Shown here: piece by piece, positions 1 to 64,000 of the stretch
Layout of the letters: each line of letters starts with the position of its first letter
Position numbering within the stretch: the stretch's first letter is position 1
Source of the DNA: Bacteroidota bacterium
GTDB taxonomy: Bacteria; Bacteroidota; Bacteroidia; Bacteroidales; UBA12077
Assembly: GCA_020444275.1 (NCBI GenBank)
Contig: JAHLLG010000002.1
Coordinates: 1,103,991 to 1,167,990 of the forward strand
Length of the DNA: 64,000 nt
Direction of reading: 5' to 3'
The notes under the pieces: generated by a model
Told to the model about the DNA's origin: nothing
Seen by the model: only the letters and a program-made list of their open reading frames with translations
Databases searched by the model: none
Translations under genes and position numbers: made by a program

Positions 1-896
1 ATGTCTTGTCCATTTTCTTCAGTCCATCGAGTAAAGAACAAATATTTTCCATCAGGACTTACCGAAGGAAATCTTTCTTGCGATGGAGTATTAATATTAT
101 CGCCCATATATATTGCTTCTGTCCACTTACCATCATTTTTCTTGTAACTAATATATAAATCACCATAATCATCTCGATGCATATTTCTTGTAGATGAAAA
201 AATAATATAACTCTCATCGGGTGCTATAAAAGGTGTCCAATCTTGAAAATTTGAATTTATAAATTTAGGCAGAGCTTGAGGTTCCGAATAATCCAATCCA
301 TTTTTCTTTGCATAGTATATTCCACATTGTTGTGTAACTCCCTTAAGAATACTTAAGAAATACATATTTCCATTGTTAGAAAAATTTAAGTTTATTAATT
401 TCGGTTCTTTGTTAAATGGATTTTGAAATATCTCTGGCTCTTTCCATTCATTATCAAATAGCTCGCTATACCAAACTTTAGAATTCGGTTTTAAAGTCCA
501 ATGTAATGCTTTTAATGAATCAGATAATTGATTTAGATTTCTGTCTGAGCTGAAATATATTTTGCCATTATAATAAAACGGACTATCATCAGAATATTTT
601 CCAGAAAAGCTTGCAATTTGAGGAGTTGTCCATTTTCCATTATCATACTTACAAAAATAAATTGTTTTGATATTCTCATTTGTTGGATAATCAATAGCTG
701 TCCAGAAAAAGCTTTTTAAATCTGATGTAAAAGTTGGACTGCTATGCTCAAGTTTGTTTGTTGAAACTACTCCAGGTCCAAAAACTTCAGGAATATCTTT
801 TGGCGGAGTTTGTCCTAAATATTTCCACGAATCATTTTGTGCAAATGGTACAATTGTGAAAAGGATTAATGCTGAAATTAAAGATATTTTTCTCAT
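1..896 (-). CDS. Exported PD40 (TolB-like) beta-propeller protein, 3' end outside window
   Basis: Reading from the ATG at 896 gives an open frame to the window edge, about 298 residues with no stop, so the C-terminus is missing. It starts with a signal peptide (MRKISLISALILFTIVPFAQ) and continues with PD40-type propeller strands such as APDESYIIFSS and SVSPDGKYLFFTR. The segment YLGQTPPKDIPEVFGPG closely matches the middle of the neighbouring gene at 901-2574 (YFGQTPPGDIPVVFAPN), so the two are paralogues. Only 4 bp separate them, which indicates one transcript. PD40 proteins are exported propellers with varied binding roles; no enzymatic function can be read here. Confidence 0.8.
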   Translation of the reverse strand, partial: MRKISLISALILFTIVPFAQNDSWKYLGQTPPKDIPEVFGPGVVSTNKLEHSSPTFTSDLKSFFWTAIDYPTNENIKTIYFCKYDNGKWTTPQIASFSGKYSDDSPFYYNGKIYFSSDRNLNQLSDSLKALHWTLKPNSKVWYSELFDNEWKEPEIFQNPFNKEPKLINLNFSNNGNMYFLSILKGVTQQCGIYYAKKNGLDYSEPQALPKFINSNFQDWTPFIAPDESYIIFSSTRNMHRDDYGDLYISYKKNDGKWTEAIYMGDNINTPSQERFPSVSPDGKYLFFTRWTEENGQD

Positions 897-900
897 AAGT

Positions 901-2574
901 TTAATTTTTAATATTTTCCTTTCTAAGTTTATCTATTATATCTGCACTAACCCACAATACATCTTCGTTTCCTCTTGATACAAAACGTGTAAAAAAGAGA
1001 TACTTACCATCTGGCGATACTTTAGGGAATCTCTCATATCCATTCGAATTAATAGATTCTCCAAGACTTACTGGATCCGTCCAACTTTTATCAGGCTTAA
1101 GGAAACTAATATATAAATCGCCATAATCATCCGTTGGAAGCATTCTTCTACGAGAAAAAATGAGATAAGACTCATCCGGGGCAATATAAGGTGTCCAGTT
1201 AAGAATACTATCCCCGGGAGTATTAATGTTTAATGGCAGTAATTCGGGTTTTTCATAATCTCCATTAATTAATTCAGTTCGATAAATAGCGTAATTATTC
1301 CTAAATCCTTCAGCATGGCCTAAAAAATAGATTGTGCCGTTACTAGCAATTGTAAGGTTATAGGCAAATTTCAAGTCAGGGAAACGTTCTATGAGACCAA
1401 GGTTTTTAATCTCACTCCAGTTTTCATCTAGTTTCTCAACAAAGCATACATGACCTTCTTTGTCTTCGCAACCAAAATATAGTCGCTCACCATCAGGAGC
1501 AAAAACAAATCCACCGCGATATGGTGTTTTTTCCGGTGTTGTCCATTTATCTCCAACCTGCTTCATAGTCAAACCAAAGATCTGAGTTTCTTTTCCACTT
1601 TGTCTATAATTTGATTGCCAAAAAACTTCGGAGCCATCCGGTGAAAAACTAGGTGATCCGTGTTCAACCGTACTGTCAACTGAAATAATATTTGGAGCAA
1701 AAACTACAGGAATATCGCCTGGGGGAGTTTGTCCAAAATAATCTCCTTTTAGATTAGAATGCAATTTTTTATAATATTTAGCTTTCAACTTGGCAAGAGT
1801 AAAAGCTAAACCACTATATACATCTGTATAAGGAACATGGCCTTCGTTTTTCAACACATCAATTTTCCAGTCCAAGTTTTCCGGAGCCTTATCTATTAAC
1901 AGTGAATCAAACTTTGGCATTGTTGTTTTTACGTTACTGTAATCGTCATTGCCATAAATCACATATAAGGTTTTGTCGAAACTTTGGATTGCATTAAAGA
2001 AATCTATAGATTCATTAAGTACAAAATTCTCGCCCCAACCCAGCATTGGGCTACTTAAAATGAACGAATTAAATAAGTTTGGTTCATGAATCATTGCATA
2101 AGTAGCAAACATCGCACTATTTGAGAAACCTGCTAACATACGAAGTGAATCTGTTCTGTAATTGGAGTCAATATATGGAATAGCTTCCTTACCAATAAAG
2201 TTTAAAAACTTTATTCCTGCTCCGGAAGTTGGTATTCGATCCACCTTAAAAGGAAAAACTTCACCCCAATCATCTTCATTACATAAACCAACTACTATCA
2301 ACCCAGGCATTCCACCATATCCTTCTAAGTAACTTGCAGCTGATTTAGCACGTTCAAAAGACCATTTAGGAAATAAAACATATAATACAGAATGTTTTTT
2401 TAATGTATCATTGTAGTCACTCGGTAGGCTAACATATAATTCTCTGCTCTTACCGTATATTTCCGATTCGAATTGGATTTTTTGTCCTATACTAATCTCA
2501 TCGTTTGTTTGAGAAAATACTATACTTTGAAAACAAAAAAGTATTGTTAATAATGTTAATAAACTCGTTTTCAT
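901..2574 (-). CDS. Exported esterase-like alpha/beta hydrolase fused to PD40 propeller
   Basis: 557 residues. A signal peptide (about 1-21) precedes an esterase-D-like alpha/beta hydrolase region (about 25-270). This region has a nucleophile-elbow-like GFSNSAM and a late DVLKNEGHVPY stretch that could supply the catalytic His. The C-terminal half (about 285-545) is a PD40 propeller with repeats such as SFSPDGSEVFW and KVSPDGKYLFFTR, homologous to the downstream protein. The elbow is GFSNS, a fit to GxSxx. It probably acts in the periplasm or at the cell surface on an ester or short acyl substrate that I cannot name. The gene is 54 bp from the WD40 gene start side and 4 bp ahead of its PD40 paralogue. 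Confidence 0.75.
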   Translation of the reverse strand: MKTSLLTLLTILFCFQSIVFSQTNDEISIGQKIQFESEIYGKSRELYVSLPSDYNDTLKKHSVLYVLFPKWSFERAKSAASYLEGYGGMPGLIVVGLCNEDDWGEVFPFKVDRIPTSGAGIKFLNFIGKEAIPYIDSNYRTDSLRMLAGFSNSAMFATYAMIHEPNLFNSFILSSPMLGWGENFVLNESIDFFNAIQSFDKTLYVIYGNDDYSNVKTTMPKFDSLLIDKAPENLDWKIDVLKNEGHVPYTDVYSGLAFTLAKLKAKYYKKLHSNLKGDYFGQTPPGDIPVVFAPNIISVDSTVEHGSPSFSPDGSEVFWQSNYRQSGKETQIFGLTMKQVGDKWTTPEKTPYRGGFVFAPDGERLYFGCEDKEGHVCFVEKLDENWSEIKNLGLIERFPDLKFAYNLTIASNGTIYFLGHAEGFRNNYAIYRTELINGDYEKPELLPLNINTPGDSILNWTPYIAPDESYLIFSRRRMLPTDDYGDLYISFLKPDKSWTDPVSLGESINSNGYERFPKVSPDGKYLFFTRFVSRGNEDVLWVSADIIDKLRKENIKN

Positions 2575-2628
2575 TTTATGATTTTTTAGTTATTATTGTT
2601 TTTCTTCTATTCTATTTAAAATCCTTAA

Positions 2629-3690
2629 TTAAATCACTTTTGTGAGAATAAGAAAGCCTGAAATCATAGCACTGTTAGGTTTAATTAATGATTCCATCTT
2701 CCAAATTAATATGTTCCCATCCGGCGTTCCTGCTATCAAATACTTTCCATCAGGGCTGAAATGTGCACTATGAACTTCTAACTTTGCATGTTTATAAGTC
2801 CAAACTACTTCTTGCGTTTTTATATTTCTTAATATGATATAAGAATCTTCATTACAACTAACCATAAATCTTTTATCCGGACTCATAGTAAAATTTCCGT
2901 TAAAATCAGGGAATGTTTTATTGCCTATTAATTTGCCATTTGATAAGTCATAATAGTTCATGCTATTGTTTCCTGTATAAATACCCAATTCATTATTTTC
3001 AGTAAATAAGATATCTCCAGACATAACTATTCTACCTACTTCATTATAGGTTTCTGTTTCCCAAATTACTTTTAAACCCTCTTCGTATACAGAATGAGAT
3101 GAACAAGTAATAATATATTTACCATCAGGACTATAGCATGTCCACATCCAATTGGTTGGATGCTTACCATCAAGTGTATCAATAAACGCAGATTTTTCAA
3201 TATCCCAAATTCTCACCAACTTATCTGCCGAAGCAATTGCTAATTGCTTTCCGTTAGGATTAAATGAAAGAGAATATATTGAATTTTGTATTTTTCCATC
3301 CAACTCAGGAATAATTCCTTTAGTTTTTGCATAGTAAGGACTTATTTGAACCTGTTGTAATTTTTCTCCAGTTTCTAAGTCCCATATAATGAAACTTCTA
3401 TCCATTGAACCACTTGCTATAAGCTTATTATTCGGACTAACCATAGCACACCACACTTGATCTGTATGACCCCTTAATGTTCTTATTTCTGTAAAAGTTT
3501 CAACATCCCAGACTTTAATGGTATTATCCCAACCATGACTTATAATATATTTTCCATTTGGACTAAATAATGCTCTTTGCACTTTATGCGTATGACCTTT
3601 TAAAATTTTATATGGTTCTACATTCTTTTCTTGACAAAAGCTATAAAAGGAGCTAGCTATAAAGATTATTATTATCAAGGGATATCTCAT
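2629..3690 (-). CDS. Exported WD40-repeat beta-propeller protein
   Basis: 353 residues with an N-terminal signal-like stretch (MRYPLIIIIFIASSFYSFCQ). About seven WD40 blades follow, with clear GH...WD spacing: GHTHKVQRALFSPNGKYIIS then IKVWD, GHTDQVWCAMVSPNN then FIIWD, and later RIWD, LRNIK and ILIWK. It is probably a single closed propeller acting as a protein-interaction scaffold in the periplasm. It sits in a minus-strand run with the esterase-PD40 genes and the S41 peptidase. The last residues (after about 335) diverge from WD40 consensus. No catalytic residues are seen. Confidence 0.8.
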   Translation of the reverse strand: MRYPLIIIIFIASSFYSFCQEKNVEPYKILKGHTHKVQRALFSPNGKYIISHGWDNTIKVWDVETFTEIRTLRGHTDQVWCAMVSPNNKLIASGSMDRSFIIWDLETGEKLQQVQISPYYAKTKGIIPELDGKIQNSIYSLSFNPNGKQLAIASADKLVRIWDIEKSAFIDTLDGKHPTNWMWTCYSPDGKYIITCSSHSVYEEGLKVIWETETYNEVGRIVMSGDILFTENNELGIYTGNNSMNYYDLSNGKLIGNKTFPDFNGNFTMSPDKRFMVSCNEDSYIILRNIKTQEVVWTYKHAKLEVHSAHFSPDGKYLIAGTPDGNILIWKMESLIKPNSAMISGFLILTKVI

Positions 3691-3773
3691 TTTCTATTAT
3701 TTTAATTTTTAATCGATGTTAGAAGTTCGTACTATTAAACAAAATGATTTTTGGTTTCAATATGTCTTGTTGA

Positions 3774-5222
3774 TTATTTGGCACCCTCAATAAGTTTTAA
3801 CGTGTATTCCAAAACTTCATCTTTATCAGTAAAAATATCTTCATCCACTAGATAATCTGGGATAACTCCTCTTTGTGAAGCATCTCCATTAGGTCTCACT
3901 CCCAGTGCTTTCGGATAAATAACATTCCATCTTGTATTTGGTAATTCGAATGTATGAACAGCTCCATAAGATGATACTACTTCTGCAGTTTCTTCACCTA
4001 TTATTTTACCAAATTTATAATCCTGAATTATAGCAGCTACACTTGATGTATTTGAATAGGAATAACGGTTAATAAGTACATATACTTTTCCTTTAAAACG
4101 AATTGAATCAGGATGTGGATTTATCTCTGTTAAAGGTGTATCAAAATAAGCTCCATTTTCTAATGTTAATATTTTTTCTTTTACTTCTTGATGTTCAGGG
4201 ACATCTAATTCTTTCCAATAATCTTTTGTAATTTGGCTTGTTTTAATACTGAATGTTGAAGCAAACGAAAAAGGCTTGTCAGCAAAATAGGATATCATAT
4301 AATCGCTAAAGGAGTTATCACCACCAGGGTTGTATCTTAAATCAATGATAAGACTATTCACATTCATTTTTTTAAAATAATTAAATGCAGAATCAGTAAA
4401 ATGACAGAACTCTGTATTATCAAACAATGCCGGATTTGATGGATCAAATGGAATGTCATTTAAAAAATGACCGGGATGTAAATAAGCAACATCTTTAATT
4501 AAATTAAATTTCCGTTTTGTTTGAAGGAGCGACTCTTCTGTTTTCATTTTTTTTTCGAATTCCTTTCCCATGACAGATGGAACTATTAGATCTAATTCCT
4601 TACCATCTATTTTTCTAATCTTTAATGCAAATAATTCTTGTTCATCGAAAAAGAACCAAAAAAAACGAGCAAACTCCCTTTGTTCTATTTGTGAATTTTT
4701 AAAATATTTTGTTGGACCTGAAATATATCGATGCATTTCATTTAGTAATTCATTAATAGCTTGTCCATTAACCATCAGAATCTCATCATTCTTTTCAATT
4801 TGTGTGTTTTGACTAAAATTTGCTCTTACCAATACTTTCCCATTTTTGAAAAAAAGCCTTAGCGGGAAAACAGTACCATTTTGTTTTCTGTATTCGCGAT
4901 ATTCCGTCCATGGATACTCCATGAAACAATGACTCATTCCCGCCAAAGCCACATAAGGCTGTAAAAGTCTGAACGTTTGAAGGCTGGAAAGAGAATCGTT
5001 AATAGAGTTCTTAATTTTAGTATAAATACTATCCATAATTTCTTTACTTGTTAAAGCATAGAAGTTATAGTTTGAAGCTTCCATTGCATCTTTTAGATTT
5101 TCCAAATCAGCTCTAACTTCTTTTGCAGAATATTTTTGGGGTGATTGGCCATAAGAACTTGCAGATAGGCTGATAGTTATTATTAGTATTGCCAATAATA
5201 TAAAGCTTATTTTTTTTAACAT
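3774..5222 (-). CDS. Exported S41-family (C-terminal processing type) serine peptidase
   Basis: 482 residues, signal peptide about 1-25 (LLAILIITISLSASSYGQ). A PDZ-like region appears around 130-165 (VRANFSQNTQIEKNDEILMV). The peptidase core holds SLIIDLRYNPGGDNS and YVLINRYSYSNTSSVAAIIQ, with the candidate nucleophile Ser in the YSNTSS segment, then KIIGEETAEVVSSYG. S41 enzymes cleave extended or C-terminal peptides; in Bacteroidota many family members are periplasmic. The intergenic region upstream holds three phased palindromes (5408-5462), which may control it. Confidence 0.85.
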   Translation of the reverse strand: MLKKISFILLAILIITISLSASSYGQSPQKYSAKEVRADLENLKDAMEASNYNFYALTSKEIMDSIYTKIKNSINDSLSSLQTFRLLQPYVALAGMSHCFMEYPWTEYREYRKQNGTVFPLRLFFKNGKVLVRANFSQNTQIEKNDEILMVNGQAINELLNEMHRYISGPTKYFKNSQIEQREFARFFWFFFDEQELFALKIRKIDGKELDLIVPSVMGKEFEKKMKTEESLLQTKRKFNLIKDVAYLHPGHFLNDIPFDPSNPALFDNTEFCHFTDSAFNYFKKMNVNSLIIDLRYNPGGDNSFSDYMISYFADKPFSFASTFSIKTSQITKDYWKELDVPEHQEVKEKILTLENGAYFDTPLTEINPHPDSIRFKGKVYVLINRYSYSNTSSVAAIIQDYKFGKIIGEETAEVVSSYGAVHTFELPNTRWNVIYPKALGVRPNGDASQRGVIPDYLVDEDIFTDKDEVLEYTLKLIEGAK

Positions 5223-5407
5223 GATTTTCTGTTTATTTCATTTATAAATTTATATCTCGGTAAGAATAATTCATTTTATAAAAATTAATTATATTTGAAT
5301 AGACCCTAACTTAAACTGGATATTTATTAACTTTTCATCTCTCTTTACTGTTAAAATCACATTTGATAATTTTTCAAAAAACTTTCTACAATTAACTACT
5401 TATTTTT

Positions 5408-5462
5408 AAGTTACACAACTTATTTTATAGTTTTTTAACTATTTTTTTTAGTTTTTTAACTT
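5408..5462. promoter_or_regulatory. Three phased palindromes AAGTT-N4-AACTT
   Basis: AAGTT-ACAC-AACTT (5408-5421), TAGTT-TTTT-AACTA (5428-5441) and TAGTT-TTTT-AACTT (5449-5462) are inverted repeats. Their centres are about 20 and 21 bp apart, so all three face the same side of the helix. They lie about 190-240 bp upstream of the S41 peptidase start and just downstream of the permease terminator. This suggests a cooperative binding array. The factor is unknown, and the AT-rich sequence context raises the chance of coincidence. Confidence 0.4.
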
Positions 5463-5479
5463 GTATATAAGTTTACAAA

Positions 5480-5516
5480 CATCATTTAAAAAATTTATAG
5501 ATTTTTTTAAATGATG
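5480..5516 (-). terminator. Hairpin terminator of the permease gene
   Basis: A perfect 14-bp inverted repeat (CATCATTTAAAAAA at 5480-5493, its complement at 5503-5516) with a 9-nt loop lies 15 bp past the permease stop codon. The A/T-rich arm supplies a U-run in the minus-strand transcript. With 5408-5462 it accounts for most of the 308-bp gap between the S41 peptidase and the permease; the rest (5223-5407) shows no gene. Confidence 0.6.
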
Positions 5517-5530
5517 ACATTGAATGATCT

Positions 5531-7858
5531 TTATTCATACCTTAAACATTCAGTTGGATTTTGTGATGCTGCTCTATAAGCGCGGTAGAACACTGATAAA
5601 GAGGATACAACAATAGCGATAATAATAGAAACAGCAAATATCCACCACGATAATTTTGTTGCATATGCAAAGTTTTGCAACCACTTTGATAGAATAAAAT
5701 TCGACAGTGGTATAGCGATGATACCTGAAATAAGAATTAATTGAATAAACTCTTTCGAGAATAATAGGATAATATCTTTAATATTAGCTCCATTTGCTTT
5801 TCTAATACCAATTTCTTTGGTACGTTGCTCTGCCATAAAACTTATTAATCCAAATAAGCCTAAACACGCAATAAATATGCTAAATATAGCAAAGTAACCC
5901 AGCAGTTTTGTTAGACGTTCTTCATTTTTATATTTCGTTGCGAAAAGCTCATTTATAAATTTGTATTCAAATGGGAAGTTTAAAGTCATGCTATTCCATA
6001 CTTCTTCAATTTGTTTCAGTGTTTCTGGCATTCCTATTGGAGATAATTTGATACTCATTTTCGATTCCTTGTCACCGAATAAGATTAAAAGAGGCTTAAT
6101 TGCATCCTTCTGAGACATATATATATAGTCCTTAAAAACACCGATACATCTCCCTACCTTAATTTCCTTTTCGAATAAATTATCACAAGCCATATATTTT
6201 GCAGCTGTTTCATTCAAAAGAAATTTCCTGGCATTTATTTCGGGGTTCCCTTTTGAAAAACCTTCTCCTTCAATAATATCGATTCCATAAAAATCCATGT
6301 AATTGGCATCAACGGCAAGGTATCGAACATTAAGTACTCGATCATCCATCCTAAAACCTAATCCCCCAATGTTACTACCAGGAGTTATTGATGAAAAACA
6401 AATATCTTCTACTGAAGGTATTTTAGAAACTCTTTCAGAAAAAACAGAAGCATTCTCATGCATTTCAGCACTCAGGTTTATGGATATTACATAATCCTTA
6501 TCTATTCCAAAATCCATATTGTGCCAATAGTTTAACTGCTTGTAAACAACTATAGTTCCCGTAATCAATACAATAGTTACTATAAATTGAAAAACCATTA
6601 AAGCTTTTTTGAATAAGCCAATTCCTTTTCCAGTAACAAACTTTGCCTTAAGCACTTGTAAAGGAGATAATTTAGTTAAATAAAACGCTGGATATAATCC
6701 ACTTATGACAGCGATTGTTAAAATGCATAGTAGCGAGATCATATTAAAAGGAAATGCATAAAAGGTTTTAACCTGTAAATTATATTGTAGCATATTGTTA
6801 AAAACAGGTATAAACAATTCAGCAAGAATAAAACCCAATATTAATGCTAACATACAAATGTTTAATGTTTCCAACATAAACTGCACAATCAAATTCTTTC
6901 GATGAGCACCTAAGGTTTTGTATATACCAATACTTAATGCTCTTTTAGCTGAAATAGATGTTGAAAGGTTTATATAATTAATCATTGCAATAACTATAAT
7001 TATTAATGCAATGCTTAAGAATAAAAGCGTAACTTGCTTGTTTCCATGCCTTACGTAATCATCGTTAATAGTATTGTTAAAATAGATATCCGAAAACTCC
7101 TGAAGATAGCATTCTGATCCTTCCCAGAATCTTTTTTCGCTAAAGTCCTTTTTTATTCTTTCATTAAGATCATGTTTATTTACATTTTCGTATAACATGA
7201 TGAATGTTGAGAAAGACCCATTTCCCTCGTCTTTCATAACATCATACTCCGGATATCCAAACAAATACTTTACCGAAGGAAAATTTGCGATAACATCATG
7301 TTTAAAACTTGAATTCGAAGGATAATCCTCAAATACTCCTTCCACAACATAGTCATAAGTATTTTCAAATCTCATTATTTGCCCCAAAGGATCGGTATCT
7401 CCAAAAAGTTTCTTTGCTGTTTTTTGTGAAATGATAATGGATTGATTTGTTGTTAATAATTCATTTTTTTTACTTTTTAAAATGTTAATTGAAAACATGT
7501 CTAAAAAGGATGAATCTGCATAGGCTAGATTTTCAACTTTAACTGATTTATTGTTTCCATATTGAAATATAGCATCATGCACAAAATATTGCGAAACATA
7601 TTTTACTTCTGGATATTTATTAATTATAAATTCGCCAAATGTAGCTGGGGTATATGCATTTTTACTCTTATTATCTACTAATCGGAATAAGTTATTTAGA
7701 TTTTTATGATACGTATCTACATTAAGTTCATTGTGAACATAGAGAAGAATTAGTATTGCAATAGCAAAACTTAAAGCTAAGCCCCCTATATTAATAATAG
7801 AATATAACTTATTCCGGGCAATCCTTTTAATGGATGATTTGATATTTTGTAGTAACAT
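5531..7858 (-). CDS. MacB/FtsX-type ABC transporter permease
   Basis: 775 residues from the ATG at 7858; an in-frame upstream start at 7888 would overlap the -12 promoter element, so 7858 is preferred. Layout: N-terminal helix (about 20-40, ISIINIGGLALSFAIAILILLY-like), a MacB periplasmic domain, three helices (about 280-400), a second helix near 420, a second periplasmic domain, and a C-terminal FtsX bundle with the signature EQRTKEIGIRKANGA. The double FtsX layout is typical of Bacteroidota permeases. No ATPase partner is encoded nearby. The family moves or mechanically transmits for lipids, peptides or lipoproteins across the inner membrane. The position opposite an NtrC regulator and sigma-54 element suggests envelope-stress control. 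Confidence 0.85.
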   Translation of the reverse strand: MLLQNIKSSIKRIARNKLYSIINIGGLALSFAIAILILLYVHNELNVDTYHKNLNNLFRLVDNKSKNAYTPATFGEFIINKYPEVKYVSQYFVHDAIFQYGNNKSVKVENLAYADSSFLDMFSINILKSKKNELLTTNQSIIISQKTAKKLFGDTDPLGQIMRFENTYDYVVEGVFEDYPSNSSFKHDVIANFPSVKYLFGYPEYDVMKDEGNGSFSTFIMLYENVNKHDLNERIKKDFSEKRFWEGSECYLQEFSDIYFNNTINDDYVRHGNKQVTLLFLSIALIIIVIAMINYINLSTSISAKRALSIGIYKTLGAHRKNLIVQFMLETLNICMLALILGFILAELFIPVFNNMLQYNLQVKTFYAFPFNMISLLCILTIAVISGLYPAFYLTKLSPLQVLKAKFVTGKGIGLFKKALMVFQFIVTIVLITGTIVVYKQLNYWHNMDFGIDKDYVISINLSAEMHENASVFSERVSKIPSVEDICFSSITPGSNIGGLGFRMDDRVLNVRYLAVDANYMDFYGIDIIEGEGFSKGNPEINARKFLLNETAAKYMACDNLFEKEIKVGRCIGVFKDYIYMSQKDAIKPLLILFGDKESKMSIKLSPIGMPETLKQIEEVWNSMTLNFPFEYKFINELFATKYKNEERLTKLLGYFAIFSIFIACLGLFGLISFMAEQRTKEIGIRKANGANIKDIILLFSKEFIQLILISGIIAIPLSNFILSKWLQNFAYATKLSWWIFAVSIIIAIVVSSLSVFYRAYRAASQNPTECLRYE

Positions 7859-7888
7859 GTTTTTAAATTTCTGATTTGTTCTTATCAA

Positions 7889-7904
7889 ACCAATCCCTGT
7901 GCCA
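7889..7904 (-). promoter_or_regulatory. Sigma-54-like -24/-12 promoter of the permease
   Basis: On the minus strand the sequence reads TGGCAC-AGGGA-TTGGT. It has a perfect -24 box and correct spacing to a -12 box, in which the usual TTGC is TTGG. Predicted transcription would begin near 7877, about 20 bp before the ATG at 7858. The divergent neighbour encodes a sigma-54 activator, which supports the assignment. Confidence 0.55.
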
Positions 7905-7971
7905 CTATTAGCTATATTGCTGTTAATTAAACCCTTAGGTACACTTTAATGTTTAGTAAAATGAATAAATT

Positions 7972-8011
7972 GTTCAGAAACTGAACGTTTGTTTTTAATA
8001 ACTGAACAATT
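7972..8011. promoter_or_regulatory. Candidate enhancer site for the NtrC-family regulator
   Basis: GTTCAG-AAA-CTGAAC (7972-7986) is a perfect 6-bp inverted repeat. A third CTGAAC half-site lies at 8002-8007, and AATTGTTCAG (7968-7977) is the exact complement of CTGAACAATT (8002-8011). The block sits about 70-105 bp upstream of the -24/-12 element and just ahead of the regulator's own start at 8052. That is the expected place for an upstream activating sequence and for autoregulation. Confidence 0.5.
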
Positions 8012-8051
8012 ACACGTATTTTTATCTAAAATAGCATATTAATCATTAAGA

Positions 8052-9422
8052 ATGAAAACCAAGGCTGGGAAAATATTAGTTGTAGATGATAACGAATCTG
8101 TTTTAAAAACTGTAAATCAACTTTTAAAATATGAATGTGAATCTATCCTGACCTTAAGAAATCCTAATCAGTTAAATTCTATACTAACTCAAGAAACATT
8201 CGATCTAATTTTATTAGATATGAATTTTAAAGCCGGAGTAAACACCGGTAACGAAGGTTTGTTTTGGCTCGATGAAATATTAAAGATTGACAAAAATGCA
8301 ATAGTAATAATGATTACAGCATATGGAGACATTGATTTAGCAGTTAGAGCAATTAAAAAAGGTGCAACCAATTTTATTACTAAACCTTGGGATGCTGAAA
8401 AATTTATTACCACCGTTTTAAATGCCATCGAGTTGAGTATTTCTAAACGCAAAAATGATATTCTTGAAATTAGACAAGAGCAATTAAACCAAGATATTAG
8501 TAAACCATTTGAGAATTTTATAGGGTCATCTGATAAAATGAAAAAAGTATTCTCACTGATTGAAAAAGTCTCTAAAACAGATGCTAATATTTTAATTCTT
8601 GGTGAGAATGGAACTGGGAAAGAATTAATTGCCAGAGAAATTCATAAGCGATCGGAAAGAGCGAATGAAATATTTATGACTGTTGACATAGCATCAATGA
8701 GTGAAACCATTATTGAAAGTGAACTTTTTGGATATGTAAAAGGCTCTTTTACGGATGCAAAAGAAGATAGAATGGGGCGATTTGAATCTGCTTCAGGAGG
8801 TACATTATTCTTAGATGAAATTGGGAATTTACCTTTGTCAATACAATCCAAGTTATTAACTGTATTACAAAACAGGAAAATATTCAGAGTAGGAAGTTCT
8901 AAAGAAATTCCCATTGACATTCGATTAATTTGTGCAACCAACAATAATCTTGAAAATTTAATAGAATCAGGACAATTTAGAGAAGATCTTTTTTACCGAA
9001 TCAATACAATCCAAATACAGTCTCCTGCACTTCGGGATCGGGGAAATGACATCATTGAATTAACAGAACATTATCTCAAAAAGTTTGCTGATAAATACAA
9101 TAAAAATAGATTAGTTGTGCAAAAGGATGCCCAAAAGGAGTTATTAAATTACTCATGGAAAGGGAATGTGAGAGAACTTATCCATACCATTGAAAAAGTG
9201 GTTATTTTATCTGAAGGGAATGAATTAGAAGTAAATGACTTCTATCTTAAAAAAGAACATAATATAAGTCCTAATGCATCAAAACGGCTTGAAGATGTGG
9301 TGATAGAAACCATTAAAGAAGTTCTAGAAAAGCACAAAGGCAATTTAACTAAAGTAGCTAAGGAACTTGATATTTCAAGAACTACCTTATACTATAAATT
9401 AAAAAAGTATGAAATTCAATAG
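8052..9422 (+). CDS. NtrC-family sigma-54-dependent response regulator
   Basis: 456 residues. Receiver domain about 5-125 with acidic pair D12/D13 and phospho-acceptor D56 (LILLDMNF). AAA+ domain about 155-385 with Walker A GENGTGKE (184-191), the sigma-54 contact loop as GSFTDA (231-236, canonical GAFTGA) and Walker B GGTLFLDEIGN. A Fis-type helix-turn-helix closes the protein (about 415-456, LTKVAKELDISRTTLYYKL). It activates sigma-54 promoters when phosphorylated. The partner kinase overlaps its 3' end by 14 bp. Its likely target is the divergent permease. Confidence 0.92.
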   Translation: MKTKAGKILVVDDNESVLKTVNQLLKYECESILTLRNPNQLNSILTQETFDLILLDMNFKAGVNTGNEGLFWLDEILKIDKNAIVIMITAYGDIDLAVRAIKKGATNFITKPWDAEKFITTVLNAIELSISKRKNDILEIRQEQLNQDISKPFENFIGSSDKMKKVFSLIEKVSKTDANILILGENGTGKELIAREIHKRSERANEIFMTVDIASMSETIIESELFGYVKGSFTDAKEDRMGRFESASGGTLFLDEIGNLPLSIQSKLLTVLQNRKIFRVGSSKEIPIDIRLICATNNNLENLIESGQFREDLFYRINTIQIQSPALRDRGNDIIELTEHYLKKFADKYNKNRLVVQKDAQKELLNYSWKGNVRELIHTIEKVVILSEGNELEVNDFYLKKEHNISPNASKRLEDVVIETIKEVLEKHKGNLTKVAKELDISRTTLYYKLKKYEIQ

Positions 9423-10728
9423 ATTTTACATTAATATCTTTTTAAGGGTAATTCTTATTGTATTATTCTGTATTTTTTTTGTGTTTTTCTTGAATAGAGA
9501 AGATAGCATCTTGACTATGATATTTGTTGCATTCCTTATTTTAATGCAAACAATTTACTTAATTAAATATGTTAACAGAACAAACAAAGATCTGGCAGAA
9601 TTTTTAATACATCTTCAACAAGAAGATACATCAGCTGCATTTAGTAAGGAAAACATAACTAACACATTTAAAGGATTAGGTGGAAGTTTCGATAAAATTA
9701 ATGCTGGTTTTAAAAAAATAAAATCAGAAAAAACACAGAAAGAGCATTATCTTAATTATGTAATTGATAATGTAAAGGTAGGATTAGTTGCTTTTGATAA
9801 TGAGTGGAATATTGAATTTATTAATAATCAAGCTAAAATATATTTAAATAACTTAGAAGAGGAATTTCTTGAAGTGTTTTCGAAAGCCCCCGATTCGGAA
9901 TCAAAGATCATTAAAAGGATAGTTAAGGATGAATTGCTCTACTTAGCATTTAGCTCATCAGAATTCAAAATAGATGGTAAACAAATAAAGCTATTTACAA
10001 TTCATGATGTTAAAAACGAAATTGAAAGCACTGAAGTAAAATCATGGCAAAAGCTTACCAGTGTTTTAACCCATGAAATGATGAATTCAATTACACCAAT
10101 CACATCATTGGCTCATGCAATAAAAAGATATTTAAAACCAGGTAAAGTATTATTAAGTCAAGTAGAAGTTAATGATGAGTTAATATCTGATATCTTTGAA
10201 AATGCCGATATTATTCAAAACAGAAGTAAAGGATTATTGGAGTTTATTAATAATTACCGAACAATATCTAAACTTCCTAAACCAAAATTTGAAAAAATTG
10301 ATTTAACTGTATTTATTCAAAGTATTATTCCTTTATTTAATAAAGAAATAAATGAAAAAGAAGTAGAAATACTAATTGATGTTAATCCTGGGAATCTTTC
10401 AATAATTGCTGACAAAGGAATGATTGAACAAGTAATTATAAATTTATTGAAAAACTCTATTGAATCATTTTCAAACAATACGCAGGCTAAGATTAAAATA
10501 AAAGCTAGAGTCAATAAAAATGATAAAATTATAATTAGTGTAATTGATAATGGTAAAGGAATTGAGCCTGCAATTATGGATGATATTTTTGTACCGTTCT
10601 ATACAACAAAGAATAATGGATCCGGGATTGGTTTAAGTTTATCACGACAAATAATGAGATTGCATCATGGTACAATTACCGTTAATTCTATACTAGATAA
10701 AGAAACAATATTTAGTTTAGTGTTTTAA
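9409..10728 (+). CDS. Membrane sensor histidine kinase, partner of the NtrC regulator
   Basis: 439 residues. Two N-terminal membrane helices (about 5-25 and 30-50) with almost no periplasmic loop suggest sensing in the membrane or cytoplasm. A PAS-like segment (about 118-200, VIDNVKVGLVAFD) precedes the DHp helix with H222 in LTHEMMNSI. The HATPase domain carries NLLKNSIESF (N box), DNGKGI (G1) and GSGIGLSLSRQ (G2). It overlaps the regulator gene by 14 bp, so the two are translationally coupled and very likely a cognate pair. Confidence 0.9.
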   Translation: MKFNRFYINIFLRVILIVLFCIFFVFFLNREDSILTMIFVAFLILMQTIYLIKYVNRTNKDLAEFLIHLQQEDTSAAFSKENITNTFKGLGGSFDKINAGFKKIKSEKTQKEHYLNYVIDNVKVGLVAFDNEWNIEFINNQAKIYLNNLEEEFLEVFSKAPDSESKIIKRIVKDELLYLAFSSSEFKIDGKQIKLFTIHDVKNEIESTEVKSWQKLTSVLTHEMMNSITPITSLAHAIKRYLKPGKVLLSQVEVNDELISDIFENADIIQNRSKGLLEFINNYRTISKLPKPKFEKIDLTVFIQSIIPLFNKEINEKEVEILIDVNPGNLSIIADKGMIEQVIINLLKNSIESFSNNTQAKIKIKARVNKNDKIIISVIDNGKGIEPAIMDDIFVPFYTTKNNGSGIGLSLSRQIMRLHHGTITVNSILDKETIFSLVF

Positions 10729-10731
10729 GCC

Positions 10732-10824
10732 ATGAAGCAAAACTACATACATATATCGTTGATTTTATGCACCTTAAATCTATTTGCCGATACAGAAAGT
10801 AATAATTTTTGCGTTATCGTCTGA
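10732..10824 (+). pseudogene. 30-codon signal-peptide-like ORF, possible gene remnant
   Basis: Three bases after the kinase stop an ATG opens a 30-codon frame that begins like a signal peptide (MKQNYIHISLILCTLNLFAD) and ends at TGA. I recall kinase/NtrC pairs of this type being followed by an exported or TolC-like protein, so this may be the surviving start of such a gene. The following 180 bp to 11006 contain no continuation I can recognise. A genuine small peptide is the alternative. Confidence 0.3.
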
Positions 10825-10980
10825 TTTATTGTATTTTACGGAGCTGCAAAAAATCCAAAAAGTGTAAAAATGCGGTAAATAATAGTTATGTTTTGTATAA
10901 AACTATTGAACTTTTTATTCAGGTTTTTAAATATACGAACAAATATTATCTGGCATTACTTTATTTTATAAAATTTTATT

Positions 10981-10998
10981 TACTTTGAAATTAAAGTA
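10981..10998. promoter_or_regulatory. Inverted repeat ahead of the first TetR gene
   Basis: TACTTT-GAAATT-AAAGTA is a 6-bp inverted repeat ending 9 bp before the ATG at 11007. Its placement fits an autoregulatory TetR operator. Its sequence differs from the CTTAAC-N3-GTTAAG operator of the second TetR gene, so the two regulators may have different specificities. Confidence 0.3.
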
Positions 10999-11006
10999 CT
11001 TTTAAG

Positions 11007-11618
11007 ATGAATAAAACACCAGGCAATTTTACAAATAATACCAAATCAGATATTTTAATTATTGCGCGAGAGATAATGTATAAAGATGGTTATGAAAAAC
11101 TCTCAATGCGAAAAATTGCGTCAAGGCTAGGTTTTACAGCAACTAGCCTATATTATCATTTTAAGAATAAAGAAGAATTGGTATTAGAATTAGTTCATGA
11201 ATCGAGAATTCGGATGGCTCAGTTTATTAGTAATAGGTTAAAGAAGTTATCCGATCCGGTAGAAATCGTAATAGAAAGTGTTGTTAGTTATATCGACTAT
11301 GGATTACAAAATCCTGAGGATTATAAAATAATGTTTATGCTTCCCTACCCTGGTATTCTCTCTGATAGACTAAAAGAAATTGTTACAGATAAAATCGAAC
11401 CTGGTATTTTAGATCTGGCTAAAAGAATAGAAGAAATCAATCCAGAACACAAAAATAATTCAGTTGATTTGGCACATGCACTTTGGATGATGTCACATGG
11501 ATACATTTCAACAATAATAACTTCAAGAGAAGATATTGTGTATGATCAAGAATCGGTGTATAAGTACATTCTTAAAATAATCAGACTAGTTATTACTTCA
11601 CCTTTTGATAAAAAATAA
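11007..11618 (+). CDS. TetR/AcrR-family transcriptional regulator (TetR1)
   Basis: 203 residues. The N-terminal helix-turn-helix is complete: ILIIAREIMYKDGYEKLSMR, then KIASRLGFTATSLYYHFKNK, which is the TetR recognition helix with YYHFKNKEEL. The C-terminal ligand domain (about 75-200) resembles the TetR_C_33 style (KIMFMLPYPG, LAHALWMMSHGYIS). It is a tandem paralogue of the next gene, with matching motifs along the whole length. It probably represses a nearby promoter until a small ligand binds. Confidence 0.88.
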   Translation: MNKTPGNFTNNTKSDILIIAREIMYKDGYEKLSMRKIASRLGFTATSLYYHFKNKEELVLELVHESRIRMAQFISNRLKKLSDPVEIVIESVVSYIDYGLQNPEDYKIMFMLPYPGILSDRLKEIVTDKIEPGILDLAKRIEEINPEHKNNSVDLAHALWMMSHGYISTIITSREDIVYDQESVYKYILKIIRLVITSPFDKK

Positions 11619-11630
11619 TTCTGCTTTTTC

Positions 11631-11675
11631 TTGAGCATTAAGCAAAAAACATTAACTTTGCTTAACGGTGTTAAG
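11631..11675 (+). promoter_or_regulatory. Promoter and TetR operator O1 ahead of TetR2
   Basis: A -33 TTG (11631-11633), 19 bp, then a -7 box TAACTTTG (11653-11660) match the Bacteroidota promoter pattern. Directly after the -7 box is the perfect palindrome CTTAAC-GGT-GTTAAG (11661-11675), covering the transcription start. The same operator recurs at 12391, 18091, 18208 and 29632. Its place here implies that TetR2 represses itself. Confidence 0.7.
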
Positions 11676-11732
11676 TTGATCGGTATTGTAATCAACTTAA
11701 TAACTTCTTAAAATAGAAATATCTTTTATATA

Positions 11733-12335
11733 ATGCAGCAAATACAGCAAAATCCATCAAATACAAAATCCGCTATATTAATAATTGCAAGAGAATTAAT
11801 ACAAAAAGATGGTGTCGAAAAGATTTCAATGCGCAAGATTGCAAATAAATTAGGTCTAACTGCAACGAGTATTTATTATCATTACAAGAATAAAGAAGAA
11901 ATTATTGCAGAACTAGTTAAAGAATCTAGATTAAGACTATCATCTTATATTTCTAACAGACTTCGAAATATAAATGATCCCATTCAAATTATCTTAGAAG
12001 GATTTAAAAGTTACATTGATTACGGAATAGAAAATCCTGAAGAATACAAAATAATGTTTATGCTTCCTTATCCTTCTAACGTTTCGAGTAAACTTAAGGA
12101 GAATGTAGCTGACAAAACTGAGCCGAGTATAATAGAAATATCCAAAATGATTGTTGAATTAAACTCAAATCTAAAAGAAGTTTCGGAACATGTAGCACAT
12201 TCACTTTGGCTTATGGTTCATGGCTATGTTTCTGTTTTTGTATCATCTCGTGAAGACATGATTTTTAATAAAAATAAAGTGTACGAACAGTTAATAGAAA
12301 TTGTTAATAAAACAATTACAAGTAACTATGAATAA
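11733..12335 (+). CDS. TetR/AcrR-family regulator (TetR2), likely master repressor of the peptide-catabolism regulon
   Basis: 200 residues, same architecture as TetR1: helix-turn-helix with MRKIANKLGLTATSIYYHYK, then a ligand domain with KIMFMLPYPS and VAHSLWLMVHGYVS. Its promoter carries the perfect CTTAAC-GGT-GTTAAG operator, and four further copies lie on catabolic promoters up to 29.6 kb. TetR proteins bind such 15-bp palindromes as dimers. I infer that this protein (possibly with TetR1) represses the locus and is released by a peptide, amino acid or derived metabolite. Confidence 0.85.
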   Translation: MQQIQQNPSNTKSAILIIARELIQKDGVEKISMRKIANKLGLTATSIYYHYKNKEEIIAELVKESRLRLSSYISNRLRNINDPIQIILEGFKSYIDYGIENPEEYKIMFMLPYPSNVSSKLKENVADKTEPSIIEISKMIVELNSNLKEVSEHVAHSLWLMVHGYVSVFVSSREDMIFNKNKVYEQLIEIVNKTITSNYE

Positions 12336-12382
12336 TTTATCTAATTAAAATATTGAAAACCATTTCGTTTAAAAAAAATTTA

Positions 12383-12405
12383 TATATTTGCCTAACACTG
12401 TTAAG
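12383..12405 (+). promoter_or_regulatory. Promoter and TetR operator O2 of the serine hydrolase/MFS operon
   Basis: The -7 box TATATTTG (12383-12390) is followed without a gap by CCTAAC-ACT-GTTAAG (12391-12405), one mismatch from a perfect palindrome. An in-frame TTG inside the -7 box would extend the gene upstream but cannot be the real start, because transcription begins beyond it. This fixes translation at the ATG at 12421. Confidence 0.65.
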
Positions 12406-12420
12406 TTTAAAATTACTATT

Positions 12421-13584
12421 ATGAAAAATTTGAATCCATCTAAAATTGTAGTGAGTATATTCTTACTTACGTTTTCGGCCTGTCAATCAAAGACTGAAAT
12501 CCTAAAAGAAAATCTTCAAACTAAACTAGAAGAAATTAAAACTGAAAAACATATGCCTGGTATTTCAGCAGCTATAACTTTACCGGATAATAATACATTA
12601 GCATTTACTTCTGGTTATAGTGATACTTTATCTGAAACTAAACTTTTACCATCTGATCGTTTAATGGCAGGTAGTATTGGAAAATCTTTTGTAGCCGCAA
12701 TTATTTTAAAAATGGTAGAAGCAAATGAAATAAGTCTTGACGATAAAATATCAAAATGGTTTGGAAACAATGAAATTTATTCTCAAATTCCCAATGCTGA
12801 TAACATTACAATTCGTATGTTGCTAAGTCACAGAACAGGTTGGGTTCAACATTTCTTTGAATCACAGAATTTTATTAACGATCTATTCGCTAAATTATCT
12901 GTAAACCCCGATAATTATTTTTCCCCTGAAGAAATATTCAATTATGTCACATATGATCAAGCACTATTTCCTGCTGACTCTGCATTTCATTATTCAGATA
13001 TGAATTATATTGCTTTGGGTAATATTATCGAAAAAGAAACAGGTAAAAACTATTATGATATACTTCAGGAAAGTATATTAACACCATTTGAACTAAGAAA
13101 TACAATACCAGCAAATAAAAGAGAATTGGAGGGTTTAGTTAACGGTTATATAAATCCTGCAGATCCAATGGCATCCATGTCTCCTACTGCAATGCAAAAC
13201 GGGGCTTTGGTGTTTAATCCAAGCATTGAATTTACAGGTGGTGGTTTGGCAAGTAATCCTTCAGATTTAGCTCGCTGGGCAAAAATTTTATGGAATGCTG
13301 AGTTTCTAAATAAGAAATCTGTACAAGAACTTACCACCATATATGGATCAGAACCAAAATTTGGAATTGAAGGTTATGGGTTTGGAACAGAAATATGGCA
13401 AACTGAGCTGGGCGTGTTATACGGTCATACAGGTTACTACACAGGATATAATTCCATTATGGGATATTTCCCAGAATATAATTTAGCAATAGCTGTTCAA
13501 ATAAATAGAGATTATAATAATGGTGATTTAACACAGATTGTTGTAGATCTTACCAAAATTGCAATCGATATTATAAATAAATAG
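12421..13584 (+). CDS. Lipoprotein serine hydrolase (beta-lactamase / D-Ala-D-Ala carboxypeptidase family)
   Basis: 387 residues from the ATG at 12421. Signal peptide ends in a lipobox-like FLLTFSAC with C21, so the protein is probably a lipoprotein. The class C beta-lactamase/S12 fold shows the SxxK motif in GSIGKSF, the YSDMNY motif (Tyr-Ser-Asp in the place of YxN) and HTG near the C-terminus (GHTGYYTGY). This family includes D-aminopeptidases, esterases and DD-peptidases, so an exact substrate cannot be given. In this locus a D-amino-acid-specific or peptide hydrolase would make sense. It is followed by an MFS transporter and controlled by operator O2. Confidence 0.8.
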   Translation: MKNLNPSKIVVSIFLLTFSACQSKTEILKENLQTKLEEIKTEKHMPGISAAITLPDNNTLAFTSGYSDTLSETKLLPSDRLMAGSIGKSFVAAIILKMVEANEISLDDKISKWFGNNEIYSQIPNADNITIRMLLSHRTGWVQHFFESQNFINDLFAKLSVNPDNYFSPEEIFNYVTYDQALFPADSAFHYSDMNYIALGNIIEKETGKNYYDILQESILTPFELRNTIPANKRELEGLVNGYINPADPMASMSPTAMQNGALVFNPSIEFTGGGLASNPSDLARWAKILWNAEFLNKKSVQELTTIYGSEPKFGIEGYGFGTEIWQTELGVLYGHTGYYTGYNSIMGYFPEYNLAIAVQINRDYNNGDLTQIVVDLTKIAIDIINK

Positions 13585-13644
13585 ATTATCACAAAATAGA
13601 GATAAATAATTACTACAACTATTTCTATTAGCAACTAAAAAGGA

Positions 13645-14967
13645 ATGAAACAACTATTAGCTCCATTTATTCAATTATTTAAATCTCAGAGATCCATAAA
13701 GGCTGTTAATCTAACCTTTTTTTTATCGGGTGTTATTTATTTTGGAATCCTGGCTTTGCTCGGATTATACTTTAATAAATACATAGGCTTAAACGATATC
13801 CAATCTGGAGCTATGGTTGGGATACTTACCTCAGGGATAACTCTGTTCATGTTTATTTTAGGGGGTACAGCAGAAAGAATTGGACCTAAAAAAGCTCTCT
13901 TTCTCATTTTATTCTTTATGGGATTAGGAGCTTTATTTTTTGCATTAGCTCCAGTTTTTAGAGCTAAAGGCATTTGGAGTATATCACATTTCATTGCTAT
14001 GTTAGGATTGCTTTCCATAATAATTGGAATGGGGATTAATAAGCCAGGTGTTTATGCTTCATTAAATATGTTAACCGGTGGAAAGGTTAACGCTGTTGAT
14101 TATGCAATGTTATACGGAGTTCAACAATTTGGAGCTTTTTTACCTGCAGTCTTTTCTCCCATTATAAGGCATACATATGGCATGCCTGGTGTATTTTTAT
14201 TTTACGGAATACTTGGGATTTTAGGTGCCCTGTTCATTACAATCATTTTAAATAGATCAACAGAGAGAGAAGTCCTAAACAAACATAAATGCGTAACTCA
14301 AAATAATAATAAAGCCAAACAGAGTTTTTTATCTTCGCTATTAGATCAAATAAAAGCTATCCCGATAAAAGATTTTCACTTCCTTTTTTTAATTATTGCA
14401 ATCATGCCTATTCAAACACTATATGCTCATCAGTGGTTAACCTTACCTCAGTATTTAACCAGGGCGTTTACGGGTATGGTTAAAGATTATTTTGAAGTAT
14501 TTGAAAACATAAATCCACTATTAGTATTTTTAATAGCTCCTATGGTTGCATTAATTACTGCGAAGAAAAACACATATAAAATGCTTATTACAGGTAGTTT
14601 ATTGATGGCTTTACCCATGTTCCTTTTATCTGCCGGGCCATCAATTACCTTACTGATTCTTTTTTTGATTATTAGAACATTTGGAGAGGCCATATTTCAA
14701 CCTCGTTTTTACCAGGCAATTACAGAAATGGCACCAGAAGGACGTAAAGGTTTGTATATAAGCCTTGCTGATTTACCATATATGCTAACGAAAGCTATAA
14801 CTGCATCTTATTCAGGATGGTTTTTAATGCGTTATTGTCCGGAAAATGTGCCAATTGAACAATTGAATACCGAAACCATGTGGACAATTCACGGATTAAT
14901 TGCGATGATAACTCCAATAGGATTAATTTTAGCCTATAAATGGATGAAATCATATCTTAAGAATTAA
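13645..14967 (+). CDS. MFS transporter, probable peptide or amino-acid permease
   Basis: 440 residues with about 12 predicted membrane helices in two sets of six, split by a charged loop (about 210-235). It begins FFLSGVIYFGILALLGLYFN, and the second half opens with FHFLFLIIAIMPIQTL. It lacks an obvious sugar-porter signature. It follows the serine hydrolase by 60 bp and shares promoter O2, so it probably imports the product of the periplasmic enzymes. The peptide assignment is by context only. Confidence 0.7.
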   Translation: MKQLLAPFIQLFKSQRSIKAVNLTFFLSGVIYFGILALLGLYFNKYIGLNDIQSGAMVGILTSGITLFMFILGGTAERIGPKKALFLILFFMGLGALFFALAPVFRAKGIWSISHFIAMLGLLSIIIGMGINKPGVYASLNMLTGGKVNAVDYAMLYGVQQFGAFLPAVFSPIIRHTYGMPGVFLFYGILGILGALFITIILNRSTEREVLNKHKCVTQNNNKAKQSFLSSLLDQIKAIPIKDFHFLFLIIAIMPIQTLYAHQWLTLPQYLTRAFTGMVKDYFEVFENINPLLVFLIAPMVALITAKKNTYKMLITGSLLMALPMFLLSAGPSITLLILFLIIRTFGEAIFQPRFYQAITEMAPEGRKGLYISLADLPYMLTKAITASYSGWFLMRYCPENVPIEQLNTETMWTIHGLIAMITPIGLILAYKWMKSYLKN

Positions 14968-15448
14968 CTTCTGTAGCAACTATAGATTCAAAAAGATTAG
15001 AAAAAATCTATTCAATTTGTGTTCTAATCTATGAAACTTTACTAATAATATTTATTTCATATAGTTTAAGTAAAATAAACCCTCTAGATCTAATTCGTAA
15101 ATTCTATAATTTCAAACAATAAAATGTTGAAGTTAATTTAGTTCTATACACCTCGATAAAATAAAAATTAAAATCATTTTTCATTTAACATTCCACAAAA
15201 ATCATATTTGCACTAGACTTTTCTAAACCAATTCTTTAAAATATTATAGTAAACTACTACCACCATAGGTGGTGGCTTTTGTTTCTTGCCTTCGGCAAGA
15301 TTAACTCTAATAGAGTTTATAATACTACGAATAAGTTCTAATGAACTTTGAAAACATTACGGAAAAAATAGATTAGCTTCGCTGAGCTCACTTCGTTTGG
15401 TTCCCGCTTTTGCGGGAATGACAAGAACGGCAAAGCCGAACAAACAAT

Positions 15449-15474
15449 ACCACCATTAAAGACGGTGGTTTTTT
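15449..15474 (+). terminator. Rho-independent terminator (plus strand)
   Basis: ACCACC (15449-15454) pairs with GGTGGT (15464-15469) around a 9-nt loop, followed by a T-run. It could end the serine hydrolase/MFS transcript, although it lies 480 bp beyond the MFS stop. Confidence 0.45.
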
Positions 15475-15490
15475 AGATTATAATCAATAA

Positions 15491-15523
15491 AAAGACCACA
15501 TCAAGTATATTGATGTGGTCTTT
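15491..15523 (-). terminator. Strong hairpin terminator after the TonB receptor
   Basis: A perfect 14-bp stem (AAAGACCACATCAA at 15491-15504, its complement at 15510-15523) with a 5-nt loop lies 56 bp past the receptor stop codon. An A-run upstream of it on the plus strand gives the U-tract for minus-strand transcripts. It is probably bidirectional. Confidence 0.65.
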
Positions 15524-15578
15524 ATTAATTAAATTCTATGTAATACCCTAAAACCTATCTATATTTTTCCATCCAAAT

Positions 15579-18065
15579 TTATTTATTGCCTAAAGTGTAA
15601 ACCACATTCACACCAATCAATCTAGGTTCACCTATTTGCTCAAAAGTTCTTATAAATGGAGAGATTCCTGTAGTACCTTTACCTATAATATATTCTTTAT
15701 CAGCTAAATTTCGTCCCCATAAATACGCTCCCCATTTTTTACCTTCTACACCAATTCGACTGCTCCACAATCCTAGTGCATCTATCGTATTAGCATCAGT
15801 GGCATCAATGTAAGTAGGCTGATCCAGTTCTCCCCTATATTTATACTGTATGCGTCCAACTAATTTTACTTTCCCAATAGGAAAATTTAAGTCAATCGCT
15901 GCATTAGCATTCATATCAGGTATGTTATTTAATCTCTCCCCAGCACGGTCAATAGTAGAACCATCAGGAAGTTCTGCAACATAATCTGTATATTCTGATT
16001 GATTATATCCGAACCCTCCTGAAAAAGCAATATTCTTTGTAATTAAATATGTAATATCAGCTTCAAAACCTTTTACTTGTGCCTTTGCTGCGTTGTTAAT
16101 TGCTATACCTGTTCCATCTTCTGTAGTAACCGGTACTTGTAAGTTATCATAATTCATTAAGAAAGCGGCTAAATTGGCAAAAAAGGTATTATTTGCATTG
16201 CTTAGCTTAACACCAACTTCATAATTATCCATTATTTCTGCATCAAAAGGAGTTTCTAGTTCTTGAGCAGAACTTATGAACCTAACATTAAAACCACCAG
16301 ATTTGTATCCTCTTGCGTAACTAATATAAGCATTTGCCCACTCAAAAGGTTTTGCTTTTAAACTAACTGTAGGAGTTATGATATTTTCAGAATGATCTGC
16401 TTTTAAATATTCACCTTCATCTGCAACTCCATCAAGATTAGCATCAGGAAAAGCCTGATAACCTACAGCAGGCACTCCATCCTGTTGAAAACTAATTTCC
16501 TTCTTATCAATTGTATACCTGATTCCTGCATTTATAGTAAAAAAATCAAGAAATCTATAATCAGCTGAAGCATAAACCCCTATATTATTCTGAACGATCT
16601 CTGCTCTCGGAAAAATAGATGAACCTTCCAATGTACCTGCAGGAGTTCCATACAAAACATCCATAAATGAACCTAATGTAATATTCTGAGAAAAATCGGA
16701 ATTCATATTATAATAAAATAATCCTCCAACCCAATTCAATTTATTACTTGATGAAGAAGAAATTTTAAGTTCCTGACTAAACTGTTTTCCTCTATCTTCT
16801 CTATCTTCATATATCGCATCTGCGATAGAGAAATCCAAATCTCGTTTCCATTCTCTGGTTGCATCTCTATACGAAGTAATTGATTTAATAACAGCACTTT
16901 TCCCAATATAATATCCCATATTTAAAGATGTTCCCCAAAGCTTCTTTTTATAGAATGGAGAAACATTATGATTAAATGTTCCTCTGCCATCATCGTTTAG
17001 GTTAATACCATAGCCTGCATTAAATGCAACATCAAGTGGTATTTCTGTTAATGGAGCATTGGCCCAACTTACCACATTTGGTTGTTGTTCCACATAATTC
17101 TCATCGGTAAAATCAAAACCCAGATTAGCCACAAAATTTTCGTTCGGTCTAAAGTTTAAATCGATTCTTCCAGCTGTAACTTCTGAGTCAGAATTTTTGC
17201 CATCTGCAATATTTTTTATATAACCATCATAGCGATAATGTAAAACAGAAGCTCTTACATTTATACTTTTAGTAAGTTTTGCATTCACAACGGGTCTAAT
17301 TCTCATAAAATTGCGATCACCATAATCCACGTTCAAAGTAGCATAATTCTTTGGCGTTGGCTTAATGGTTGTCATATTAACTGCTCCAGCAATAGCATTT
17401 TTTCCAAACTGAGTTCCTTGTGGTCCTCTTAAAACTTCTATTCTGGCAAGATCCACAACAAAGTTATTCTGAAACTCATCAGGACCTTGATATACTTCAT
17501 TCAAATAAACTCCTTCGGCGGTACCAGAACCAGGGTTTCCACCATTTCCACCCATAATTCCTCTAATATTAATAGACTGACTATACTGATCTCCAGTAAC
17601 ATTTACGTTAGGTACAACTCCTAGTAAATCGCCAGTTGATGTAGAAATTGTTCTTTCTATTTCTTTTACAGATAAGGTACTCACTGATAAAGGAACCTCA
17701 CGAATATCTTCTTCGCGTCTTCGAGATGTAACAACAATTTCGCTTAATCCGAATAAATCTTCTTCAAGAGTAACTTCAACATTCGATACATCATTTAAAC
17801 TAGCAATTTTTAATTTCTGAGGTTTATATCCAATAAAACTTACCAATAAAACCCCATCATCTATTTTATTGGCATTTACAATGAATTTACCATTAGCATC
17901 TGTTGTTGTTCCGATATAAGTGTTTTCGATAACAACCGTAGCACCAATAAGAGGTGAGTTATTCGCATCTTTTACAATACCACTTATCTCTTGGGAAAAA
18001 CCAATAAGTGGAAAATTAAGAAAAAGTAGAATAATAATTGATTTTAAATAATTGTAGTTTTTCAT
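15579..18065 (-). CDS. TonB-dependent outer-membrane receptor, no SusD partner
   Basis: 828 residues. Signal peptide about 1-25; a CarboxypepD-regulatory-like domain about 26-110 (GIVKDANNSPLIGATVVIEN); a plug about 125-240 with VEVLRGPQGTQFGKNAIAGAV; then a 22-strand-type barrel ending in a C-terminal aromatic/hydrophobic strand (GVNVVYTLGNK). The single-protein layout resembles FecA/siderophore-type receptors rather than SusC. Its promoter carries TetR operator O3 and it faces the epimerase operon divergently, so it probably imports the peptide or amino-acid derivative that the locus degrades. Confidence 0.88.
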   Translation of the reverse strand: MKNYNYLKSIIILLFLNFPLIGFSQEISGIVKDANNSPLIGATVVIENTYIGTTTDANGKFIVNANKIDDGVLLVSFIGYKPQKLKIASLNDVSNVEVTLEEDLFGLSEIVVTSRRREEDIREVPLSVSTLSVKEIERTISTSTGDLLGVVPNVNVTGDQYSQSINIRGIMGGNGGNPGSGTAEGVYLNEVYQGPDEFQNNFVVDLARIEVLRGPQGTQFGKNAIAGAVNMTTIKPTPKNYATLNVDYGDRNFMRIRPVVNAKLTKSINVRASVLHYRYDGYIKNIADGKNSDSEVTAGRIDLNFRPNENFVANLGFDFTDENYVEQQPNVVSWANAPLTEIPLDVAFNAGYGINLNDDGRGTFNHNVSPFYKKKLWGTSLNMGYYIGKSAVIKSITSYRDATREWKRDLDFSIADAIYEDREDRGKQFSQELKISSSSSNKLNWVGGLFYYNMNSDFSQNITLGSFMDVLYGTPAGTLEGSSIFPRAEIVQNNIGVYASADYRFLDFFTINAGIRYTIDKKEISFQQDGVPAVGYQAFPDANLDGVADEGEYLKADHSENIITPTVSLKAKPFEWANAYISYARGYKSGGFNVRFISSAQELETPFDAEIMDNYEVGVKLSNANNTFFANLAAFLMNYDNLQVPVTTEDGTGIAINNAAKAQVKGFEADITYLITKNIAFSGGFGYNQSEYTDYVAELPDGSTIDRAGERLNNIPDMNANAAIDLNFPIGKVKLVGRIQYKYRGELDQPTYIDATDANTIDALGLWSSRIGVEGKKWGAYLWGRNLADKEYIIGKGTTGISPFIRTFEQIGEPRLIGVNVVYTLGNK

Positions 18066-18090
18066 AATTATAATATTAGTTAGTATTTTA

Positions 18091-18113
18091 CTTTACAGTG
18101 TTAAGCAAATATA
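18091..18113 (-). promoter_or_regulatory. Promoter and TetR operator O3 of the TonB receptor
   Basis: On the minus strand the -7 box TATATTTG (18113-18106) is followed directly by CTTAAC-ACT-GTAAAG (18105-18091), one half-site perfect and one with a mismatch. The operator therefore covers the start of transcription about 30 bp before the receptor ATG. Confidence 0.65.
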
Positions 18114-18199
18114 ATATATTTTTTATTTAAAACTAATTTATTGTAAGTTTTTATGCTGTTTTTAATCATTTTATGATGTGTTATATGTGGAAATATTCA

Positions 18200-18222
18200 T
18201 ATATTTGCCTTACAGTGTTAAG
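18200..18222 (+). promoter_or_regulatory. Promoter and TetR operator O4 of the epimerase operon
   Basis: The -7 box TATATTTG (18200-18207) abuts CCTTAC-AGT-GTTAAG (18208-18222), the same arrangement as O2 and O3. The right half-site is perfect and the left is degenerate. O3 and O4 are about 100 bp apart, back to back, so one repressor could silence both divergent operons. Confidence 0.65.
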
Positions 18223-18278
18223 TTATATTTATATATTTAGCTATAATTAATTATATACACCATTAAAAATTATTACGT

Positions 18279-19481
18279 ATGAAAAATAAATTAATGTTAA
18301 ACCTGATTTTAACACATCTAATCATCTTATTTGCAAATAACTATTCAATGGCTCAAAGAAATACCAAGAGTGACTTGACTATATCAAAAATCGAGATTTA
18401 TAAAGTAGACTTAGAGCTTAAAGAACATCAAAGACTATCTCAGGGAGTTCTTACCCATGCTAAAATAGTAGTAATTAAAGTATTTACACAATCTGGCATA
18501 TATGGAACCGGCGAAGTAACTCCTTTAACTATATTAATGGGAGAAACTCAAGAATCATGTTTTGAAATGGCTAAAATATTAGGAAATCAGATTTTAGGTA
18601 AAAACTCGTTAGAAATTAACAGGCTAGTAAATGAAATGGATAATCTTATCCCGGGGAATAGTGGAATCAAAAGTGCATTTGATATGGCTTTATACGATAT
18701 AGCAGCTAAACATGCCGGATTACCTTTATACCAATTTTTAGGCGGATCAAATAAAAACCTGATTATTGATCGCACCATATTTATTGATACACCAGAAAAA
18801 ATGGCTGATAGAGCAGAATTACTCGTTAATAATGGTATCAAATTGTTAAAAGTTAAATTAGGAGATGGAGTACATACGGATATTGACAGAATAAAAGCTA
18901 TTAGAAATAGGATTGGTATTGATATTCCAATAAAAGTTGATGCAAATCAGGGTTGGAATGAAGTTGAAGCAATTCAAGTTATCAGAGAACTGGAGAAATA
19001 CAATATAGAATATATAGAACAACCTATTGCTAAGGATAACTTTGAAGGAATGGCAAGATTAAAATCAAAAAGTAATATTCCTATTATGGCAGATGAAACC
19101 GTGTGGAATTATCGCGATGCTGCCAGACTTTTAATTTTAAATGGCTGCGACTTAATGAATATCAAATTAGCAAAGTCAGGAGGTATATATAACGCACAAA
19201 AAATTGCAGCAATTGCCGAAAGTGCAGATATTGATTGTATGGTTGGATGCATGCAAGAAACTCGCTTCGGTTTAACAGCTCTTGCTCACTTTGTTATGGC
19301 TAATAATATCATTAAGCATTATGATATGGATTCCAACTTTGCTTTAAAAGAAGATCCAGTAGAAGGCGGCATTGTGTTTATTGATGATTATTACTGGATT
19401 TTACCAAGTGATAAAATCGGCATAGGTGCCGATTTTAAACAAGAATATCTTGACAAATCTGAAAAATTCATCATAAAATAA
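18279..19481 (+). CDS. Dipeptide epimerase-like enolase-superfamily enzyme with apparent signal peptide
   Basis: 400 residues. After a signal-like N-terminus (LMLNLILTHLIILFANNYSM, then AQ) comes a full muconate-lactonising/enolase fold. Its markers are the KVKLG acid-base lysine (about residue 193), metal ligands in VDANQG, YIEQP and MADET, the second lysine in NIKLAKSGG, and DMDSNF near the C-terminus, the DxD pattern typical of L-Ala-D/L-Glu-type dipeptide epimerases. The family epimerises the second residue of dipeptides. Family members are usually cytoplasmic, so export would be unusual. A start at M24 would remove the signal, but the 57-nt leader after O4 favours 18279. Confidence 0.8.
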   Translation: MKNKLMLNLILTHLIILFANNYSMAQRNTKSDLTISKIEIYKVDLELKEHQRLSQGVLTHAKIVVIKVFTQSGIYGTGEVTPLTILMGETQESCFEMAKILGNQILGKNSLEINRLVNEMDNLIPGNSGIKSAFDMALYDIAAKHAGLPLYQFLGGSNKNLIIDRTIFIDTPEKMADRAELLVNNGIKLLKVKLGDGVHTDIDRIKAIRNRIGIDIPIKVDANQGWNEVEAIQVIRELEKYNIEYIEQPIAKDNFEGMARLKSKSNIPIMADETVWNYRDAARLLILNGCDLMNIKLAKSGGIYNAQKIAAIAESADIDCMVGCMQETRFGLTALAHFVMANNIIKHYDMDSNFALKEDPVEGGIVFIDDYYWILPSDKIGIGADFKQEYLDKSEKFIIK

Positions 19482-19486
19482 ACATC

Positions 19487-22120
19487 ATGAGACATAATGT
19501 TAAATTTATAAACCTATGTATTCCGTTAATAGTTTCTTTATTTACTACTATTACAGTTAATGCTCAGGTTGAAGGGGAATTAATGAAAACAATGAACAAT
19601 TCTCCTACAACATCTGAAAAAATATATGAAAGTTATGAAATTCGTAAGACTCTTAAAGAAAACTCTATTTTTAAAGGATTACATTGGATACAATCAGGCC
19701 CATTTGATATAAGTGGTAGAATTTCTGACATTGAAGTTGATCCTAAAGATTCACATACATTTTATGCTGCAGGCGCATCTGGAGGGGTATTTAAAACAAC
19801 CAATAATGGATCAACCTGGGAAAGCATATTTGATTCAGCTCCAACCCTATCCATTGGTGATATTGCTATTGATAAAAACAATAATAATATTATATATATT
19901 GGGACAGGAGAATCAAATATAGCACGCAGCACTACAAACGGAGCCGGAGTTTATAAGACCGTAAACGGCGGTATAACATGGGAATATATTGGATTGGGAA
20001 ATACCCAGCAAATTAGCAGAATTATTATTGATCCTAATAATTCATCAATTGTTTATGTTGCTGCAATGGGTCCTTTGTTTACTCAAACTTCAGATAAGGG
20101 AATTTACAAAACAGAAAATGGAGGAAAAACCTGGGAGAAGATATTTTATATTAATGAAACATCAAGTGCAACAGATCTTGTAATACATCCCGAGAATAGC
20201 AATATTCTTTATGCTGCATTTACTGAAAAAGACAGACGACCGTGGAACTTAACAAAAGGTGGAGAGAATAGCGGAGTATACAAATCTATTGATGGTGGTA
20301 AGACATGGAAGAGATTATTGAATGGTTTACCCAAAAACCATTTAATTGGGCGAGTTGGAATTGATATTTCCAAAAAGGATCCGAATATTTTATATGCTTT
20401 TATAGATAATCAAAACTCACGAGGAAATGAAGTTCAAAATATTGATCCTTCTATGGAACTGATACTAGCAGATGTGAAAGGCGCCGAAATATATAGAACA
20501 GATGATGAAGGCGGATCATGGTATAAAACACATAATTATTATTTAACCAAAGATATATACTACTCGTATGGTTATAACTTTGGTCAGATTAGAATAAATC
20601 CTAATGATTCGGAAGAAATATACCTTCTTGGCGTACGTTTGTATAAATCAGTAGATGGAGGAAAAACAGTTTTTAGAACTTGTAATAACAACGTGCATGC
20701 AGATCATCATGCTATGTGGATAAACCCTGATAATCCGAATAATATAATATTAGGTACTGATGGAGGTATTTATATAAGTTATGATAGTGGTAAAAACTGG
20801 GATTTAAGTGAACCTTTACCTCTGGGTCAGTATTATAAAATTGAATACGACAATCAAATCCCTTACAACATATATGGTGGTTTTCAAGATCATGGAATTG
20901 TATCTTTTTCAAGTAAAGATCGAATGGATTCATATAAGCCAACAAGAACCCTTCTTTTTACAGGAGATGGTGCCGATGTTGATTTTCCTTCAAATAATGA
21001 TAGCATAGTATATGCAGGCACTAATTTTGGATTACTTTATCGACTTAACTTAAAAGATAATACTCGGAAGTTTATTATGCCCAAGGCTGAAGAAAACGAA
21101 AAAGCTTTTCGATTTTTCTATTACCCGCCTTTCTTTATTTCAAAATATAATCCTTCTACTCTTTATATGGGAGGAAATAAACTGTTAAAATCTGAAAACC
21201 GAGGAGATAGTTGGCATCCAATAAGTCCGGATTTAACCACAAATCCAGAAATTCAAGGTAACTATCCTTATGGCACTATTACTGCTTTATCGGAATCACC
21301 ACTAAAAAAAGGAATAATATACGTAGGAACAGATGATGGAAAACTATGGATAACGAAAGATGATGGCAGAAATTGGAAACCATTACAATTAAATATACCT
21401 AATCATCGGTTTGTTACAAGCATATGTGTTTCAGCAGATACCGAAGGGCGTGCCTATTTTACAATAAATGGTGATAAAATGAACGACTACAGTACGTATT
21501 TATTTGTTACCAACGATTTTGGGGAAACAATTAAGTTATTAGTTAACAATCTTCCAAATTATGAACCAGTTAATATAATCAGAGAGTCACCATTTGATCC
21601 GAACATTCTTTATTTAGGCACCAATGGGGGTATATATATATCCTATAATCAAGGAAAAGAATGGCATTCGCTCCATGCAAATATGCCAGATGTTCCCGTA
21701 TTTGACATTAAAATACATCCAGTATTAGGAGATATAATTGTAGGAACACATGGGCGCTCAGCATATATTCTTGAGAATGGAATTAACAAAGAGATATTAA
21801 ATAACGAAGATATTTTGATTCAATTACCCAGAAATGCAAAAATTAAAACAAGCCAAATCAATGATGAAAAATATCTTGATTATAATCCTTATATTTATGT
21901 AAATGCTCATACAAACAATCTGGATGTAAAAATAGAAGTATTTGAAAGTAAGGGTAATAAAATCTATTCTGAAACGAAATGCTGCGTAAAAGGAATTAAT
22001 CAGTTTGAAATTGATTTTAACAAATTCTACGATTGGGTATTTCCCGAAGATAATTATAAGATAACTGTTTCTTATAATAATAAATCTTACACAAAGAATT
22101 TTGAATTAAAGGAAAAATAA
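19487..22120 (+). CDS. Exported BNR/sortilin-like multi-propeller protein
   Basis: 877 residues, signal peptide about 1-26 (LIVSLFTTITVNAQ). At least seven Asp-box/BNR motifs are visible: TTNNGSTWE, TVNGGITWE, TENGGKTWE, SIDGGKTWK, TDDEGGSWY, SYDSGKNWD and TKDDGRNWK. This gives one or two large propellers of the VPS10/xyloglucanase-like type. No glycosidase acid pair can be assigned. A final beta-rich tail (about 790-877) resembles an Ig-like domain rather than a Por tail. It starts 5 bp after the epimerase gene and so shares promoter O4. Possible roles are binding or processing peptides at the surface. Confidence 0.75.
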   Translation: MRHNVKFINLCIPLIVSLFTTITVNAQVEGELMKTMNNSPTTSEKIYESYEIRKTLKENSIFKGLHWIQSGPFDISGRISDIEVDPKDSHTFYAAGASGGVFKTTNNGSTWESIFDSAPTLSIGDIAIDKNNNNIIYIGTGESNIARSTTNGAGVYKTVNGGITWEYIGLGNTQQISRIIIDPNNSSIVYVAAMGPLFTQTSDKGIYKTENGGKTWEKIFYINETSSATDLVIHPENSNILYAAFTEKDRRPWNLTKGGENSGVYKSIDGGKTWKRLLNGLPKNHLIGRVGIDISKKDPNILYAFIDNQNSRGNEVQNIDPSMELILADVKGAEIYRTDDEGGSWYKTHNYYLTKDIYYSYGYNFGQIRINPNDSEEIYLLGVRLYKSVDGGKTVFRTCNNNVHADHHAMWINPDNPNNIILGTDGGIYISYDSGKNWDLSEPLPLGQYYKIEYDNQIPYNIYGGFQDHGIVSFSSKDRMDSYKPTRTLLFTGDGADVDFPSNNDSIVYAGTNFGLLYRLNLKDNTRKFIMPKAEENEKAFRFFYYPPFFISKYNPSTLYMGGNKLLKSENRGDSWHPISPDLTTNPEIQGNYPYGTITALSESPLKKGIIYVGTDDGKLWITKDDGRNWKPLQLNIPNHRFVTSICVSADTEGRAYFTINGDKMNDYSTYLFVTNDFGETIKLLVNNLPNYEPVNIIRESPFDPNILYLGTNGGIYISYNQGKEWHSLHANMPDVPVFDIKIHPVLGDIIVGTHGRSAYILENGINKEILNNEDILIQLPRNAKIKTSQINDEKYLDYNPYIYVNAHTNNLDVKIEVFESKGNKIYSETKCCVKGINQFEIDFNKFYDWVFPEDNYKITVSYNNKSYTKNFELKEK

Positions 22121-22143
22121 ATGCATTGTAAAACATATAAATT

Positions 22144-23073
22144 ATGAAAGCTAAAAAATCAGTTAATTTTATTCAATATTACTTAATATCTTTAATAATA
22201 GTCATATTAATTATGGCTTCATCTTTTTTCATTTTTCCTGTTAAATCAGCAACACTTATGCAAGATTTATGGGCCTTCTTTACAAAGAAACAGTTGTATC
22301 CTAATGTAATTTCCATTGGTCGTTTTTCAGTCAAAGATCCAGTTGGTTTCTTGATTTTACTTTTTGCAGCTGCTCCATCCCTCAGTGCAATTATATTAAA
22401 ATGGATTATTGAAGGAAGAAACGGATTAAAAAACCTGTTTAGCAGATTTAAACCCATTGGAAATTTATTTGATGCTACAGATGCAAAAAAGATTTATATA
22501 TGGATTTTTTCTATTTATGCGATCGTATCTATTGCATATATTCTAGCAGGAATAGCTTTAGTCGGTATGGAAGGTATGAAATCTACTTTTGATGTATTAG
22601 GAGGTAATTTCTTATTAATCATTATAACCCTAATTATTGGAATATTTATTGACGAAGGAGGCCTTTTAGAAGAGCTTGGCTGGCGAGGGTTTGGTTTAAT
22701 ATATCTGGTTAATAAGTATAAAAATCCATTTGTAGCAACAATTCTTTTAGGATTCTTTTGGTGGTTGTGGCATATTCCTAGAGATATTGTTGGAGTGCTA
22801 TCTACAGGATTCACACTTCAGTTTGTAAGTCAGCAAGCTTTATTTTTAATATTATGCATGGCATTATCTATCGTAATTAGCTATGCTGTCTTTAAAACAG
22901 GTGGAAGTGTTATTCCAGCCATTTTAATTCATGGAGGTACTAATGTTTGGAGCAAAGCATTATCTAGTCCACTTTACCAAACCATCGGGATTGATTTTAG
23001 AACCATTTTTGTTATCTTACTTGCTATAACAATTTTAATTATGACGAAAGGAAAGCTTGGATTAGAAAAATGA
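22144..23073 (+). CDS. CPBP-family intramembrane protease (Abi/CAAX-like)
   Basis: 309 residues with about eight membrane helices. The CPBP motifs are present: EELGWRGFGL (Glu-Glu and Arg), FWWLWHIPRD (His) and a last HGGTNVW (His). CPBP proteins are membrane glutamate proteases or peptide-modifying enzymes. Here it closes the O4 operon, 23 bp after the BNR gene, and may act on peptides or on the immune/processing side of the system. A terminator follows at 23097. Confidence 0.8.
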   Translation: MKAKKSVNFIQYYLISLIIVILIMASSFFIFPVKSATLMQDLWAFFTKKQLYPNVISIGRFSVKDPVGFLILLFAAAPSLSAIILKWIIEGRNGLKNLFSRFKPIGNLFDATDAKKIYIWIFSIYAIVSIAYILAGIALVGMEGMKSTFDVLGGNFLLIIITLIIGIFIDEGGLLEELGWRGFGLIYLVNKYKNPFVATILLGFFWWLWHIPRDIVGVLSTGFTLQFVSQQALFLILCMALSIVISYAVFKTGGSVIPAILIHGGTNVWSKALSSPLYQTIGIDFRTIFVILLAITILIMTKGKLGLEK

Positions 23074-23096
23074 CAAACTTTACTAAGTAGATATAA

Positions 23097-23130
23097 AAAT
23101 GAGGCTAACAATAATATCTTAGCCTCATTT
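23097..23130. terminator. Bidirectional terminator between convergent operons
   Basis: A perfect 12-bp stem (AAATGAGGCTAA at 23097-23108, its complement at 23119-23130) with a 10-nt loop has T-rich flanks on both sides. It lies 24 bp after the CPBP gene and 19 bp after the HD gene, ending both convergent TetR-controlled transcripts. Confidence 0.8.
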
Positions 23131-23148
23131 ATTTTTTTTATTAAATGG

Positions 23149-23739
23149 TTACATTCCTATTTCGTCAGCAATTTCGGTTAATGCATCAATTGCTATACTT
23201 AGAAATACAGAAAGCTCTATTCCTTGATTTTCTATATCGTATATAAATGGTCTGTTTACCGAAGCTGCAAAAGCCTTTGATTTTAACTTTTTCTTCAATG
23301 AGCTTACTTTCGTTCCTTCGATCTTTTTGTCAGGCTTAATAGCAATATATGCAGAAATAATTCCAGTAATGTTTTCAGCAGCAGCCAAAATAAAATCAAA
23401 TTTGGTCTTCCTTTTAGCATCATAGCCACTAACACCTTCTGTATGTGCTATTATTGCTTCAAACATTTCAGGAATATCATATCCTTCTTTTTTTAATATC
23501 TCAACGGTTTTATAACCATGCTCTTTATAATCATTACCAATGATATCCATATCTAAATCATGCAATAAACCCGTTACACCCCAAAACTCTTCATCTTCTC
23601 CAAAATGTAGTGCTAATTTTCGCATGATAGCTTCAGACTCTCTGGTATGTAACTTCAGATATTCTGTTTTAAGATATTTATTCCATAATACTATTGCATC
23701 TTCTCTATTAATTTTTGTTTTCATAAGCAGAAAAGTCAT
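23149..23739 (-). CDS. HD-domain hydrolase, unknown substrate
   Basis: 196 residues. HD signature LLHDLDMD near residue 60, with other ligands likely in the early VRNFRYS-equivalent helix (LHTRESEAIMRKLALHFGED) and AIIAHTEGVSGY. The pattern matches the small HDIG-like phosphohydrolases that are often annotated only as 'HD domain protein'. A second in-frame ATG at 23724 gives a family-like start (MKTKINRED). It is the last gene of the O5 operon, 8 bp from the CysK-like gene. Its role in peptide catabolism is unclear. Confidence 0.75.
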   Translation of the reverse strand: MTFLLMKTKINREDAIVLWNKYLKTEYLKLHTRESEAIMRKLALHFGEDEEFWGVTGLLHDLDMDIIGNDYKEHGYKTVEILKKEGYDIPEMFEAIIAHTEGVSGYDAKRKTKFDFILAAAENITGIISAYIAIKPDKKIEGTKVSSLKKKLKSKAFAASVNRPFIYDIENQGIELSVFLSIAIDALTEIADEIGM

Positions 23740-23747
23740 ATTTCTAA

Positions 23748-24734
23748 TTAAAAATTATGTTCCCACAGATCAGTACTCAAGTATTTTAACCCCGAATCAT
23801 TTAAAGTAACCACAATAGTTTTGCCGCTTAACTCTTCCTTAAGCAGTTTTAAAGCAACAGCCACATTGGCTCCGGAAGAAAATCCTGCAAATACACCTTC
23901 CTTTGATGCTAGCAGTCGACAGGCATCCATTGCTTCCTGGTCCGTAACTTGAAAAAATCCATCAATATCATTTTTATCAACGAATTTTAATTCTGGCATA
24001 GAATATCCACCACCTTGAATTCTATGATTGGGATTAGTAATTTTATGTCCGCTATAAACTGCAGCACTAGATGGTTCAATGGCATAACATTTTATTGAGT
24101 TGTTATATTCTTTAAAAGCACGAGCACATCCTGCAAATGTCCCGCCAGATCCTAAAAAATCACAAAAGGCATCAATTTCACCATTCGTTTGACTTAATAT
24201 CTCGGGACCAGTATGCAAATAATGAGCATTATAGCTACCTTCCAATAAAAACTGATCAGCCCAAAAAGCATTCCTTTCTTTTACAATCTCCAGTGTTTTT
24301 AACCTAACCTGTTCTAAATCTCCACCAGAAACCTGCCCTGGTTTAGATTCTGGCAACTGATCAACAAGAACAACTTCAGCTCCCAAAGCTGCCATCATTC
24401 GTGCACGCTCCACAGAATTCCCCTTCGACATTACCGCTACAAATTTATACCCTTTAACACCGCAAACTATGGATAAACCCGTTCCGGTATTTCCACTAGT
24501 TAACTCTACTACTGTTTGACCTGGTTTTAATAATCCTTTTTCTTCAGCTTCTTCGATCATTTGTCTTGCTATTCTGTCCTTTTTTGAAAAACCTGGATTT
24601 AAATACTCCAATTTAGCAAGCAAAGTACCTTCAACACCTGATGTTATGCGATCTAACCTAATTAGTGGAGTAGAACCTATTACTTCAACACTTGAAGGCA
24701 AAATCGTATTATAATTTGTAACAACATTTTCCAT
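23748..24734 (-). CDS. CysK-like fold-type II PLP enzyme
   Basis: 328 residues. PLP-binding lysine in NPGFSKKDRIA (SxKDR with Lys in the x position), the substrate loop SGNTGTGL, and the phosphate-binding GSGGTFAG where O-acetylserine sulfhydrylases usually have GTGGT. The overall length and start are those of cysteine synthase/cystathionine beta-synthase. The deviations and the operon context (aspartase, asparaginase, peptidases) make an amino-acid lyase, such as a cysteine- or serine-degrading enzyme, as likely as cysteine synthesis. Confidence 0.8.
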   Translation of the reverse strand: MENVVTNYNTILPSSVEVIGSTPLIRLDRITSGVEGTLLAKLEYLNPGFSKKDRIARQMIEEAEEKGLLKPGQTVVELTSGNTGTGLSIVCGVKGYKFVAVMSKGNSVERARMMAALGAEVVLVDQLPESKPGQVSGGDLEQVRLKTLEIVKERNAFWADQFLLEGSYNAHYLHTGPEILSQTNGEIDAFCDFLGSGGTFAGCARAFKEYNNSIKCYAIEPSSAAVYSGHKITNPNHRIQGGGYSMPELKFVDKNDIDGFFQVTDQEAMDACRLLASKEGVFAGFSSGANVAVALKLLKEELSGKTIVVTLNDSGLKYLSTDLWEHNF

Positions 24735-24743
24735 AGTAAAATC

Positions 24744-26030
24744 TTATTTAGCCTTATTCAATAAATCCTTAACTGCATCTTTATGAACAAAGTAATAGAG
24801 TACTTTCAACTTAATGTAATCACCTCTATAATAAATGTACCCACGGTGGTTACTTTCCCTCCCCGGATCACCAGTCTCCTTTATAATAAACCAATCATAT
24901 CCATCCTTTTGGGTATATCCAACTATATGGACACCATGATCGTCTACTGTAGTTCTATTATACATTCTAAATTCTCTTGAATCCTGATTAATGTATTCTT
25001 CCGGTATATCAAATTCGGGAATAATACCTACTCCTTTATCGTAATAATACAATCCGGGCTCTTGCGATAAATCGCCAGCGATACCAACAGTATAACCATT
25101 TTTTACAGCTTCTTTTAGCGCATTGTAATATTCATTAATTGGAACATTTAGATAATCTGCATTTTCCCACCAGTTATCATTATAAGGAAAAACATGGTAT
25201 TCATAAAAAGGATATTTTAGTGTGGACATAAGACTTATATAATTATCTACTTGAAGATTTAATGTTTCGTAAAATTCTTTCGGAGTAAGCTCTTTACCAT
25301 TAACAATAACCGTTTCAGGTGGAGTTCCCATATGCTTATTCAGAATAGTTTTTACATAATCCAGATTTGTTTTTTTGTCCCATAGGTTGTTTTCTTTAAC
25401 CCAATTAATGTAAGATTTAATTTCTTCGTACATTGGAACATAATCTCTTCGATTTAAGCCTTCCACATTGCAACAAAACTTACCTTGATAAGCTTCAAAA
25501 GGAACTATCCCATATTTCTTATAAAGTCTCATTAAAGCATTCATCTGACTTCCTTCACCATAAAAAGATTCTCCACGAGTATCAATTAGTCGCTCTACCC
25601 TTTCCAAATGCTCATAATACACCGAATACATTTCAGATAGTTTGATTTTTTTACCCGACATTCTGAATATCTCAGATTCAAACATAGATGTACTGGTATA
25701 GCTCCAGCAACATTGAGCTAAATCCTGCGGTGCGGGTGGAAAGTGAAAAGCTGTATTAAACTCTTCCATTGATTCCGGAATACTAATATTAGAAATATCG
25801 GCTTTAAACGAATAAGCCGGTTTGTTGGCTTTCTGCTCTCTAATATTCTGAATAATTTCTTCTGTTTCCTTTTGTTTGATGCTTTCCGATTCCTGGCGCA
25901 CTTCAATAATTTTATTATTATTTTTATCTCCTTCCCATTGAATATACTTTCCATGATGTTTTGATTGAGATAATAAAGAAGCAGAATATCCTATAAACAG
26001 AATAATTGTCAAGTTAACTTTTAATTTCAT
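24744..26030 (-). CDS. Exported C1-type (PepC/bleomycin-hydrolase-like) protein lacking catalytic Asn
   Basis: 428 residues, signal peptide about 1-22. The papain-like Gln and Cys are kept in QDLAQCCWSY (Gln six residues before the second Cys), and the His in DDHGVHIVGY. Where the paralogue at 33018 has KVKNSW, this protein reads IIKETGD, so the usual Asn that orients the His is replaced by Glu. It may still be a peptidase with altered chemistry or may be a peptide-binding protein. It lies 10 bp upstream of the CysK-like gene in the O5 operon. Confidence 0.8.
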   Translation of the reverse strand: MKLKVNLTIILFIGYSASLLSQSKHHGKYIQWEGDKNNNKIIEVRQESESIKQKETEEIIQNIREQKANKPAYSFKADISNISIPESMEEFNTAFHFPPAPQDLAQCCWSYTSTSMFESEIFRMSGKKIKLSEMYSVYYEHLERVERLIDTRGESFYGEGSQMNALMRLYKKYGIVPFEAYQGKFCCNVEGLNRRDYVPMYEEIKSYINWVKENNLWDKKTNLDYVKTILNKHMGTPPETVIVNGKELTPKEFYETLNLQVDNYISLMSTLKYPFYEYHVFPYNDNWWENADYLNVPINEYYNALKEAVKNGYTVGIAGDLSQEPGLYYYDKGVGIIPEFDIPEEYINQDSREFRMYNRTTVDDHGVHIVGYTQKDGYDWFIIKETGDPGRESNHRGYIYYRGDYIKLKVLYYFVHKDAVKDLLNKAK

Positions 26031-26051
26031 ATCATTTGTGTTTTAGTTGTT

Positions 26052-27050
26052 TTATAAAGTTATTTCTCCCGCTAAACTAGTTGTAAACATATTTTTAAAC
26101 TTATTTATATCTCGTTGATAAGCATTAAGCAAAAACATAGTTTTTACCAAAACTGTATCAATTGTCATATCCATTGCTGGAATGGCTCCTGCTTCAAGAA
26201 AGCGTTTTTGAAACTGATATTGCTTCAAGTCAACTTTACCATAAATGCATTGGGAAGTCAAAATAAATGGTTTACCTAAATTAAATGCCATATTAATCCA
26301 TGAAAGAAAAGTAGAATCATCGTAAGGCAAATTCCCAGCACCTAAAGATTGTACAACGATAGCATCATATTTACTAAAAATAAAATTTTCAATATTTTGG
26401 GAATCAAACCCAGGAAAATATCTTAAAAAAAATACACTTGCTTCAAAATTCGAATTTATCGGGGGTGATTCCATGCGAAACAAAATATCTGTTTCAATAT
26501 TTATATTGAAACCAACTTCAGCTAAATGCTTGAAATTAGGGCTTTCAAATGCATCATAATCTTTGGTGGATACCTTGATGCATCTGTTCCCTCTAAATAG
26601 CTTTGATCCAAAGAATATGCATACTTCAGGAATATCATAAGTAGCAAGTGCAACAGAATAAATTAAGTTATTCCTTGCATCGTTAAAGGTATCTGTAATT
26701 GGCCTTATTGCCCCAGTTAATATTACCGGCTTATTTAAACCTGTTAACAAAAATGATAGTGCTGTAGCTGTATAGGTCATGGTATCTGTACCGTGAACAA
26801 TAACAAATCCGTCAAAATTCATTGATTCAGTTTGGATAAGATTAGAAAGTGAAATCCAATGCGTTGGTTTTATATTCACACTATCCAAATTGAATAGATT
26901 CTTAACTTCAATGTCTGCAATACTTGAAATATCAGGGAAATATTTAAATAATTCTTCAACAGAATCAATCGGTCCAAAACCATTCTTTTCACCCTTGTTT
27001 TCCATTGAAAAGGTTCCACCCGTAAGTATTAAACAGATTTTTTTCATCAT
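26052..27050 (-). CDS. L-asparaginase, cytoplasmic (type I)
   Basis: 332 residues with no signal peptide, starting directly at the nucleophile region LILTGGTFSM. The second conserved Thr-Asp pair is in IVHGTDTMTYTA. The AnsA-like start and lack of export signal fit the cytoplasmic class. The reaction is asparagine to aspartate plus ammonia, feeding the aspartase encoded immediately upstream (4 bp apart). Substrates such as isoaspartyl or N-modified Asn compounds cannot be excluded. Confidence 0.85.
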   Translation of the reverse strand: MMKKICLILTGGTFSMENKGEKNGFGPIDSVEELFKYFPDISSIADIEVKNLFNLDSVNIKPTHWISLSNLIQTESMNFDGFVIVHGTDTMTYTATALSFLLTGLNKPVILTGAIRPITDTFNDARNNLIYSVALATYDIPEVCIFFGSKLFRGNRCIKVSTKDYDAFESPNFKHLAEVGFNINIETDILFRMESPPINSNFEASVFFLRYFPGFDSQNIENFIFSKYDAIVVQSLGAGNLPYDDSTFLSWINMAFNLGKPFILTSQCIYGKVDLKQYQFQKRFLEAGAIPAMDMTIDTVLVKTMFLLNAYQRDINKFKNMFTTSLAGEITL

Positions 27051-27054
27051 TGAA

Positions 27055-28395
27055 TTAGATATCTTCGTTTAAATATTTCCTTATCAGTTTTGCATTCCCT
27101 CCGGCCTCTTTAAATATTGCGTTTGCAAACTTATATCCTCGTTTATGCATTAATTCAGTAATCAAAGGAATAATAGTATCTGTGTTTTTAAGATTTACTT
27201 CTTTGTTTATTTGAATACCTGAAAAGCATTTGGTATTAAATACAGTAACCCCACTTATTAATAAATCCATCTGATCGAGAATATTAAAAATCAATGAGCT
27301 CTCATAAATATTTAATTCTAACTCACCATGATCGATTAACATTTGAACCGTGGCATTTTTGCCAATTACCTGAAAACATAATTGAATTAAAAACTCAGGA
27401 ATAACAGGATTAACTTTACCTGGCATAATAGAAGATCCGGGTTGTACTTCAGGTATTATTATTTCACCTAACCCAGTCTGTGGACCAGATGACATTAATC
27501 TAATATCTTTTGATACTTTTACTAAGCTTCTTGCTAATAAATTCAATTGGGCAGAAACATTAGCCATATCATCCGGATTTTGAGCAGCATCAAACATATT
27601 GTCAGTTATACTCAAACTATTCAAGCCAGTTATTTCCCTAATTTCCTTTATAAAGTTTTGAATATAACCATCTGTTACTGTTTTTCGATCACCTACAATT
27701 GTACCCCCGATATTTAACTTTATTAGAGCATTTACTGCATTTTCTATTCTTACTAAAGAACGTTTAATCATTTCTGAATAACCACTAAAAAAGTCATTAT
27801 AGTCTATAACAACAGCATCTTGAAGACAGGTTCTTGATATCTTCTTATTATTTCTAAACTCATCTTGCTTATTGTGTATTGTATGTATTAATTCTTCTAA
27901 CTTCTCTTTTAACCTTGGCCATTTTTTAACAACCGCCAGATGACAAGCACTAGGATAAACATCGTTGGTTGACTGGTTTATATTTACATCCTCATTGGGA
28001 TGAACCAACTTATAGGTACCTAAGTTTTCTCCACCAATTTCATTAGCAATATTCGCAATTACTTCATTGGCATTCATATTTGCAGAAGTTCCGCCACCTC
28101 CATGTAAAGAATGAATTGGGAATTGATCAAACATTTCTTTACTTAAAACATAATCACATGCCTGAGTTATTAATCTTTCTTTATTCTGATCAATTATACC
28201 AACTTTATAATTAGCAATTGCTGCCGCCTTTTTAATTTGTATCAGGCTTTCTATTAACTCAGGATAATCAGCAATTGGTCTAAAACCATTTAAAGGAAAG
28301 TTTTGTATGGCCCTAAAAGTTTGTATACCATAGTATGCATTATAAGGTACTTCTAACTTTCCTAACAAATCTCGTTCTATTCGATATTCTGACAT
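27055..28395 (-). CDS. aspA: Aspartate ammonia-lyase
   Basis: 446 residues of the aspartase/fumarase superfamily. The N-terminus RIERDLLGKLEVPYNAYYG is AspA-like, and the signature SSIMPGKVNP with the catalytic-loop Ser is intact. HPNEDVNINQSTNDVYPSA matches the substrate-binding TxxSTND region. It converts L-aspartate to fumarate and ammonia. Position between M24 peptidase and asparaginase genes makes a short path: peptide, Asn, Asp, fumarate. Fumarate hydratase is the alternative, but the N-terminus and neighbours favour AspA. Confidence 0.85.
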   Translation of the reverse strand: MSEYRIERDLLGKLEVPYNAYYGIQTFRAIQNFPLNGFRPIADYPELIESLIQIKKAAAIANYKVGIIDQNKERLITQACDYVLSKEMFDQFPIHSLHGGGGTSANMNANEVIANIANEIGGENLGTYKLVHPNEDVNINQSTNDVYPSACHLAVVKKWPRLKEKLEELIHTIHNKQDEFRNNKKISRTCLQDAVVIDYNDFFSGYSEMIKRSLVRIENAVNALIKLNIGGTIVGDRKTVTDGYIQNFIKEIREITGLNSLSITDNMFDAAQNPDDMANVSAQLNLLARSLVKVSKDIRLMSSGPQTGLGEIIIPEVQPGSSIMPGKVNPVIPEFLIQLCFQVIGKNATVQMLIDHGELELNIYESSLIFNILDQMDLLISGVTVFNTKCFSGIQINKEVNLKNTDTIIPLITELMHKRGYKFANAIFKEAGGNAKLIRKYLNEDI

Positions 28396-28407
28396 AGGAT
28401 TAATATT

Positions 28408-29589
28408 TTACTTTATAAGATATAATTCTTCCTGTGGCTTGGATAAATATTCTGCTCCATCCTCAGTAATAACAAACATTTCTTCAATGGTAGCAATTCC
28501 CTTGCCTTCTACAAACAATTTAGGCTCGATAGTAAATACCATATCTTTTTCCAAAGGAACCAAAACTTTGCTACCATACTTTTCCCATTCCGGACCAAGC
28601 AATGCATATCCATCATGTGGAAACATTCCGACTTGGTGTCCAACACCATGTTTAAATTCTTCATAACCATTGCTCATAACATGCCATCTTGCTGCAAAAT
28701 CGACATTCTTTCCTTGAATACCAGGACACATAACCTCTTTTGCCAATTCAATAGATTCCTTAACAGTGTTAAAACCTCTAACTACATCCTTCGGTGGAAC
28801 ACTTTCATTGTCTTTTAATATATACCATGTTCTCTGAAGATCTGAACAATAACCATTTACTTTTACTCCAAAATCCATATTTAAGATGTGCCCTTTCTCA
28901 ACCTTTCTGTCTGTTGGTGAGTAATGAGCAACATTTGTATTAGGTCCAGTGAAAACGCCCGGACAATATTTTTCATCCCAACTTAATTCTAAGCCTCTTT
29001 CTTTTGCCTTTTCCTTCATAAAACGTGCTATTTGCTTTTCAGTTAAACCCGGCTTTATAAAATCTGTGGCTAAATCAAATATTTCTATTGTATGTTTTAT
29101 GGCTTCCTTTATGTTAGCTATTTCCGTAAGTGATTTTCTTCCTCTTAATGAAGAAATAATGTCCTCTGCTGAAATTATATTATTATGTAGTTTAATATCT
29201 TTTAACATACTGTAAATGATCTGATACATGCCATGTGTCAATCCATCACTTATTTCACTATCAATTGAATAATTCAAAGCTATTTTCGAAGGATTTAGTT
29301 TTTTTAGCACATCCTTAAAATGCTCCTGTATTCCTTTCACATAACTATGAATCTCAGTATATACACCCAGATCCTGAACATTCGCAACATCACCCTGACC
29401 GACAATAGCAATTGCATCCCCTTTTGATGTGATAATTAATGCAGAATGCCATGTTAAATCAGTTTCTACTAAAAAATCAAGCATGGGATCATGATTAATA
29501 GCACTTTCGCGTACAAATGTTATCCAACAATCTATATTTCTTTCTTTTAGGATTGAGATCGCTTGTTTTATTTTCTCCTTTACTAACAT
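28408..29589 (-). CDS. M24-family metallopeptidase (Xaa-Pro dipeptidase-like)
   Basis: 393 residues from the ATG at 29589. An in-frame start 36 bp upstream lies inside the -7/transcription-start region, so it is rejected. The creatinase-type N-domain (about 1-150) is followed by the pita-bread catalytic domain with metal ligands in LNMDFGVKVNGYCSD (Asp, Asp), HGVGHQVG (His), FTIEPKLF (Glu) and ATIEEMF (Glu). It releases N-terminal residues, typically from X-Pro peptides, with two metal ions. No export signal, so it is cytoplasmic. It is first in the O5 operon. Confidence 0.85.
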   Translation of the reverse strand: MLVKEKIKQAISILKERNIDCWITFVRESAINHDPMLDFLVETDLTWHSALIITSKGDAIAIVGQGDVANVQDLGVYTEIHSYVKGIQEHFKDVLKKLNPSKIALNYSIDSEISDGLTHGMYQIIYSMLKDIKLHNNIISAEDIISSLRGRKSLTEIANIKEAIKHTIEIFDLATDFIKPGLTEKQIARFMKEKAKERGLELSWDEKYCPGVFTGPNTNVAHYSPTDRKVEKGHILNMDFGVKVNGYCSDLQRTWYILKDNESVPPKDVVRGFNTVKESIELAKEVMCPGIQGKNVDFAARWHVMSNGYEEFKHGVGHQVGMFPHDGYALLGPEWEKYGSKVLVPLEKDMVFTIEPKLFVEGKGIATIEEMFVITEDGAEYLSKPQEELYLIK

Positions 29590-29613
29590 ATAATAGTTCC
29601 AAATTGGTTTGTA

Positions 29614-29646
29614 CAAATATAACAATTATTACTTAACACTGTTAAG
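29614..29646 (-). promoter_or_regulatory. Promoter and TetR operator O5 of the six-gene catabolic operon
   Basis: CTTAAC-ACT-GTTAAG (29632-29646) is a perfect palindrome. The minus-strand -7 box TATATTTG lies at 29621-29614, about 25 bp before the ATG at 29589. Unlike O1-O4 this operator is just upstream of the -7 box, overlapping the spacer and -33 region. The rest of the gap (29647-29901) shows no gene, RNA or clear repeat. Confidence 0.65.
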
Positions 29647-29901
29647 TTATCGATAAATTTTTATATCTAATTTAAGATTACAGCTTTAAAATATTTGATT
29701 ATAATATCCTAGAACTCAAGGTAAGATAAGTATAAATTAAATAGTGAGTGTATTGACTAAATTATTACAAATAAATAATGATCTCAGTTATATTTATATC
29801 ACAAATAGATACTGATAGAAAATAACAAGACGACTTTTCTGCAAACATTTCATTTTAGTTTAATTAACTATTTTATTGCTCTGATTTACTGTTAGTTAAC
29901 C

Positions 29902-31290
29902 CTATTTACCGATACAGAAATTCTTAAAGATATTACCAAGTACTTCATCTGTTGTGATTTCGCCGGTAATTTCACCTAAATAATGAAGTGTTTCTCGGAT
30001 GTCTTGTGCCAGAAAGTCGCCAGTAATGCCTGTGTTTAATCCATCGATGGCTCTTTGAAGCGATTCGGAAGCTTTCTCGAGCGCCTCGTAATGGCGCGCA
30101 TTGGTCACAATTACTTCGTTTTGATTTAAGGAAGCTAAGTTTACAACCGATAATAACTCCTCAATTAGTTGATCAATATTCTCACCTGTTTTTGCGGAGA
30201 TTCTTAAAATAATATCCTTCTCACGTATAAGTTGTTCCAGGTTTGTATCAACGGCTTGTTGATCTATCTTATTGATTGCAACAATCAACTTTTTATCTGT
30301 TCCGGCAATTTTATTTTCAACGGTTTTAATAGCATGCTTAATATCTTCGATACTCTCAGTGGCATCAACTAGCAACAGAACTATTGATGCTTTGGATATG
30401 CGTTCGTAGGTACGCTCTATTCCTATTGTTTCTACTTTATCTGAAGTCTCTCTGATTCCGGCGGTATCAATAAATCGAAACGCTACTCCTTCGATATTTA
30501 TTACATCTTCTATTACATCGCGCGTGGTTCCGGCAATTTCTGAAACAATGGCTTTTTCTTCGTTTAAAATTCTATTGAGCAAAGTTGATTTACCCACATT
30601 GGTATGACCCACGATTGCAACAGGCACTCCATTTTTTATCACGTTCCCTAAATCAAACGATTTTAATAGTTTTTGAATTAGATTTTGAATATTATTTAAA
30701 AGATCATTCAACTGTGTGCGATCAGCAAACTCCACATCTTCCTCACTAAAATCTAATTCTAACTCCAATAATGAAATAAAATGTAATAATCGATCTCTTA
30801 AATTTAGGATTTCACCTGAAAAGCCACCACGCATTTGTTGCATAGCCACTTTATGAGATGATGCTGAAGAAGATGCAATCAGATCAGCCACTGCTTCTGC
30901 CTGCGATAAATCCATTTTACCATTTACAAATGCTCGCAGCGTAAACTCTCCAGGTTTAGCTAAACGAGCTCCATTCTTTGTTAAAAGCTGCAAAACTTGC
31001 TGTTGGATATATACTGAACCATGGCAAGAAATTTCTACAACATCTTCTCCAGTATAGGATTTAGGTCCTTTAAAAATTGACATAACCACTTCATCAATAA
31101 TACGATCGCCATCGAGTAAATTCCCAAAATGAATCGTGTTGGGTTGCTGATCAATTAATCGTTTATTTGTTGGTGATTGAAACACTTTATCGCATAACGC
31201 AATAGATTCATCTCCACTTAACCTCACAACAGCAATTGCTCCATTTCCCTGGGCTGTTGATATTGCACATATAATGTCGTTATTTATCAT
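29902..31290 (-). CDS. mnmE: tRNA-modification GTPase MnmE
   Basis: 462 residues, normal for the family. Start IICAISTAQGNGAIAVVRLS and folate-binding N-domain (about 1-120), helical domain, inserted G domain about 220-380 with GHTNVGKSTL (P-loop), DTAGIRE (G3) and NKID (G4), and the conserved C-terminal CIGK. With MnmG it forms the 5-carboxymethylaminomethyl group on the wobble U of tRNAs. It overlaps the tag gene by 11 bp and is transcribed with tag and the DUF6485 gene. Confidence 0.96.
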   Translation of the reverse strand: MINNDIICAISTAQGNGAIAVVRLSGDESIALCDKVFQSPTNKRLIDQQPNTIHFGNLLDGDRIIDEVVMSIFKGPKSYTGEDVVEISCHGSVYIQQQVLQLLTKNGARLAKPGEFTLRAFVNGKMDLSQAEAVADLIASSSASSHKVAMQQMRGGFSGEILNLRDRLLHFISLLELELDFSEEDVEFADRTQLNDLLNNIQNLIQKLLKSFDLGNVIKNGVPVAIVGHTNVGKSTLLNRILNEEKAIVSEIAGTTRDVIEDVINIEGVAFRFIDTAGIRETSDKVETIGIERTYERISKASIVLLLVDATESIEDIKHAIKTVENKIAGTDKKLIVAINKIDQQAVDTNLEQLIREKDIILRISAKTGENIDQLIEELLSVVNLASLNQNEVIVTNARHYEALEKASESLQRAIDGLNTGITGDFLAQDIRETLHYLGEITGEITTDEVLGNIFKNFCIGK

Positions 31291-31852
31291 TCTGAACTTT
31301 CTTATATCTAAAACAACTAACTAAATGATCATTCACCATTCCAATGGCTTGCATTTTAGCATAACAAATGGTTGAACCCACAAACTTAAATCCCCGCTTC
31401 TTTAAATCTTTACTCATTGCATCTGACTCCTTTGATGTAGCAGGTATTTGACTCATATACTCCCATTTATTAACAATGGTTTTTCCATCGGTAAACGACC
31501 AAATATATTTTGCGAATGAGCCAAATTCCTTTTGCACTTTCATGTATGCTTTTGCATTGGTAACAGCTGCGTTAATTTTTAGTTTATTTCTGATTATTCC
31601 GGCATCTTGCAATAGCTCTTCAATCTTTTTTTGATCGTACTTTGCTATTTTTTTGTAATCAAAATGATCAAATGCTTTTCTGAAATTCTCACGCTTGGCT
31701 AGTATCGTACTCCAACTTAATCCTGCCTGGAATCCTTCCAAAATCAAAAACTCAAAAAGTTTTTGATCATCATGCAAAGGTACTCCCCATTCTGTATCGT
31801 GATATTCTATATCCAAAGGCTTTTTAGCCCAATCACATCTTTGTTTTGTCAT
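31280..31852 (-). CDS. tag: DNA-3-methyladenine glycosylase I
   Basis: 190 residues of the Tag family. RCDWAKKPLDIEYHDTEWGVP is the family start (with the zinc-site Cys and the catalytic-region Glu). GFQAGLSWSTIL and FKFVGSTICYAKMQAIGMVNDH carry other conserved parts, including the zinc-binding Cys and His near the end. It excises 3-methyladenine from alkylated DNA in the cytoplasm. The gene lies 5 bp after the small DUF6485 gene and overlaps mnmE. Confidence 0.95.
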   Translation of the reverse strand: MTKQRCDWAKKPLDIEYHDTEWGVPLHDDQKLFEFLILEGFQAGLSWSTILAKRENFRKAFDHFDYKKIAKYDQKKIEELLQDAGIIRNKLKINAAVTNAKAYMKVQKEFGSFAKYIWSFTDGKTIVNKWEYMSQIPATSKESDAMSKDLKKRGFKFVGSTICYAKMQAIGMVNDHLVSCFRYKKVQNDK

Positions 31853-31857
31853 ATAAA

Positions 31858-32067
31858 TTAATTCCAGTGATGGCCTCGTTCATTAACTGTTTCAAGAAAT
31901 TTGCTAATTGATCTGTCGTAAGTACGCTCTACATCATTAGGAAAGTAGCATGCAGGCAGTTGCCCAAGCTCACGATGATAAGCAATACAATCGCAACAAA
32001 CACCTTTCTTACTACACGAATAGGTGCAATTGCAATTTTCTTTATTTTGATCTTTTTTACATTCCAT
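31858..32067 (-). CDS. Small Cys-rich DUF6485-type protein
   Basis: 69 residues with eight cysteines, six of them in [16 protein letters not shown], followed by [13 protein letters not shown]. The spacing suggests metal or Fe-S binding. I recognise the pattern as DUF6485-like; no function is known to me. It is the first gene of the mnmE/tag transcript and starts 26 bp after a good -7 box. Confidence 0.8.
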
Positions 32068-32092
32068 AATACAAAACTTTTGAATTGCATCG

Positions 32093-32123
32093 CAAAATTA
32101 CATGAAATAAGCCTTGTACACAA
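32093..32123 (-). promoter_or_regulatory. Promoter of the DUF6485-tag-mnmE operon
   Basis: On the minus strand a -33 TTG (32123-32121), 20 bp, then a -7 box TAATTTTG (32100-32093) match the Bacteroidota consensus spacing. The small gene starts at 32067. Confidence 0.6.
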
Positions 32124-32146
32124 AATGTTTTTTAACTAATGTCATT

Positions 32147-32923
32147 CTACCCAAAAATTCCGGATATCGACCCCCCTGATACAGATATAGTTTGTCCGGT
32201 AATGTATTTCGAGACAGGAGATAATAACCATAATGCCAGTGAAGCTAAATCGTCCGGATCTCCCATAAACCCAACTTTTGTATTTTTCTCAAATAATGCT
32301 TTTGACTCTTCATAAGATAAGTCTTCTAATTCACTTTTCTTTTTAATTAGACGTTCAATGGCCTTCGTATTGTGTGATCCAGGCGCTAACACATTAACCG
32401 TTATTCCTTTTTCTGCAACTTCTTGCGATAAGGTTTTTGCCATACCCACAACCGACATTCGAAGCGATGTACTTAAAACCAGGTTCTCAATTGGCTGTTT
32501 TACCGATGAACTTTCAAGAAATACTATTCTTCCGTAATTATTCTCAAGAAATTGTGGTAATAGCTTTTTTACAAGATCCACTTTCCAACGGAGTAATTTC
32601 TGAAATGCTTCATCCCAATCCGAAAGCTCTGTTTCCATAAACGATTTTGCCGGAGGACCACCAGCGTTTACAAAAACACCACTGATATTTGTTACTCCTA
32701 TTAGATCTATAATTTTATCAACGGCTCTTTTCTCTGTTACGTCAGTTTCCAAGTACTCGAAACGTGAATCATATTTGTACTTTAACTCACTTAATAATTC
32801 ACCGCGTCTGGCTACTCCGTAAACTGTCGCACCATGTTCCATTAATTGCACTGCAACAGATCTACCAAAACCACTGGTAACTCCTGTTACCACAAAACTT
32901 TTATTTTTAATATCAAGGTCCAT
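32147..32923 (-). CDS. SDR-family oxidoreductase-like protein with non-canonical active site
   Basis: 258 residues, Rossmann fold with the nucleotide loop TGVTSGFGRSVA and FVNAGGPP (NAG motif). After the catalytic-Ser strand (IVFLESSSVKQP) the usual YxxxK is replaced by LSTSLRMSVVG, with neither Tyr nor Lys at the expected places. This occurs in a branch of FabG-like SDRs annotated only as oxidoreductases. It therefore may use another chemistry or may only bind NAD(P). Confidence 0.8.
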   Translation of the reverse strand: MDLDIKNKSFVVTGVTSGFGRSVAVQLMEHGATVYGVARRGELLSELKYKYDSRFEYLETDVTEKRAVDKIIDLIGVTNISGVFVNAGGPPAKSFMETELSDWDEAFQKLLRWKVDLVKKLLPQFLENNYGRIVFLESSSVKQPIENLVLSTSLRMSVVGMAKTLSQEVAEKGITVNVLAPGSHNTKAIERLIKKKSELEDLSYEESKALFEKNTKVGFMGDPDDLASLALWLLSPVSKYITGQTISVSGGSISGIFG

Positions 32924-32966
32924 AATTCTTCGTTTTTTATACTAACAAAAGAAATCTAAAAATGTT

Positions 32967-33000
32967 AAAGAGCCGCTACCTAAAAAGATAGCGGCTCTTT
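32967..33000 (-). terminator. Hairpin terminator of the C1 peptidase gene
   Basis: A perfect 12-bp stem (AAAGAGCCGCTA at 32967-32978, complement at 32989-33000) with a 10-nt loop lies 17 bp past the stop of the C1 peptidase gene. The minus-strand U-run after it is short, so termination may be moderate. Confidence 0.6.
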
Positions 33001-33017
33001 ACATATTTTATTATATC

Positions 33018-34211
33018 TTACTTAATACCCAATTTCTTTGCAATATCAGATGGAATAGCATTTTTATTTACCATTATATCTATCATCTTAAAGGTAATAA
33101 AAGCTTCTGACATGTAAATATAACCATTGTATGGATTATCAACATCCCAACTATTTTTTACTTTGTAGTATTTGGTTCCATTCTGATCTTTAGCAACACC
33201 AACAATATGCATTCCATGATCGTCGGTAGTTTTATAGTTATCAAACTCTTTTTGACGTAATTCAGGAGTAATCTCTAACTCTTTTAAAGGTCGATCAAAT
33301 GAATATAATATCTTATTTTTCTCCTTGGTAGATAGTCCTGTTAATCTTTCCTTATCAGTTCCACTTGTCTCCTCATATGCAACATCCGGAACAATAGCTA
33401 CTCCGTTACTCCATGAGAATCCTTTTTCGCTAACATCACCACCCCAGGCAACAGAGTAACCTTTTTCAAGCGAGTAATCAATAATTTTAGTTATATCTTC
33501 CAGTTTAACATTGTATACATCACCTAATAACCAGTTATCAGGCACCTCAATTATAAACTCTTCATAATATGGATGATGCATAAATGATGAAATTTCCACA
33601 TAATCATCAGGATTTATTCCGGTAAATTCAGCTGCAAAAGTCTTAGGGGTGTACTCTTTACCGTTATACGTAAATGTTTCGGGTTTTTCACCTAAATAAG
33701 CATCCAGTATTCCTTCAAAACCATTGTGCCATGCAGTAGTTAGTTCTTTATTTTTATTTTCAATAACCTGATCTACATAACCTTTTAATACGGCATCAAA
33801 TTCGCCATGTACAAATTTTTCTGTTCCATAATTTAATCCGGCATATACCTCTTCAGGAACAATACCATATTTCTCAATTACGTGGGTAACATCGTGGAAT
33901 CCACCTCCACCTGCAAAATTCAAGTTGCCATGCCAACGAACATAATCAATTGCCTTATCAGAATAGGCATGGCGAATAATCCATGCTTCAGAAAGATTAA
34001 CCTCTGGCTTGCCCATTCTTATCATTTCCGTTTCTAAGAATGATAATGCCGAGAAGCTCCAGCATGTTCCTGATCTGAATTGATTTTTTACCGGTGTGGT
34101 TTTTACCTCTTTAATGATTTCAAATTCGTATGCAGGCTTCTTGGTCTCTTCCTGCGCAAACAATGTAAAGCTTGTAATTACTAATGCTACAATAATAAAA
34201 ATTTTCTTCAT
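33018..34211 (-). CDS. Exported C1-family cysteine aminopeptidase (PepC/bleomycin-hydrolase-like)
   Basis: 397 residues, signal peptide about 1-19 (IFIIVALVITSFTLFAQ). All catalytic residues are kept: Gln and Cys in NQFRSGTCWSFSA, His in DDHGMHIVG and Asn in KVKNSWD. PepC-type enzymes remove N-terminal residues from peptides; this one is exported, probably periplasmic, as for many Bacteroidota homologues. It is a paralogue of the Asn-less protein at 24744. It stands alone with its own terminator. Confidence 0.88.
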   Translation of the reverse strand: MKKIFIIVALVITSFTLFAQEETKKPAYEFEIIKEVKTTPVKNQFRSGTCWSFSALSFLETEMIRMGKPEVNLSEAWIIRHAYSDKAIDYVRWHGNLNFAGGGGFHDVTHVIEKYGIVPEEVYAGLNYGTEKFVHGEFDAVLKGYVDQVIENKNKELTTAWHNGFEGILDAYLGEKPETFTYNGKEYTPKTFAAEFTGINPDDYVEISSFMHHPYYEEFIIEVPDNWLLGDVYNVKLEDITKIIDYSLEKGYSVAWGGDVSEKGFSWSNGVAIVPDVAYEETSGTDKERLTGLSTKEKNKILYSFDRPLKELEITPELRQKEFDNYKTTDDHGMHIVGVAKDQNGTKYYKVKNSWDVDNPYNGYIYMSEAFITFKMIDIMVNKNAIPSDIAKKLGIK

Positions 34212-34408
34212 GATGTCGATTTTTGATTTGATCTTTAGATAGCCAAAATTACTAAACGTTTAATATATTCTTAAAAAAATGTTAATATTTACTTTCTGTC
34301 GGTAGCAAATTGTTGTTCATCGATTTCCAATTTTTGACTCTATTATTTATTATATATTGAGCCCACGATTAAATAACTCAATTTTTTAACCTAAACTAAA
34401 ATTTACTT

Positions 34409-37400
34409 ATGAAGAGATTTTTTACTTTTCTTTTTTTACTCGTTTTTATAGGTTCTACCTATGCACAGCAAGTAGAAAAACAAATTGTTGACAGAAATGG
34501 TAATCCGACTTTTGTAAAGTTTGATACAAAAGTGAAATCATTTTCTAAATCAGAAACAAAAGATGTTTTATCAAGCATCTTTAATATGACAAAAAGTGGT
34601 GAGTACAAAAGCCTAAGATCAGAAAAAGATAAAATTGGCTATACTCACGAAAGATTCCAACAATATTATAAAGGAATCAAAGTGGAAAAGGGAGTATACA
34701 TTGTTCACAGCCGTGAAGGTGTTATCGAATCCTTAAGTGGAGAACACAAGTTGATAAAGGATATCAATACGAATCCATCTATTTCAGCTACTGAGGCTAT
34801 CGAAAAGGCCAAATCATTTGTAAATGCTGAAAAATACATGTGGGAACAGGAGAAAGCTTACACTCCGCAAGCAGAACTTGTAATTGTAGAGCATGATTAT
34901 GGTAAGCATCCAAAAGATAAGCATGAAATGGTATTGGCTTATAAGACTGATATTTACGCTACAAAGCCATTACGCAGAGATCATATTTACGTTGATGCTC
35001 AAACTGGTGAAATTGTTCATGTTAATGCAATTATTAAAACTGCAGAAGCAACAGGTACTGCTGATACAAGATATAGTGGCACTAAATCTATATCAACTGA
35101 CAGCTATAATGGATCTTATCGTTTAAGAGATTATTCAAGAGGTAATGGTATTATTACTTATAACTGTAATGAATCAACAAACTACAATAGTGCAGTTGAT
35201 TTTACCGACAACGATAATAACTGGACTGCAGCAGAATATGATAATGCTGACAAAGATAATGGTGCATTAGACGCTCACTGGGCAGGTATGGTAACTTATG
35301 ACTATTTTCAGGATGTACACAACCGAAACAGTTTTGATAATAACAATGCATTAATCAAAACATATGTTCATTTTGATAGCAATTATGATAATGCATATTG
35401 GAATGGATCTGTATTCACATTTGGTGATGGTTCATCGTTTGACATTTTAACTTCACTTGATGTATTTGGTCACGAATTTGGACATGCTGTATGTTCTTAC
35501 ACATGTGATTTAACCTATTCGGCAGAGCCTGGTGCATTAAATGAAGCATTTAGTGATATCTGGGGTTGCGCAATTGAATACAAGTATGCTCCGGAAAAAG
35601 ATACTTGGTTAATGGGTGAAGATTTAGGTTCAGCACTACGTTCAATAAGCGATCCTAAATCAAAAGGTTTACCTGATACTTATAAAGGAGATAACTGGTG
35701 GACAAGCTCATCTGACTATTATGGTGTACACACCAATAACGGACCTTTTTGCTATTGGTTCTATCTAATTTCTGTAGGCGGATCAGGTACTAATGATAAC
35801 AACGATGCGTATAATGTAACTGCTATTGGTATTGAAAAGGCTGAACAAATTGCATATAGAATAGAGAGTGTTTATATGACATCAAGTTCTGACTATGCTG
35901 ATGCAAGAACTTATGCTATTCAAGCTGCTCAAGATCTTTATGGAGAAGGTTCTCAAGAAGAAATTTCAGTAACCGATGCAATGTATGCTATTGGTGTAGG
36001 TGATCCTTATAATGGAGGTGGCCCACAACCAGCTTCTTACTGTGGATCTGAAGGTAGCGACTATAGTTACGAATGGATTTCAGAAGTTACTGTAGGTAGT
36101 TATACTAACACTTCAAATGCTGCTGGTTATACTGATTTTACCAATGAAGTAATTGATGTGAATGCAGGTGAAACCTATAGCATTACATTAACACCTGGAT
36201 TTGCTAGTTCTACGTATAACGAATACTGGAAAATATGGATTGACTTTGATAATGACACTACATTTGATGCTGAAGAATTAGTATTTGATGCTGGTGCATT
36301 AAGCAAAGAAGCTGTTTCCGGTACTATTGATATTCCTACAGGAATTTCAGGTATACGAAGAATGCGTGTTTCAATGAAATATAATGGTGCACAAGATGCC
36401 TGTGAAACATTCAGCTATGGTGAAGTTGAAGATTATCACGTAAACATATCTGAATCAGGAGAAGATACTCAAGCTCCTACAGCTCCTAACAATTTATCAT
36501 CTTCAAATATTACAGAAACTTCATTTACTTTAAGCTGGAATGCTTCAACTGATAATGTTGGCGTTACCGGTTATGATGTATATCAAAATGGAAGTTTATT
36601 AGGTTCTGTAACCGGAACTTCAGCAAACATAACAGGCTTAACTGCTTCTACCACTTATTCGATGACAGTTAAAGCAAAAGATGCAGCCGGGAATGTTTCC
36701 GCTGCAAGTAGTGCATTAAATGTTACTACTGCAACACCTGCAGATACTGAAGCACCAACAGCACCATCAAATTTAGGTTCTTCTAATATCACAACATCTT
36801 CTGTAGTATTGAGCTGGAGTGCATCTTCTGATAATGTTGGAGTAACCGGATATGATATTTATAAAGACGGTGCTTATCTTGCAAATACTTCAGGTACAAG
36901 CTATACAGTAACCGGATTAGCGGCATCTACAACATATGAATTTTATGTTAAGGCTAAAGATGCTGCTGGTAATGTATCAGCAGCAAGTAATACCATTTCT
37001 GCAACCACAGATGAAATTGTTGCAGAATACTGTACTTCTCAAGGAAACAATTCATCATATGAATGGATTGCAGAAGTTGGAATAGGAACATATGGAAATA
37101 CTTCCGGAGCAGCTGGTTATACTGACTTTACAAGTGAAAATATTACACTAGAAGCCGGTAGCTCAGTTAATGTTTCATTAACACCTGGATTTTCAGGATC
37201 TACATACAACGAATACTGGAAAATCTGGATTGATTATAATGGTGATGCTGATTTTGACGATGCAAACGAACTGGTATTTGATGCAGGATCATTAAGTAAA
37301 ACTACAGTTACAGGTGTTATCAATGTACTTTCTACTGCGAGTGGAAGCACACGTATGAGAGTATCGATGAAATACAATGCTGCACAAACAGCTTGTGAAT

Positions 37401-38464
37401 CATTTAGCTATGGTGAAGTTGAAGATTATACTGTAACATTCGGTGAGGCAGTACCTGACACAGAAGCTCCTACCGTTCCAACAGGTTTAGCATCATCAAA
37501 TATCACTACCAGCTCAGCTACAATAAGCTGGAATGCATCTACTGATAATGTAGGAGTTACCGGCTATGATGTATATCAAAATGGTTCATTTGTAAACTCT
37601 GTTTCAGGAACAAGCTATACAGCTAACGGATTAACTGCAGCAACAACGTACACTTTTGCTGTAAGAGCAAAAGATGCCGCAGGAAATAATTCTGCACTTA
37701 GCAGTTCCATTAACGTTACAACTTCTGATGAGCAACTTACTTATTGCAGCACTAAAGGTAATAACGTTAATTATGAGTGGATTGATCTTGTTCAGTTAAA
37801 CGAAATTGATAATACGACATCAAAAGATGGTGGGTATGCTGATTACACTAACCTAACTGCTAACGTTGCATTAGGCTCAAGTCAAACTATCTATTTCAGC
37901 TGTGGATTTGCAAGTAGCAGTTATACTGAGTACTGGCATGTATGGATTGACTGGGATCATAGTGGAACATTCGATTCTGACGAAGAAATGGTATCTGGTT
38001 CATCAAGCAGTTCCGGAACTCTTTCAGCTAACTTTACTGTTCCTTCAGATGCGTCATTAGGAACTACAAGAATGCGTGTAACCATGAAGTACAATTCTGC
38101 TGCTACACCTTGTGAAACATTCTCGTATGGTGAAGTTGAAGACTATACCGTAAACGTAACAAGTTCAGCAGTAAACTATTTCTTTGCTGGAATTAAATCT
38201 GATGCTCAGGAGTTAGGAAATGAAGATCCAACTGATATTACAATTTATCCTAATCCTGCTACTTCAGATATTACAGTAAGTGTAGTAAATGGAACTAAAC
38301 GTGGAACAATTAGCGTATATAATGTAATAGGTTCATTAATTAAGGTTGTAGAAATAGAAGGTAATGAAAGAGAAATTAACATTTCTGATTTACCTGCAGG
38401 TTCTTATATCATCTCAGTTGAAGATGAAAAAGAACCAATTATCAAACAATTTATTAAGAGATAA
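34409..38464 (+). CDS. Secreted M4 metalloprotease with FN3/GEVED repeats and Por (T9SS) tail
   Basis: 1351 residues. Signal peptide about 1-19; FTP/PepSY propeptide about 40-215; thermolysin-like domain about 225-540 with HEFGH (355-359), the third zinc ligand E379 in GALNEAFSD and the catalytic-His region YGVHTNNGP. Then GEVED domain 1 (about 545-685), FN3 (690-775), FN3 (780-865), GEVED 2 (870-1010), FN3 (1015-1105) and GEVED 3 (1110-1250), each GEVED ending SYGEVEDY. The last 80 residues (ITIYPNPATSDITVSV to the end) are a type A sorting signal. It is exported by Sec, then T9SS, and probably degrades extracellular protein. A terminator follows. Confidence 0.93.
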   Translation: MKRFFTFLFLLVFIGSTYAQQVEKQIVDRNGNPTFVKFDTKVKSFSKSETKDVLSSIFNMTKSGEYKSLRSEKDKIGYTHERFQQYYKGIKVEKGVYIVHSREGVIESLSGEHKLIKDINTNPSISATEAIEKAKSFVNAEKYMWEQEKAYTPQAELVIVEHDYGKHPKDKHEMVLAYKTDIYATKPLRRDHIYVDAQTGEIVHVNAIIKTAEATGTADTRYSGTKSISTDSYNGSYRLRDYSRGNGIITYNCNESTNYNSAVDFTDNDNNWTAAEYDNADKDNGALDAHWAGMVTYDYFQDVHNRNSFDNNNALIKTYVHFDSNYDNAYWNGSVFTFGDGSSFDILTSLDVFGHEFGHAVCSYTCDLTYSAEPGALNEAFSDIWGCAIEYKYAPEKDTWLMGEDLGSALRSISDPKSKGLPDTYKGDNWWTSSSDYYGVHTNNGPFCYWFYLISVGGSGTNDNNDAYNVTAIGIEKAEQIAYRIESVYMTSSSDYADARTYAIQAAQDLYGEGSQEEISVTDAMYAIGVGDPYNGGGPQPASYCGSEGSDYSYEWISEVTVGSYTNTSNAAGYTDFTNEVIDVNAGETYSITLTPGFASSTYNEYWKIWIDFDNDTTFDAEELVFDAGALSKEAVSGTIDIPTGISGIRRMRVSMKYNGAQDACETFSYGEVEDYHVNISESGEDTQAPTAPNNLSSSNITETSFTLSWNASTDNVGVTGYDVYQNGSLLGSVTGTSANITGLTASTTYSMTVKAKDAAGNVSAASSALNVTTATPADTEAPTAPSNLGSSNITTSSVVLSWSASSDNVGVTGYDIYKDGAYLANTSGTSYTVTGLAASTTYEFYVKAKDAAGNVSAASNTISATTDEIVAEYCTSQGNNSSYEWIAEVGIGTYGNTSGAAGYTDFTSENITLEAGSSVNVSLTPGFSGSTYNEYWKIWIDYNGDADFDDANELVFDAGSLSKTTVTGVINVLSTASGSTRMRVSMKYNAAQTACESFSYGEVEDYTVTFGEAVPDTEAPTVPTGLASSNITTSSATISWNASTDNVGVTGYDVYQNGSFVNSVSGTSYTANGLTAATTYTFAVRAKDAAGNNSALSSSINVTTSDEQLTYCSTKGNNVNYEWIDLVQLNEIDNTTSKDGGYADYTNLTANVALGSSQTIYFSCGFASSSYTEYWHVWIDWDHSGTFDSDEEMVSGSSSSSGTLSANFTVPSDASLGTTRMRVTMKYNSAATPCETFSYGEVEDYTVNVTSSAVNYFFAGIKSDAQELGNEDPTDITIYPNPATSDITVSVVNGTKRGTISVYNVIGSLIKVVEIEGNEREINISDLPAGSYIISVEDEKEPIIKQFIKR

Positions 38465-38475
38465 TAAATAACCAG

Positions 38476-38505
38476 AGAAGGAAGCCTTAAGGCTTTCTTC
38501 TTTTT
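38476..38505 (+). terminator. Terminator of the M4 protease gene
   Basis: AGAAGGAAGCC (38476-38486) pairs with GGCTTTCTTCT (38491-38501), one G-U pair, TTAA loop, followed by a T-run. It lies 12 bp past the stop codon. Confidence 0.75.
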
Positions 38506-38560
38506 ATCTATGCAAATCCATTAACTCACTTGGTTTATTTGCCTAAACTATTGCATAGAA

Positions 38561-38588
38561 AAAGTCCGGTCTGCAAAGATCGGACTTT
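38561..38588 (-). terminator. Terminator of the cytidylate-kinase-like gene
   Basis: AAAGTCCGGTCT (38561-38572) pairs with AGATCGGACTTT (38577-38588) around GCAA, with A-rich/T-rich flanks, 28 bp past the minus-strand gene end. Probably bidirectional. Confidence 0.65.
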
Positions 38589-38615
38589 ATTTTTTTGAGC
38601 TGATAGTAATATAAA

Positions 38616-39311
38616 TTATACTAATCCCTTTAGTTCTGCAGATTTTGCTATTAGCTTAACAATTTCTTCCGCATTAAATTTCTCACAATTAAAGATTAGA
38701 TCATAATCGACTAATTCCATTTTTCTTCCAGCAAATTCGGTTCTGAGTTGCGATCTCTTTTTATCCATATCCTCAGCTAACTTTCTTGCTTCGTGGTGCG
38801 ATATTTTATGTCTTTTACTTATACCATGCACTCTGTAATCCATTGAAGCGAACAATTTAATGTGTAATGAATTAGGAATATCTTTTAATATGGAAACACC
38901 ACCTCTACCAACAATTATAACCCTTCCCTCTTCTCCTATTGATCTTATAACCTCGCGAATAGTATTTCTTATCTTCCGTTCGCTTTTATAGTATTTACTT
39001 GACAAGGCTTCAAGAATTTCATCCACAGCACTTCTTTTTTGGAATTTAAAAATAAACTCTATTTTCTCTGGCGTTAAACCCAGCTCTTTGGCTGCTTCTT
39101 CTAAAATCTCTTTATTGATAACCTTCCAGGGATCGTCTTGTACCCCTTCCATTTCTGTTAACAATTCAGCTAAATCTGCAGCACACAAATTCGCAGGACA
39201 TCCAAAATATCTTGAAATTGTAATTACCGGGCCCACTTGCTTCTTTTCTTGTTTATTGGGCATTTTATGCTCATATCGATCTTCTAAATATTTGAGTAAG
39301 ATGTTAGCCAT
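38616..39311 (-). CDS. Cytidylate-kinase-like protein
   Basis: 231 residues of the Cytidylate_kin2 type. A P-loop-like start lies at TISRYFGCPANLCAADLAELL, a variant lacking the classical GxxGxGKS. VIVGRGGVSIL and LHIKLFASMDYRV follow the family's later strands. The protein is likely to bind nucleotide, but canonical Cmk is elsewhere in such genomes, so true CMP kinase activity is unproven. It has its own terminator. Confidence 0.75.
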   Translation of the reverse strand: MANILLKYLEDRYEHKMPNKQEKKQVGPVITISRYFGCPANLCAADLAELLTEMEGVQDDPWKVINKEILEEAAKELGLTPEKIEFIFKFQKRSAVDEILEALSSKYYKSERKIRNTIREVIRSIGEEGRVIIVGRGGVSILKDIPNSLHIKLFASMDYRVHGISKRHKISHHEARKLAEDMDKKRSQLRTEFAGRKMELVDYDLIFNCEKFNAEEIVKLIAKSAELKGLV

Positions 39312-39401
39312 AATTACTGTATTGTATTAAATGGTTAGGTTAATATTACATTTTACAAGTTATTAAATTTTTAGAAGATTTACAAAAGCGGTATGGTAAT
39401 C

Positions 39402-39508
39402 AAAAAAGGTCTCCTCTTTCGAAGAAACCTTTCTGTGATCCCGCCAGGAGTACTCGCTACGCTCGTGAGATCGCTTCGCTTAGTTCGAACCTAGGTTCTC
39501 ATCCTGGC
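39402..39508 (-). pseudogene. Broken copy of the tRNA-Arg 3' end plus terminator
   Basis: Bases 39402-39449 repeat 39530-39577 at 47 of 48 positions, covering the tRNA terminator and the last 14 bases of tRNA-Arg. The copy is then interrupted by about 35 bp (39450-39484, words such as CGCTACGCTCGTGAG). It resumes with a T-arm-like TTCGAACCT and a TCCTGGC that could pair with the GCCAGGA at 39443-39449. No anticodon region remains. It is a tRNA remnant, not a functional gene. Confidence 0.65.
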
Positions 39509-39529
39509 TATAGAATTCTTACGTAAAAC

Positions 39530-39560
39530 AAAAAAGGTTTCCTCTTTCGAAGAAACCTTT
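39530..39560 (-). terminator. Terminator of tRNA-Arg
   Basis: AAAGGTTTC (39533-39541) pairs with GAAACCTTT (39552-39560); the run of A at 39530-39535 becomes the U-tract on the minus strand. It starts 4 bp after the tRNA 3' end. Confidence 0.75.
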
Positions 39561-39563
39561 CTG

Positions 39564-39637
39564 TGATCCCGCCAGGATTCGAACCTGGGACCCACAGCTT
39601 AGAAGGCTGTTGCTCTATCCAACTGAGCTACGAGACC
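39564..39637 (-). tRNA. tRNA-Arg (anticodon UCU)
   Basis: The minus strand folds into a complete cloverleaf: acceptor GGTCTCG/CGGGATC with two G-U pairs, D-arm GCTC/GAGC, anticodon stem ACAGC/GCTGT around CTTCTAA (anticodon TCT), and T-arm CCAGG/CCTGG with TTCGAAT. The discriminator base is A and CCA is not encoded. The length is 74 nt. A partial, broken copy lies just downstream at 39402-39508. Confidence 0.95.
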
Positions 39638-39724
39638 AGTACCTTTTAGCGTTGCAAAAATATAAAAATATCTTTAATCAGAAAAAAAACTGGGAATTAT
39701 TTGTGATTTTCTTTTATAACAATG

Positions 39725-39759
39725 AAAAAGTCACCCTTCGTTAAACTCCGGATGACCTT
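39725..39759 (-). terminator. Terminator of the hydro-lyase pair
   Basis: GTCACCC (39730-39736) pairs with GGATGAC (39750-39756) with one wobble; adjacent AAAAA gives the minus-strand U-tract. It lies 24 bp past the stop of the gene at 39781. Confidence 0.5.
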
Positions 39760-39780
39760 AATTATTTAATCAGCATAGCT

Positions 39781-41556
39781 TTATGCTTGTTTCATAGCAT
39801 TTACCAATCCTTTTTTCTCTATGATCTCCATCAATTTTTCCGGAAGTGGTGAAAATTTAATCTCTTTATCACCCACTTTTACTATTCCATTATTAAAATC
39901 TATGTCGACACTATCTCCAGGATTGTATGCTTCAACAATCTCAGGGTTCACGATTAACGCTAATCCTTGATTAATACAGGAACGATAAAAAATCCGGTTA
40001 GAAGATTTCACAATTACTGCTTTTACTCCTGCATGCGATAATCCTACCGCAGGATGCTCACGTGAACTTCCACATCCAAAGTTTTCACCTGCAATTACAA
40101 TATCACCAGCTGCAACATTTTTAGAGAAATTCTCATCAAAACCAGCGAATAAATGTGGCATAATTGACTCAGCATCAGAACTTAAAACATTATATGTTAA
40201 GTTTCCTGCGAACATCTGGTCTGTATTAATATTATCAGCATCAGTGTAATTCCATACATTGCCAATTTTTCTGTTTTCTCCTGCAGGAATATCAACGGTT
40301 GATGTCGCTTCCTTCTGGAAAGGGAATTTGTCATTGTGCTTCTCTCCTCGGGGATCAGCTATTTCTCCCTTAATAGCACTATACGCTACAGTTGCCGGTG
40401 ATGCCAGGTAAATCTCTGATTCTTTATTTCCCATTCTGCCTTTGAAGTTTCTATTTGCTGTAGAGATTACTGTATAACCATCAGCTGGGATTCCCTGACC
40501 TGTTCCTAAACATGGACCACAAGATGTACTTAAAACTGTAGCACCGGCATTGATCAGTTTGGTAATAATCCCTTCTTCAATCATTTGAAGATATATTTTT
40601 TGCGAAGCCGGAATTACCAATAACTGAAAACCATCAGCAATCTTTTTTCCATCTAACACTTCTGCTGCAATACGCATATCTTCTAATCTTCCATTGGTAC
40701 ATGTTCCAATAACACCTTGTTGTAGTTGTGTTCCCTGAACCTCGGAAACAGCTTTTACGTTATCAACATGATGCGGAGCAGCAACCAAAGGATAAATTTC
40801 TGATAAATCAATTTCTATTTCTTTAGCATATGTGGCACCTTCATCGGCCCAAACACCTTCAACAGTATCTTTTCCATAGAATTTAGCTAAAACTTCATCC
40901 GGAGGAAAAACAGCATTCTTAGCTCCCATCTCAGATGCTAAGTTTGCCAAAGTCATACGTTGCGAAATAGTTAGATTTTTTACTCCTTCGCCATGATATT
41001 CAATTGACATATAGTCTGCTCCGTGAGAACCAATCATACCAATTATCCATAATGAAATATCCTTTGCATAAACTCCTGGATTAAGTTTTCCCTTCAAGGT
41101 AACTTTCATAGTTTCCGGAACACGAAACCATGTCTCACCTCTTTTCCATAACCCTGCAGCTTCAGTTCTATCGATACCTGCTGCCATTGCATTAAAAGCA
41201 CCTGCTGTGCACGTATGACTATCACTTCCTACGATTACCATTCCTGGTTCTGCGTGGTACGACATAATCTGGTGACAAATACCTTTCCCTGCATCGTAAA
41301 ATTTCTTTACGCCCTGATATTTTACAATATCACGTACCTCCTGGTATTGAGTAGCTAATTTTGCATTGGTTGGTGGTGCATTGTGATCTAACACAATTAA
41401 CAATTGATTCGGATCAGCAACTTTATCGCCACCCATTTTTTCAAACGTCTTTTTAATACTTGCCGTATTATCGTGTGTTAAAACAATATCGGGCTTTTTA
41501 AAAACGATGCTACCACATTCGGCATCAAATATTTTTTCAACAAATGTTCTTGCCAT
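39781..41556 (-). CDS. Fused aconitase/isopropylmalate-dehydratase-type hydro-lyase, copy A
   Basis: 591 residues: a LeuC-like large domain (about 1-420) joined to a LeuD-like swivel domain (about 430-591). [4Fe-4S] cysteines are in GTCTNGRLED and SCGPCLGTGQG. The swivel part has NINTDQMFAG and GENFGCGSSREHPAVGL with the catalytic-loop GSSR. The IPM-isomerase/homoaconitase-like fusion isomerises or dehydrates a hydroxy-di/tricarboxylate. Copy B is 47 bp upstream in the same transcript. leuA/leuB are not nearby, so leucine synthesis is not shown and another substrate is possible. Confidence 0.82.
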   Translation of the reverse strand: MARTFVEKIFDAECGSIVFKKPDIVLTHDNTASIKKTFEKMGGDKVADPNQLLIVLDHNAPPTNAKLATQYQEVRDIVKYQGVKKFYDAGKGICHQIMSYHAEPGMVIVGSDSHTCTAGAFNAMAAGIDRTEAAGLWKRGETWFRVPETMKVTLKGKLNPGVYAKDISLWIIGMIGSHGADYMSIEYHGEGVKNLTISQRMTLANLASEMGAKNAVFPPDEVLAKFYGKDTVEGVWADEGATYAKEIEIDLSEIYPLVAAPHHVDNVKAVSEVQGTQLQQGVIGTCTNGRLEDMRIAAEVLDGKKIADGFQLLVIPASQKIYLQMIEEGIITKLINAGATVLSTSCGPCLGTGQGIPADGYTVISTANRNFKGRMGNKESEIYLASPATVAYSAIKGEIADPRGEKHNDKFPFQKEATSTVDIPAGENRKIGNVWNYTDADNINTDQMFAGNLTYNVLSSDAESIMPHLFAGFDENFSKNVAAGDIVIAGENFGCGSSREHPAVGLSHAGVKAVIVKSSNRIFYRSCINQGLALIVNPEIVEAYNPGDSVDIDFNNGIVKVGDKEIKFSPLPEKLMEIIEKKGLVNAMKQA

Positions 41557-41603
41557 AATATTTTCAGATTTCAGATTACAAATTTCAGATTTTCAAATTA
41601 ATA

Positions 41604-43415
41604 CTAACTAAAAATTCCTCCGCGCTGGTAAATATCCATTTGAACATCGGAGAATGGATTTCCTTGTACGGTTTTTCCTTTGGTAACATTCGTAATTTCA
41701 CCCGTTTCGAAATTTACTTTGATTTGATCAAAATGTTCCAGGTCTAATCCCTTCAAGGTATCGTATGTCATAATTGGAAATGCAGCATTAATAGCATTTC
41801 TTTCATAAATAGCTCCAAAAGATTCAGCAATAACAGCCTGCACACCTAATGGAATAAAACAATCAACAGCTTGCTGACGAGAACTACCACTACCAAAATT
41901 TTTCTGAACTAAAACAATATCACCTGGTTGTGCTTCTTTAGCAAAATTCTCATATCCTTCCAGATTATCAAAAGCGTACTGCCCCATTTCATTAATGTCG
42001 GTAATTGCTAAATATCGGTTATGGTAAATCATATCGGTATCGATATTATCCTCTTTAATATACCAAACTCTGCCTTCAATAACTTTTGGCTTGTCTTTTT
42101 GCTCTTTCTTCTCCGTTTTAGATTTAATCTTCTCAGCTCCCTCCTTTGGCATAAAAACCATAGGTTCTTCAGGGATATCATCTGGTGTAGTAATAAAACC
42201 TGCAACTGCCGATGCGGCAACCACTGCAGGAGATGCTAAATACACTTCTCCCTTACCTTGTTTACCTGGAAAGTTTCGGTTTCCTGTACTAATCGTAATC
42301 TCTCCCTGTCCGTTCTGACCAACCTGACCTGCTGCACATCCTGCACATCCTGCATTGGACAATAATGCACCAGCATTTTTAAATATTTGAACCAACCCTT
42401 CGTTTAATGCCTGATTCCAAACATCATCAGTTGATGGAACAATTTTCAATACAACTCCCGGTGCAACCTGGCGTCCTTCCAGTACGGCAGCTGCTGCTCT
42501 TAAATCTTCTATTCTTCCGTTGGTACAACTTCCGATAAATGCCGAATCAATCTTGGTCTTTTTAACCTCTCCTATTTCAACGGTATCATGAGGTTTCCCC
42601 GGACGTGAAACACGTGGGATAAATTTTGTTATGTCGATATCAATAATCTGATCATAATTTGCATCATTATCAGCTTTTACCAATTCAAGCTTTTTACCTG
42701 ATTGCTGCTCGCTGAATTTCATAATTTCTTCATTTGGAGTAAATAACAAAATGATTGCCCCCATCTCTGTGCCCATAGATGCAATGGTAATTCTTTCATC
42801 TAAAGTTAACTCATCAATAGCTTCTCCATGAAATTCAACAGCGTAGCCTAACAAAGTATTTGCACCAAACTCTTTTAATAAATTTAAAACAATATCCTTT
42901 GCTGATACATTGGCAGGCTTTTTACCTTTAAAATTAAGTTTTACAGATTTTGGTACTTTAAACCAGGACTTACCATTGGCCCAAGCTGCAGCAATATCCT
43001 GATCGCCCATTCCCTGACCAAAAGCACCAACTGCGCCAAGAATATTGGCATGCGAGTCGGTAGTTACCGCAGTTGATCCTGAATATGCTAAACCTTCATG
43101 GATCAAAAGATGCGTACCAATTCCAGCATCAATATCATATACTTTTATACCATAATTTCTGGCAAAATCTCTACATTTTTGCTGATTCACCGCATATTTC
43201 TGATCTGAACCGGTTGGGTTACAATCGAATGTAAAGAATGTTCTTGTTGGATCTGCAATACTTAATCCATTATCTAAAATATTTTTAACAACATTGGCTC
43301 CGCCAAAATCTCTGGCTGCACGCACATCCATATATACATCTACGATATCGCCAGGCTTTACCACATCTTTATCTGAGTGGTTTGCCAATATTTTTTCAAT
43401 TAATGTCATTCCCAT
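41604..43415 (-). CDS. Fused aconitase/isopropylmalate-dehydratase-type hydro-lyase, copy B
   Basis: 603 residues, same large-plus-swivel fusion as copy A but clearly diverged. Cluster cysteines are in GSCTNGRIED and NAGCAGCAAGQ. The linker at about 420-445 is lysine/glutamate-rich. The swivel domain has NIDTDMIYHNRYL and QKNFGSGSSRQQAVDC. The Cys pair is CAGC instead of CGPC, and the swivel substrate-contact residues differ (RQQ instead of REH). The two genes probably act on different substrates or form a heteromer. A TAAATTTG -7 box precedes it at 43457-43450. Confidence 0.82.
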   Translation of the reverse strand: MGMTLIEKILANHSDKDVVKPGDIVDVYMDVRAARDFGGANVVKNILDNGLSIADPTRTFFTFDCNPTGSDQKYAVNQQKCRDFARNYGIKVYDIDAGIGTHLLIHEGLAYSGSTAVTTDSHANILGAVGAFGQGMGDQDIAAAWANGKSWFKVPKSVKLNFKGKKPANVSAKDIVLNLLKEFGANTLLGYAVEFHGEAIDELTLDERITIASMGTEMGAIILLFTPNEEIMKFSEQQSGKKLELVKADNDANYDQIIDIDITKFIPRVSRPGKPHDTVEIGEVKKTKIDSAFIGSCTNGRIEDLRAAAAVLEGRQVAPGVVLKIVPSTDDVWNQALNEGLVQIFKNAGALLSNAGCAGCAAGQVGQNGQGEITISTGNRNFPGKQGKGEVYLASPAVVAASAVAGFITTPDDIPEEPMVFMPKEGAEKIKSKTEKKEQKDKPKVIEGRVWYIKEDNIDTDMIYHNRYLAITDINEMGQYAFDNLEGYENFAKEAQPGDIVLVQKNFGSGSSRQQAVDCFIPLGVQAVIAESFGAIYERNAINAAFPIMTYDTLKGLDLEHFDQIKVNFETGEITNVTKGKTVQGNPFSDVQMDIYQRGGIFS

Positions 43416-43609
43416 AGTTAATAGAATTTTAAGGTTTTATTTTAGATAACAAATTTATAATATTTGAAATTCTAGGTTGCATAACCAAGCCACTTTTTAC
43501 AAATAAATTTGACGTTTTTTTCTTCTTTAGAATCACTCTTATTTATTTTATTAAGAAAGTTTTATTTCTTGATAAAGCAAACTATTTTTGCAACTTTAAT
43601 TTTTGATAA

Positions 43610-44794
43610 ATGGCGCGTAACGTAAAACACAACATTCCCAAACTATACGTTATTAAAATTGCAAAATGGTTTATGCTGTTTATGCCATTTATGATTCCTT
43701 TTTTTGAGGATAACGGCCTTCAACTATCGCAAATTTCTATACTTAAAGCTATTTATTCAATATCCATTGTTGCTTTGGAAATACCATCAGGCTACCTAGC
43801 TGATATCTTAGGCAGAAAAAGAACATTATTATTAGGGTCTGTTTTGGGTTTCTTAGGATTTGGAATTTACAGTTTTTCTTACGGATTTGCAGGATTTCTA
43901 ATTGCGGAAATAGTTTTGGGTTTTGGTCAAAGTTTAATTTCAGGTGCCGATTCGGCCATGTTATTTGATACGTTAAATGATCTTAAAAGAAAGAATGAAT
44001 ATGTTAAATACGAGGGGCGGATTATTTCCATTGGAAATTTAGCAGAAACTGTTGCTGGAATAGTTGGTGGATTATTGGTAGGGATTAGTTTACGATTTCC
44101 TTATTATGTTCAGACAGCGGTTGCTTTTACTGCAATTCCTGCTGCTTTAACCTTGGTTGAGCCCGTAAGAAATAATAAAATGTTAAGCGCTGGTTTTAAA
44201 CATATTCTGCAAATCGTTAGATACTCGCTTTTCGATCATAAGGAATTACGCTGGAATATAATTCACTCTTCTGTAATAGGAGCAGCAACCTTAACCATGG
44301 CTACTTTAATTGTTCAACCATATCTTTTGCTAATTGATGTACCCCTATTCTATTTTGGTATTATTTGGCCGGCTTTGAATCTAACAGTTGGTGCAGTTGC
44401 ACTGTACGCTTATAGGGTTGAAAGAAAACTTCAAAAAGCAAAATCATTACTCATTATAACAATATTTATTCCTTTAGGCTATATTGCATTAAGCCAGGTT
44501 GTTTCTTACTGGGGTATAGTCATTCTGTTCATATTTTACATCGCCAGAGGATTTGCAACGCCAATATTAAAAGATTATATCAACCAGTTAACCGATTCGA
44601 GTGTACGTGCTACAGTATTATCTGTTCGCAACTTTGTTATTCGTATTTTTTTCGCAATCATTGCCCCATTTATTGGTTGGTATTCAGACATTTTTAGTTT
44701 AGAAGGCGCTGCTTTAATTGCAGGTTTAATCTTTTTATTATTTGCTGGAATTTCCTTGATCATGCAACTCAAACTAATAAGATCACATCAGTAA
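43610..44794 (+). CDS. MFS transporter
   Basis: 394 residues, about 12 helices. The MFS loop 2-3 motif appears as GYLADILGRKRTLL. It starts 20 bp after a TATTTTTG -7 box at 43583-43590. This is a drug:H+ antiporter-like or general efflux MFS; the substrate is unknown. The 243 bp after it (44795-45037) have no credible gene. Confidence 0.8.
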   Translation: MARNVKHNIPKLYVIKIAKWFMLFMPFMIPFFEDNGLQLSQISILKAIYSISIVALEIPSGYLADILGRKRTLLLGSVLGFLGFGIYSFSYGFAGFLIAEIVLGFGQSLISGADSAMLFDTLNDLKRKNEYVKYEGRIISIGNLAETVAGIVGGLLVGISLRFPYYVQTAVAFTAIPAALTLVEPVRNNKMLSAGFKHILQIVRYSLFDHKELRWNIIHSSVIGAATLTMATLIVQPYLLLIDVPLFYFGIIWPALNLTVGAVALYAYRVERKLQKAKSLLIITIFIPLGYIALSQVVSYWGIVILFIFYIARGFATPILKDYINQLTDSSVRATVLSVRNFVIRIFFAIIAPFIGWYSDIFSLEGAALIAGLIFLLFAGISLIMQLKLIRSHQ

Positions 44795-45037
44795 TCACAG
44801 ACAGACCAATGTGTTTTATTCAGATCTCAAGCAAGTAAGTGATTGCATTTTTCAGTATAAAAATTTTTTAGATAAATATGTCTACTATCATATCTTAAGT
44901 TTAAAAAAATTCTTCAAAACCCAATCTCATATCTTACATATGATGTGGACAACAAAAAAGAAAAAGCTCCTGCATTATTCACAAAAAGAATTGATTACAG
45001 AAGCTTTCTTAGATATTTTTAAATAAACTGTTTCGCG

Positions 45038-46024
45038 TTACTTCTTGGTGGGTGGAGCCATAAATTCTGGTCCAACAGGGTCGGTGATCGTTTCTTCTAG
45101 TATATTATCAATCTGTTTCATATCCTCCTGCGATAAATGCCAACCACTCATATCATCTATTACATCCAGTTGTGCTGGTTTTCTGGCTCCCCATAGAGCT
45201 ATATCTGCTCCCTGATCAAGTACCCAGCGAACAGCTAAATGAATGACATCCTTTCCATAGTTATCGTGTGCAAACTGATCCAACTTTTCGACTGCACTAA
45301 GGTACATTTTAAAGCGTTCTCCCTGGAATTTAGGATCTGCTTTTCTAAGGTCATCACCCTTAAACTGTCGATCACGACTCATTTTTCCAGAAAGTAATCC
45401 TCGGCAAATGGAGCCATAAACCAGCGATTTTATGTCGTTTTCTTTACAATAAGGCAGCACATCCTTTTCAATACCTCTTTCGAACAAATTATAAGGCGGT
45501 TCGCAAAGATCCAAGCTACCAGATGCTCTAAAAAGATCCATTTGCTCGGGTGAATAATTACTAACGGCTATGGATTTAATTTTACCTTGTTTTTTAAACT
45601 TCTCCATCTGCTCGGCAGTTTCCTCAAAAGGCACTTGCTGATCAGGCCAATGAATCATATATACATCGATATAGTCTGTTTGAAGACGCTTTAAACTATC
45701 CTCAATTTCTTTTTGCAAGCGCTCTTTGGAAGAGTTACGAAAAGGCTGTTCATTTTTCCAGTCCAAACCCACTTTTGTAACAATTACCAGATCATCACGT
45801 TTGCCATATTCTTTAATGGCTTCACCTACGATTTTCTCTGAAGTGCCAAATCCGTAAACCGGCGCTGTATCGATTAAGTTTATTCCTTTATCAATCGCTG
45901 TTAAAATAGTATTAATTGATTTCTTTTGTTCAGTTCCGCCCCACATCCAGCCCCCAATAGCCCACGTACCAAGGCCTATGCGTGAAACGTCCTTTTCAAT
46001 ACGATGCAATTTAGTTTTCTCCAT
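45038..46024 (-). CDS. Aldo/keto reductase
   Basis: 328 residues from the ATG at 46024; the longer frame to 46048 needs a TTG start. The AKR fold and tetrad are visible: Asp and Tyr in NLIDTAPVYGFG, Lys in VTKVGLDW and His in YMIHWPD. The C-terminal NADP-binding part contains ALWGARKPAQLD. It reduces a small aldehyde or ketone with NADPH; the substrate is unknown. It stands alone. Confidence 0.88.
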   Translation of the reverse strand: MEKTKLHRIEKDVSRIGLGTWAIGGWMWGGTEQKKSINTILTAIDKGINLIDTAPVYGFGTSEKIVGEAIKEYGKRDDLVIVTKVGLDWKNEQPFRNSSKERLQKEIEDSLKRLQTDYIDVYMIHWPDQQVPFEETAEQMEKFKKQGKIKSIAVSNYSPEQMDLFRASGSLDLCEPPYNLFERGIEKDVLPYCKENDIKSLVYGSICRGLLSGKMSRDRQFKGDDLRKADPKFQGERFKMYLSAVEKLDQFAHDNYGKDVIHLAVRWVLDQGADIALWGARKPAQLDVIDDMSGWHLSQEDMKQIDNILEETITDPVGPEFMAPPTKK

Positions 46025-46119
46025 AATATTTTTTATTTTGGGATTCAATACTTCGACATAATCCGGTAGAAATTGTTCAAAAGTATTTTTTTACATAAAA
46101 ACTGTAATCATTTTGATCC

Positions 46120-46794
46120 TTAACTTGATGACGAACTAATAAAAGTAGAAGTTGTTGCTACCATCACTGCAGCCTGAATCTCTTTTAAGGTTTGACTAAT
46201 TGCTTCGCTTATTTCAATGTTTTGTGTTAATTCCTTTATTCGTTTTTTTGCTTCTTTATGTTCTTTTTTTGTAACAAATAAGATTCTGGTTAATTTGCAG
46301 CTTGACAATAAACTTAGCAATAATACTGCTTCCATATCGGGTTTTAGCTTCTCTAAAACAATTTTTCGTATTCTGTCTTTTATAGTATCAATTTCTTTTG
46401 TATTAATTACAGGATATCTTTTAATTTTAATAAGACCCCATAAATATGAATTAACTTCCTCATTAACTATGTTCTTCTGATATAAATTATTAAGTACAAA
46501 TTTTCTAAACCCTGAAGATTTATTACCTAGTTTATATATCCAGTAACGAGGTTTTCTATTTTTTTTTGACTTATTTATTAGTTTCATACTAGCATCAATT
46601 ACTTGATGATTAGTTAATTTATAATCAACAACAACTATTCTTCTTTTTTTAACTTCGATTTTTTGCAATTCGGATAGTTCTAACAAAATGGCTCCTGCCA
46701 ATCCATAGTTTAATGTGAAAGAATCAACCAAGAACTTGCCTTTTTTTTGATCAAGTGCTAATAAAATAAATTTATCAAATAGATGAAGTTCCAT
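46120..46794 (-). CDS. GPP34 (GOLPH3-like) family protein
   Basis: 224 residues, all-helical, starting LHLFDKFILLALDQKKGK, which fits the bacterial GPP34/GOLPH3 family. YGLAGAILLELSELQKIEV and the central helices (NNLYQKNIVNEEVNSYLWG) agree. The eukaryotic protein binds phosphatidylinositol-4-phosphate; bacterial function is unknown to me. It ends in a Ser-rich tail after AVMVATTSTFISS. Confidence 0.75.
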   Translation of the reverse strand: MELHLFDKFILLALDQKKGKFLVDSFTLNYGLAGAILLELSELQKIEVKKRRIVVVDYKLTNHQVIDASMKLINKSKKNRKPRYWIYKLGNKSSGFRKFVLNNLYQKNIVNEEVNSYLWGLIKIKRYPVINTKEIDTIKDRIRKIVLEKLKPDMEAVLLLSLLSSCKLTRILFVTKKEHKEAKKRIKELTQNIEISEAISQTLKEIQAAVMVATTSTFISSSSS

Positions 46795-47004
46795 AAATTC
46801 TAATTTTATATAAATTTATAAAAATGGTTTAGAATTAAAAAATATAGCAGTATTAAGAGATTGTCGCAAACGTTTTAAACGCATTCTTTATTAAAAATCA
46901 GAAAAATATTCTCTTTTTTAATCAAAAAAAATTGACAACTCCTTGATTATTATTGATATTTATTAGAAATTAATTCCTTATTTAGTACCTCCAAAATCAA
47001 AAAA

Positions 47005-47436
47005 ATGAGTTTTATGAAACTTGCTGTAAAAGATGCAATGAGATGTGTTGGTTGCCAGAGCTGTATGTTTGCATGCTCGCGCCGAAGTGGAAATGCAGGA
47101 TTAGCGAACACCTGTATTGGAGTAAAATCAGCGGGTGGAATTTCGAAAGGGTATAATGTTATTGTATGCCGATCGTGCGAAAATCCACCGTGTGCAGCAG
47201 TTTGCCCTACAGGAGCATTAACTCCTAAAGAGGGCGGCGGTGTACGACTTAAATCTTCGAAATGTATCGGTTGTGGTCTGTGCAAAGATGCTTGTGTTAT
47301 TGGCGCGGTCTTCTGGAACGACAAAGACAATAAACCTGCAATCTGCATTCAGTGTGGGATTTGTGCTAATTATTGTCCATATGATGTGTTGGAATTGCAA
47401 AAAGATAAGAAAGGAGTTAGTCATGATGCCGAATGA
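47005..47436 (+). CDS. Four-cluster-type ferredoxin partner of the aldehyde oxidoreductase
   Basis: 143 residues. Four cysteine groups: CVGCQSCMFAC, CRSCENPPCAAVCP, CIGCGLCKDAC and CIQCGICANYCP, consistent with about four [4Fe-4S] clusters and the HycB/AOR electron-transfer type. It overlaps the AOR gene by 14 bp, so it is the likely redox partner. Start at 47005 or 47014 (MKLAV). Confidence 0.88.
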   Translation: MSFMKLAVKDAMRCVGCQSCMFACSRRSGNAGLANTCIGVKSAGGISKGYNVIVCRSCENPPCAAVCPTGALTPKEGGGVRLKSSKCIGCGLCKDACVIGAVFWNDKDNKPAICIQCGICANYCPYDVLELQKDKKGVSHDAE

Positions 47437-49177
47437 TACGTTATCAAAAGTTTTATATATAGATCTTACCAAAAAGAAATTTGAAGTTAAATACAGAAGA
47501 GACCTTTTTGAAAAATACCTAGGAGGAACAGGTGTTGCAACACAATTATTGTTAGAAGAGTGTCCGGAAGGTATTGATGCTTTCGCTCCGGAATCTCCAA
47601 TAATTTTTGCTGTTGGACCATTAACTGGTGCTTTCCCGTTAGCATCAAAAACATGTGCCATGTTTAAATCGCCACACACAGGCGATATTGGTGAAAGTCA
47701 TGCCGGTGGAAGAAGTGCTATTGCAATACGAATGGCCGGGTATGGCGCGATTGTGATTAAAGGTAAAAGCGAGATTCCTGTTTATTTATCTATCACAAAA
47801 GGAAAAGTAGAGTTCAAAAATGCTACAACACTGTGGGGAATGAAAGATGGTTCAATTGCTGCGCGAGTGATGAGACAAAATGAAGGTGGTGAAGGATTAC
47901 GTGCTATATTCAGAATAGGTATGGCAGGCGAAAACATGTCTACTTTTGCTAATGTAACCACAGAAACATATCGACATTTTGGGCGACTAGGACTAGGTGC
48001 TATTTTCGGTAGTAAATTCTTAAAAGGAATTGTAATTTCCGGCAAACAAGCCATTGAAGTTACCAATAAAAAAGAGTATAAAAATTTATACGATGAGATA
48101 TATAACACAGCAACAGAATCTCCTGTAATGAAAAAGTATCACGATGTTGGTACTGCAATTAATATCAAATCGTTGAATTCAATGAAAGCGTTGCCGGTTA
48201 AAAATTTACAGAAAAGCTCCATTGAAGAAATTAAGCATGTAACAGGAGAAGATATTGCTAAAAATCATTTGGCCAGAAGAATTGGTTGTGCCCACTGCCC
48301 TGTGGCATGTATTCACTTGGCTTATTTACGAGAACCATACGAAGACGATCCATATTTCTTTAAAACCACTCCGGTTTGTTACGATTTTGAGTTAATATAC
48401 TCATTAGGGACAATGGTAGGAATTACAGAAGCCAAACCACTACTTAAACTTATTGATATTGTAGAGCAAGTTGGAGTAGATGCCATGAGCATGGGAGTAA
48501 TCTTATCATGGATAACAGAAATGTATGAGCGTAAAAATATTACACTTGAAGATTTAAATGGTATTTCGGTTAACTGGGGAGATGAAGATGCTTATATCAA
48601 ACTTGTTAAAAATATTGCTAAACCGAATACAGATTTTCTAAAAGCATGTGCTAAAGGTGTTAGCTATGCATCTTCTAAATACGGAGGAAAAGAATTTGCC
48701 ATGAGTTTCGGAAAAAACGAAATGGCAGGATATCATACCGGACCGGCAGGTTATTTAGGATTTTTATTAGGTGCACGACATAGCCATTTGGATAATGGCG
48801 GCTATTCTGTCGATCAAAAAGAACTGGTTAACACAGAATTAACACCTCAAACAGTAGTTGACAAATTACTTGACGAAGAAGCTATCCGGCAAATACTTTC
48901 AAGCATTGCTGTATGTTTCTTTGCAAGAGGTATTTATAACTTAGAATTAGTAAGTAAAGCCATTAAGCTACTTGGTTTTGAGTACGATGAAAAACAGCTG
49001 CACGAAATTGGACGACAAATTCATTTAAATAAATATAAATTTAAAATGCGCGAAGGATTCAGAATTGAAAAATTAGAAGTTCCTGAACGTATATACGAAA
49101 CTGAGGACCCAACAGGAAAAATAACAAAAGAATTTATTAAAACAGGATTAGATTACGCTCAAAATCTAATTAATTAG
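47423..49177 (+). CDS. Aldehyde:ferredoxin oxidoreductase (tungstopterin family)
   Basis: 584 residues from the ATG at 47423, which has an AAGGAG Shine-Dalgarno at 47411-47416; the open frame from 47240 overlaps the ferredoxin and is rejected. AOR N-domain begins VLYIDLTKKKFEVKYRRD and GGTGVATQLL. Cluster ligands are CAHCPVAC plus a late Cys in AVCFFARG. The family oxidises aldehydes to acids with tungsten-pterin and ferredoxin. It suggests anaerobic metabolism. A terminator follows at 49198. Confidence 0.9.
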   Translation: MMPNDTLSKVLYIDLTKKKFEVKYRRDLFEKYLGGTGVATQLLLEECPEGIDAFAPESPIIFAVGPLTGAFPLASKTCAMFKSPHTGDIGESHAGGRSAIAIRMAGYGAIVIKGKSEIPVYLSITKGKVEFKNATTLWGMKDGSIAARVMRQNEGGEGLRAIFRIGMAGENMSTFANVTTETYRHFGRLGLGAIFGSKFLKGIVISGKQAIEVTNKKEYKNLYDEIYNTATESPVMKKYHDVGTAINIKSLNSMKALPVKNLQKSSIEEIKHVTGEDIAKNHLARRIGCAHCPVACIHLAYLREPYEDDPYFFKTTPVCYDFELIYSLGTMVGITEAKPLLKLIDIVEQVGVDAMSMGVILSWITEMYERKNITLEDLNGISVNWGDEDAYIKLVKNIAKPNTDFLKACAKGVSYASSKYGGKEFAMSFGKNEMAGYHTGPAGYLGFLLGARHSHLDNGGYSVDQKELVNTELTPQTVVDKLLDEEAIRQILSSIAVCFFARGIYNLELVSKAIKLLGFEYDEKQLHEIGRQIHLNKYKFKMREGFRIEKLEVPERIYETEDPTGKITKEFIKTGLDYAQNLIN

Positions 49178-49197
49178 TAGTTTTATTAACTAGATGG

Positions 49198-49226
49198 AAA
49201 CCTGCTTTTATAGCAGGTTTTTTTAT
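49198..49226 (+). terminator. Terminator of the AOR operon
   Basis: AAACCTGCT (49198-49206) pairs with AGCAGGTTT (49212-49220) around TTTAT, followed by a T-run. It lies 21 bp past the stop codon. Confidence 0.8.
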
Positions 49227-49338
49227 CTTATTATATAATAAAATGAAACTTTTTACGTATATTAATAATAACTATCTGCTCCTCTCTCCTGCTTATTAAT
49301 CGCGAAAGCTTACTTTGATTGACAAAAGTATTATAACA

Positions 49339-49680
49339 ATGGAAACCAACGCTTTAGAAAACTTAATTTTTGCTCGTAAAAGCAAAACCGAACTCATCGA
49401 TGAAACCATTTTAAGTTTACAGTGTTTATTACACGAAACATTCTCTGAAAAAGGAAGACCAGAACTAAAAAGTGAATTTCCAAGAAATACATGCCCCAAT
49501 GATTTAAGAATAAAACTGGATAACGTGGTTGTTTATATTGAAAGCTTGCATAAACCAGGATTATCTATTGAGGTAATATTAGACATATTTATACATAGCA
49601 CTAAATCGGAATTAGGAACGTATTCACACATATTCAATGAAGAAGGTAATTTGGTAGATGAAATGCTGGTGATCAATTAA
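49339..49680 (+). CDS. Conserved-looking hypothetical protein
   Basis: 113 residues from the ATG at 49339; a TTG eight codons upstream is less likely. No domain is recognised. It is soluble, helix-rich (LENLIFARKSKTELIDETIL) and has two cysteines. It precedes the receiver-protein pair by 260 bp of AT-rich sequence in which I see nothing. Confidence 0.6.
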   Translation: METNALENLIFARKSKTELIDETILSLQCLLHETFSEKGRPELKSEFPRNTCPNDLRIKLDNVVVYIESLHKPGLSIEVILDIFIHSTKSELGTYSHIFNEEGNLVDEMLVIN

Positions 49681-49941
49681 TTTTATATTCAAAAACTTTT
49701 TTAAACATTTAAATCTTTTTTTTTCTATACTGCACTTCTATCTTATTAAAACAATTTTTCGGCACCCGTAGCATTTTTTCATGTTTGGTTATCAAACCAC
49801 GTATTATTACTTAGATTTTAATAACTTTTTTAGCTTAACTTGCTTTTCGTTTAATTCATAAATGAAATATTAAACAATTGGGTATATAAAATGTAGCACA
49901 AGAAAAAGCATAATCTATTAATTATTATAATTCAGTGTATA

Positions 49942-50316
49942 ATGGATAAAGATTTTACCACACTCATTGTTGAAGATGATCCAATCAGTTTTGAGCTATA
50001 TAAAACGCGACTAGAAAATTATAATTTAAACATTATCCATGCTGAAAATGGAAAAATTGCAGTAGAAAAGACTGCTAAAAATCCGGATATTGACTTGATC
50101 CTAATGGATATTAGAATGCCTGTTATGGATGGTTATGAGGCAACTAAAGAAATTAGAAAGTTTAATAAAGAAATACCCATTGTTGCTCAAACAGCATATG
50201 CATCGATTCCCGAACACCAGGAAATGCTGTCATTAGGATTTAATGACTTTTTTGAAAAACCCTTGCATGACGAAATATTAAAAGAAATAATTACAAAGTA
50301 TCGTTATAAAAAATAA
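49942..50316 (+). CDS. Single-domain response regulator (receiver only), copy 1
   Basis: 124 residues, a lone REC domain. Acidic pair D12/D13, phospho-acceptor D56 in LILMDIRMP, the conserved Thr/Ala region IVAQTAYA and Lys in FFEKPL. Such proteins relay phosphate or bind partner kinases. It is the paralogue of the next gene (5 bp apart). Confidence 0.9.
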   Translation: MDKDFTTLIVEDDPISFELYKTRLENYNLNIIHAENGKIAVEKTAKNPDIDLILMDIRMPVMDGYEATKEIRKFNKEIPIVAQTAYASIPEHQEMLSLGFNDFFEKPLHDEILKEIITKYRYKK

Positions 50317-50321
50317 AGATT

Positions 50322-50687
50322 ATGAGTACACCATTTACTATGTTAATTGCCGAAGATGATATTATAAGTTTTGAGCTTTACAAAGCTCGTTTAGAAGAAC
50401 TACACTTAAATCTGTTGCATGCAAAAAATGGACAAATGGCGGTGGATTTGGTAAAAGAAAATCCACATATTAATTTAGTTTTAATGGATATCAGGATGCC
50501 AATATTAAACGGTTACGAAGCAACAAAACAAATTCGAGAATTTAATAAGGAAGTGCCAATAATTGCACAAACAGCATTTGCTATGATTCCTGAACAAAAA
50601 ACCATACTCGAATCAGGCTTTACCGATTTTTTATCGAAACCGGTTGAAGAAGAAAAACTTTTTGGTTTAATAAGAGCGTATATGTAA
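50322..50687 (+). CDS. Single-domain response regulator (receiver only), copy 2
   Basis: 121 residues. REC with D12/D13, D56 (LVLMDIRMP), IIAQTAFA and FLSKPV. It differs mainly at the surface from copy 1, so the tandem copies may serve different kinases. The triple-PAS kinase at 55468 and the pair at 53364/54038 are nearby candidates. Confidence 0.9.
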   Translation: MSTPFTMLIAEDDIISFELYKARLEELHLNLLHAKNGQMAVDLVKENPHINLVLMDIRMPILNGYEATKQIREFNKEVPIIAQTAFAMIPEQKTILESGFTDFLSKPVEEEKLFGLIRAYM

Positions 50688-50705
50688 ACTAATGAGTGAT
50701 CTAAT

Positions 50706-51065
50706 CTAAAGTTGAAGTTCTCTTATTTTATCTTCTATTTCCAATGATATTTCTTCAAACCGTTGTTTATATTCTTCGTCATCAGCACATTCAACCAGCT
50801 CAATCCATTCATTACTCCAATCCATAGCCTGCTGCATTAACTCCATATATCGGGCTCCAATTTCTTCATCCGATGGATTATTTATATAATCCTCAATAGC
50901 ATTGAAATACTTATCGGCCCACTGCTCATAATGAGCTAAAAACTCATCGCAAGCATTTTTTTCTTTTACCTTTTCATTGGTTGAGTCTGTTTTTTCGTTT
51001 GATGTATTCACACAAGAAAAAACACTTAAAAGAATAACAGATATAAAAATTAGAGTCTTCTTCAT
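50706..51065 (-). CDS. Small lipoprotein, unknown function
   Basis: 119 residues from the ATG at 51065 (a longer frame starts with TTG). Signal peptide MKKTLIFISVILLSVFSC with a lipobox Cys, then an acidic helical domain rich in Glu/Asp with WADKYFNAIEDYIN and EEISLEIEDKIREL. It is divergent from the first repeat-protein gene; the intergenic region holds that gene's promoter. Confidence 0.65.
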   Translation of the reverse strand: MKKTLIFISVILLSVFSCVNTSNEKTDSTNEKVKEKNACDEFLAHYEQWADKYFNAIEDYINNPSDEEIGARYMELMQQAMDWSNEWIELVECADDEEYKQRFEEISLEIEDKIRELQL

Positions 51066-51130
51066 ATTGATTTTATTTTTGGAACAACTCAAATTTAAAA
51101 AAAATATAAAAAGATCAGCAAATTCTTTTT

Positions 51131-51165
51131 CTTCATTTTCACTTCATCTTGACATTTTAGATTTG
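51131..51165 (+). promoter_or_regulatory. Tandem CTTCAT regulator site and promoter of repeat protein 1
   Basis: CTTCAT-TTTCA-CTTCAT (51131-51147) is a direct repeat with 11-bp period, followed by a -7 box TAGATTTG (51158-51165). The repeat occupies the -33 region, as expected for an OmpR-type activator. The same arrangement, with the same 27-bp distance from repeat to -7 box, precedes the second gene at 51692. Confidence 0.6.
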
Positions 51166-51223
51166 TATACAGAAATTGATCAAAGTGATTAATTACATTA
51201 CTTAAATAAAGGAGGATAAAGCC

Positions 51224-51691
51224 ATGAAAAATCTAGTATTAATTATTGCAATTCTTGCCATTTCGTTATCAGGTATTGCACAACAAGAAGTAAAAGAACA
51301 AAAACAAGTGCAAGCAAAAAACCAGACAAAAGAACAAGTTAACCAACAAACTCAAACCGAGGCTCAGGTAAAAGAGCAAACGAAAGAACAAACCCAGGAA
51401 CAGGTTCGAACTAATGAAGGTGAAGGAGAGCAAATCCGCACGCAAACCAGAACTCAAACTCAATCGGAAGCCGAAATTAAGGAACAAAGCCAAACTCAAA
51501 CCAGAGAACAGGTTAGAACCCACGAAGGCGAAGGAGAACAAGTTAGAACTCAAACTACAGATCCAACAAAAACAGAAACAGAAAACCAACAACAAATTAA
51601 AAAAACACAAAAAGAACAATCCAAGTTGCAGAAAAAGAGTGCGAAGCAAATGAAAAAAAATAATCAGTCAAAAAAGTCTGGTAAACGGTAA
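51224..51691 (+). CDS. Exported Gln/Thr/Glu/Arg-rich low-complexity repeat protein 1
   Basis: 155 residues. Signal peptide LVLIIAILAISLSGIAQ, then a low-complexity chain in which Q, E, T, R and K make up most residues. Units resembling EQVRTNEGEGEQIRTQTRTQ recur with a period of about 36 residues, ending in a basic tail. A perfect AAAGGAGG Shine-Dalgarno at 51208-51215 stands out in this genome type. Probably disordered and secreted. The start-to-start distance to its copy is 538 bp, so the pair arose by tandem duplication. Function unknown. Confidence 0.75.
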   Translation: MKNLVLIIAILAISLSGIAQQEVKEQKQVQAKNQTKEQVNQQTQTEAQVKEQTKEQTQEQVRTNEGEGEQIRTQTRTQTQSEAEIKEQSQTQTREQVRTHEGEGEQVRTQTTDPTKTETENQQQIKKTQKEQSKLQKKSAKQMKKNNQSKKSGKR

Positions 51692-51726
51692 CTTCATTTT
51701 CGCTTCATGTTCGTATTGTAAATTTG
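51692..51726 (+). promoter_or_regulatory. Tandem CTTCAT regulator site and promoter of repeat protein 2
   Basis: CTTCAT-TTTCG-CTTCAT (51692-51708) and the -7 box TAAATTTG (51719-51726) repeat the layout at 51131, starting right after the first gene's stop. The repeat-to-box distance is again 27 bp. Confidence 0.6.
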
Positions 51727-51761
51727 TAAATAATAAGATAAAATTTTAAGGAGGAAAAGTC

Positions 51762-52379
51762 ATGAAAAAATTAGTAACTATTATTGCAATTCTTGCCATT
51801 TCAGCGTCAGTTTTTGCACAACAAGAAGTAAAAGAACAAAAACAAGTGCAAACTAAAACACAGGCAAAAGAACAAGTTAACCAGCACACACAAAACGAAG
51901 CTCAGGTAAAAGAGCAGACTAAAGAACAAACCCAGGAACAAGTTCGAACTAATGAAGGTGAAGGAGAACAAATCCGCACGCAAACCAGAACTCAAACTCA
52001 ATCGGAAGCCGAAGTTAAGCAACAAAGCCAAACTCAAACCAGAGAGCAAGCAAGAACAAATGAAGGCGAAGGAGAACAAGTTAGAACTCAAACAAGAACT
52101 CAAACACAATCGGAAGCTGAAGTTAAAGAGCAAAGCAGAACTCAGACCAGAGAGCAAGTGCGCACTGAAGAAGCTGCCGGAGAGCAGGTAAGAACTCAAA
52201 CCAGAGACCAGGTTCGCACTAATAACCAAGAGGTTAAAGAAGTACCAGAAGCACAAATGAATCAAAAACAAATTCGTAAAGCTCAAAAACAACAATCGCA
52301 AATGCAAAAACAAAATGCAAAGCAGATGTCAAAAAGAAATCAGGGAGCTGTATCAAAAAAACAAAAAGGTAGAAGATAA
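51762..52379 (+). CDS. Exported Gln/Thr/Glu/Arg-rich low-complexity repeat protein 2
   Basis: 205 residues, paralogue of protein 1 with one or two additional repeat units. Signal peptide LVTIIAILAISASVFAQ; two near-identical 36-residue units (TNEGEGEQ[IV]RTQTRTQTQ then SEAEVK-Q) plus a degenerate third; basic tail KKQKGRR. Strong Shine-Dalgarno AAGGAGG at 51748-51754. The absence of Cys and the high charge suggest an extended polyampholyte in the periplasm or on the surface. A terminator follows. Confidence 0.75.
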   Translation: MKKLVTIIAILAISASVFAQQEVKEQKQVQTKTQAKEQVNQHTQNEAQVKEQTKEQTQEQVRTNEGEGEQIRTQTRTQTQSEAEVKQQSQTQTREQARTNEGEGEQVRTQTRTQTQSEAEVKEQSRTQTREQVRTEEAAGEQVRTQTRDQVRTNNQEVKEVPEAQMNQKQIRKAQKQQSQMQKQNAKQMSKRNQGAVSKKQKGRR

Positions 52380-52390
52380 TATCAAATTTT

Positions 52391-52420
52391 AATCCCCAAA
52401 TTATGTATTTGGGGATTTTT
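52391..52420 (+). terminator. Terminator of the repeat-protein genes
   Basis: AATCCCCAAAT (52391-52401) pairs with ATTTGGGGATT (52407-52417) with a 5-nt loop and a T-run. It ends the repeat-protein transcript 12 bp past the stop codon. Confidence 0.8.
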
Positions 52421-52487
52421 TAGTATTTTGTGTTCTTTGTTAAACAATCCAATTTAAGTTATTAAGATTTATCAAAACCATAAAACC

Positions 52488-53357
52488 ATGAAAAACAAAT
52501 TGTTAACTAAAGTTTTTTTAGCAATTTTTTTATTCTTACCGGTAATATCCCTTTGTCAGGAAGAAAGTTCAAATGATACGAATAACAGCAATAACGATAA
52601 TTACAGTTCATTAATGATTAATGCCAGTTACACAAACAATAACCTGTCGTACCTGGCTAAACCCACTGACGTGGATTATGAAACCGAAAAAATCCCAACC
52701 TTATTTACAAGTTTATCATTTATGCATAAAACGGGTTTTTACCTGGGTGGATCATACAATAATTACTTTAATGCAAGAACTAAAACTTTTGAATTTGATA
52801 TAGAAGCAGGTTATCAAAAATATTTCGATAATGGATTTGACATTGACTTGGGTTATACGTACCATAATTTTAATGGAGATACACTACTGGAAGGATTAGC
52901 TTATAACCATAACCTTGCATTGATGTTAGGCCAGGAAATCGATAAATTTTATCTTTCGGCAGATTTGAATTATAAATTAGGCAATACCAATAATTTCTTT
53001 TTTGACCTTAACTTTTCAAGATTTATTCAGGTTAATGAAATTTTTTCGAGTTCAGATGTTTTATTGATAAATCCAGGTATTTCGGTTTCACTTGGAACAG
53101 ATTACTGGCTATATGAAGATTTATCTGATACTGAAAAAAATAGTTTGTTTACCGATTTCAAACAACAGGGATACAGTTACGAAAGTTTCTCTTACGAAAG
53201 CTTTAATATTTTTATTCCAATAAGCTACGGGATAAAAAATATCTATTTAACAGGATCATGGATGTACCGGATACCTGGTAAAAAATATGAATATATTGGC
53301 TGGGAGAATCAATCAAGCTTTATGTTCTCATTAACATACTTTTTAAACTTTTATTAA
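52488..53357 (+). CDS. Exported beta-barrel-like outer-membrane protein, unknown role
   Basis: 289 residues. Signal peptide about 1-23; then alternating aromatic beta strands (SFMHKTGFYLGGSYNNYF, KFYLSADLNYKLG) and a C-terminal strand ending in an aromatic residue (LTYFLNFY). The pattern fits a 10- to 12-strand barrel. It precedes the OmpR/kinase pair by 6 bp, so it is probably in the same operon and may be its sensory partner or target. Confidence 0.65.
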   Translation: MKNKLLTKVFLAIFLFLPVISLCQEESSNDTNNSNNDNYSSLMINASYTNNNLSYLAKPTDVDYETEKIPTLFTSLSFMHKTGFYLGGSYNNYFNARTKTFEFDIEAGYQKYFDNGFDIDLGYTYHNFNGDTLLEGLAYNHNLALMLGQEIDKFYLSADLNYKLGNTNNFFFDLNFSRFIQVNEIFSSSDVLLINPGISVSLGTDYWLYEDLSDTEKNSLFTDFKQQGYSYESFSYESFNIFIPISYGIKNIYLTGSWMYRIPGKKYEYIGWENQSSFMFSLTYFLNFY

Positions 53358-53363
53358 AAACGA

Positions 53364-54038
53364 ATGCGAATATTAATAGTTGAAGATGAAAAAGGATTAG
53401 CAGCCGAACTGAAGCAATTTCTTGAAAATAACGAGTATAACTGCGATATTGCTTTTACAGGAAACGAAGCTTCCGAACTTCTGGCTGTAAATCCTTATGA
53501 TTTTGTCTTACTCGATATTGGTTTACCCGATTATAACGGATTAGATTTGATAAAAGAAGCCAAAGAATATAATTCCGAAGCATACTTTATTGTAATTACA
53601 GCGCGTGGCGAATTAGAAGATAAAATTAAAGGATTCGATCTGGGCGCTGACGATTATCTGCCCAAGCCTTTTTCTTTATTGGAACTAAACTCCAGAATAC
53701 AAGCAATAACAAGGAGAAAATTCGGCCATAAAGATTCGGTTATAAATTTCGGCGATTTTGACCTTGATACAACGAAAAGGCATTTAAAATATAAAGATCG
53801 TGGTATTGATCTAACCAAAAAGGAATATAAACTTTTAAGTTACTTGGTTCTTAATAAAAACAGAGTACTAGACCGGTTGCAACTTACAGAACATATTTGG
53901 GGTGAATTTTTCGAAGATGATTATGACTCCAATTACATTGATGTTCATATTAAGAATATTCGAAAAAAGTTATCTAAATATGATAAAACCGAATGGATTA
54001 AAACGATTCGTGGTATAGGTTATAAATTCGAATTCTGA
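53364..54038 (+). CDS. OmpR-family response regulator
   Basis: 224 residues. Receiver domain with D51 (VLLDIGLPDYNG) and the K of YLPKPFSLLEL; winged helix (about 130-224) with LTKKEYKLLSYLVLNKNR and YIDVHIKNIRKKL. Stop and the kinase start overlap at ATGA, so the two are coupled. As an OmpR-type protein it is the best local candidate to bind the CTTCAT tandem sites at 51131 and 51692. Confidence 0.92.
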   Translation: MRILIVEDEKGLAAELKQFLENNEYNCDIAFTGNEASELLAVNPYDFVLLDIGLPDYNGLDLIKEAKEYNSEAYFIVITARGELEDKIKGFDLGADDYLPKPFSLLELNSRIQAITRRKFGHKDSVINFGDFDLDTTKRHLKYKDRGIDLTKKEYKLLSYLVLNKNRVLDRLQLTEHIWGEFFEDDYDSNYIDVHIKNIRKKLSKYDKTEWIKTIRGIGYKFEF

Positions 54039-55357
54039 TGAAAAAACTAAAACTAAAAAGCCAGTTAGCCCTTTTTAATGCTCTTTCCAAAGCTATTATT
54101 ATTACTTTACTTGTAATTCTGGTTCCCTGGTTAGTTAGCAGAATATCCATTCGCGAAACCGATGATATTTTAGTTCAAAAGATGTTTCAGGTGACCAATT
54201 TGGTCGACAGTCTTGGAATTGAAAGTTTTATTGATGCCAATTCCGATTTTAAAGCCTTTGGTAGTTATAACATTTTAAAAGAGGAATACATTTCTATCGA
54301 ACCTTTAAATAAAGACACCTTAATTGATGTTATAGAGTTTTCGCAACGTATAATTGAAGGCGAATTAGTTGATTACAGAGTGTTAAGCTACTCTATTGAA
54401 GAAAATGGTAAATATTACCTGATTGAAATTGGTAAAAGCATCTCAACAATATATCGATTTGAGCATAATTTAAAACGATTTGCATTTATATTTCTGGTAA
54501 TTATCATATCTGTAACACTCCTGCTCGATTTATCATTTATCCAATATCTGTTAAAGCCATTCGAAAAGATTGTAAAAAAACTAAAAACAACCGATCATCC
54601 AACAACATTTCAGTACACACCGGTAAAAACAAATACAGCCGATTTTACCTATCTTGATCAGACCATACACAGTTTAATGCGAAAAATTGAAGCCGCTTTT
54701 AATGATGAGCGGGAATACATCAGTAACGTTTCGCACGAATTGCTTACGCCGGTTAGTATAATACAAAGTAAACTGGATAATATCCTGCACGAAAGTAGTC
54801 TTTCTGAAAATGATATGATCAAAATCTTTGAATCGAAAAAAACATTACGAAGATTAACCAACCTGGTGCGCACACTTTTAATGATGTCGCGGATTGAAAA
54901 CGAAGAATACATTTTAACCGAAGAAGTTGATGTAAATAAAGTATTAAAAAATGTGGTAGAAGAAATCGAAGATAAAGCAGTTGCCAAAGAGCTTGAGTTA
55001 AAATTAAACTTAACAGATTTAAATTTCTCGTTTATTGGAAATGAGAACCTTCTATTTACACTGTTTTACAATTTTATAAACAACGCCATTCGCTACACTG
55101 ATAAAGGCTTTATTGAAATAAAATCGCTCAAAGAAAAAAATAAGTTTATTGTTCAAATTATGGATACCGGAGTAGGAATAAAGAAGGAAAAAATTCCAGA
55201 AATATTTTCTCGCTTTAAGAACTCAAATGCAACAAAAGACAGCTATGGGCTTGGCTTAGCCTTATCGAAAAAAATATGCGATTATCATAAAATAGATGTA
55301 GAAGTTAAATCGGAAATTAACAAAGGTTCATCTTTTACCTTGCGATTTCCTGTTTAA
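54038..55357 (+). CDS. Sensor histidine kinase, partner of the OmpR regulator
   Basis: 439 residues. Two membrane helices (about 13-35, 148-170) frame a periplasmic sensor of about 110 residues. DHp with H233 in NVSHELLTP; HATPase with NAIRY (N box), DTGVGI (G1) and SYGLGLALSKK (G2). Start overlaps the regulator stop by 1 base, so the two are cognate. Confidence 0.92.
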   Translation: MKKLKLKSQLALFNALSKAIIITLLVILVPWLVSRISIRETDDILVQKMFQVTNLVDSLGIESFIDANSDFKAFGSYNILKEEYISIEPLNKDTLIDVIEFSQRIIEGELVDYRVLSYSIEENGKYYLIEIGKSISTIYRFEHNLKRFAFIFLVIIISVTLLLDLSFIQYLLKPFEKIVKKLKTTDHPTTFQYTPVKTNTADFTYLDQTIHSLMRKIEAAFNDEREYISNVSHELLTPVSIIQSKLDNILHESSLSENDMIKIFESKKTLRRLTNLVRTLLMMSRIENEEYILTEEVDVNKVLKNVVEEIEDKAVAKELELKLNLTDLNFSFIGNENLLFTLFYNFINNAIRYTDKGFIEIKSLKEKNKFIVQIMDTGVGIKKEKIPEIFSRFKNSNATKDSYGLGLALSKKICDYHKIDVEVKSEINKGSSFTLRFPV

Positions 55358-55467
55358 TTATAATTTATCGATCATTGAACATTTTATTTTGATCAACTGT
55401 TTGTTTTCTTACACCTATAACAGAACTGTTATTTGATTTACACGTAAAATCGGTTAAATTTGATCAA

Positions 55468-57327
55468 ATGAAGCCCGAACCGTCTTTAAATACAGATTAT
55501 TCCAATCAGGAAAAAGATTTAGTAAATCACCTGACAGCACACCTGCCTATCGGTATTTATCGTACCACTGTAGATGGAAAAATAGTTTATGCCAACGAGG
55601 CTTTAGCACGAATGCTGGAATTCAGTTTAGATGAAATACATCGGCTTTCGGTATCCGATCTCTTTTTTGATCAACGAGAAAGGGAGGCAGAAATTGATAT
55701 TCTTACGCAAAAAGATAAAACAACTACAAAACAGGTTATTAGTTTAAAAACCAAAACAGGTAAAGAAATCATTGTAAAAGATACCGTTAAGATTGTTCGG
55801 GATAAATCGGGAGAGGTAATTTACTTTGATGGTATACTTGAAGATATAACCCAAAAACAAAGGGCTGAAACTGCACTTATTGAAAGCGAAGCGCGTTATA
55901 AAATTCTTACCGATCTTACCATGGAGGGTATAATAATTCATGACAAAGGCACTGTTATGGATATTAATCCTTCGGCTACAAAATTAACCGGATACACACC
56001 CGATTATATTAAAGGTAAAAGTGTTCTGGAATTTATTCACCCGGGATCACTTGATTTTGCTAAAGAAAAATTGCAAAACCAAACCTCAGAACCTTACGAA
56101 CTGCAAGTAATCCGAGCAGATAAAAGTTCCTTTATTGCTGAATTTGAAGCAAGAAATGTACTTCTTAATGGTAAAGAGTTAAGAGTAGTTGCTTTTAAAG
56201 ATATTAGCGACAGAAAGCGAATAGAGCAAGAAATCTTATCTCTTTCTACTGCAGTAAAACAAAGTCCTACATCAATTATTATTACCAATACCGAGGGTAC
56301 TATTGAGTATGTTAATCCAAAATTTACGGAAGTAACCGGATATACTTTTGAAGAAGTTGTTGGTAAAAACCCAAGAATACTTAAAACAGAAAATACTTCA
56401 TCAGAAGATTATAAAGAAATGTGGAAAATCATTGCAAAAGGAGAAACCTGGACTGGAGAATTTCTAAATAAGAAAAAGGATGGTACACACTACTGGGAGT
56501 TAGCTTCTATTTCTCCGATTATTGATGAACAAGGAAAAACGATAAAATATATTGCAGTAAAGGAAGATATTACTGAAAGAAAGAAAACCGAAGTTGCCTT
56601 AATTAATTCTGAAAGACAACTCACCCAGGCGAATGCAACTAAAAACATGTTTTTTTCAATAATTGCGCATGACTTAAAAGGACCTATTGGTAATATTTCG
56701 CAAATCATAAAGTTATTTAAAGACAATTTTAATGATATTTCAAATGACGAAAAGAATGATTATTTGAACATCCTATTAGGACTATCTGAAAAAACAAATA
56801 AACTTTTGGATGATTTGCTTTTATGGGCTCGTATTCAGATGAATACAATAGAAATAACATTTGAGGAGCTAAACATTAAAAAAGTTATTGAAAGTACTTT
56901 TGATATTATTACCGAAAAGGCATTGGAAAAAAACATTAATATTATATCCGATATTGATGATGTTTTATTAAAAACAAATGAAAGCTCATTAAGAACTGTT
57001 ATACGCAATTTACTTTCTAATGCCATTAAATTTTCCCATAATCAGAGTGATATTGAAATAAAAACTGAAGTTCCTGAATCGAACAATAAAGTTATCATAT
57101 CAATAAAAGATCATGGCGTTGGGATTCCCAAAGAAAATATTGATAAACTTTTTAAAATTGAAACTTCTTTTACAACTTACGGAACAAATAATGAGAAAGG
57201 TAGTGGGCTTGGTCTTATTTTATGTAAAGAGCTCATCGAAAAAATCAATGGTTCAATTTGGGTAAAAAGTAAAGAAGACGAAGGAAGTACTTTTTATATA
57301 GCATTACCATTACAGAATACAAATTAA
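55468..57327 (+). CDS. Soluble triple-PAS sensor histidine kinase
   Basis: 619 residues without membrane helices. PAS 1 (about 20-135), PAS 2 (about 137-255) and PAS 3 (about 256-378, with YVNPKFTEVTGYTFEEVVG) precede DHp H401 in AHDLKGPIGN. HATPase contains NLLSNAIKFS, DHGVGIPKEN and GSGLGLILCKEL. PAS domains suggest redox, ligand or light sensing. No receiver is fused, so it may act with the lone REC proteins. Confidence 0.9.
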   Translation: MKPEPSLNTDYSNQEKDLVNHLTAHLPIGIYRTTVDGKIVYANEALARMLEFSLDEIHRLSVSDLFFDQREREAEIDILTQKDKTTTKQVISLKTKTGKEIIVKDTVKIVRDKSGEVIYFDGILEDITQKQRAETALIESEARYKILTDLTMEGIIIHDKGTVMDINPSATKLTGYTPDYIKGKSVLEFIHPGSLDFAKEKLQNQTSEPYELQVIRADKSSFIAEFEARNVLLNGKELRVVAFKDISDRKRIEQEILSLSTAVKQSPTSIIITNTEGTIEYVNPKFTEVTGYTFEEVVGKNPRILKTENTSSEDYKEMWKIIAKGETWTGEFLNKKKDGTHYWELASISPIIDEQGKTIKYIAVKEDITERKKTEVALINSERQLTQANATKNMFFSIIAHDLKGPIGNISQIIKLFKDNFNDISNDEKNDYLNILLGLSEKTNKLLDDLLLWARIQMNTIEITFEELNIKKVIESTFDIITEKALEKNINIISDIDDVLLKTNESSLRTVIRNLLSNAIKFSHNQSDIEIKTEVPESNNKVIISIKDHGVGIPKENIDKLFKIETSFTTYGTNNEKGSGLGLILCKELIEKINGSIWVKSKEDEGSTFYIALPLQNTN

Positions 57328-57333
57328 CAATAA

Positions 57334-57379
57334 AATGACTTGAAATATTTAGAAAATTCTCCTAACATTTCAAGTCATT
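57334..57379. terminator. Bidirectional terminator between the PAS kinase and TonB receptor
   Basis: AATGACTTGAAAT (57334-57346) and its complement (57367-57379) form a 13-bp stem with a 20-nt loop between the two convergent genes. Confidence 0.6.
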
Positions 57380-57396
57380 CCTTTATATAAGTTTAA

Positions 57397-59634
57397 TTAT
57401 CTAATCTTATAACGAATACCAAAATAAATATTCCGTCCGCTAATTGGTCCCCAAATTAAAGAGCTATCGAAATAATCACTAAATGGATTACCACTCGCAA
57501 TAATTGGATTCTCTTGCTTGTAACCCAGAATATTTTCTACGCCAACGTAAACATCAAATTTCTGCTGCCAGCTTTTACTTATTTGGGCGTTCATCATAAA
57601 AAAGCTCGGAGAAGAATCATCTAACTGATATTGAACTGGATTTGTTTCAGTGCCAGGGATTCGTTTTTCCCCCTGCCAGTTTATGGTATAATCAAAGCTC
57701 CAGTACTTTCTTGAATTATACGCTAAATTTATAAAAGCACGATGATTTGATAGTAATGGCTTTTCAAGCAAATCTCCATTATAGGTTGTTTTTACATCAT
57801 ACCATCTGTAAGCAACTCTCACATCTAATCGATTAATTAATTCGTAATCGACCTGTGCCTGAAAGCTATTTGAATAGGATTGTCCATCCAGATTATAGAA
57901 AACAGCTTCTTGTGGATTTTGATCTAAATCCATGATGATTTGATTTTGAAAATCAGTTCGGTAAAAGTCAGCACTGATGGACCCATTTCTATAATCCAAA
58001 ACAAACTTATAGGTTAGATTTAATCCATAGTTCCAGGCTATCTCCGGATCTAATCCATAAGGTTTATCGCTTCCATCGCCCTGCACAACTATTTGCCGTG
58101 AGCTTGCCAATACCCCAATATTTTCAGCAATAATATTTGCTGAACGTAAACCTCTGCCTCCAGATGCACGCAACACAAAATTATCCGTTAAAGCATATCT
58201 AAGATGTACTCTTGGAGTTAAAAACGAACCATATTCATTATGATAATCGCCTCGTAATCCTAATATTGCATCGAATTTCTCCAAATGCTTATAGGTATAT
58301 TCAAAAAATGCACCTGGTACATATTCCAGTCTGTTATAGTTTGTAGTATTTAAATTCTCATTGTAATCATCATACTGAAAACTTAAACCGGTTTTAAACT
58401 GATGATTCGTATTGTCAAACTGTGATTGAAAAATCAGGTTTGAATAAAAAGTTCGTTGTTCTGCCTCATAATCCGTTAATCCAAAGTAAGCATCCTGATC
58501 ATGAATTGCTCCTGAAACTTGAAACCCTATACTTTGCCATGGCTTATCAACATTTACTTTACCCAATTTAGACCAGGCTTCATACCGTTCGGTTTTAATA
58601 TTTAACCCCCAGGCATTGGTTGTTCCCTGATCAACTGCTGGATCAAAATTAAGTTCACCACCAAATTTATCAATATAAGTTCCTTTAACTCCTACCTGGA
58701 AATGTAGTCCCTGGTCACTATAAAGCTCCCAACGATTTAGCACAACATACTGGTCTCCTGTTGGATGATCCATGAAATTATCATTGTTATGATCCTGCTC
58801 AAGGGAGTTATTCATTCCATGAAACAAAAAAGCGGTTCCTATCCTATCACCAACATCAGCCTGAATATTGGCATTTAGTTCGACTCTTCCTCGTTGATTA
58901 CCATAAACATTCAAATACAATTTATCCATACTGGCTGGATTTCTAAGATTTACATCAATCTGACCTGCAATGCTTTCGAATCCATTAATTACAGTTCCTG
59001 CCCCTTTATTCAGATGAATACTCTCAATCCATGTTCCGGGAATATAGGTTAATCCGTAAATAGATGACAATCCCCGTATATCGGGCATATTTTCACGAGT
59101 AATTTGAGTATACGGACCTGCCAAACCGAGCATCTGAATTTGGCGTGTACCTGTTACCGCATCGGTAAATGAAACATCAACAGAAGGGTTCGTTTCGAAG
59201 CTTTCACTTAAATTACAGCATGCCGCTTTCAATAACTCCCTCTCTCCTATTTTCTTGGTATAAACAGGATCCATCAAAGAAACTTCTGTGGTATTTCTTT
59301 TATAAGATACAGTGACTTCGTCTAGTTCAACAGAACTAACCAAATTAACGGTTATATAGTCCTGCTTATCTACTAATATCGTGTCGCTTTGGTAACCTAC
59401 AAAACTTACTACTAACTGCTTATTAGTCTTGAGTTTTGTTAGCTTAAAATTTCCATCTGCATCTGTGGTTGTTCCCACAGTTGTAACACTCCAGTAGACA
59501 TTTGCTCCTATGACCGGAACTTCCTCTTTTTGATTTTGCTCGACCACTTTCCCTTTTAGATAAGTAATATCCTGCTGCGCCAGAATAAGTTGGAAATTCG
59601 CGGCCAGCAAAATCAATACTATGAATCTCTTCAT
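57397..59634 (-). CDS. TonB-dependent receptor, metal-linked type
   Basis: 745 residues from the ATG at 59634, which starts the signal peptide MKRFIVLILLAANFQLILAQ; a longer frame to 59673 overlaps the HMA gene. Carboxypeptidase-regulatory domain about 20-110, plug with KAACCNLSESFETNPSVDV then GTRQIQMLGLAGPY, barrel to the C-terminus (IYFGIRYKIR). The paired Cys in KAACCNLSE and the HMA neighbours fit a copper/heavy-metal-type receptor. It starts 2 bp after the HMA gene stop. Confidence 0.88.
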   Translation of the reverse strand: MKRFIVLILLAANFQLILAQQDITYLKGKVVEQNQKEEVPVIGANVYWSVTTVGTTTDADGNFKLTKLKTNKQLVVSFVGYQSDTILVDKQDYITVNLVSSVELDEVTVSYKRNTTEVSLMDPVYTKKIGERELLKAACCNLSESFETNPSVDVSFTDAVTGTRQIQMLGLAGPYTQITRENMPDIRGLSSIYGLTYIPGTWIESIHLNKGAGTVINGFESIAGQIDVNLRNPASMDKLYLNVYGNQRGRVELNANIQADVGDRIGTAFLFHGMNNSLEQDHNNDNFMDHPTGDQYVVLNRWELYSDQGLHFQVGVKGTYIDKFGGELNFDPAVDQGTTNAWGLNIKTERYEAWSKLGKVNVDKPWQSIGFQVSGAIHDQDAYFGLTDYEAEQRTFYSNLIFQSQFDNTNHQFKTGLSFQYDDYNENLNTTNYNRLEYVPGAFFEYTYKHLEKFDAILGLRGDYHNEYGSFLTPRVHLRYALTDNFVLRASGGRGLRSANIIAENIGVLASSRQIVVQGDGSDKPYGLDPEIAWNYGLNLTYKFVLDYRNGSISADFYRTDFQNQIIMDLDQNPQEAVFYNLDGQSYSNSFQAQVDYELINRLDVRVAYRWYDVKTTYNGDLLEKPLLSNHRAFINLAYNSRKYWSFDYTINWQGEKRIPGTETNPVQYQLDDSSPSFFMMNAQISKSWQQKFDVYVGVENILGYKQENPIIASGNPFSDYFDSSLIWGPISGRNIYFGIRYKIR

Positions 59635-59636
59635 AT

Positions 59637-59984
59637 TTAATGCTTTTCCACATCGCCCATGTATGCGCAGCAAGCGGGCAATTGATTGTAAGCCTCTATA
59701 TTACATTCTACTTGATCAGTTGTATGTCCTACTTCAGCTACTGATTTGTGTACATCCAAAATATCAAGCTTATCTTTTCGATAAATAACAGTTAAGGTAT
59801 CTGTCATTTTATCCCATTCAACCCATTTAACACCTTTTATGAGTGCTGCATTTTCGATACGATCTTTACACATTTCGCAAACACCTTTTACCTCAAATTT
59901 TGTAGTATCAATCTTAGACGATTTTTGTGCAAATGAATTAATAGTAAATAATGTAATTATTGTAATATATAGTATTGTTTTCAT
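59637..59984 (-). CDS. Exported heavy-metal-associated (HMA) domain protein
   Basis: 115 residues. Signal peptide (about 1-19) then an HMA ferredoxin-like domain with CEMC in FEVKGVCEMCKDRIENA, and a second Cys/His cluster near the end (LPACCAYMGDVEKH). It probably binds copper or a similar soft metal in the periplasm and hands it to or from the TonB receptor next door. Confidence 0.85.
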   Translation of the reverse strand: MKTILYITIITLFTINSFAQKSSKIDTTKFEVKGVCEMCKDRIENAALIKGVKWVEWDKMTDTLTVIYRKDKLDILDVHKSVAEVGHTTDQVECNIEAYNQLPACCAYMGDVEKH

Positions 59985-60040
59985 GATATTAATTGTTACT
60001 TGTTTCTTGTTACTGGTTAAAGCAGAGTTGTAATTAATCA

Positions 60041-60073
60041 GGAATGAGCAACCAGTAACTTTAAGCTCATTCC
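60041..60073. terminator. Hairpin between HYC_CC_PP and HMA genes
   Basis: GGAATGAGC (60041-60049) pairs with GCTCATTCC (60065-60073), 15-nt loop. No clear U-tract on the minus strand, so it could be a weak terminator or attenuator inside the operon. Confidence 0.35.
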
Positions 60074-60100
60074 TTTATCAATAAAATGTAACAACCAAAA

Positions 60101-60487
60101 TTATCCGTAAAAAGTAAACGTGCAGTTCATAAGCCATATAGGTTCTGACTTAGGAGGAGGTAAAGTATAATTAATAAATTGCTGTTCTTCCTTTTCCGTT
60201 TCGCTGAAAAGTTCTGATACAGCATCTGAAAAAACAATATAAGTTAGTAACTCAATTTTATTATTTGAAGCAATAACCAGGTTTTCATCAAGATCAATAT
60301 GTAAAACGAATTCCTCATTTTCACAACAATCTGAATGAAAGTCTTCAGCACTACAACAGCAGCTTTGAGCTTCTGAATTTATCCTAATGCTTTCAACTTC
60401 GCCACCACAATAGTGCAAGCTTACCATTGCGCCAGATGACAATGCAGAATAAATAACTGTTAATATGACTGCAATTATTCGTTTCAT
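60101..60487 (-). CDS. HYC_CC_PP-family Cys-rich protein
   Basis: 128 residues from the ATG at 60487. Signal peptide, HYCGGEVESI, CCCSAEDFHSDCCENEE and the proline motif NYTLPPPKSEP. These give the family its name: HYC, CC and PP. Likely periplasmic metal binding, consistent with the HMA and receptor genes downstream. Confidence 0.85.
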   Translation of the reverse strand: MKRIIAVILTVIYSALSSGAMVSLHYCGGEVESIRINSEAQSCCCSAEDFHSDCCENEEFVLHIDLDENLVIASNNKIELLTYIVFSDAVSELFSETEKEEQQFINYTLPPPKSEPIWLMNCTFTFYG

Positions 60488-60667
60488 GGTATAAAAATAA
60501 CGCAAGCAAAATTAAATTGTTTACTTAATTACTTGCTTTAACATCAAATTAACATGATAATTATATAAATACTAAAATGTTTTAAGACTCATTCTTCATT
60601 CTAGCTTGATGTAATAATAAATAAGTATTATCTTCACTTTATATTTAGGTTTAATCTTTATAATTAA

Positions 60668-61483
60668 ATGAATTCTTTTAATACAGAACTCCGATACAAT
60701 TTAAAACTTAATTTCAATTTTAGTATTGGTGTATTTTTGTTTATCCTCTTCTTTCGTCCTTTTGAAGCCAGTTATAACAATGTAAACAATCTCATCATAT
60801 TTTTTTCTGGTTTTAGCGGAATCCTATTTATTTTTAATAACCTTTTCTACATTGTTGTGCCTTCTCTCTTTCCTCAATCAATTAGAATAAAAGAATGGGA
60901 TTTTGGCCCGCCTATCCTCTTGAGTTCGCTTGCTTTAGTTTTTAATTCAGTAGCTTTCACATTCTATTTGAGGTATGTAGGTAAAACCAGTATATCATTT
61001 TACATTGTATTTAAGATCGTAATTATATACCTATCGGTTGTCGTTATCATGAGAATGTTATACAGAATTAGATCACAGTACAACCAATTGATAGGTCAAT
61101 CAATCGATATAGACACTAGTGCAGAACCCAAAATTCCAAATAAAATTGAGCTATCATCTGAAAATAATTCGGAGAAAATAGAATTAAGCTTTAACAATAT
61201 TCTCACCATTAAAGCAGCTGACAATTATGTGGAAATCAACTACCAGCACAAAGATGAAATTCGGAAAAAATTACTTAGAAATTCATTGAAGAACATAGAG
61301 TCTCAGCTAGCGTTGTATTCAAATTTTGTACGCTGTCACCGAACTTTTATAGTAAACCTAAATAATGTCAAAAGATTAGCACGAAATTACACCGGTACAT
61401 TTCTTGAATTAAATAACAAAGAGCACATACCTGTATCCAGACATTATTTGTTAAAAGTTAAGGAGCAACTTAAGGTAAAATAA
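60668..61483 (+). CDS. Membrane-bound LytTR-type regulator
   Basis: 271 residues. Four hydrophobic helices in the first 140 residues, then a LytTR DNA-binding domain (about 170-270) with ILTIKAADNYVEINYQ, FVRCHRTFIVNLNNVKR and LNNKEHIPVSRHYL. LytTR domains bind 9-bp direct repeats spaced about two helical turns apart; such a repeat array follows the gene at 61488. No receiver domain, so signalling comes from the membrane part. Confidence 0.85.
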   Translation: MNSFNTELRYNLKLNFNFSIGVFLFILFFRPFEASYNNVNNLIIFFSGFSGILFIFNNLFYIVVPSLFPQSIRIKEWDFGPPILLSSLALVFNSVAFTFYLRYVGKTSISFYIVFKIVIIYLSVVVIMRMLYRIRSQYNQLIGQSIDIDTSAEPKIPNKIELSSENNSEKIELSFNNILTIKAADNYVEINYQHKDEIRKKLLRNSLKNIESQLALYSNFVRCHRTFIVNLNNVKRLARNYTGTFLELNNKEHIPVSRHYLLKVKEQLKVK

Positions 61484-61487
61484 GTGC

Positions 61488-61555
61488 CACTCACCCCAAG
61501 TTAAGTTTCACTTACCCATTTTTAACTTCATTAATCCCCAATTTTAGTCACTTGC
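61488..61555. promoter_or_regulatory. 21-bp-period direct repeats, candidate LytTR site
   Basis: Three imperfect units begin CACTCACCCCAAGTTAAGTT (61488), CACTTACCCATTTTTAACTT (61509) and ATTAATCCCCAATTTTAG (61530), exactly 21 bp apart, with a further CACTT at 61549. They lie 5 bp after the LytTR gene and 65 bp before the methyltransferase start. Confidence 0.5.
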
Positions 61556-61620
61556 AACATATATTTCGTTTTTGAGTAATTAGGTTATAAACTTGCTTTA
61601 AACGATTAAAAGAAATTGCC

Positions 61621-62430
61621 ATGAATCTATCTAATCAGAGTAATCCTCAATTTTCTGAAGCAATTAAAAAATCAAGAAGAAATTTTTTTGCCAAAAAGAT
61701 GAATCAAAAAGATACAGCACTATCAAACAACTTCATGAATTATGGCTTTAAAAATCTGTCAGCAGACGAAGAAATAAACCTGTTACATGATGACGAAAAA
61801 AACAGATACTTTATTCAGTTATACGATCATGTTATTTCAAAGGTAGATTTATATTATAAAGATATTTTAGAAGTTAGTTCCGGAAGAGGAGGTGGAGCAT
61901 CTTATATTAATCGGTATTATGCTCCTAAAACCTACACAGGAGTGGAAAGCTCTAAAAATCTTATCAACTTTTGCAATAGTTATTACGACGAACCAGGTTT
62001 ATCTTTTATTAAAGCAAGCGAAAAGAAGATACCTTTCAGTAGCGAAAGTTTCGATGTTTTAATCAATATTGGTGCGGCAAGATTTTATGATGATTTTCCA
62101 AAATTCTGTAACGAGGTGTATCGTGTTTTAAGAAAAGATTCTATTTTTATTTTTGCAGATATCATCGAAAAAAGATACCTGGAAACGGTCAAACATCAGC
62201 TTAGAATGGCTGGTTTTACCATAGAATATAAAGACGATATCACAAAAAATATTACAGCTTTTATAGAAGACGAACCTATTCATGATTATTCATTTAAAAA
62301 AGAACGAATACCGGGATTTATGAAAAAAGCTTTTAGTCCATTTATAAAAAACCACGATCCCGATAGTTCTGAATCATTACTAAATGGTAATGCTGTATTC
62401 ATGAGTTATATTCTTAAAAAAGTTTCGTAA
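61621..62430 (+). CDS. Class I SAM-dependent methyltransferase
   Basis: 269 residues. SAM-binding motif ILEVSSGRGGGASYIN, acidic end of strand 2 in YTGVESS, IKASEKKIPFSSESFDVL (strand 4), and VLRKDSIFIFADI. The substrate is unknown; homologous domains act on lipids or small molecules. It follows the repeat array and may be the LytTR target. Confidence 0.82.
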   Translation: MNLSNQSNPQFSEAIKKSRRNFFAKKMNQKDTALSNNFMNYGFKNLSADEEINLLHDDEKNRYFIQLYDHVISKVDLYYKDILEVSSGRGGGASYINRYYAPKTYTGVESSKNLINFCNSYYDEPGLSFIKASEKKIPFSSESFDVLINIGAARFYDDFPKFCNEVYRVLRKDSIFIFADIIEKRYLETVKHQLRMAGFTIEYKDDITKNITAFIEDEPIHDYSFKKERIPGFMKKAFSPFIKNHDPDSSESLLNGNAVFMSYILKKVS

Positions 62431-62547
62431 TCCAGCTTTTAAGCATGGTATTAATTCTCCATCCAGATATATATTTGATCTAATCGAAAATATATCTTAT
62501 CTTTCACTAACGTATATATTAAGGAAAGATCATTCAAATAACTTGAT

Positions 62548-62946
62548 ATGGATAAGAAATTAATTATTAAAGCTACCGATAAAACTCCTTCTATTAAATT
62601 CGATTCAGAATCTGGATTATTTCAAATTCATGGATATTGCCTACCAGAGAACTCTTTTGAATTTTATAATCCTATTATTCAATGGTTAGATGAATATATT
62701 ATCAACCCAAATGATAAAACTAAATTTGATATTAGACTTATAGTCCTGAATACATCATCATCAAAAATGTTTATTGACATTTTTAGAAAAATAAATAAGA
62801 TGGTGGAAATGAAGAATTCTGATGTATCTGTGGTCTGGTACTATGAAATTGAAGATGAAGATATGCATGAACTTGCTTTGCAGTATGAAGAAATTTGTAA
62901 GGCTCCATTTAAAATCATTGGAACCGAACATCGATTAATCGAGTAA
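62548..62946 (+). CDS. DUF1987/SiaC-like regulatory phosphoprotein
   Basis: 132 residues. TKDTPSI-like start (KATDKTPSIKFDSESGLFQI) and the phosphosite segment LNTSSSKMFIDIF match the SiaC/DUF1987 family, which in Pseudomonas partners SiaB kinase and SiaA phosphatase. Neither partner is encoded in the window. Confidence 0.85.
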   Translation: MDKKLIIKATDKTPSIKFDSESGLFQIHGYCLPENSFEFYNPIIQWLDEYIINPNDKTKFDIRLIVLNTSSSKMFIDIFRKINKMVEMKNSDVSVVWYYEIEDEDMHELALQYEEICKAPFKIIGTEHRLIE

Positions 62947-63041
62947 AATACCACCAACATATCAACAAAAACACCATAAATTTGTAAGTAGAATGTTTTT
63001 TATATTGTTTTTTTGAATTTATTTGCAAAAAATATACATCA

Positions 63042-64000
63042 ATGAACATATGCTTTATTATTGATCCCTGGGAAGAGATAAACCCGGAAGAAGATTCAAC
63101 AATTAGATTGATCCATGAATCTTTAGTCAGAAATCACACTGTGGGAATTCTATATCCGTATAGTTTAACCATTCGTGATAGTAATACTTATGGTTTTGTG
63201 CGGTTAATTAAAAAACAGGAAAAATATTCAACCAACTATACCACATTTCATAAAAAGGTTATTCTGAATAAGCAGCTCCTACCTATCAGTGGTTTTGATG
63301 CTATTTTCATTCGAACCAATCCACCATTGGATCAGATTATGTTGAATTTTCTGGATTCAATTAAAGATCAAACCTTTATTGTTAACGATATTGATGGTTT
63401 GCGCCGTGCAAATAATAAACTCTATCCGGCATCTTTCGAGGATCCTAAAAATGAAATAATACCAGTTACACACGTATCAAAAAGTAAAAATTACCTGAAA
63501 GAAGTTATTAAAAACTCTGTAAAAGATAAAATGATTCTTAAACCTCTTGATGGCTTTGGAGGTAGCGGAGTTATTGTCTTAGAGCGTGATGCGACCCAAA
63601 ATATTAATTCGTTGCTCGATTTCTACATTTCCGGAAAGCGCGATGGCAACTACGTTATTGTACAGGAATTTATCGAAGGTGCTGAAGAAGGCGATACACG
63701 TGTTCTTATGTTAAATGGAGAACCCATTGGTGCTTACAGAAGAATCCCTGCACAAGATGATATACGCTCAAATATAAAAGCTGGTGGAAGTGCGCAAAAG
63801 CATGTACTTTCGAAACAAGAAAAGCTGATTTGCAAGAAAATTGGTCCAAAACTGGTTGCTGATGGTTTATATTTTGTTGGTTTAGATATCATTAAAGGTA
63901 AACTCATAGAAATAAATGTTGTAAGTCCGGGAGGAATTACACGAATCAATAAATTTAACAGAACCAAAATCCAAAGCAAGGTAATTGATTTTGTTGAACA
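63042..64000 (+). CDS. gshB: Glutathione synthetase-like ATP-grasp protein, 3' end outside window
   Basis: The ATG at 63042 opens a frame through the window edge (319 codons seen). GshB-type start NICFIIDPWEEINPEEDSTI, then ATP-grasp parts DKMILKPLDGFGGSGVIVLE, QEFIEGAEEGDTRVLML and LYFVGLDIIKGKLIEINVVSP. It ligates glycine to gamma-glutamylcysteine, or a related peptide bond. The C-terminus is missing. Confidence 0.85.
   Translation, partial: MNICFIIDPWEEINPEEDSTIRLIHESLVRNHTVGILYPYSLTIRDSNTYGFVRLIKKQEKYSTNYTTFHKKVILNKQLLPISGFDAIFIRTNPPLDQIMLNFLDSIKDQTFIVNDIDGLRRANNKLYPASFEDPKNEIIPVTHVSKSKNYLKEVIKNSVKDKMILKPLDGFGGSGVIVLERDATQNINSLLDFYISGKRDGNYVIVQEFIEGAEEGDTRVLMLNGEPIGAYRRIPAQDDIRSNIKAGGSAQKHVLSKQEKLICKKIGPKLVADGLYFVGLDIIKGKLIEINVVSPGGITRINKFNRTKIQSKVIDFVE

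Follow-up and report, generated by a model that had tools for sequence, protein, structure and literature searches.

A TetR-type operator at the promoters of a putative catabolic island at the mnmE 3' end in a Bacteroidota genome

Local regulators of the TetR/AcrR family (TetR_N, TetR_C_33), which include efflux repressors beside RND operons, are encoded next to their targets, act at a palindromic operator over the promoter and regulate their own gene. To our knowledge, few TetR systems have been worked out in Bacteroidota. The locus described here, within a window of 64,000 nucleotides (the whole stretch of DNA that was analysed), shares this arrangement, with autoregulation predicted, but has two paralogous regulators, five promoter operators over 18 kb and catabolic-looking cargo on an island (Table 1). 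TetR-type FadR offers a second comparison: distant relatives of the window TetRs that carry the same operator precede fadE or fadB-like and thiolase genes, whereas the Pfam-scanned segment genes include no beta-oxidation gene and the window TetRs score far below the NCBIfam FadR cut-off (22.5 and 27.1 bits versus 200). Operons of the ansAB type contain asparaginase and aspartase genes. In the window, too, a type I asparaginase-like gene adjoins an aspartase-like one, but as part of a six-gene operon with M24, C1-like, CysK-like and HD genes, and their named models fall just under cut-off.

Mobile elements provide the remaining comparisons. SGI1-type islands are described as targeting the 3' end of trmE (= mnmE), with direct repeats and tandem arrays (PMC5704250, PMC8409611). 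The window segment lies at the same gene end, in tandem and flanked by direct repeats, but belongs to another phylum, carries other cargo and has no recognised integrase or transfer gene. Cis-mobilizable elements (CIMEs) are described as keeping att-like ends, lacking integration and transfer genes and accreting into tandem arrays (PMC5704250). The window segment likewise keeps att-like ends in a tandem setting; it differs in that none of the three units in its own genome has a recognised integrase, and in that four congeners have very small units with HipA-type genes. Our preferred reading, which we regard as probable, is that the block is a 19.1-kb self-regulated, CIME-like catabolic island at the mnmE 3' end, in which TetR2, and probably TetR1, would act as repressor. 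It draws on the motif statistics and promoter positions, on the operon layout, on the operator's conservation ahead of the relatives' tetR genes, on the att-like repeats, and on the lack of a TetR2 or M24 match among the relatives searched.

Table 1. Features of the regulon segment, in window coordinates
Feature	Position	Strand	Evidence or remark
Left att-like core TTTGCCGATACAGAAA, copy of mnmE 3' end	10783..10798	+	left boundary of 19.1-kb segment; reads FCIGK-stop on minus strand
Conserved arm region, left end of segment	10799..10897	+	shared with two other own copies, partly with copies in congeners
tetR1	11007..11618	+	TetR/AcrR regulator; Pfam TetR_N 1.9e-14; no operator copy upstream
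Operator A	11661..11675	+	tetR2 promoter, immediately 3' of TAACTTTG; 0 mismatches
tetR2	11733..12335	+	presumed (auto)repressor of regulon; TetR_N 2.5e-11, TetR_C_33 1.1e-7
Operator B	12391..12405	+	serine hydrolase-MFS promoter, immediately 3' of TATATTTG; 1 mismatch
Serine hydrolase, beta-lactamase/AmpH fold	12421..13584	+	PF00144 4.7e-44; ATG chosen at 12421
MFS transporter	13645..14967	+	PF07690 2.9e-22; 60 bases 3' of hydrolase gene
TonB-dependent receptor, CarboxypepD_reg-like domain	15579..18065	-	PF00593, PF07715, PF13715
Operator C	18091..18105	-	TonB receptor promoter, immediately 3' of TATATTTG; 1 mismatch
Operator D	18208..18222	+	epimerase promoter, immediately 3' of TATATTTG; 2 mismatches
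Enolase-superfamily, dipeptide epimerase-like	18279..19481	+	MR_MLE domains
BNR/VPS10 beta-propeller protein	19487..22120	+	PF15902 2.8e-36
CPBP (Rce1-like) membrane protease	22144..23073	+	PF02517 1e-10
HD-domain protein	23149..23739	-	PF01966; last gene of M24 operon
CysK-like PLP enzyme	23748..24734	-	PF00291 4.5e-67
Divergent C1-like peptidase	24744..26030	-	PF03051 1e-6; N-terminus resembles signal peptide (by eye)
Type I asparaginase-like enzyme	26052..27050	-	PF00710; TIGR00519 259 bits (cut-off 260.5)
Aspartate ammonia-lyase-like enzyme	27055..28395	-	NF008909 498.8 bits (cut-off 510)
M24 peptidase (Xaa-Pro type)	28408..29589	-	PF00557 3e-44; first gene of six-gene operon; ATG chosen at 29589
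Operator-like copy F	28759..28773	.	inside M24 gene; one mismatch
Operator E	29632..29646	-	upstream of M24 operon's TATATTTG (29621-29614); 0 mismatches
Right att-like core = mnmE 3' end proper	29905..29920	+	mnmE gene 31290-29902, minus

A palindrome concentrated at block promoters

The palindrome CTTAAC-N3-GTTAAG has only two exact places in its own genome (4,224,160 bases), both in the block, and 12 with one mismatch. Five of these 14 places fall in the 18-kb block, where 0.039 would be expected at the rate seen outside (9 of the 14), giving P(>=5) of ~7e-10; with the intragenic copy at 28759 excluded, four block copies remain and P is ~9e-8. One outcome that the earlier note had named as refuting its proposal of a TetR regulon, a motif found throughout the genome and not tied to promoters, was not seen. 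Other patterns, in exact form, are confined to the block: TTTGCYTWACNNNGTWARG occurs exactly, genome-wide, only at 11661, 12391, 18091 (minus strand) and 18208, CYTWACASTGTWARG only at 12391, 18091, 18208 and 29632, and the fused element TTTG-CYTWAC-N3-GTWARG at four places, every one at a block promoter. Looser searches gave no excess. At up to three mismatches the window count was not above chance (38 found versus 41.7 expected), and genome-wide at up to two mismatches the pattern was rarer than its reversed control (222 versus 417; 25/24 versus 43/44; 62 versus 79); the signal is therefore confined to close matches. Seven of the nine one-mismatch places outside the block lie within open reading frames of at least 90 aa, and the two intergenic ones have no abutting TAnnTTTG. 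One of these two, GTTAACTAAGTTAAG (L006), lies where the genes of a PHO4-type transporter and a DUF6272 protein diverge, and may be a site outside the block.

All five sites listed in the earlier note were recovered where it had placed them, as was its promoter geometry: TAnnTTTG abuts the operator at four of them, and at 29632 the box begins 10 bases downstream. The position described for TAnnTTTG in flavobacteria is -12 to -5 (PMC9723704). A TTG at -33 spacing was seen by eye at promoter A alone, and a sigma-70-type scan was uninformative (109 found versus 110.2 expected). A shared palindromic operator is present at the target promoters. The earlier note's statement that every site lies on a promoter holds for these five, but it had overlooked copy F. 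That copy is a candidate looping site; the 12 homologues aligned (GF in 12/12) fix its codons only in part. By operon layout each cargo gene is downstream of some operator, so the proposed link to the operator stands for tetR2 and all of the cargo; it does not extend in this way to tetR1. Neither reading of the palindrome core was mentioned in the open-access literature, a partial view of what is in print.

The TetR pair and its distant relatives

Both regulators score above the Pfam cut-off for TetR_N and both genes adjoin targets; for TetR_C_33 (cut-off 26.8), TetR2 reaches 32.9 bits and TetR1, at 26.3 bits, is just under. The two proteins are 54% identical, with 37 of 52 residues identical in the DNA-binding region (9-60; 71%) and 69 of 140 in the rest (49%). 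Adjacency and this similar DNA-binding region probably tie tetR1 to the operator. The same uneven divergence, together with an operator at tetR2 only, would suit a two-input gate, in which TetR1 and TetR2 share the operator and read different ligands, TetR1 being constitutive and TetR2 under feedback. TetR1 could, however, recognise a different site or be a duplicate in decay, and we consider such a gate somewhat unlikely.

Comparison with distant relatives bears on which protein the operator serves. At 29 loci whose TetR is 29-36% identical to those of the window, the palindrome lies, with at most two mismatches, 7-51 bases upstream of the tetR codon at which the alignment starts in 27 cases, with at most one in 16 and exactly in 4. 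In a control of 5,800 shuffled 330-base windows, none had a site with at most one mismatch and 1.2% had one with at most two. Among 20 further hand-picked TetR loci, 14 had a site within two mismatches of STTAACNNNGTTAAS; two loci of the first set and six of the second lack the site. Four own-class relatives (L337, L340, L348, L350) have TACATTTG directly against the operator of their tetR promoter, an arrangement also seen in the window. The recurrence of the palindrome before the regulator's own gene ties the operator to TetRs of this kind, in line with the regulon first proposed. Could the TetR genes instead be bystanders, with the palindrome bound by another host regulator or serving as an activator site? 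Site E, upstream of its promoter, would fit an activator, but the palindrome's place before tetR itself in the distant relatives and the clustering of close matches within the island make this highly improbable.

The neighbours of these relatives differ from the window cargo. A fadE gene follows in 22 of the first 29 loci, fadB-like and thiolase genes at L341, and acyl-CoA ligase or RND genes beside other operator-bearing relatives; own-class ones adjoin RND efflux genes. For one of the relatives beside fatty-acid oxidation genes FadR is the best named model, at 61.3 bits (cut-off 200). The same operator before fatty-acid oxidation or RND genes elsewhere suggests that an old TetR-operator pair was re-used for new cargo. 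Judged from these comparisons, the operator goes with a TetR subfamily that is found widely in the phylum, the pair apparently old and the cargo new. The operator may serve for finding targets of this subfamily in many Bacteroidota, and if the pair keeps its DNA language while its cargo changes, it would offer a direct case for studies of regulatory rewiring.

In a midpoint-rooted FastTree tree, the window pair clusters with own-class regulators (local support 0.86-0.93). TetR2 matched none of 116 other relatives at 1e-20, and all 91 plasmid records with a TetR match were below 60% identity. Of at least 388 relatives confirmed from a contig scan with the pair, 80 were kept, mostly from Bacillota; the best-scoring of these 80 is 35% identical, with short N-terminal matches up to 44%. 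An operator with at most one mismatch occurs in 2 of these 80 loci, and at the best of them, L019, no cargo gene was seen by eye.

On our preferred reading, dimers of TetR2, and probably of its paralogue TetR1, would occupy the 15-bp palindrome CYTWACASTGTWARG. The four operators that begin right behind the -7 box would span about -4 to +11, and the fifth would span about -37 to -23. RNA polymerase would be blocked by the bound repressor, and a ligand that frees the repressor would switch on four cargo units and tetR2 together.

Cargo and its possible substrate

The genes of the six- and three-gene units are separated by 4-23 bases. A peptide role of the cargo is proposed from protein families, several of them below curated cut-offs. 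All 23 named NCBIfam matches of the serine hydrolase are under cut-off, as are the 25 shown of 34 for the CysK-like enzyme. The epimerase-like protein, which has an N-terminal extension resembling a signal peptide by eye, best matches PDB 3q45 (E 3e-88) and next the dipeptide epimerase 3jva; named equivalogs for L-Ala-D/L-Glu epimerase gave 212.9 against a cut-off of 500 and 120.8 against 343. A search of the open-access literature, a partial view of print, found nothing on a dipeptide epimerase with Cytophaga hutchinsonii. A polysaccharide utilisation locus was considered and rejected: OMP_RagA_SusC gave 103.6 bits (cut-off 368.25), and no segment gene matched SusD.

Under the preferred reading, the cargo might carry oligopeptides, possibly with acyl groups or other hydrophobic parts, across the outer membrane and trim or epimerise them; inside the cell, M24 and then asparaginase and aspartase would yield fumarate and ammonia. 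The earlier note had also inferred an inducible peptide system. Relatives only about one third identical, beside other functions, lend a peptide inducer no support, and their targets, fatty-acid oxidation and efflux, give no pointer to peptides as inducers. The same regulon might handle another substrate or give protection: a peptide antibiotic, lipopeptide, D-amino-acid peptide or cell-wall peptides would be taken up and inactivated, and the MFS protein would serve as an exporter. The beta-lactamase/AmpH fold of the hydrolase, weak efflux-type matches of the MFS protein and the dipeptide epimerase-like enzyme agree with this, as do the clustering of the TetR pair with efflux-linked own-class regulators and an efflux system in segment 1 of the mnmE array. 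The adjoining asparaginase-, aspartase- and M24-like genes, however, indicate catabolism, and we judge this alternative unlikely, if worth keeping in view.

The M24 enzyme has no match among 116 relatives at 1e-60 and is found in 45 of 394 other genomes of a phylum sample, all outside the class; the C1-like peptidase is in 51 other genomes of a phylum sample, 44 of them outside the class. In twelve M24 neighbourhoods elsewhere (236 kb), neither an operator within one mismatch nor a conserved cluster of cargo genes was found; besides M24, the only regulon-gene matches there are a CysK-like protein (36% over 312/328 residues, L180) and a weak BNR match (23%, L183).

A tandem segment at the mnmE 3' end

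The earlier note had missed that the block forms one segment, with att-like flanks, in a tandem array at mnmE. The att-like core has three exact places genome-wide, in tandem on the same strand, and the regulon, running from tetR1 as far as the M24 promoter, exactly fills one of three such segments. Its borders are clean. No tyrosine integrase was found among the 14 segment genes by Pfam; no transfer genes were recognised in the segment, nor any relaxase-like Pfam match among its genes. We propose that the island was inserted by a tyrosine recombinase. An integrase beside mnmE in genome G013 is not claimed as the cassette mover because the core of the distant repeat there is mismatched and little of its arm block is present, and a core match in genome G009 (L272:4026) was dropped for its 3 mismatches. 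Regulon genes were found beside mnmE in none of 11 congeners, within the stretches covered, and no mnmE islands in Bacteroidetes were found in the open-access literature, a partial view of print.

A broader proposal, which we offer as tentative, is that the phylum has held on to the TetR-operator pair STTAACASTGTTAAS through changes of target (fatty-acid oxidation, RND efflux and, in the window, a catabolic island), and that within the genus ready-wired cargo arrives at the mnmE 3' end as integrase-less cassettes. A recombinase acting in trans would move these cassettes, which would be silent when they arrive and open to induction straight away. The array would give a concrete route to asking how large integrase-less segments stack at one site.

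The repeats might instead be left over from past recombination at a variable locus and not mark the ends of mobile cassettes. That would accord with the lack of a visible integrase in the three own segments, with a GC content of 0.317 that differs little from the surroundings (0.331 and 0.341), and with the ftsX-response regulator-kinase unit of segment 2, which lies on other stretches in congeners. We nevertheless think it rather improbable, given that the three own copies share ~100 bases beyond the core (arm identity 80-82% over bases 16-60, 64-67% over 60-115 and ~30% beyond) and that core and arm start recur near mnmE in congeners with different cargo.

Operator copies and transcription units

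All five copies of CTTAAC-N3-GTTAAG, or near variants, that the earlier note had listed were present; it had overlooked a one-mismatch copy within the M24 gene, ~870 bases from operator E; this copy may be a looping site or a coding coincidence. Loose matches (up to three mismatches) showed no excess over chance in the window, with 38 found and 41.7 expected, and genome-wide counts at up to two mismatches were lower than those of the reversed control pattern. Closer matches behaved differently. The host genome (4,224,160 bases, 10 contigs), searched with CTTAAC-type patterns, narrower than the STTAAC form, holds two exact palindromes, at 11661 and 29632, and 12 one-mismatch copies. Five of these 14 fall within the 18,016-base block, where the outside rate predicts 0.039 (P ~7e-10 for at least five copies; P = 9e-8 for four, leaving out the intragenic copy), P values that are slightly optimistic because the block ends are those chosen in the earlier note. 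In the genome scan suggested there, close matches thus cluster in the block, and of the nine one-mismatch palindromes outside it seven lie within ORFs and two are intergenic without an abutting -7 box. TTTG-CYTWAC-N3-GTWARG and CYTWACASTGTWARG each have four exact copies genome-wide, every one in the block; the refined form has four further one-mismatch places outside, all within ORFs. One of the two intergenic places, GTTAACTAAGTTAAG, lies between a PHO4-type transporter gene and a divergently oriented gene encoding a DUF6272 protein, and is a possible operator outside the block.

The -7 box TAnnTTTG is placed as first described, abutting operators A to D and beginning 10 bases downstream of operator E. 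Since the box occurs just 82 times in the window on both strands, its abutting four of five sites is not chance. The box is put at -12 to -5 in Flavobacterium psychrophilum (PMC9723704); a -33 TTTG is reported for Bacteroides fragilis and was not found in Flavobacterium johnsoniae (PMC7366714). With the F. psychrophilum box as a ruler and start sites predicted, operators A to D would cover ~-4 to +11 and operator E ~-37 to -23, and both placements would fit repression.

Intergenic gaps in the three-gene D unit and the six-gene E unit are 4-23 bases, and by layout all block genes except tetR1 sit behind an operator. The claim that the operator ties both TetR genes to the cargo is supported for tetR2 and, by this layout, for the cargo; no operator copy lies upstream of tetR1. 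TetR1 and TetR2 are 54% identical overall, with 37/52 residues shared in the DNA-binding region and 69/140 in the remainder.

Coordinates of operators, repeats and segments (window positions unless marked; C9, contig numbering of the host genome; L, fetched loci; G, congener genomes)
Feature	Position	Strand	Content
Operator A	11661		tetR2
Operator B	12391		serine hydrolase, then MFS gene 60 bases on
Operator C	18091	minus	TonB receptor
Operator D	18208		epimerase, BNR, CPBP
Operator E	29632	minus	M24, aspartase-like, asparaginase-like, C1-like, CysK-like, HD
Intragenic copy	28759-28773		M24 gene
Intergenic GTTAACTAAGTTAAG	L006 1501-1515
TTTNCCGATACAGAAA exact copies	C9 1097733; 1114773 (= window 10783); 1133895 (mnmE)	same strand
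Two further mnmE-end-flanked segments, upstream in tandem	window 1-10782 + L259 3305-20000
Small HipA-type units	L199 8410-10326; L269 8930-10729; L271 8957-10812; L296 3784-8205
Second core copy with GTNATT arm start	G003, G006, G013, G014, G016, G017, G018

Conservation of the TetR-operator pair

TetR relatives, sought at 1e-15 in a 395-genome phylum sample with up to eight candidates scored per genome, occur in at least 105 other genomes (best E 2e-30). We read all 29 fetched non-own loci (the L118-L146 set), whose TetR proteins show identities of 29-36%. At up to two mismatches, 27 of the loci carry the palindrome 7-51 bases ahead of the first tetR codon in the alignment (16 at up to one mismatch, 4 exact); two, L140 and L143, have none ahead of tetR. 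Among 5,800 shuffled windows of 330 bases, none matched at up to one mismatch and 1.2% at up to two. In 20 further loci (L315-L334), our own picks going down the match list, STTAAC-N3-GTTAAS was exact in 10, with one mismatch in 3, two in 1 and worse in 6.

Neighboring genes differ between groups. By tblastn, the neighbor of tetR is a fadE-type acyl-CoA dehydrogenase gene in 22 of the initial 29 loci and 8 of the further 20 (family checked in four proteins by Pfam and in two of these also by NCBIfam), and L341 and L342 carry a second palindrome ahead of a fadB-like gene, then a thiolase (Pfam-checked in L341 only). Nine longer loci from the host's class were read. In four (L336, L337, L338, L350) there are two copies at up to one mismatch: the first precedes tetR, and the other sits between it and the next efflux gene. 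L340 and L348 each carry five two-mismatch copies, of which four lie between tetR and a membrane-fusion gene; L339 and L349 have a single weaker copy each, and L335 has none. RND pumps were confirmed by Pfam in L336, L337, L338, L340 and L350, and recognized by eye in the remaining loci. The tetR promoters of L337, L340, L348 and L350 have TACATTTG immediately next to the operator, giving the fused element also seen in the window. A quick midpoint-rooted tree (local support 0.86-0.93) places the window pair with regulators of the host's class rather than with the fadE group. STTAACASTGTTAAS precedes tetR genes across the phylum (L118-L146, L315-L334, L335-L350), beside fadE, fadB-like or RND efflux genes.

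Conservation of the operator before distant tetR genes beside differing targets argues that the protein-site pair is old and that the island cargo is a third kind of target, after fatty-acid oxidation and RND efflux. TetR-controlled efflux is familiar; what is new to us is that the site is conserved, serves different cargo and comes packaged in an island, and the palindrome core had no match in the open-access literature searched.

The segment at the mnmE 3' end

TTTGCCGATACAGAAA at 10783 repeats the mnmE 3' end at 29905. TTTNCCGATACAGAAA occurs exactly at just three host-genome places, in tandem, and a one-mismatch copy at C9 1087305 extends the row; seven other one-mismatch places exist, one within segment 1 on the opposite strand. 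All four row copies encode FCIGK or FCIGR plus a stop, the final mnmE codons. The three non-mnmE copies have ~100 bases past the core in common (80-82% over bases 16-60, 56-67% over 60-115, ~30% beyond), and by eye the right segment ends have a short motif in common. The row bounds three tandem segments of 10.4, 17.0 and 19.1 kb, the third coinciding exactly with the regulon. Segment 1 holds a two-component-regulated MacAB/HlyD/OEP-type efflux unit, and segment 2 FtsX/MacB permeases, an S41 peptidase and a sigma-54 response regulator with its kinase; the ftsX-response regulator-kinase unit (window 5531-10728) recurs at 59-84% in six congeners, without mnmE in the stretch fetched.

Regulon genes lie beside mnmE in none of 11 congeners (mnmE side fetched for ~9-12 kb), and the flank on the other side of mnmE is wholly or partly conserved in all 11. 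The two regulon proteins searched in 116 other relatives, TetR2 and M24, had no match at 1e-20 and 1e-60, respectively. In the phylum sample, 45 of the 394 other genomes have M24 relatives, all outside the class, and 51 have C1-like relatives, 44 of them outside it.

A second core copy with the GTNATT arm start is present on the mnmE side in 7 of 16 congeners scanned, several of whose contigs end near mnmE; those with one mismatch are the copies of G013, G014 and G016 and one of the two G018 copies. Across whole genomes, CCGATACAGAAAGTRATTT at up to one mismatch occurs in 9 of the 20 genus members, the host among them, and in 2 of 97 other genomes, a count that leaves out the own copy at 10783 (two mismatches) and takes in matches in G001, G002, G005 and one G017 copy that may lie away from mnmE; its reversed control gave 0 matches. 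Small units of ~1.8-2.4 kb with HTH, HipA-N and HipA-C genes in HipBST-like order occupy the mnmE site in G006, G016, G017 and G018, the last with two in tandem. In G013 a tyrosine integrase (Phage_int_SAM_5, Arm-DNA-bind_5; L195 8303-9394) lies ~600 bases from the mnmE 3' end.

SGI1-type islands are characterized by insertion at the trmE (mnmE) 3' end, and tandem SGI1 arrays and cis-mobilizable elements (CIMEs) are described (PMC5704250). The 19.1-kb segment at mnmE would work in the manner of a CIME. It falls outside the SGI1 group, because no integrase was recognized among the scanned ORFs, which were of at least 80 codons and did not include C9 1103918-1104886 (the L259/window join).

Predicted function of the cargo

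The cargo can be assigned to families, not activities, from its Pfam and NCBIfam matches. The epimerase has 3q45 and dipeptide epimerases as best solved relatives, with named equivalogs far under cut-off; the asparaginase-like and aspartase-like enzymes fall narrowly under their named-model NCBIfam cut-offs (259 vs 260.5 and 498.8 vs 510 bits). These assignments are most economically read as a system that would take up peptides and degrade them to fumarate and ammonia. Judging by the relatives' targets, the TetR ligand may be hydrophobic or acyl rather than a peptide, so it could be an acylated peptide or a peptide antibiotic. By eye, the C1-like peptidase (24744-26030) has KETGD after its histidine motif, versus KNSWD in a relative at 33018-34211.
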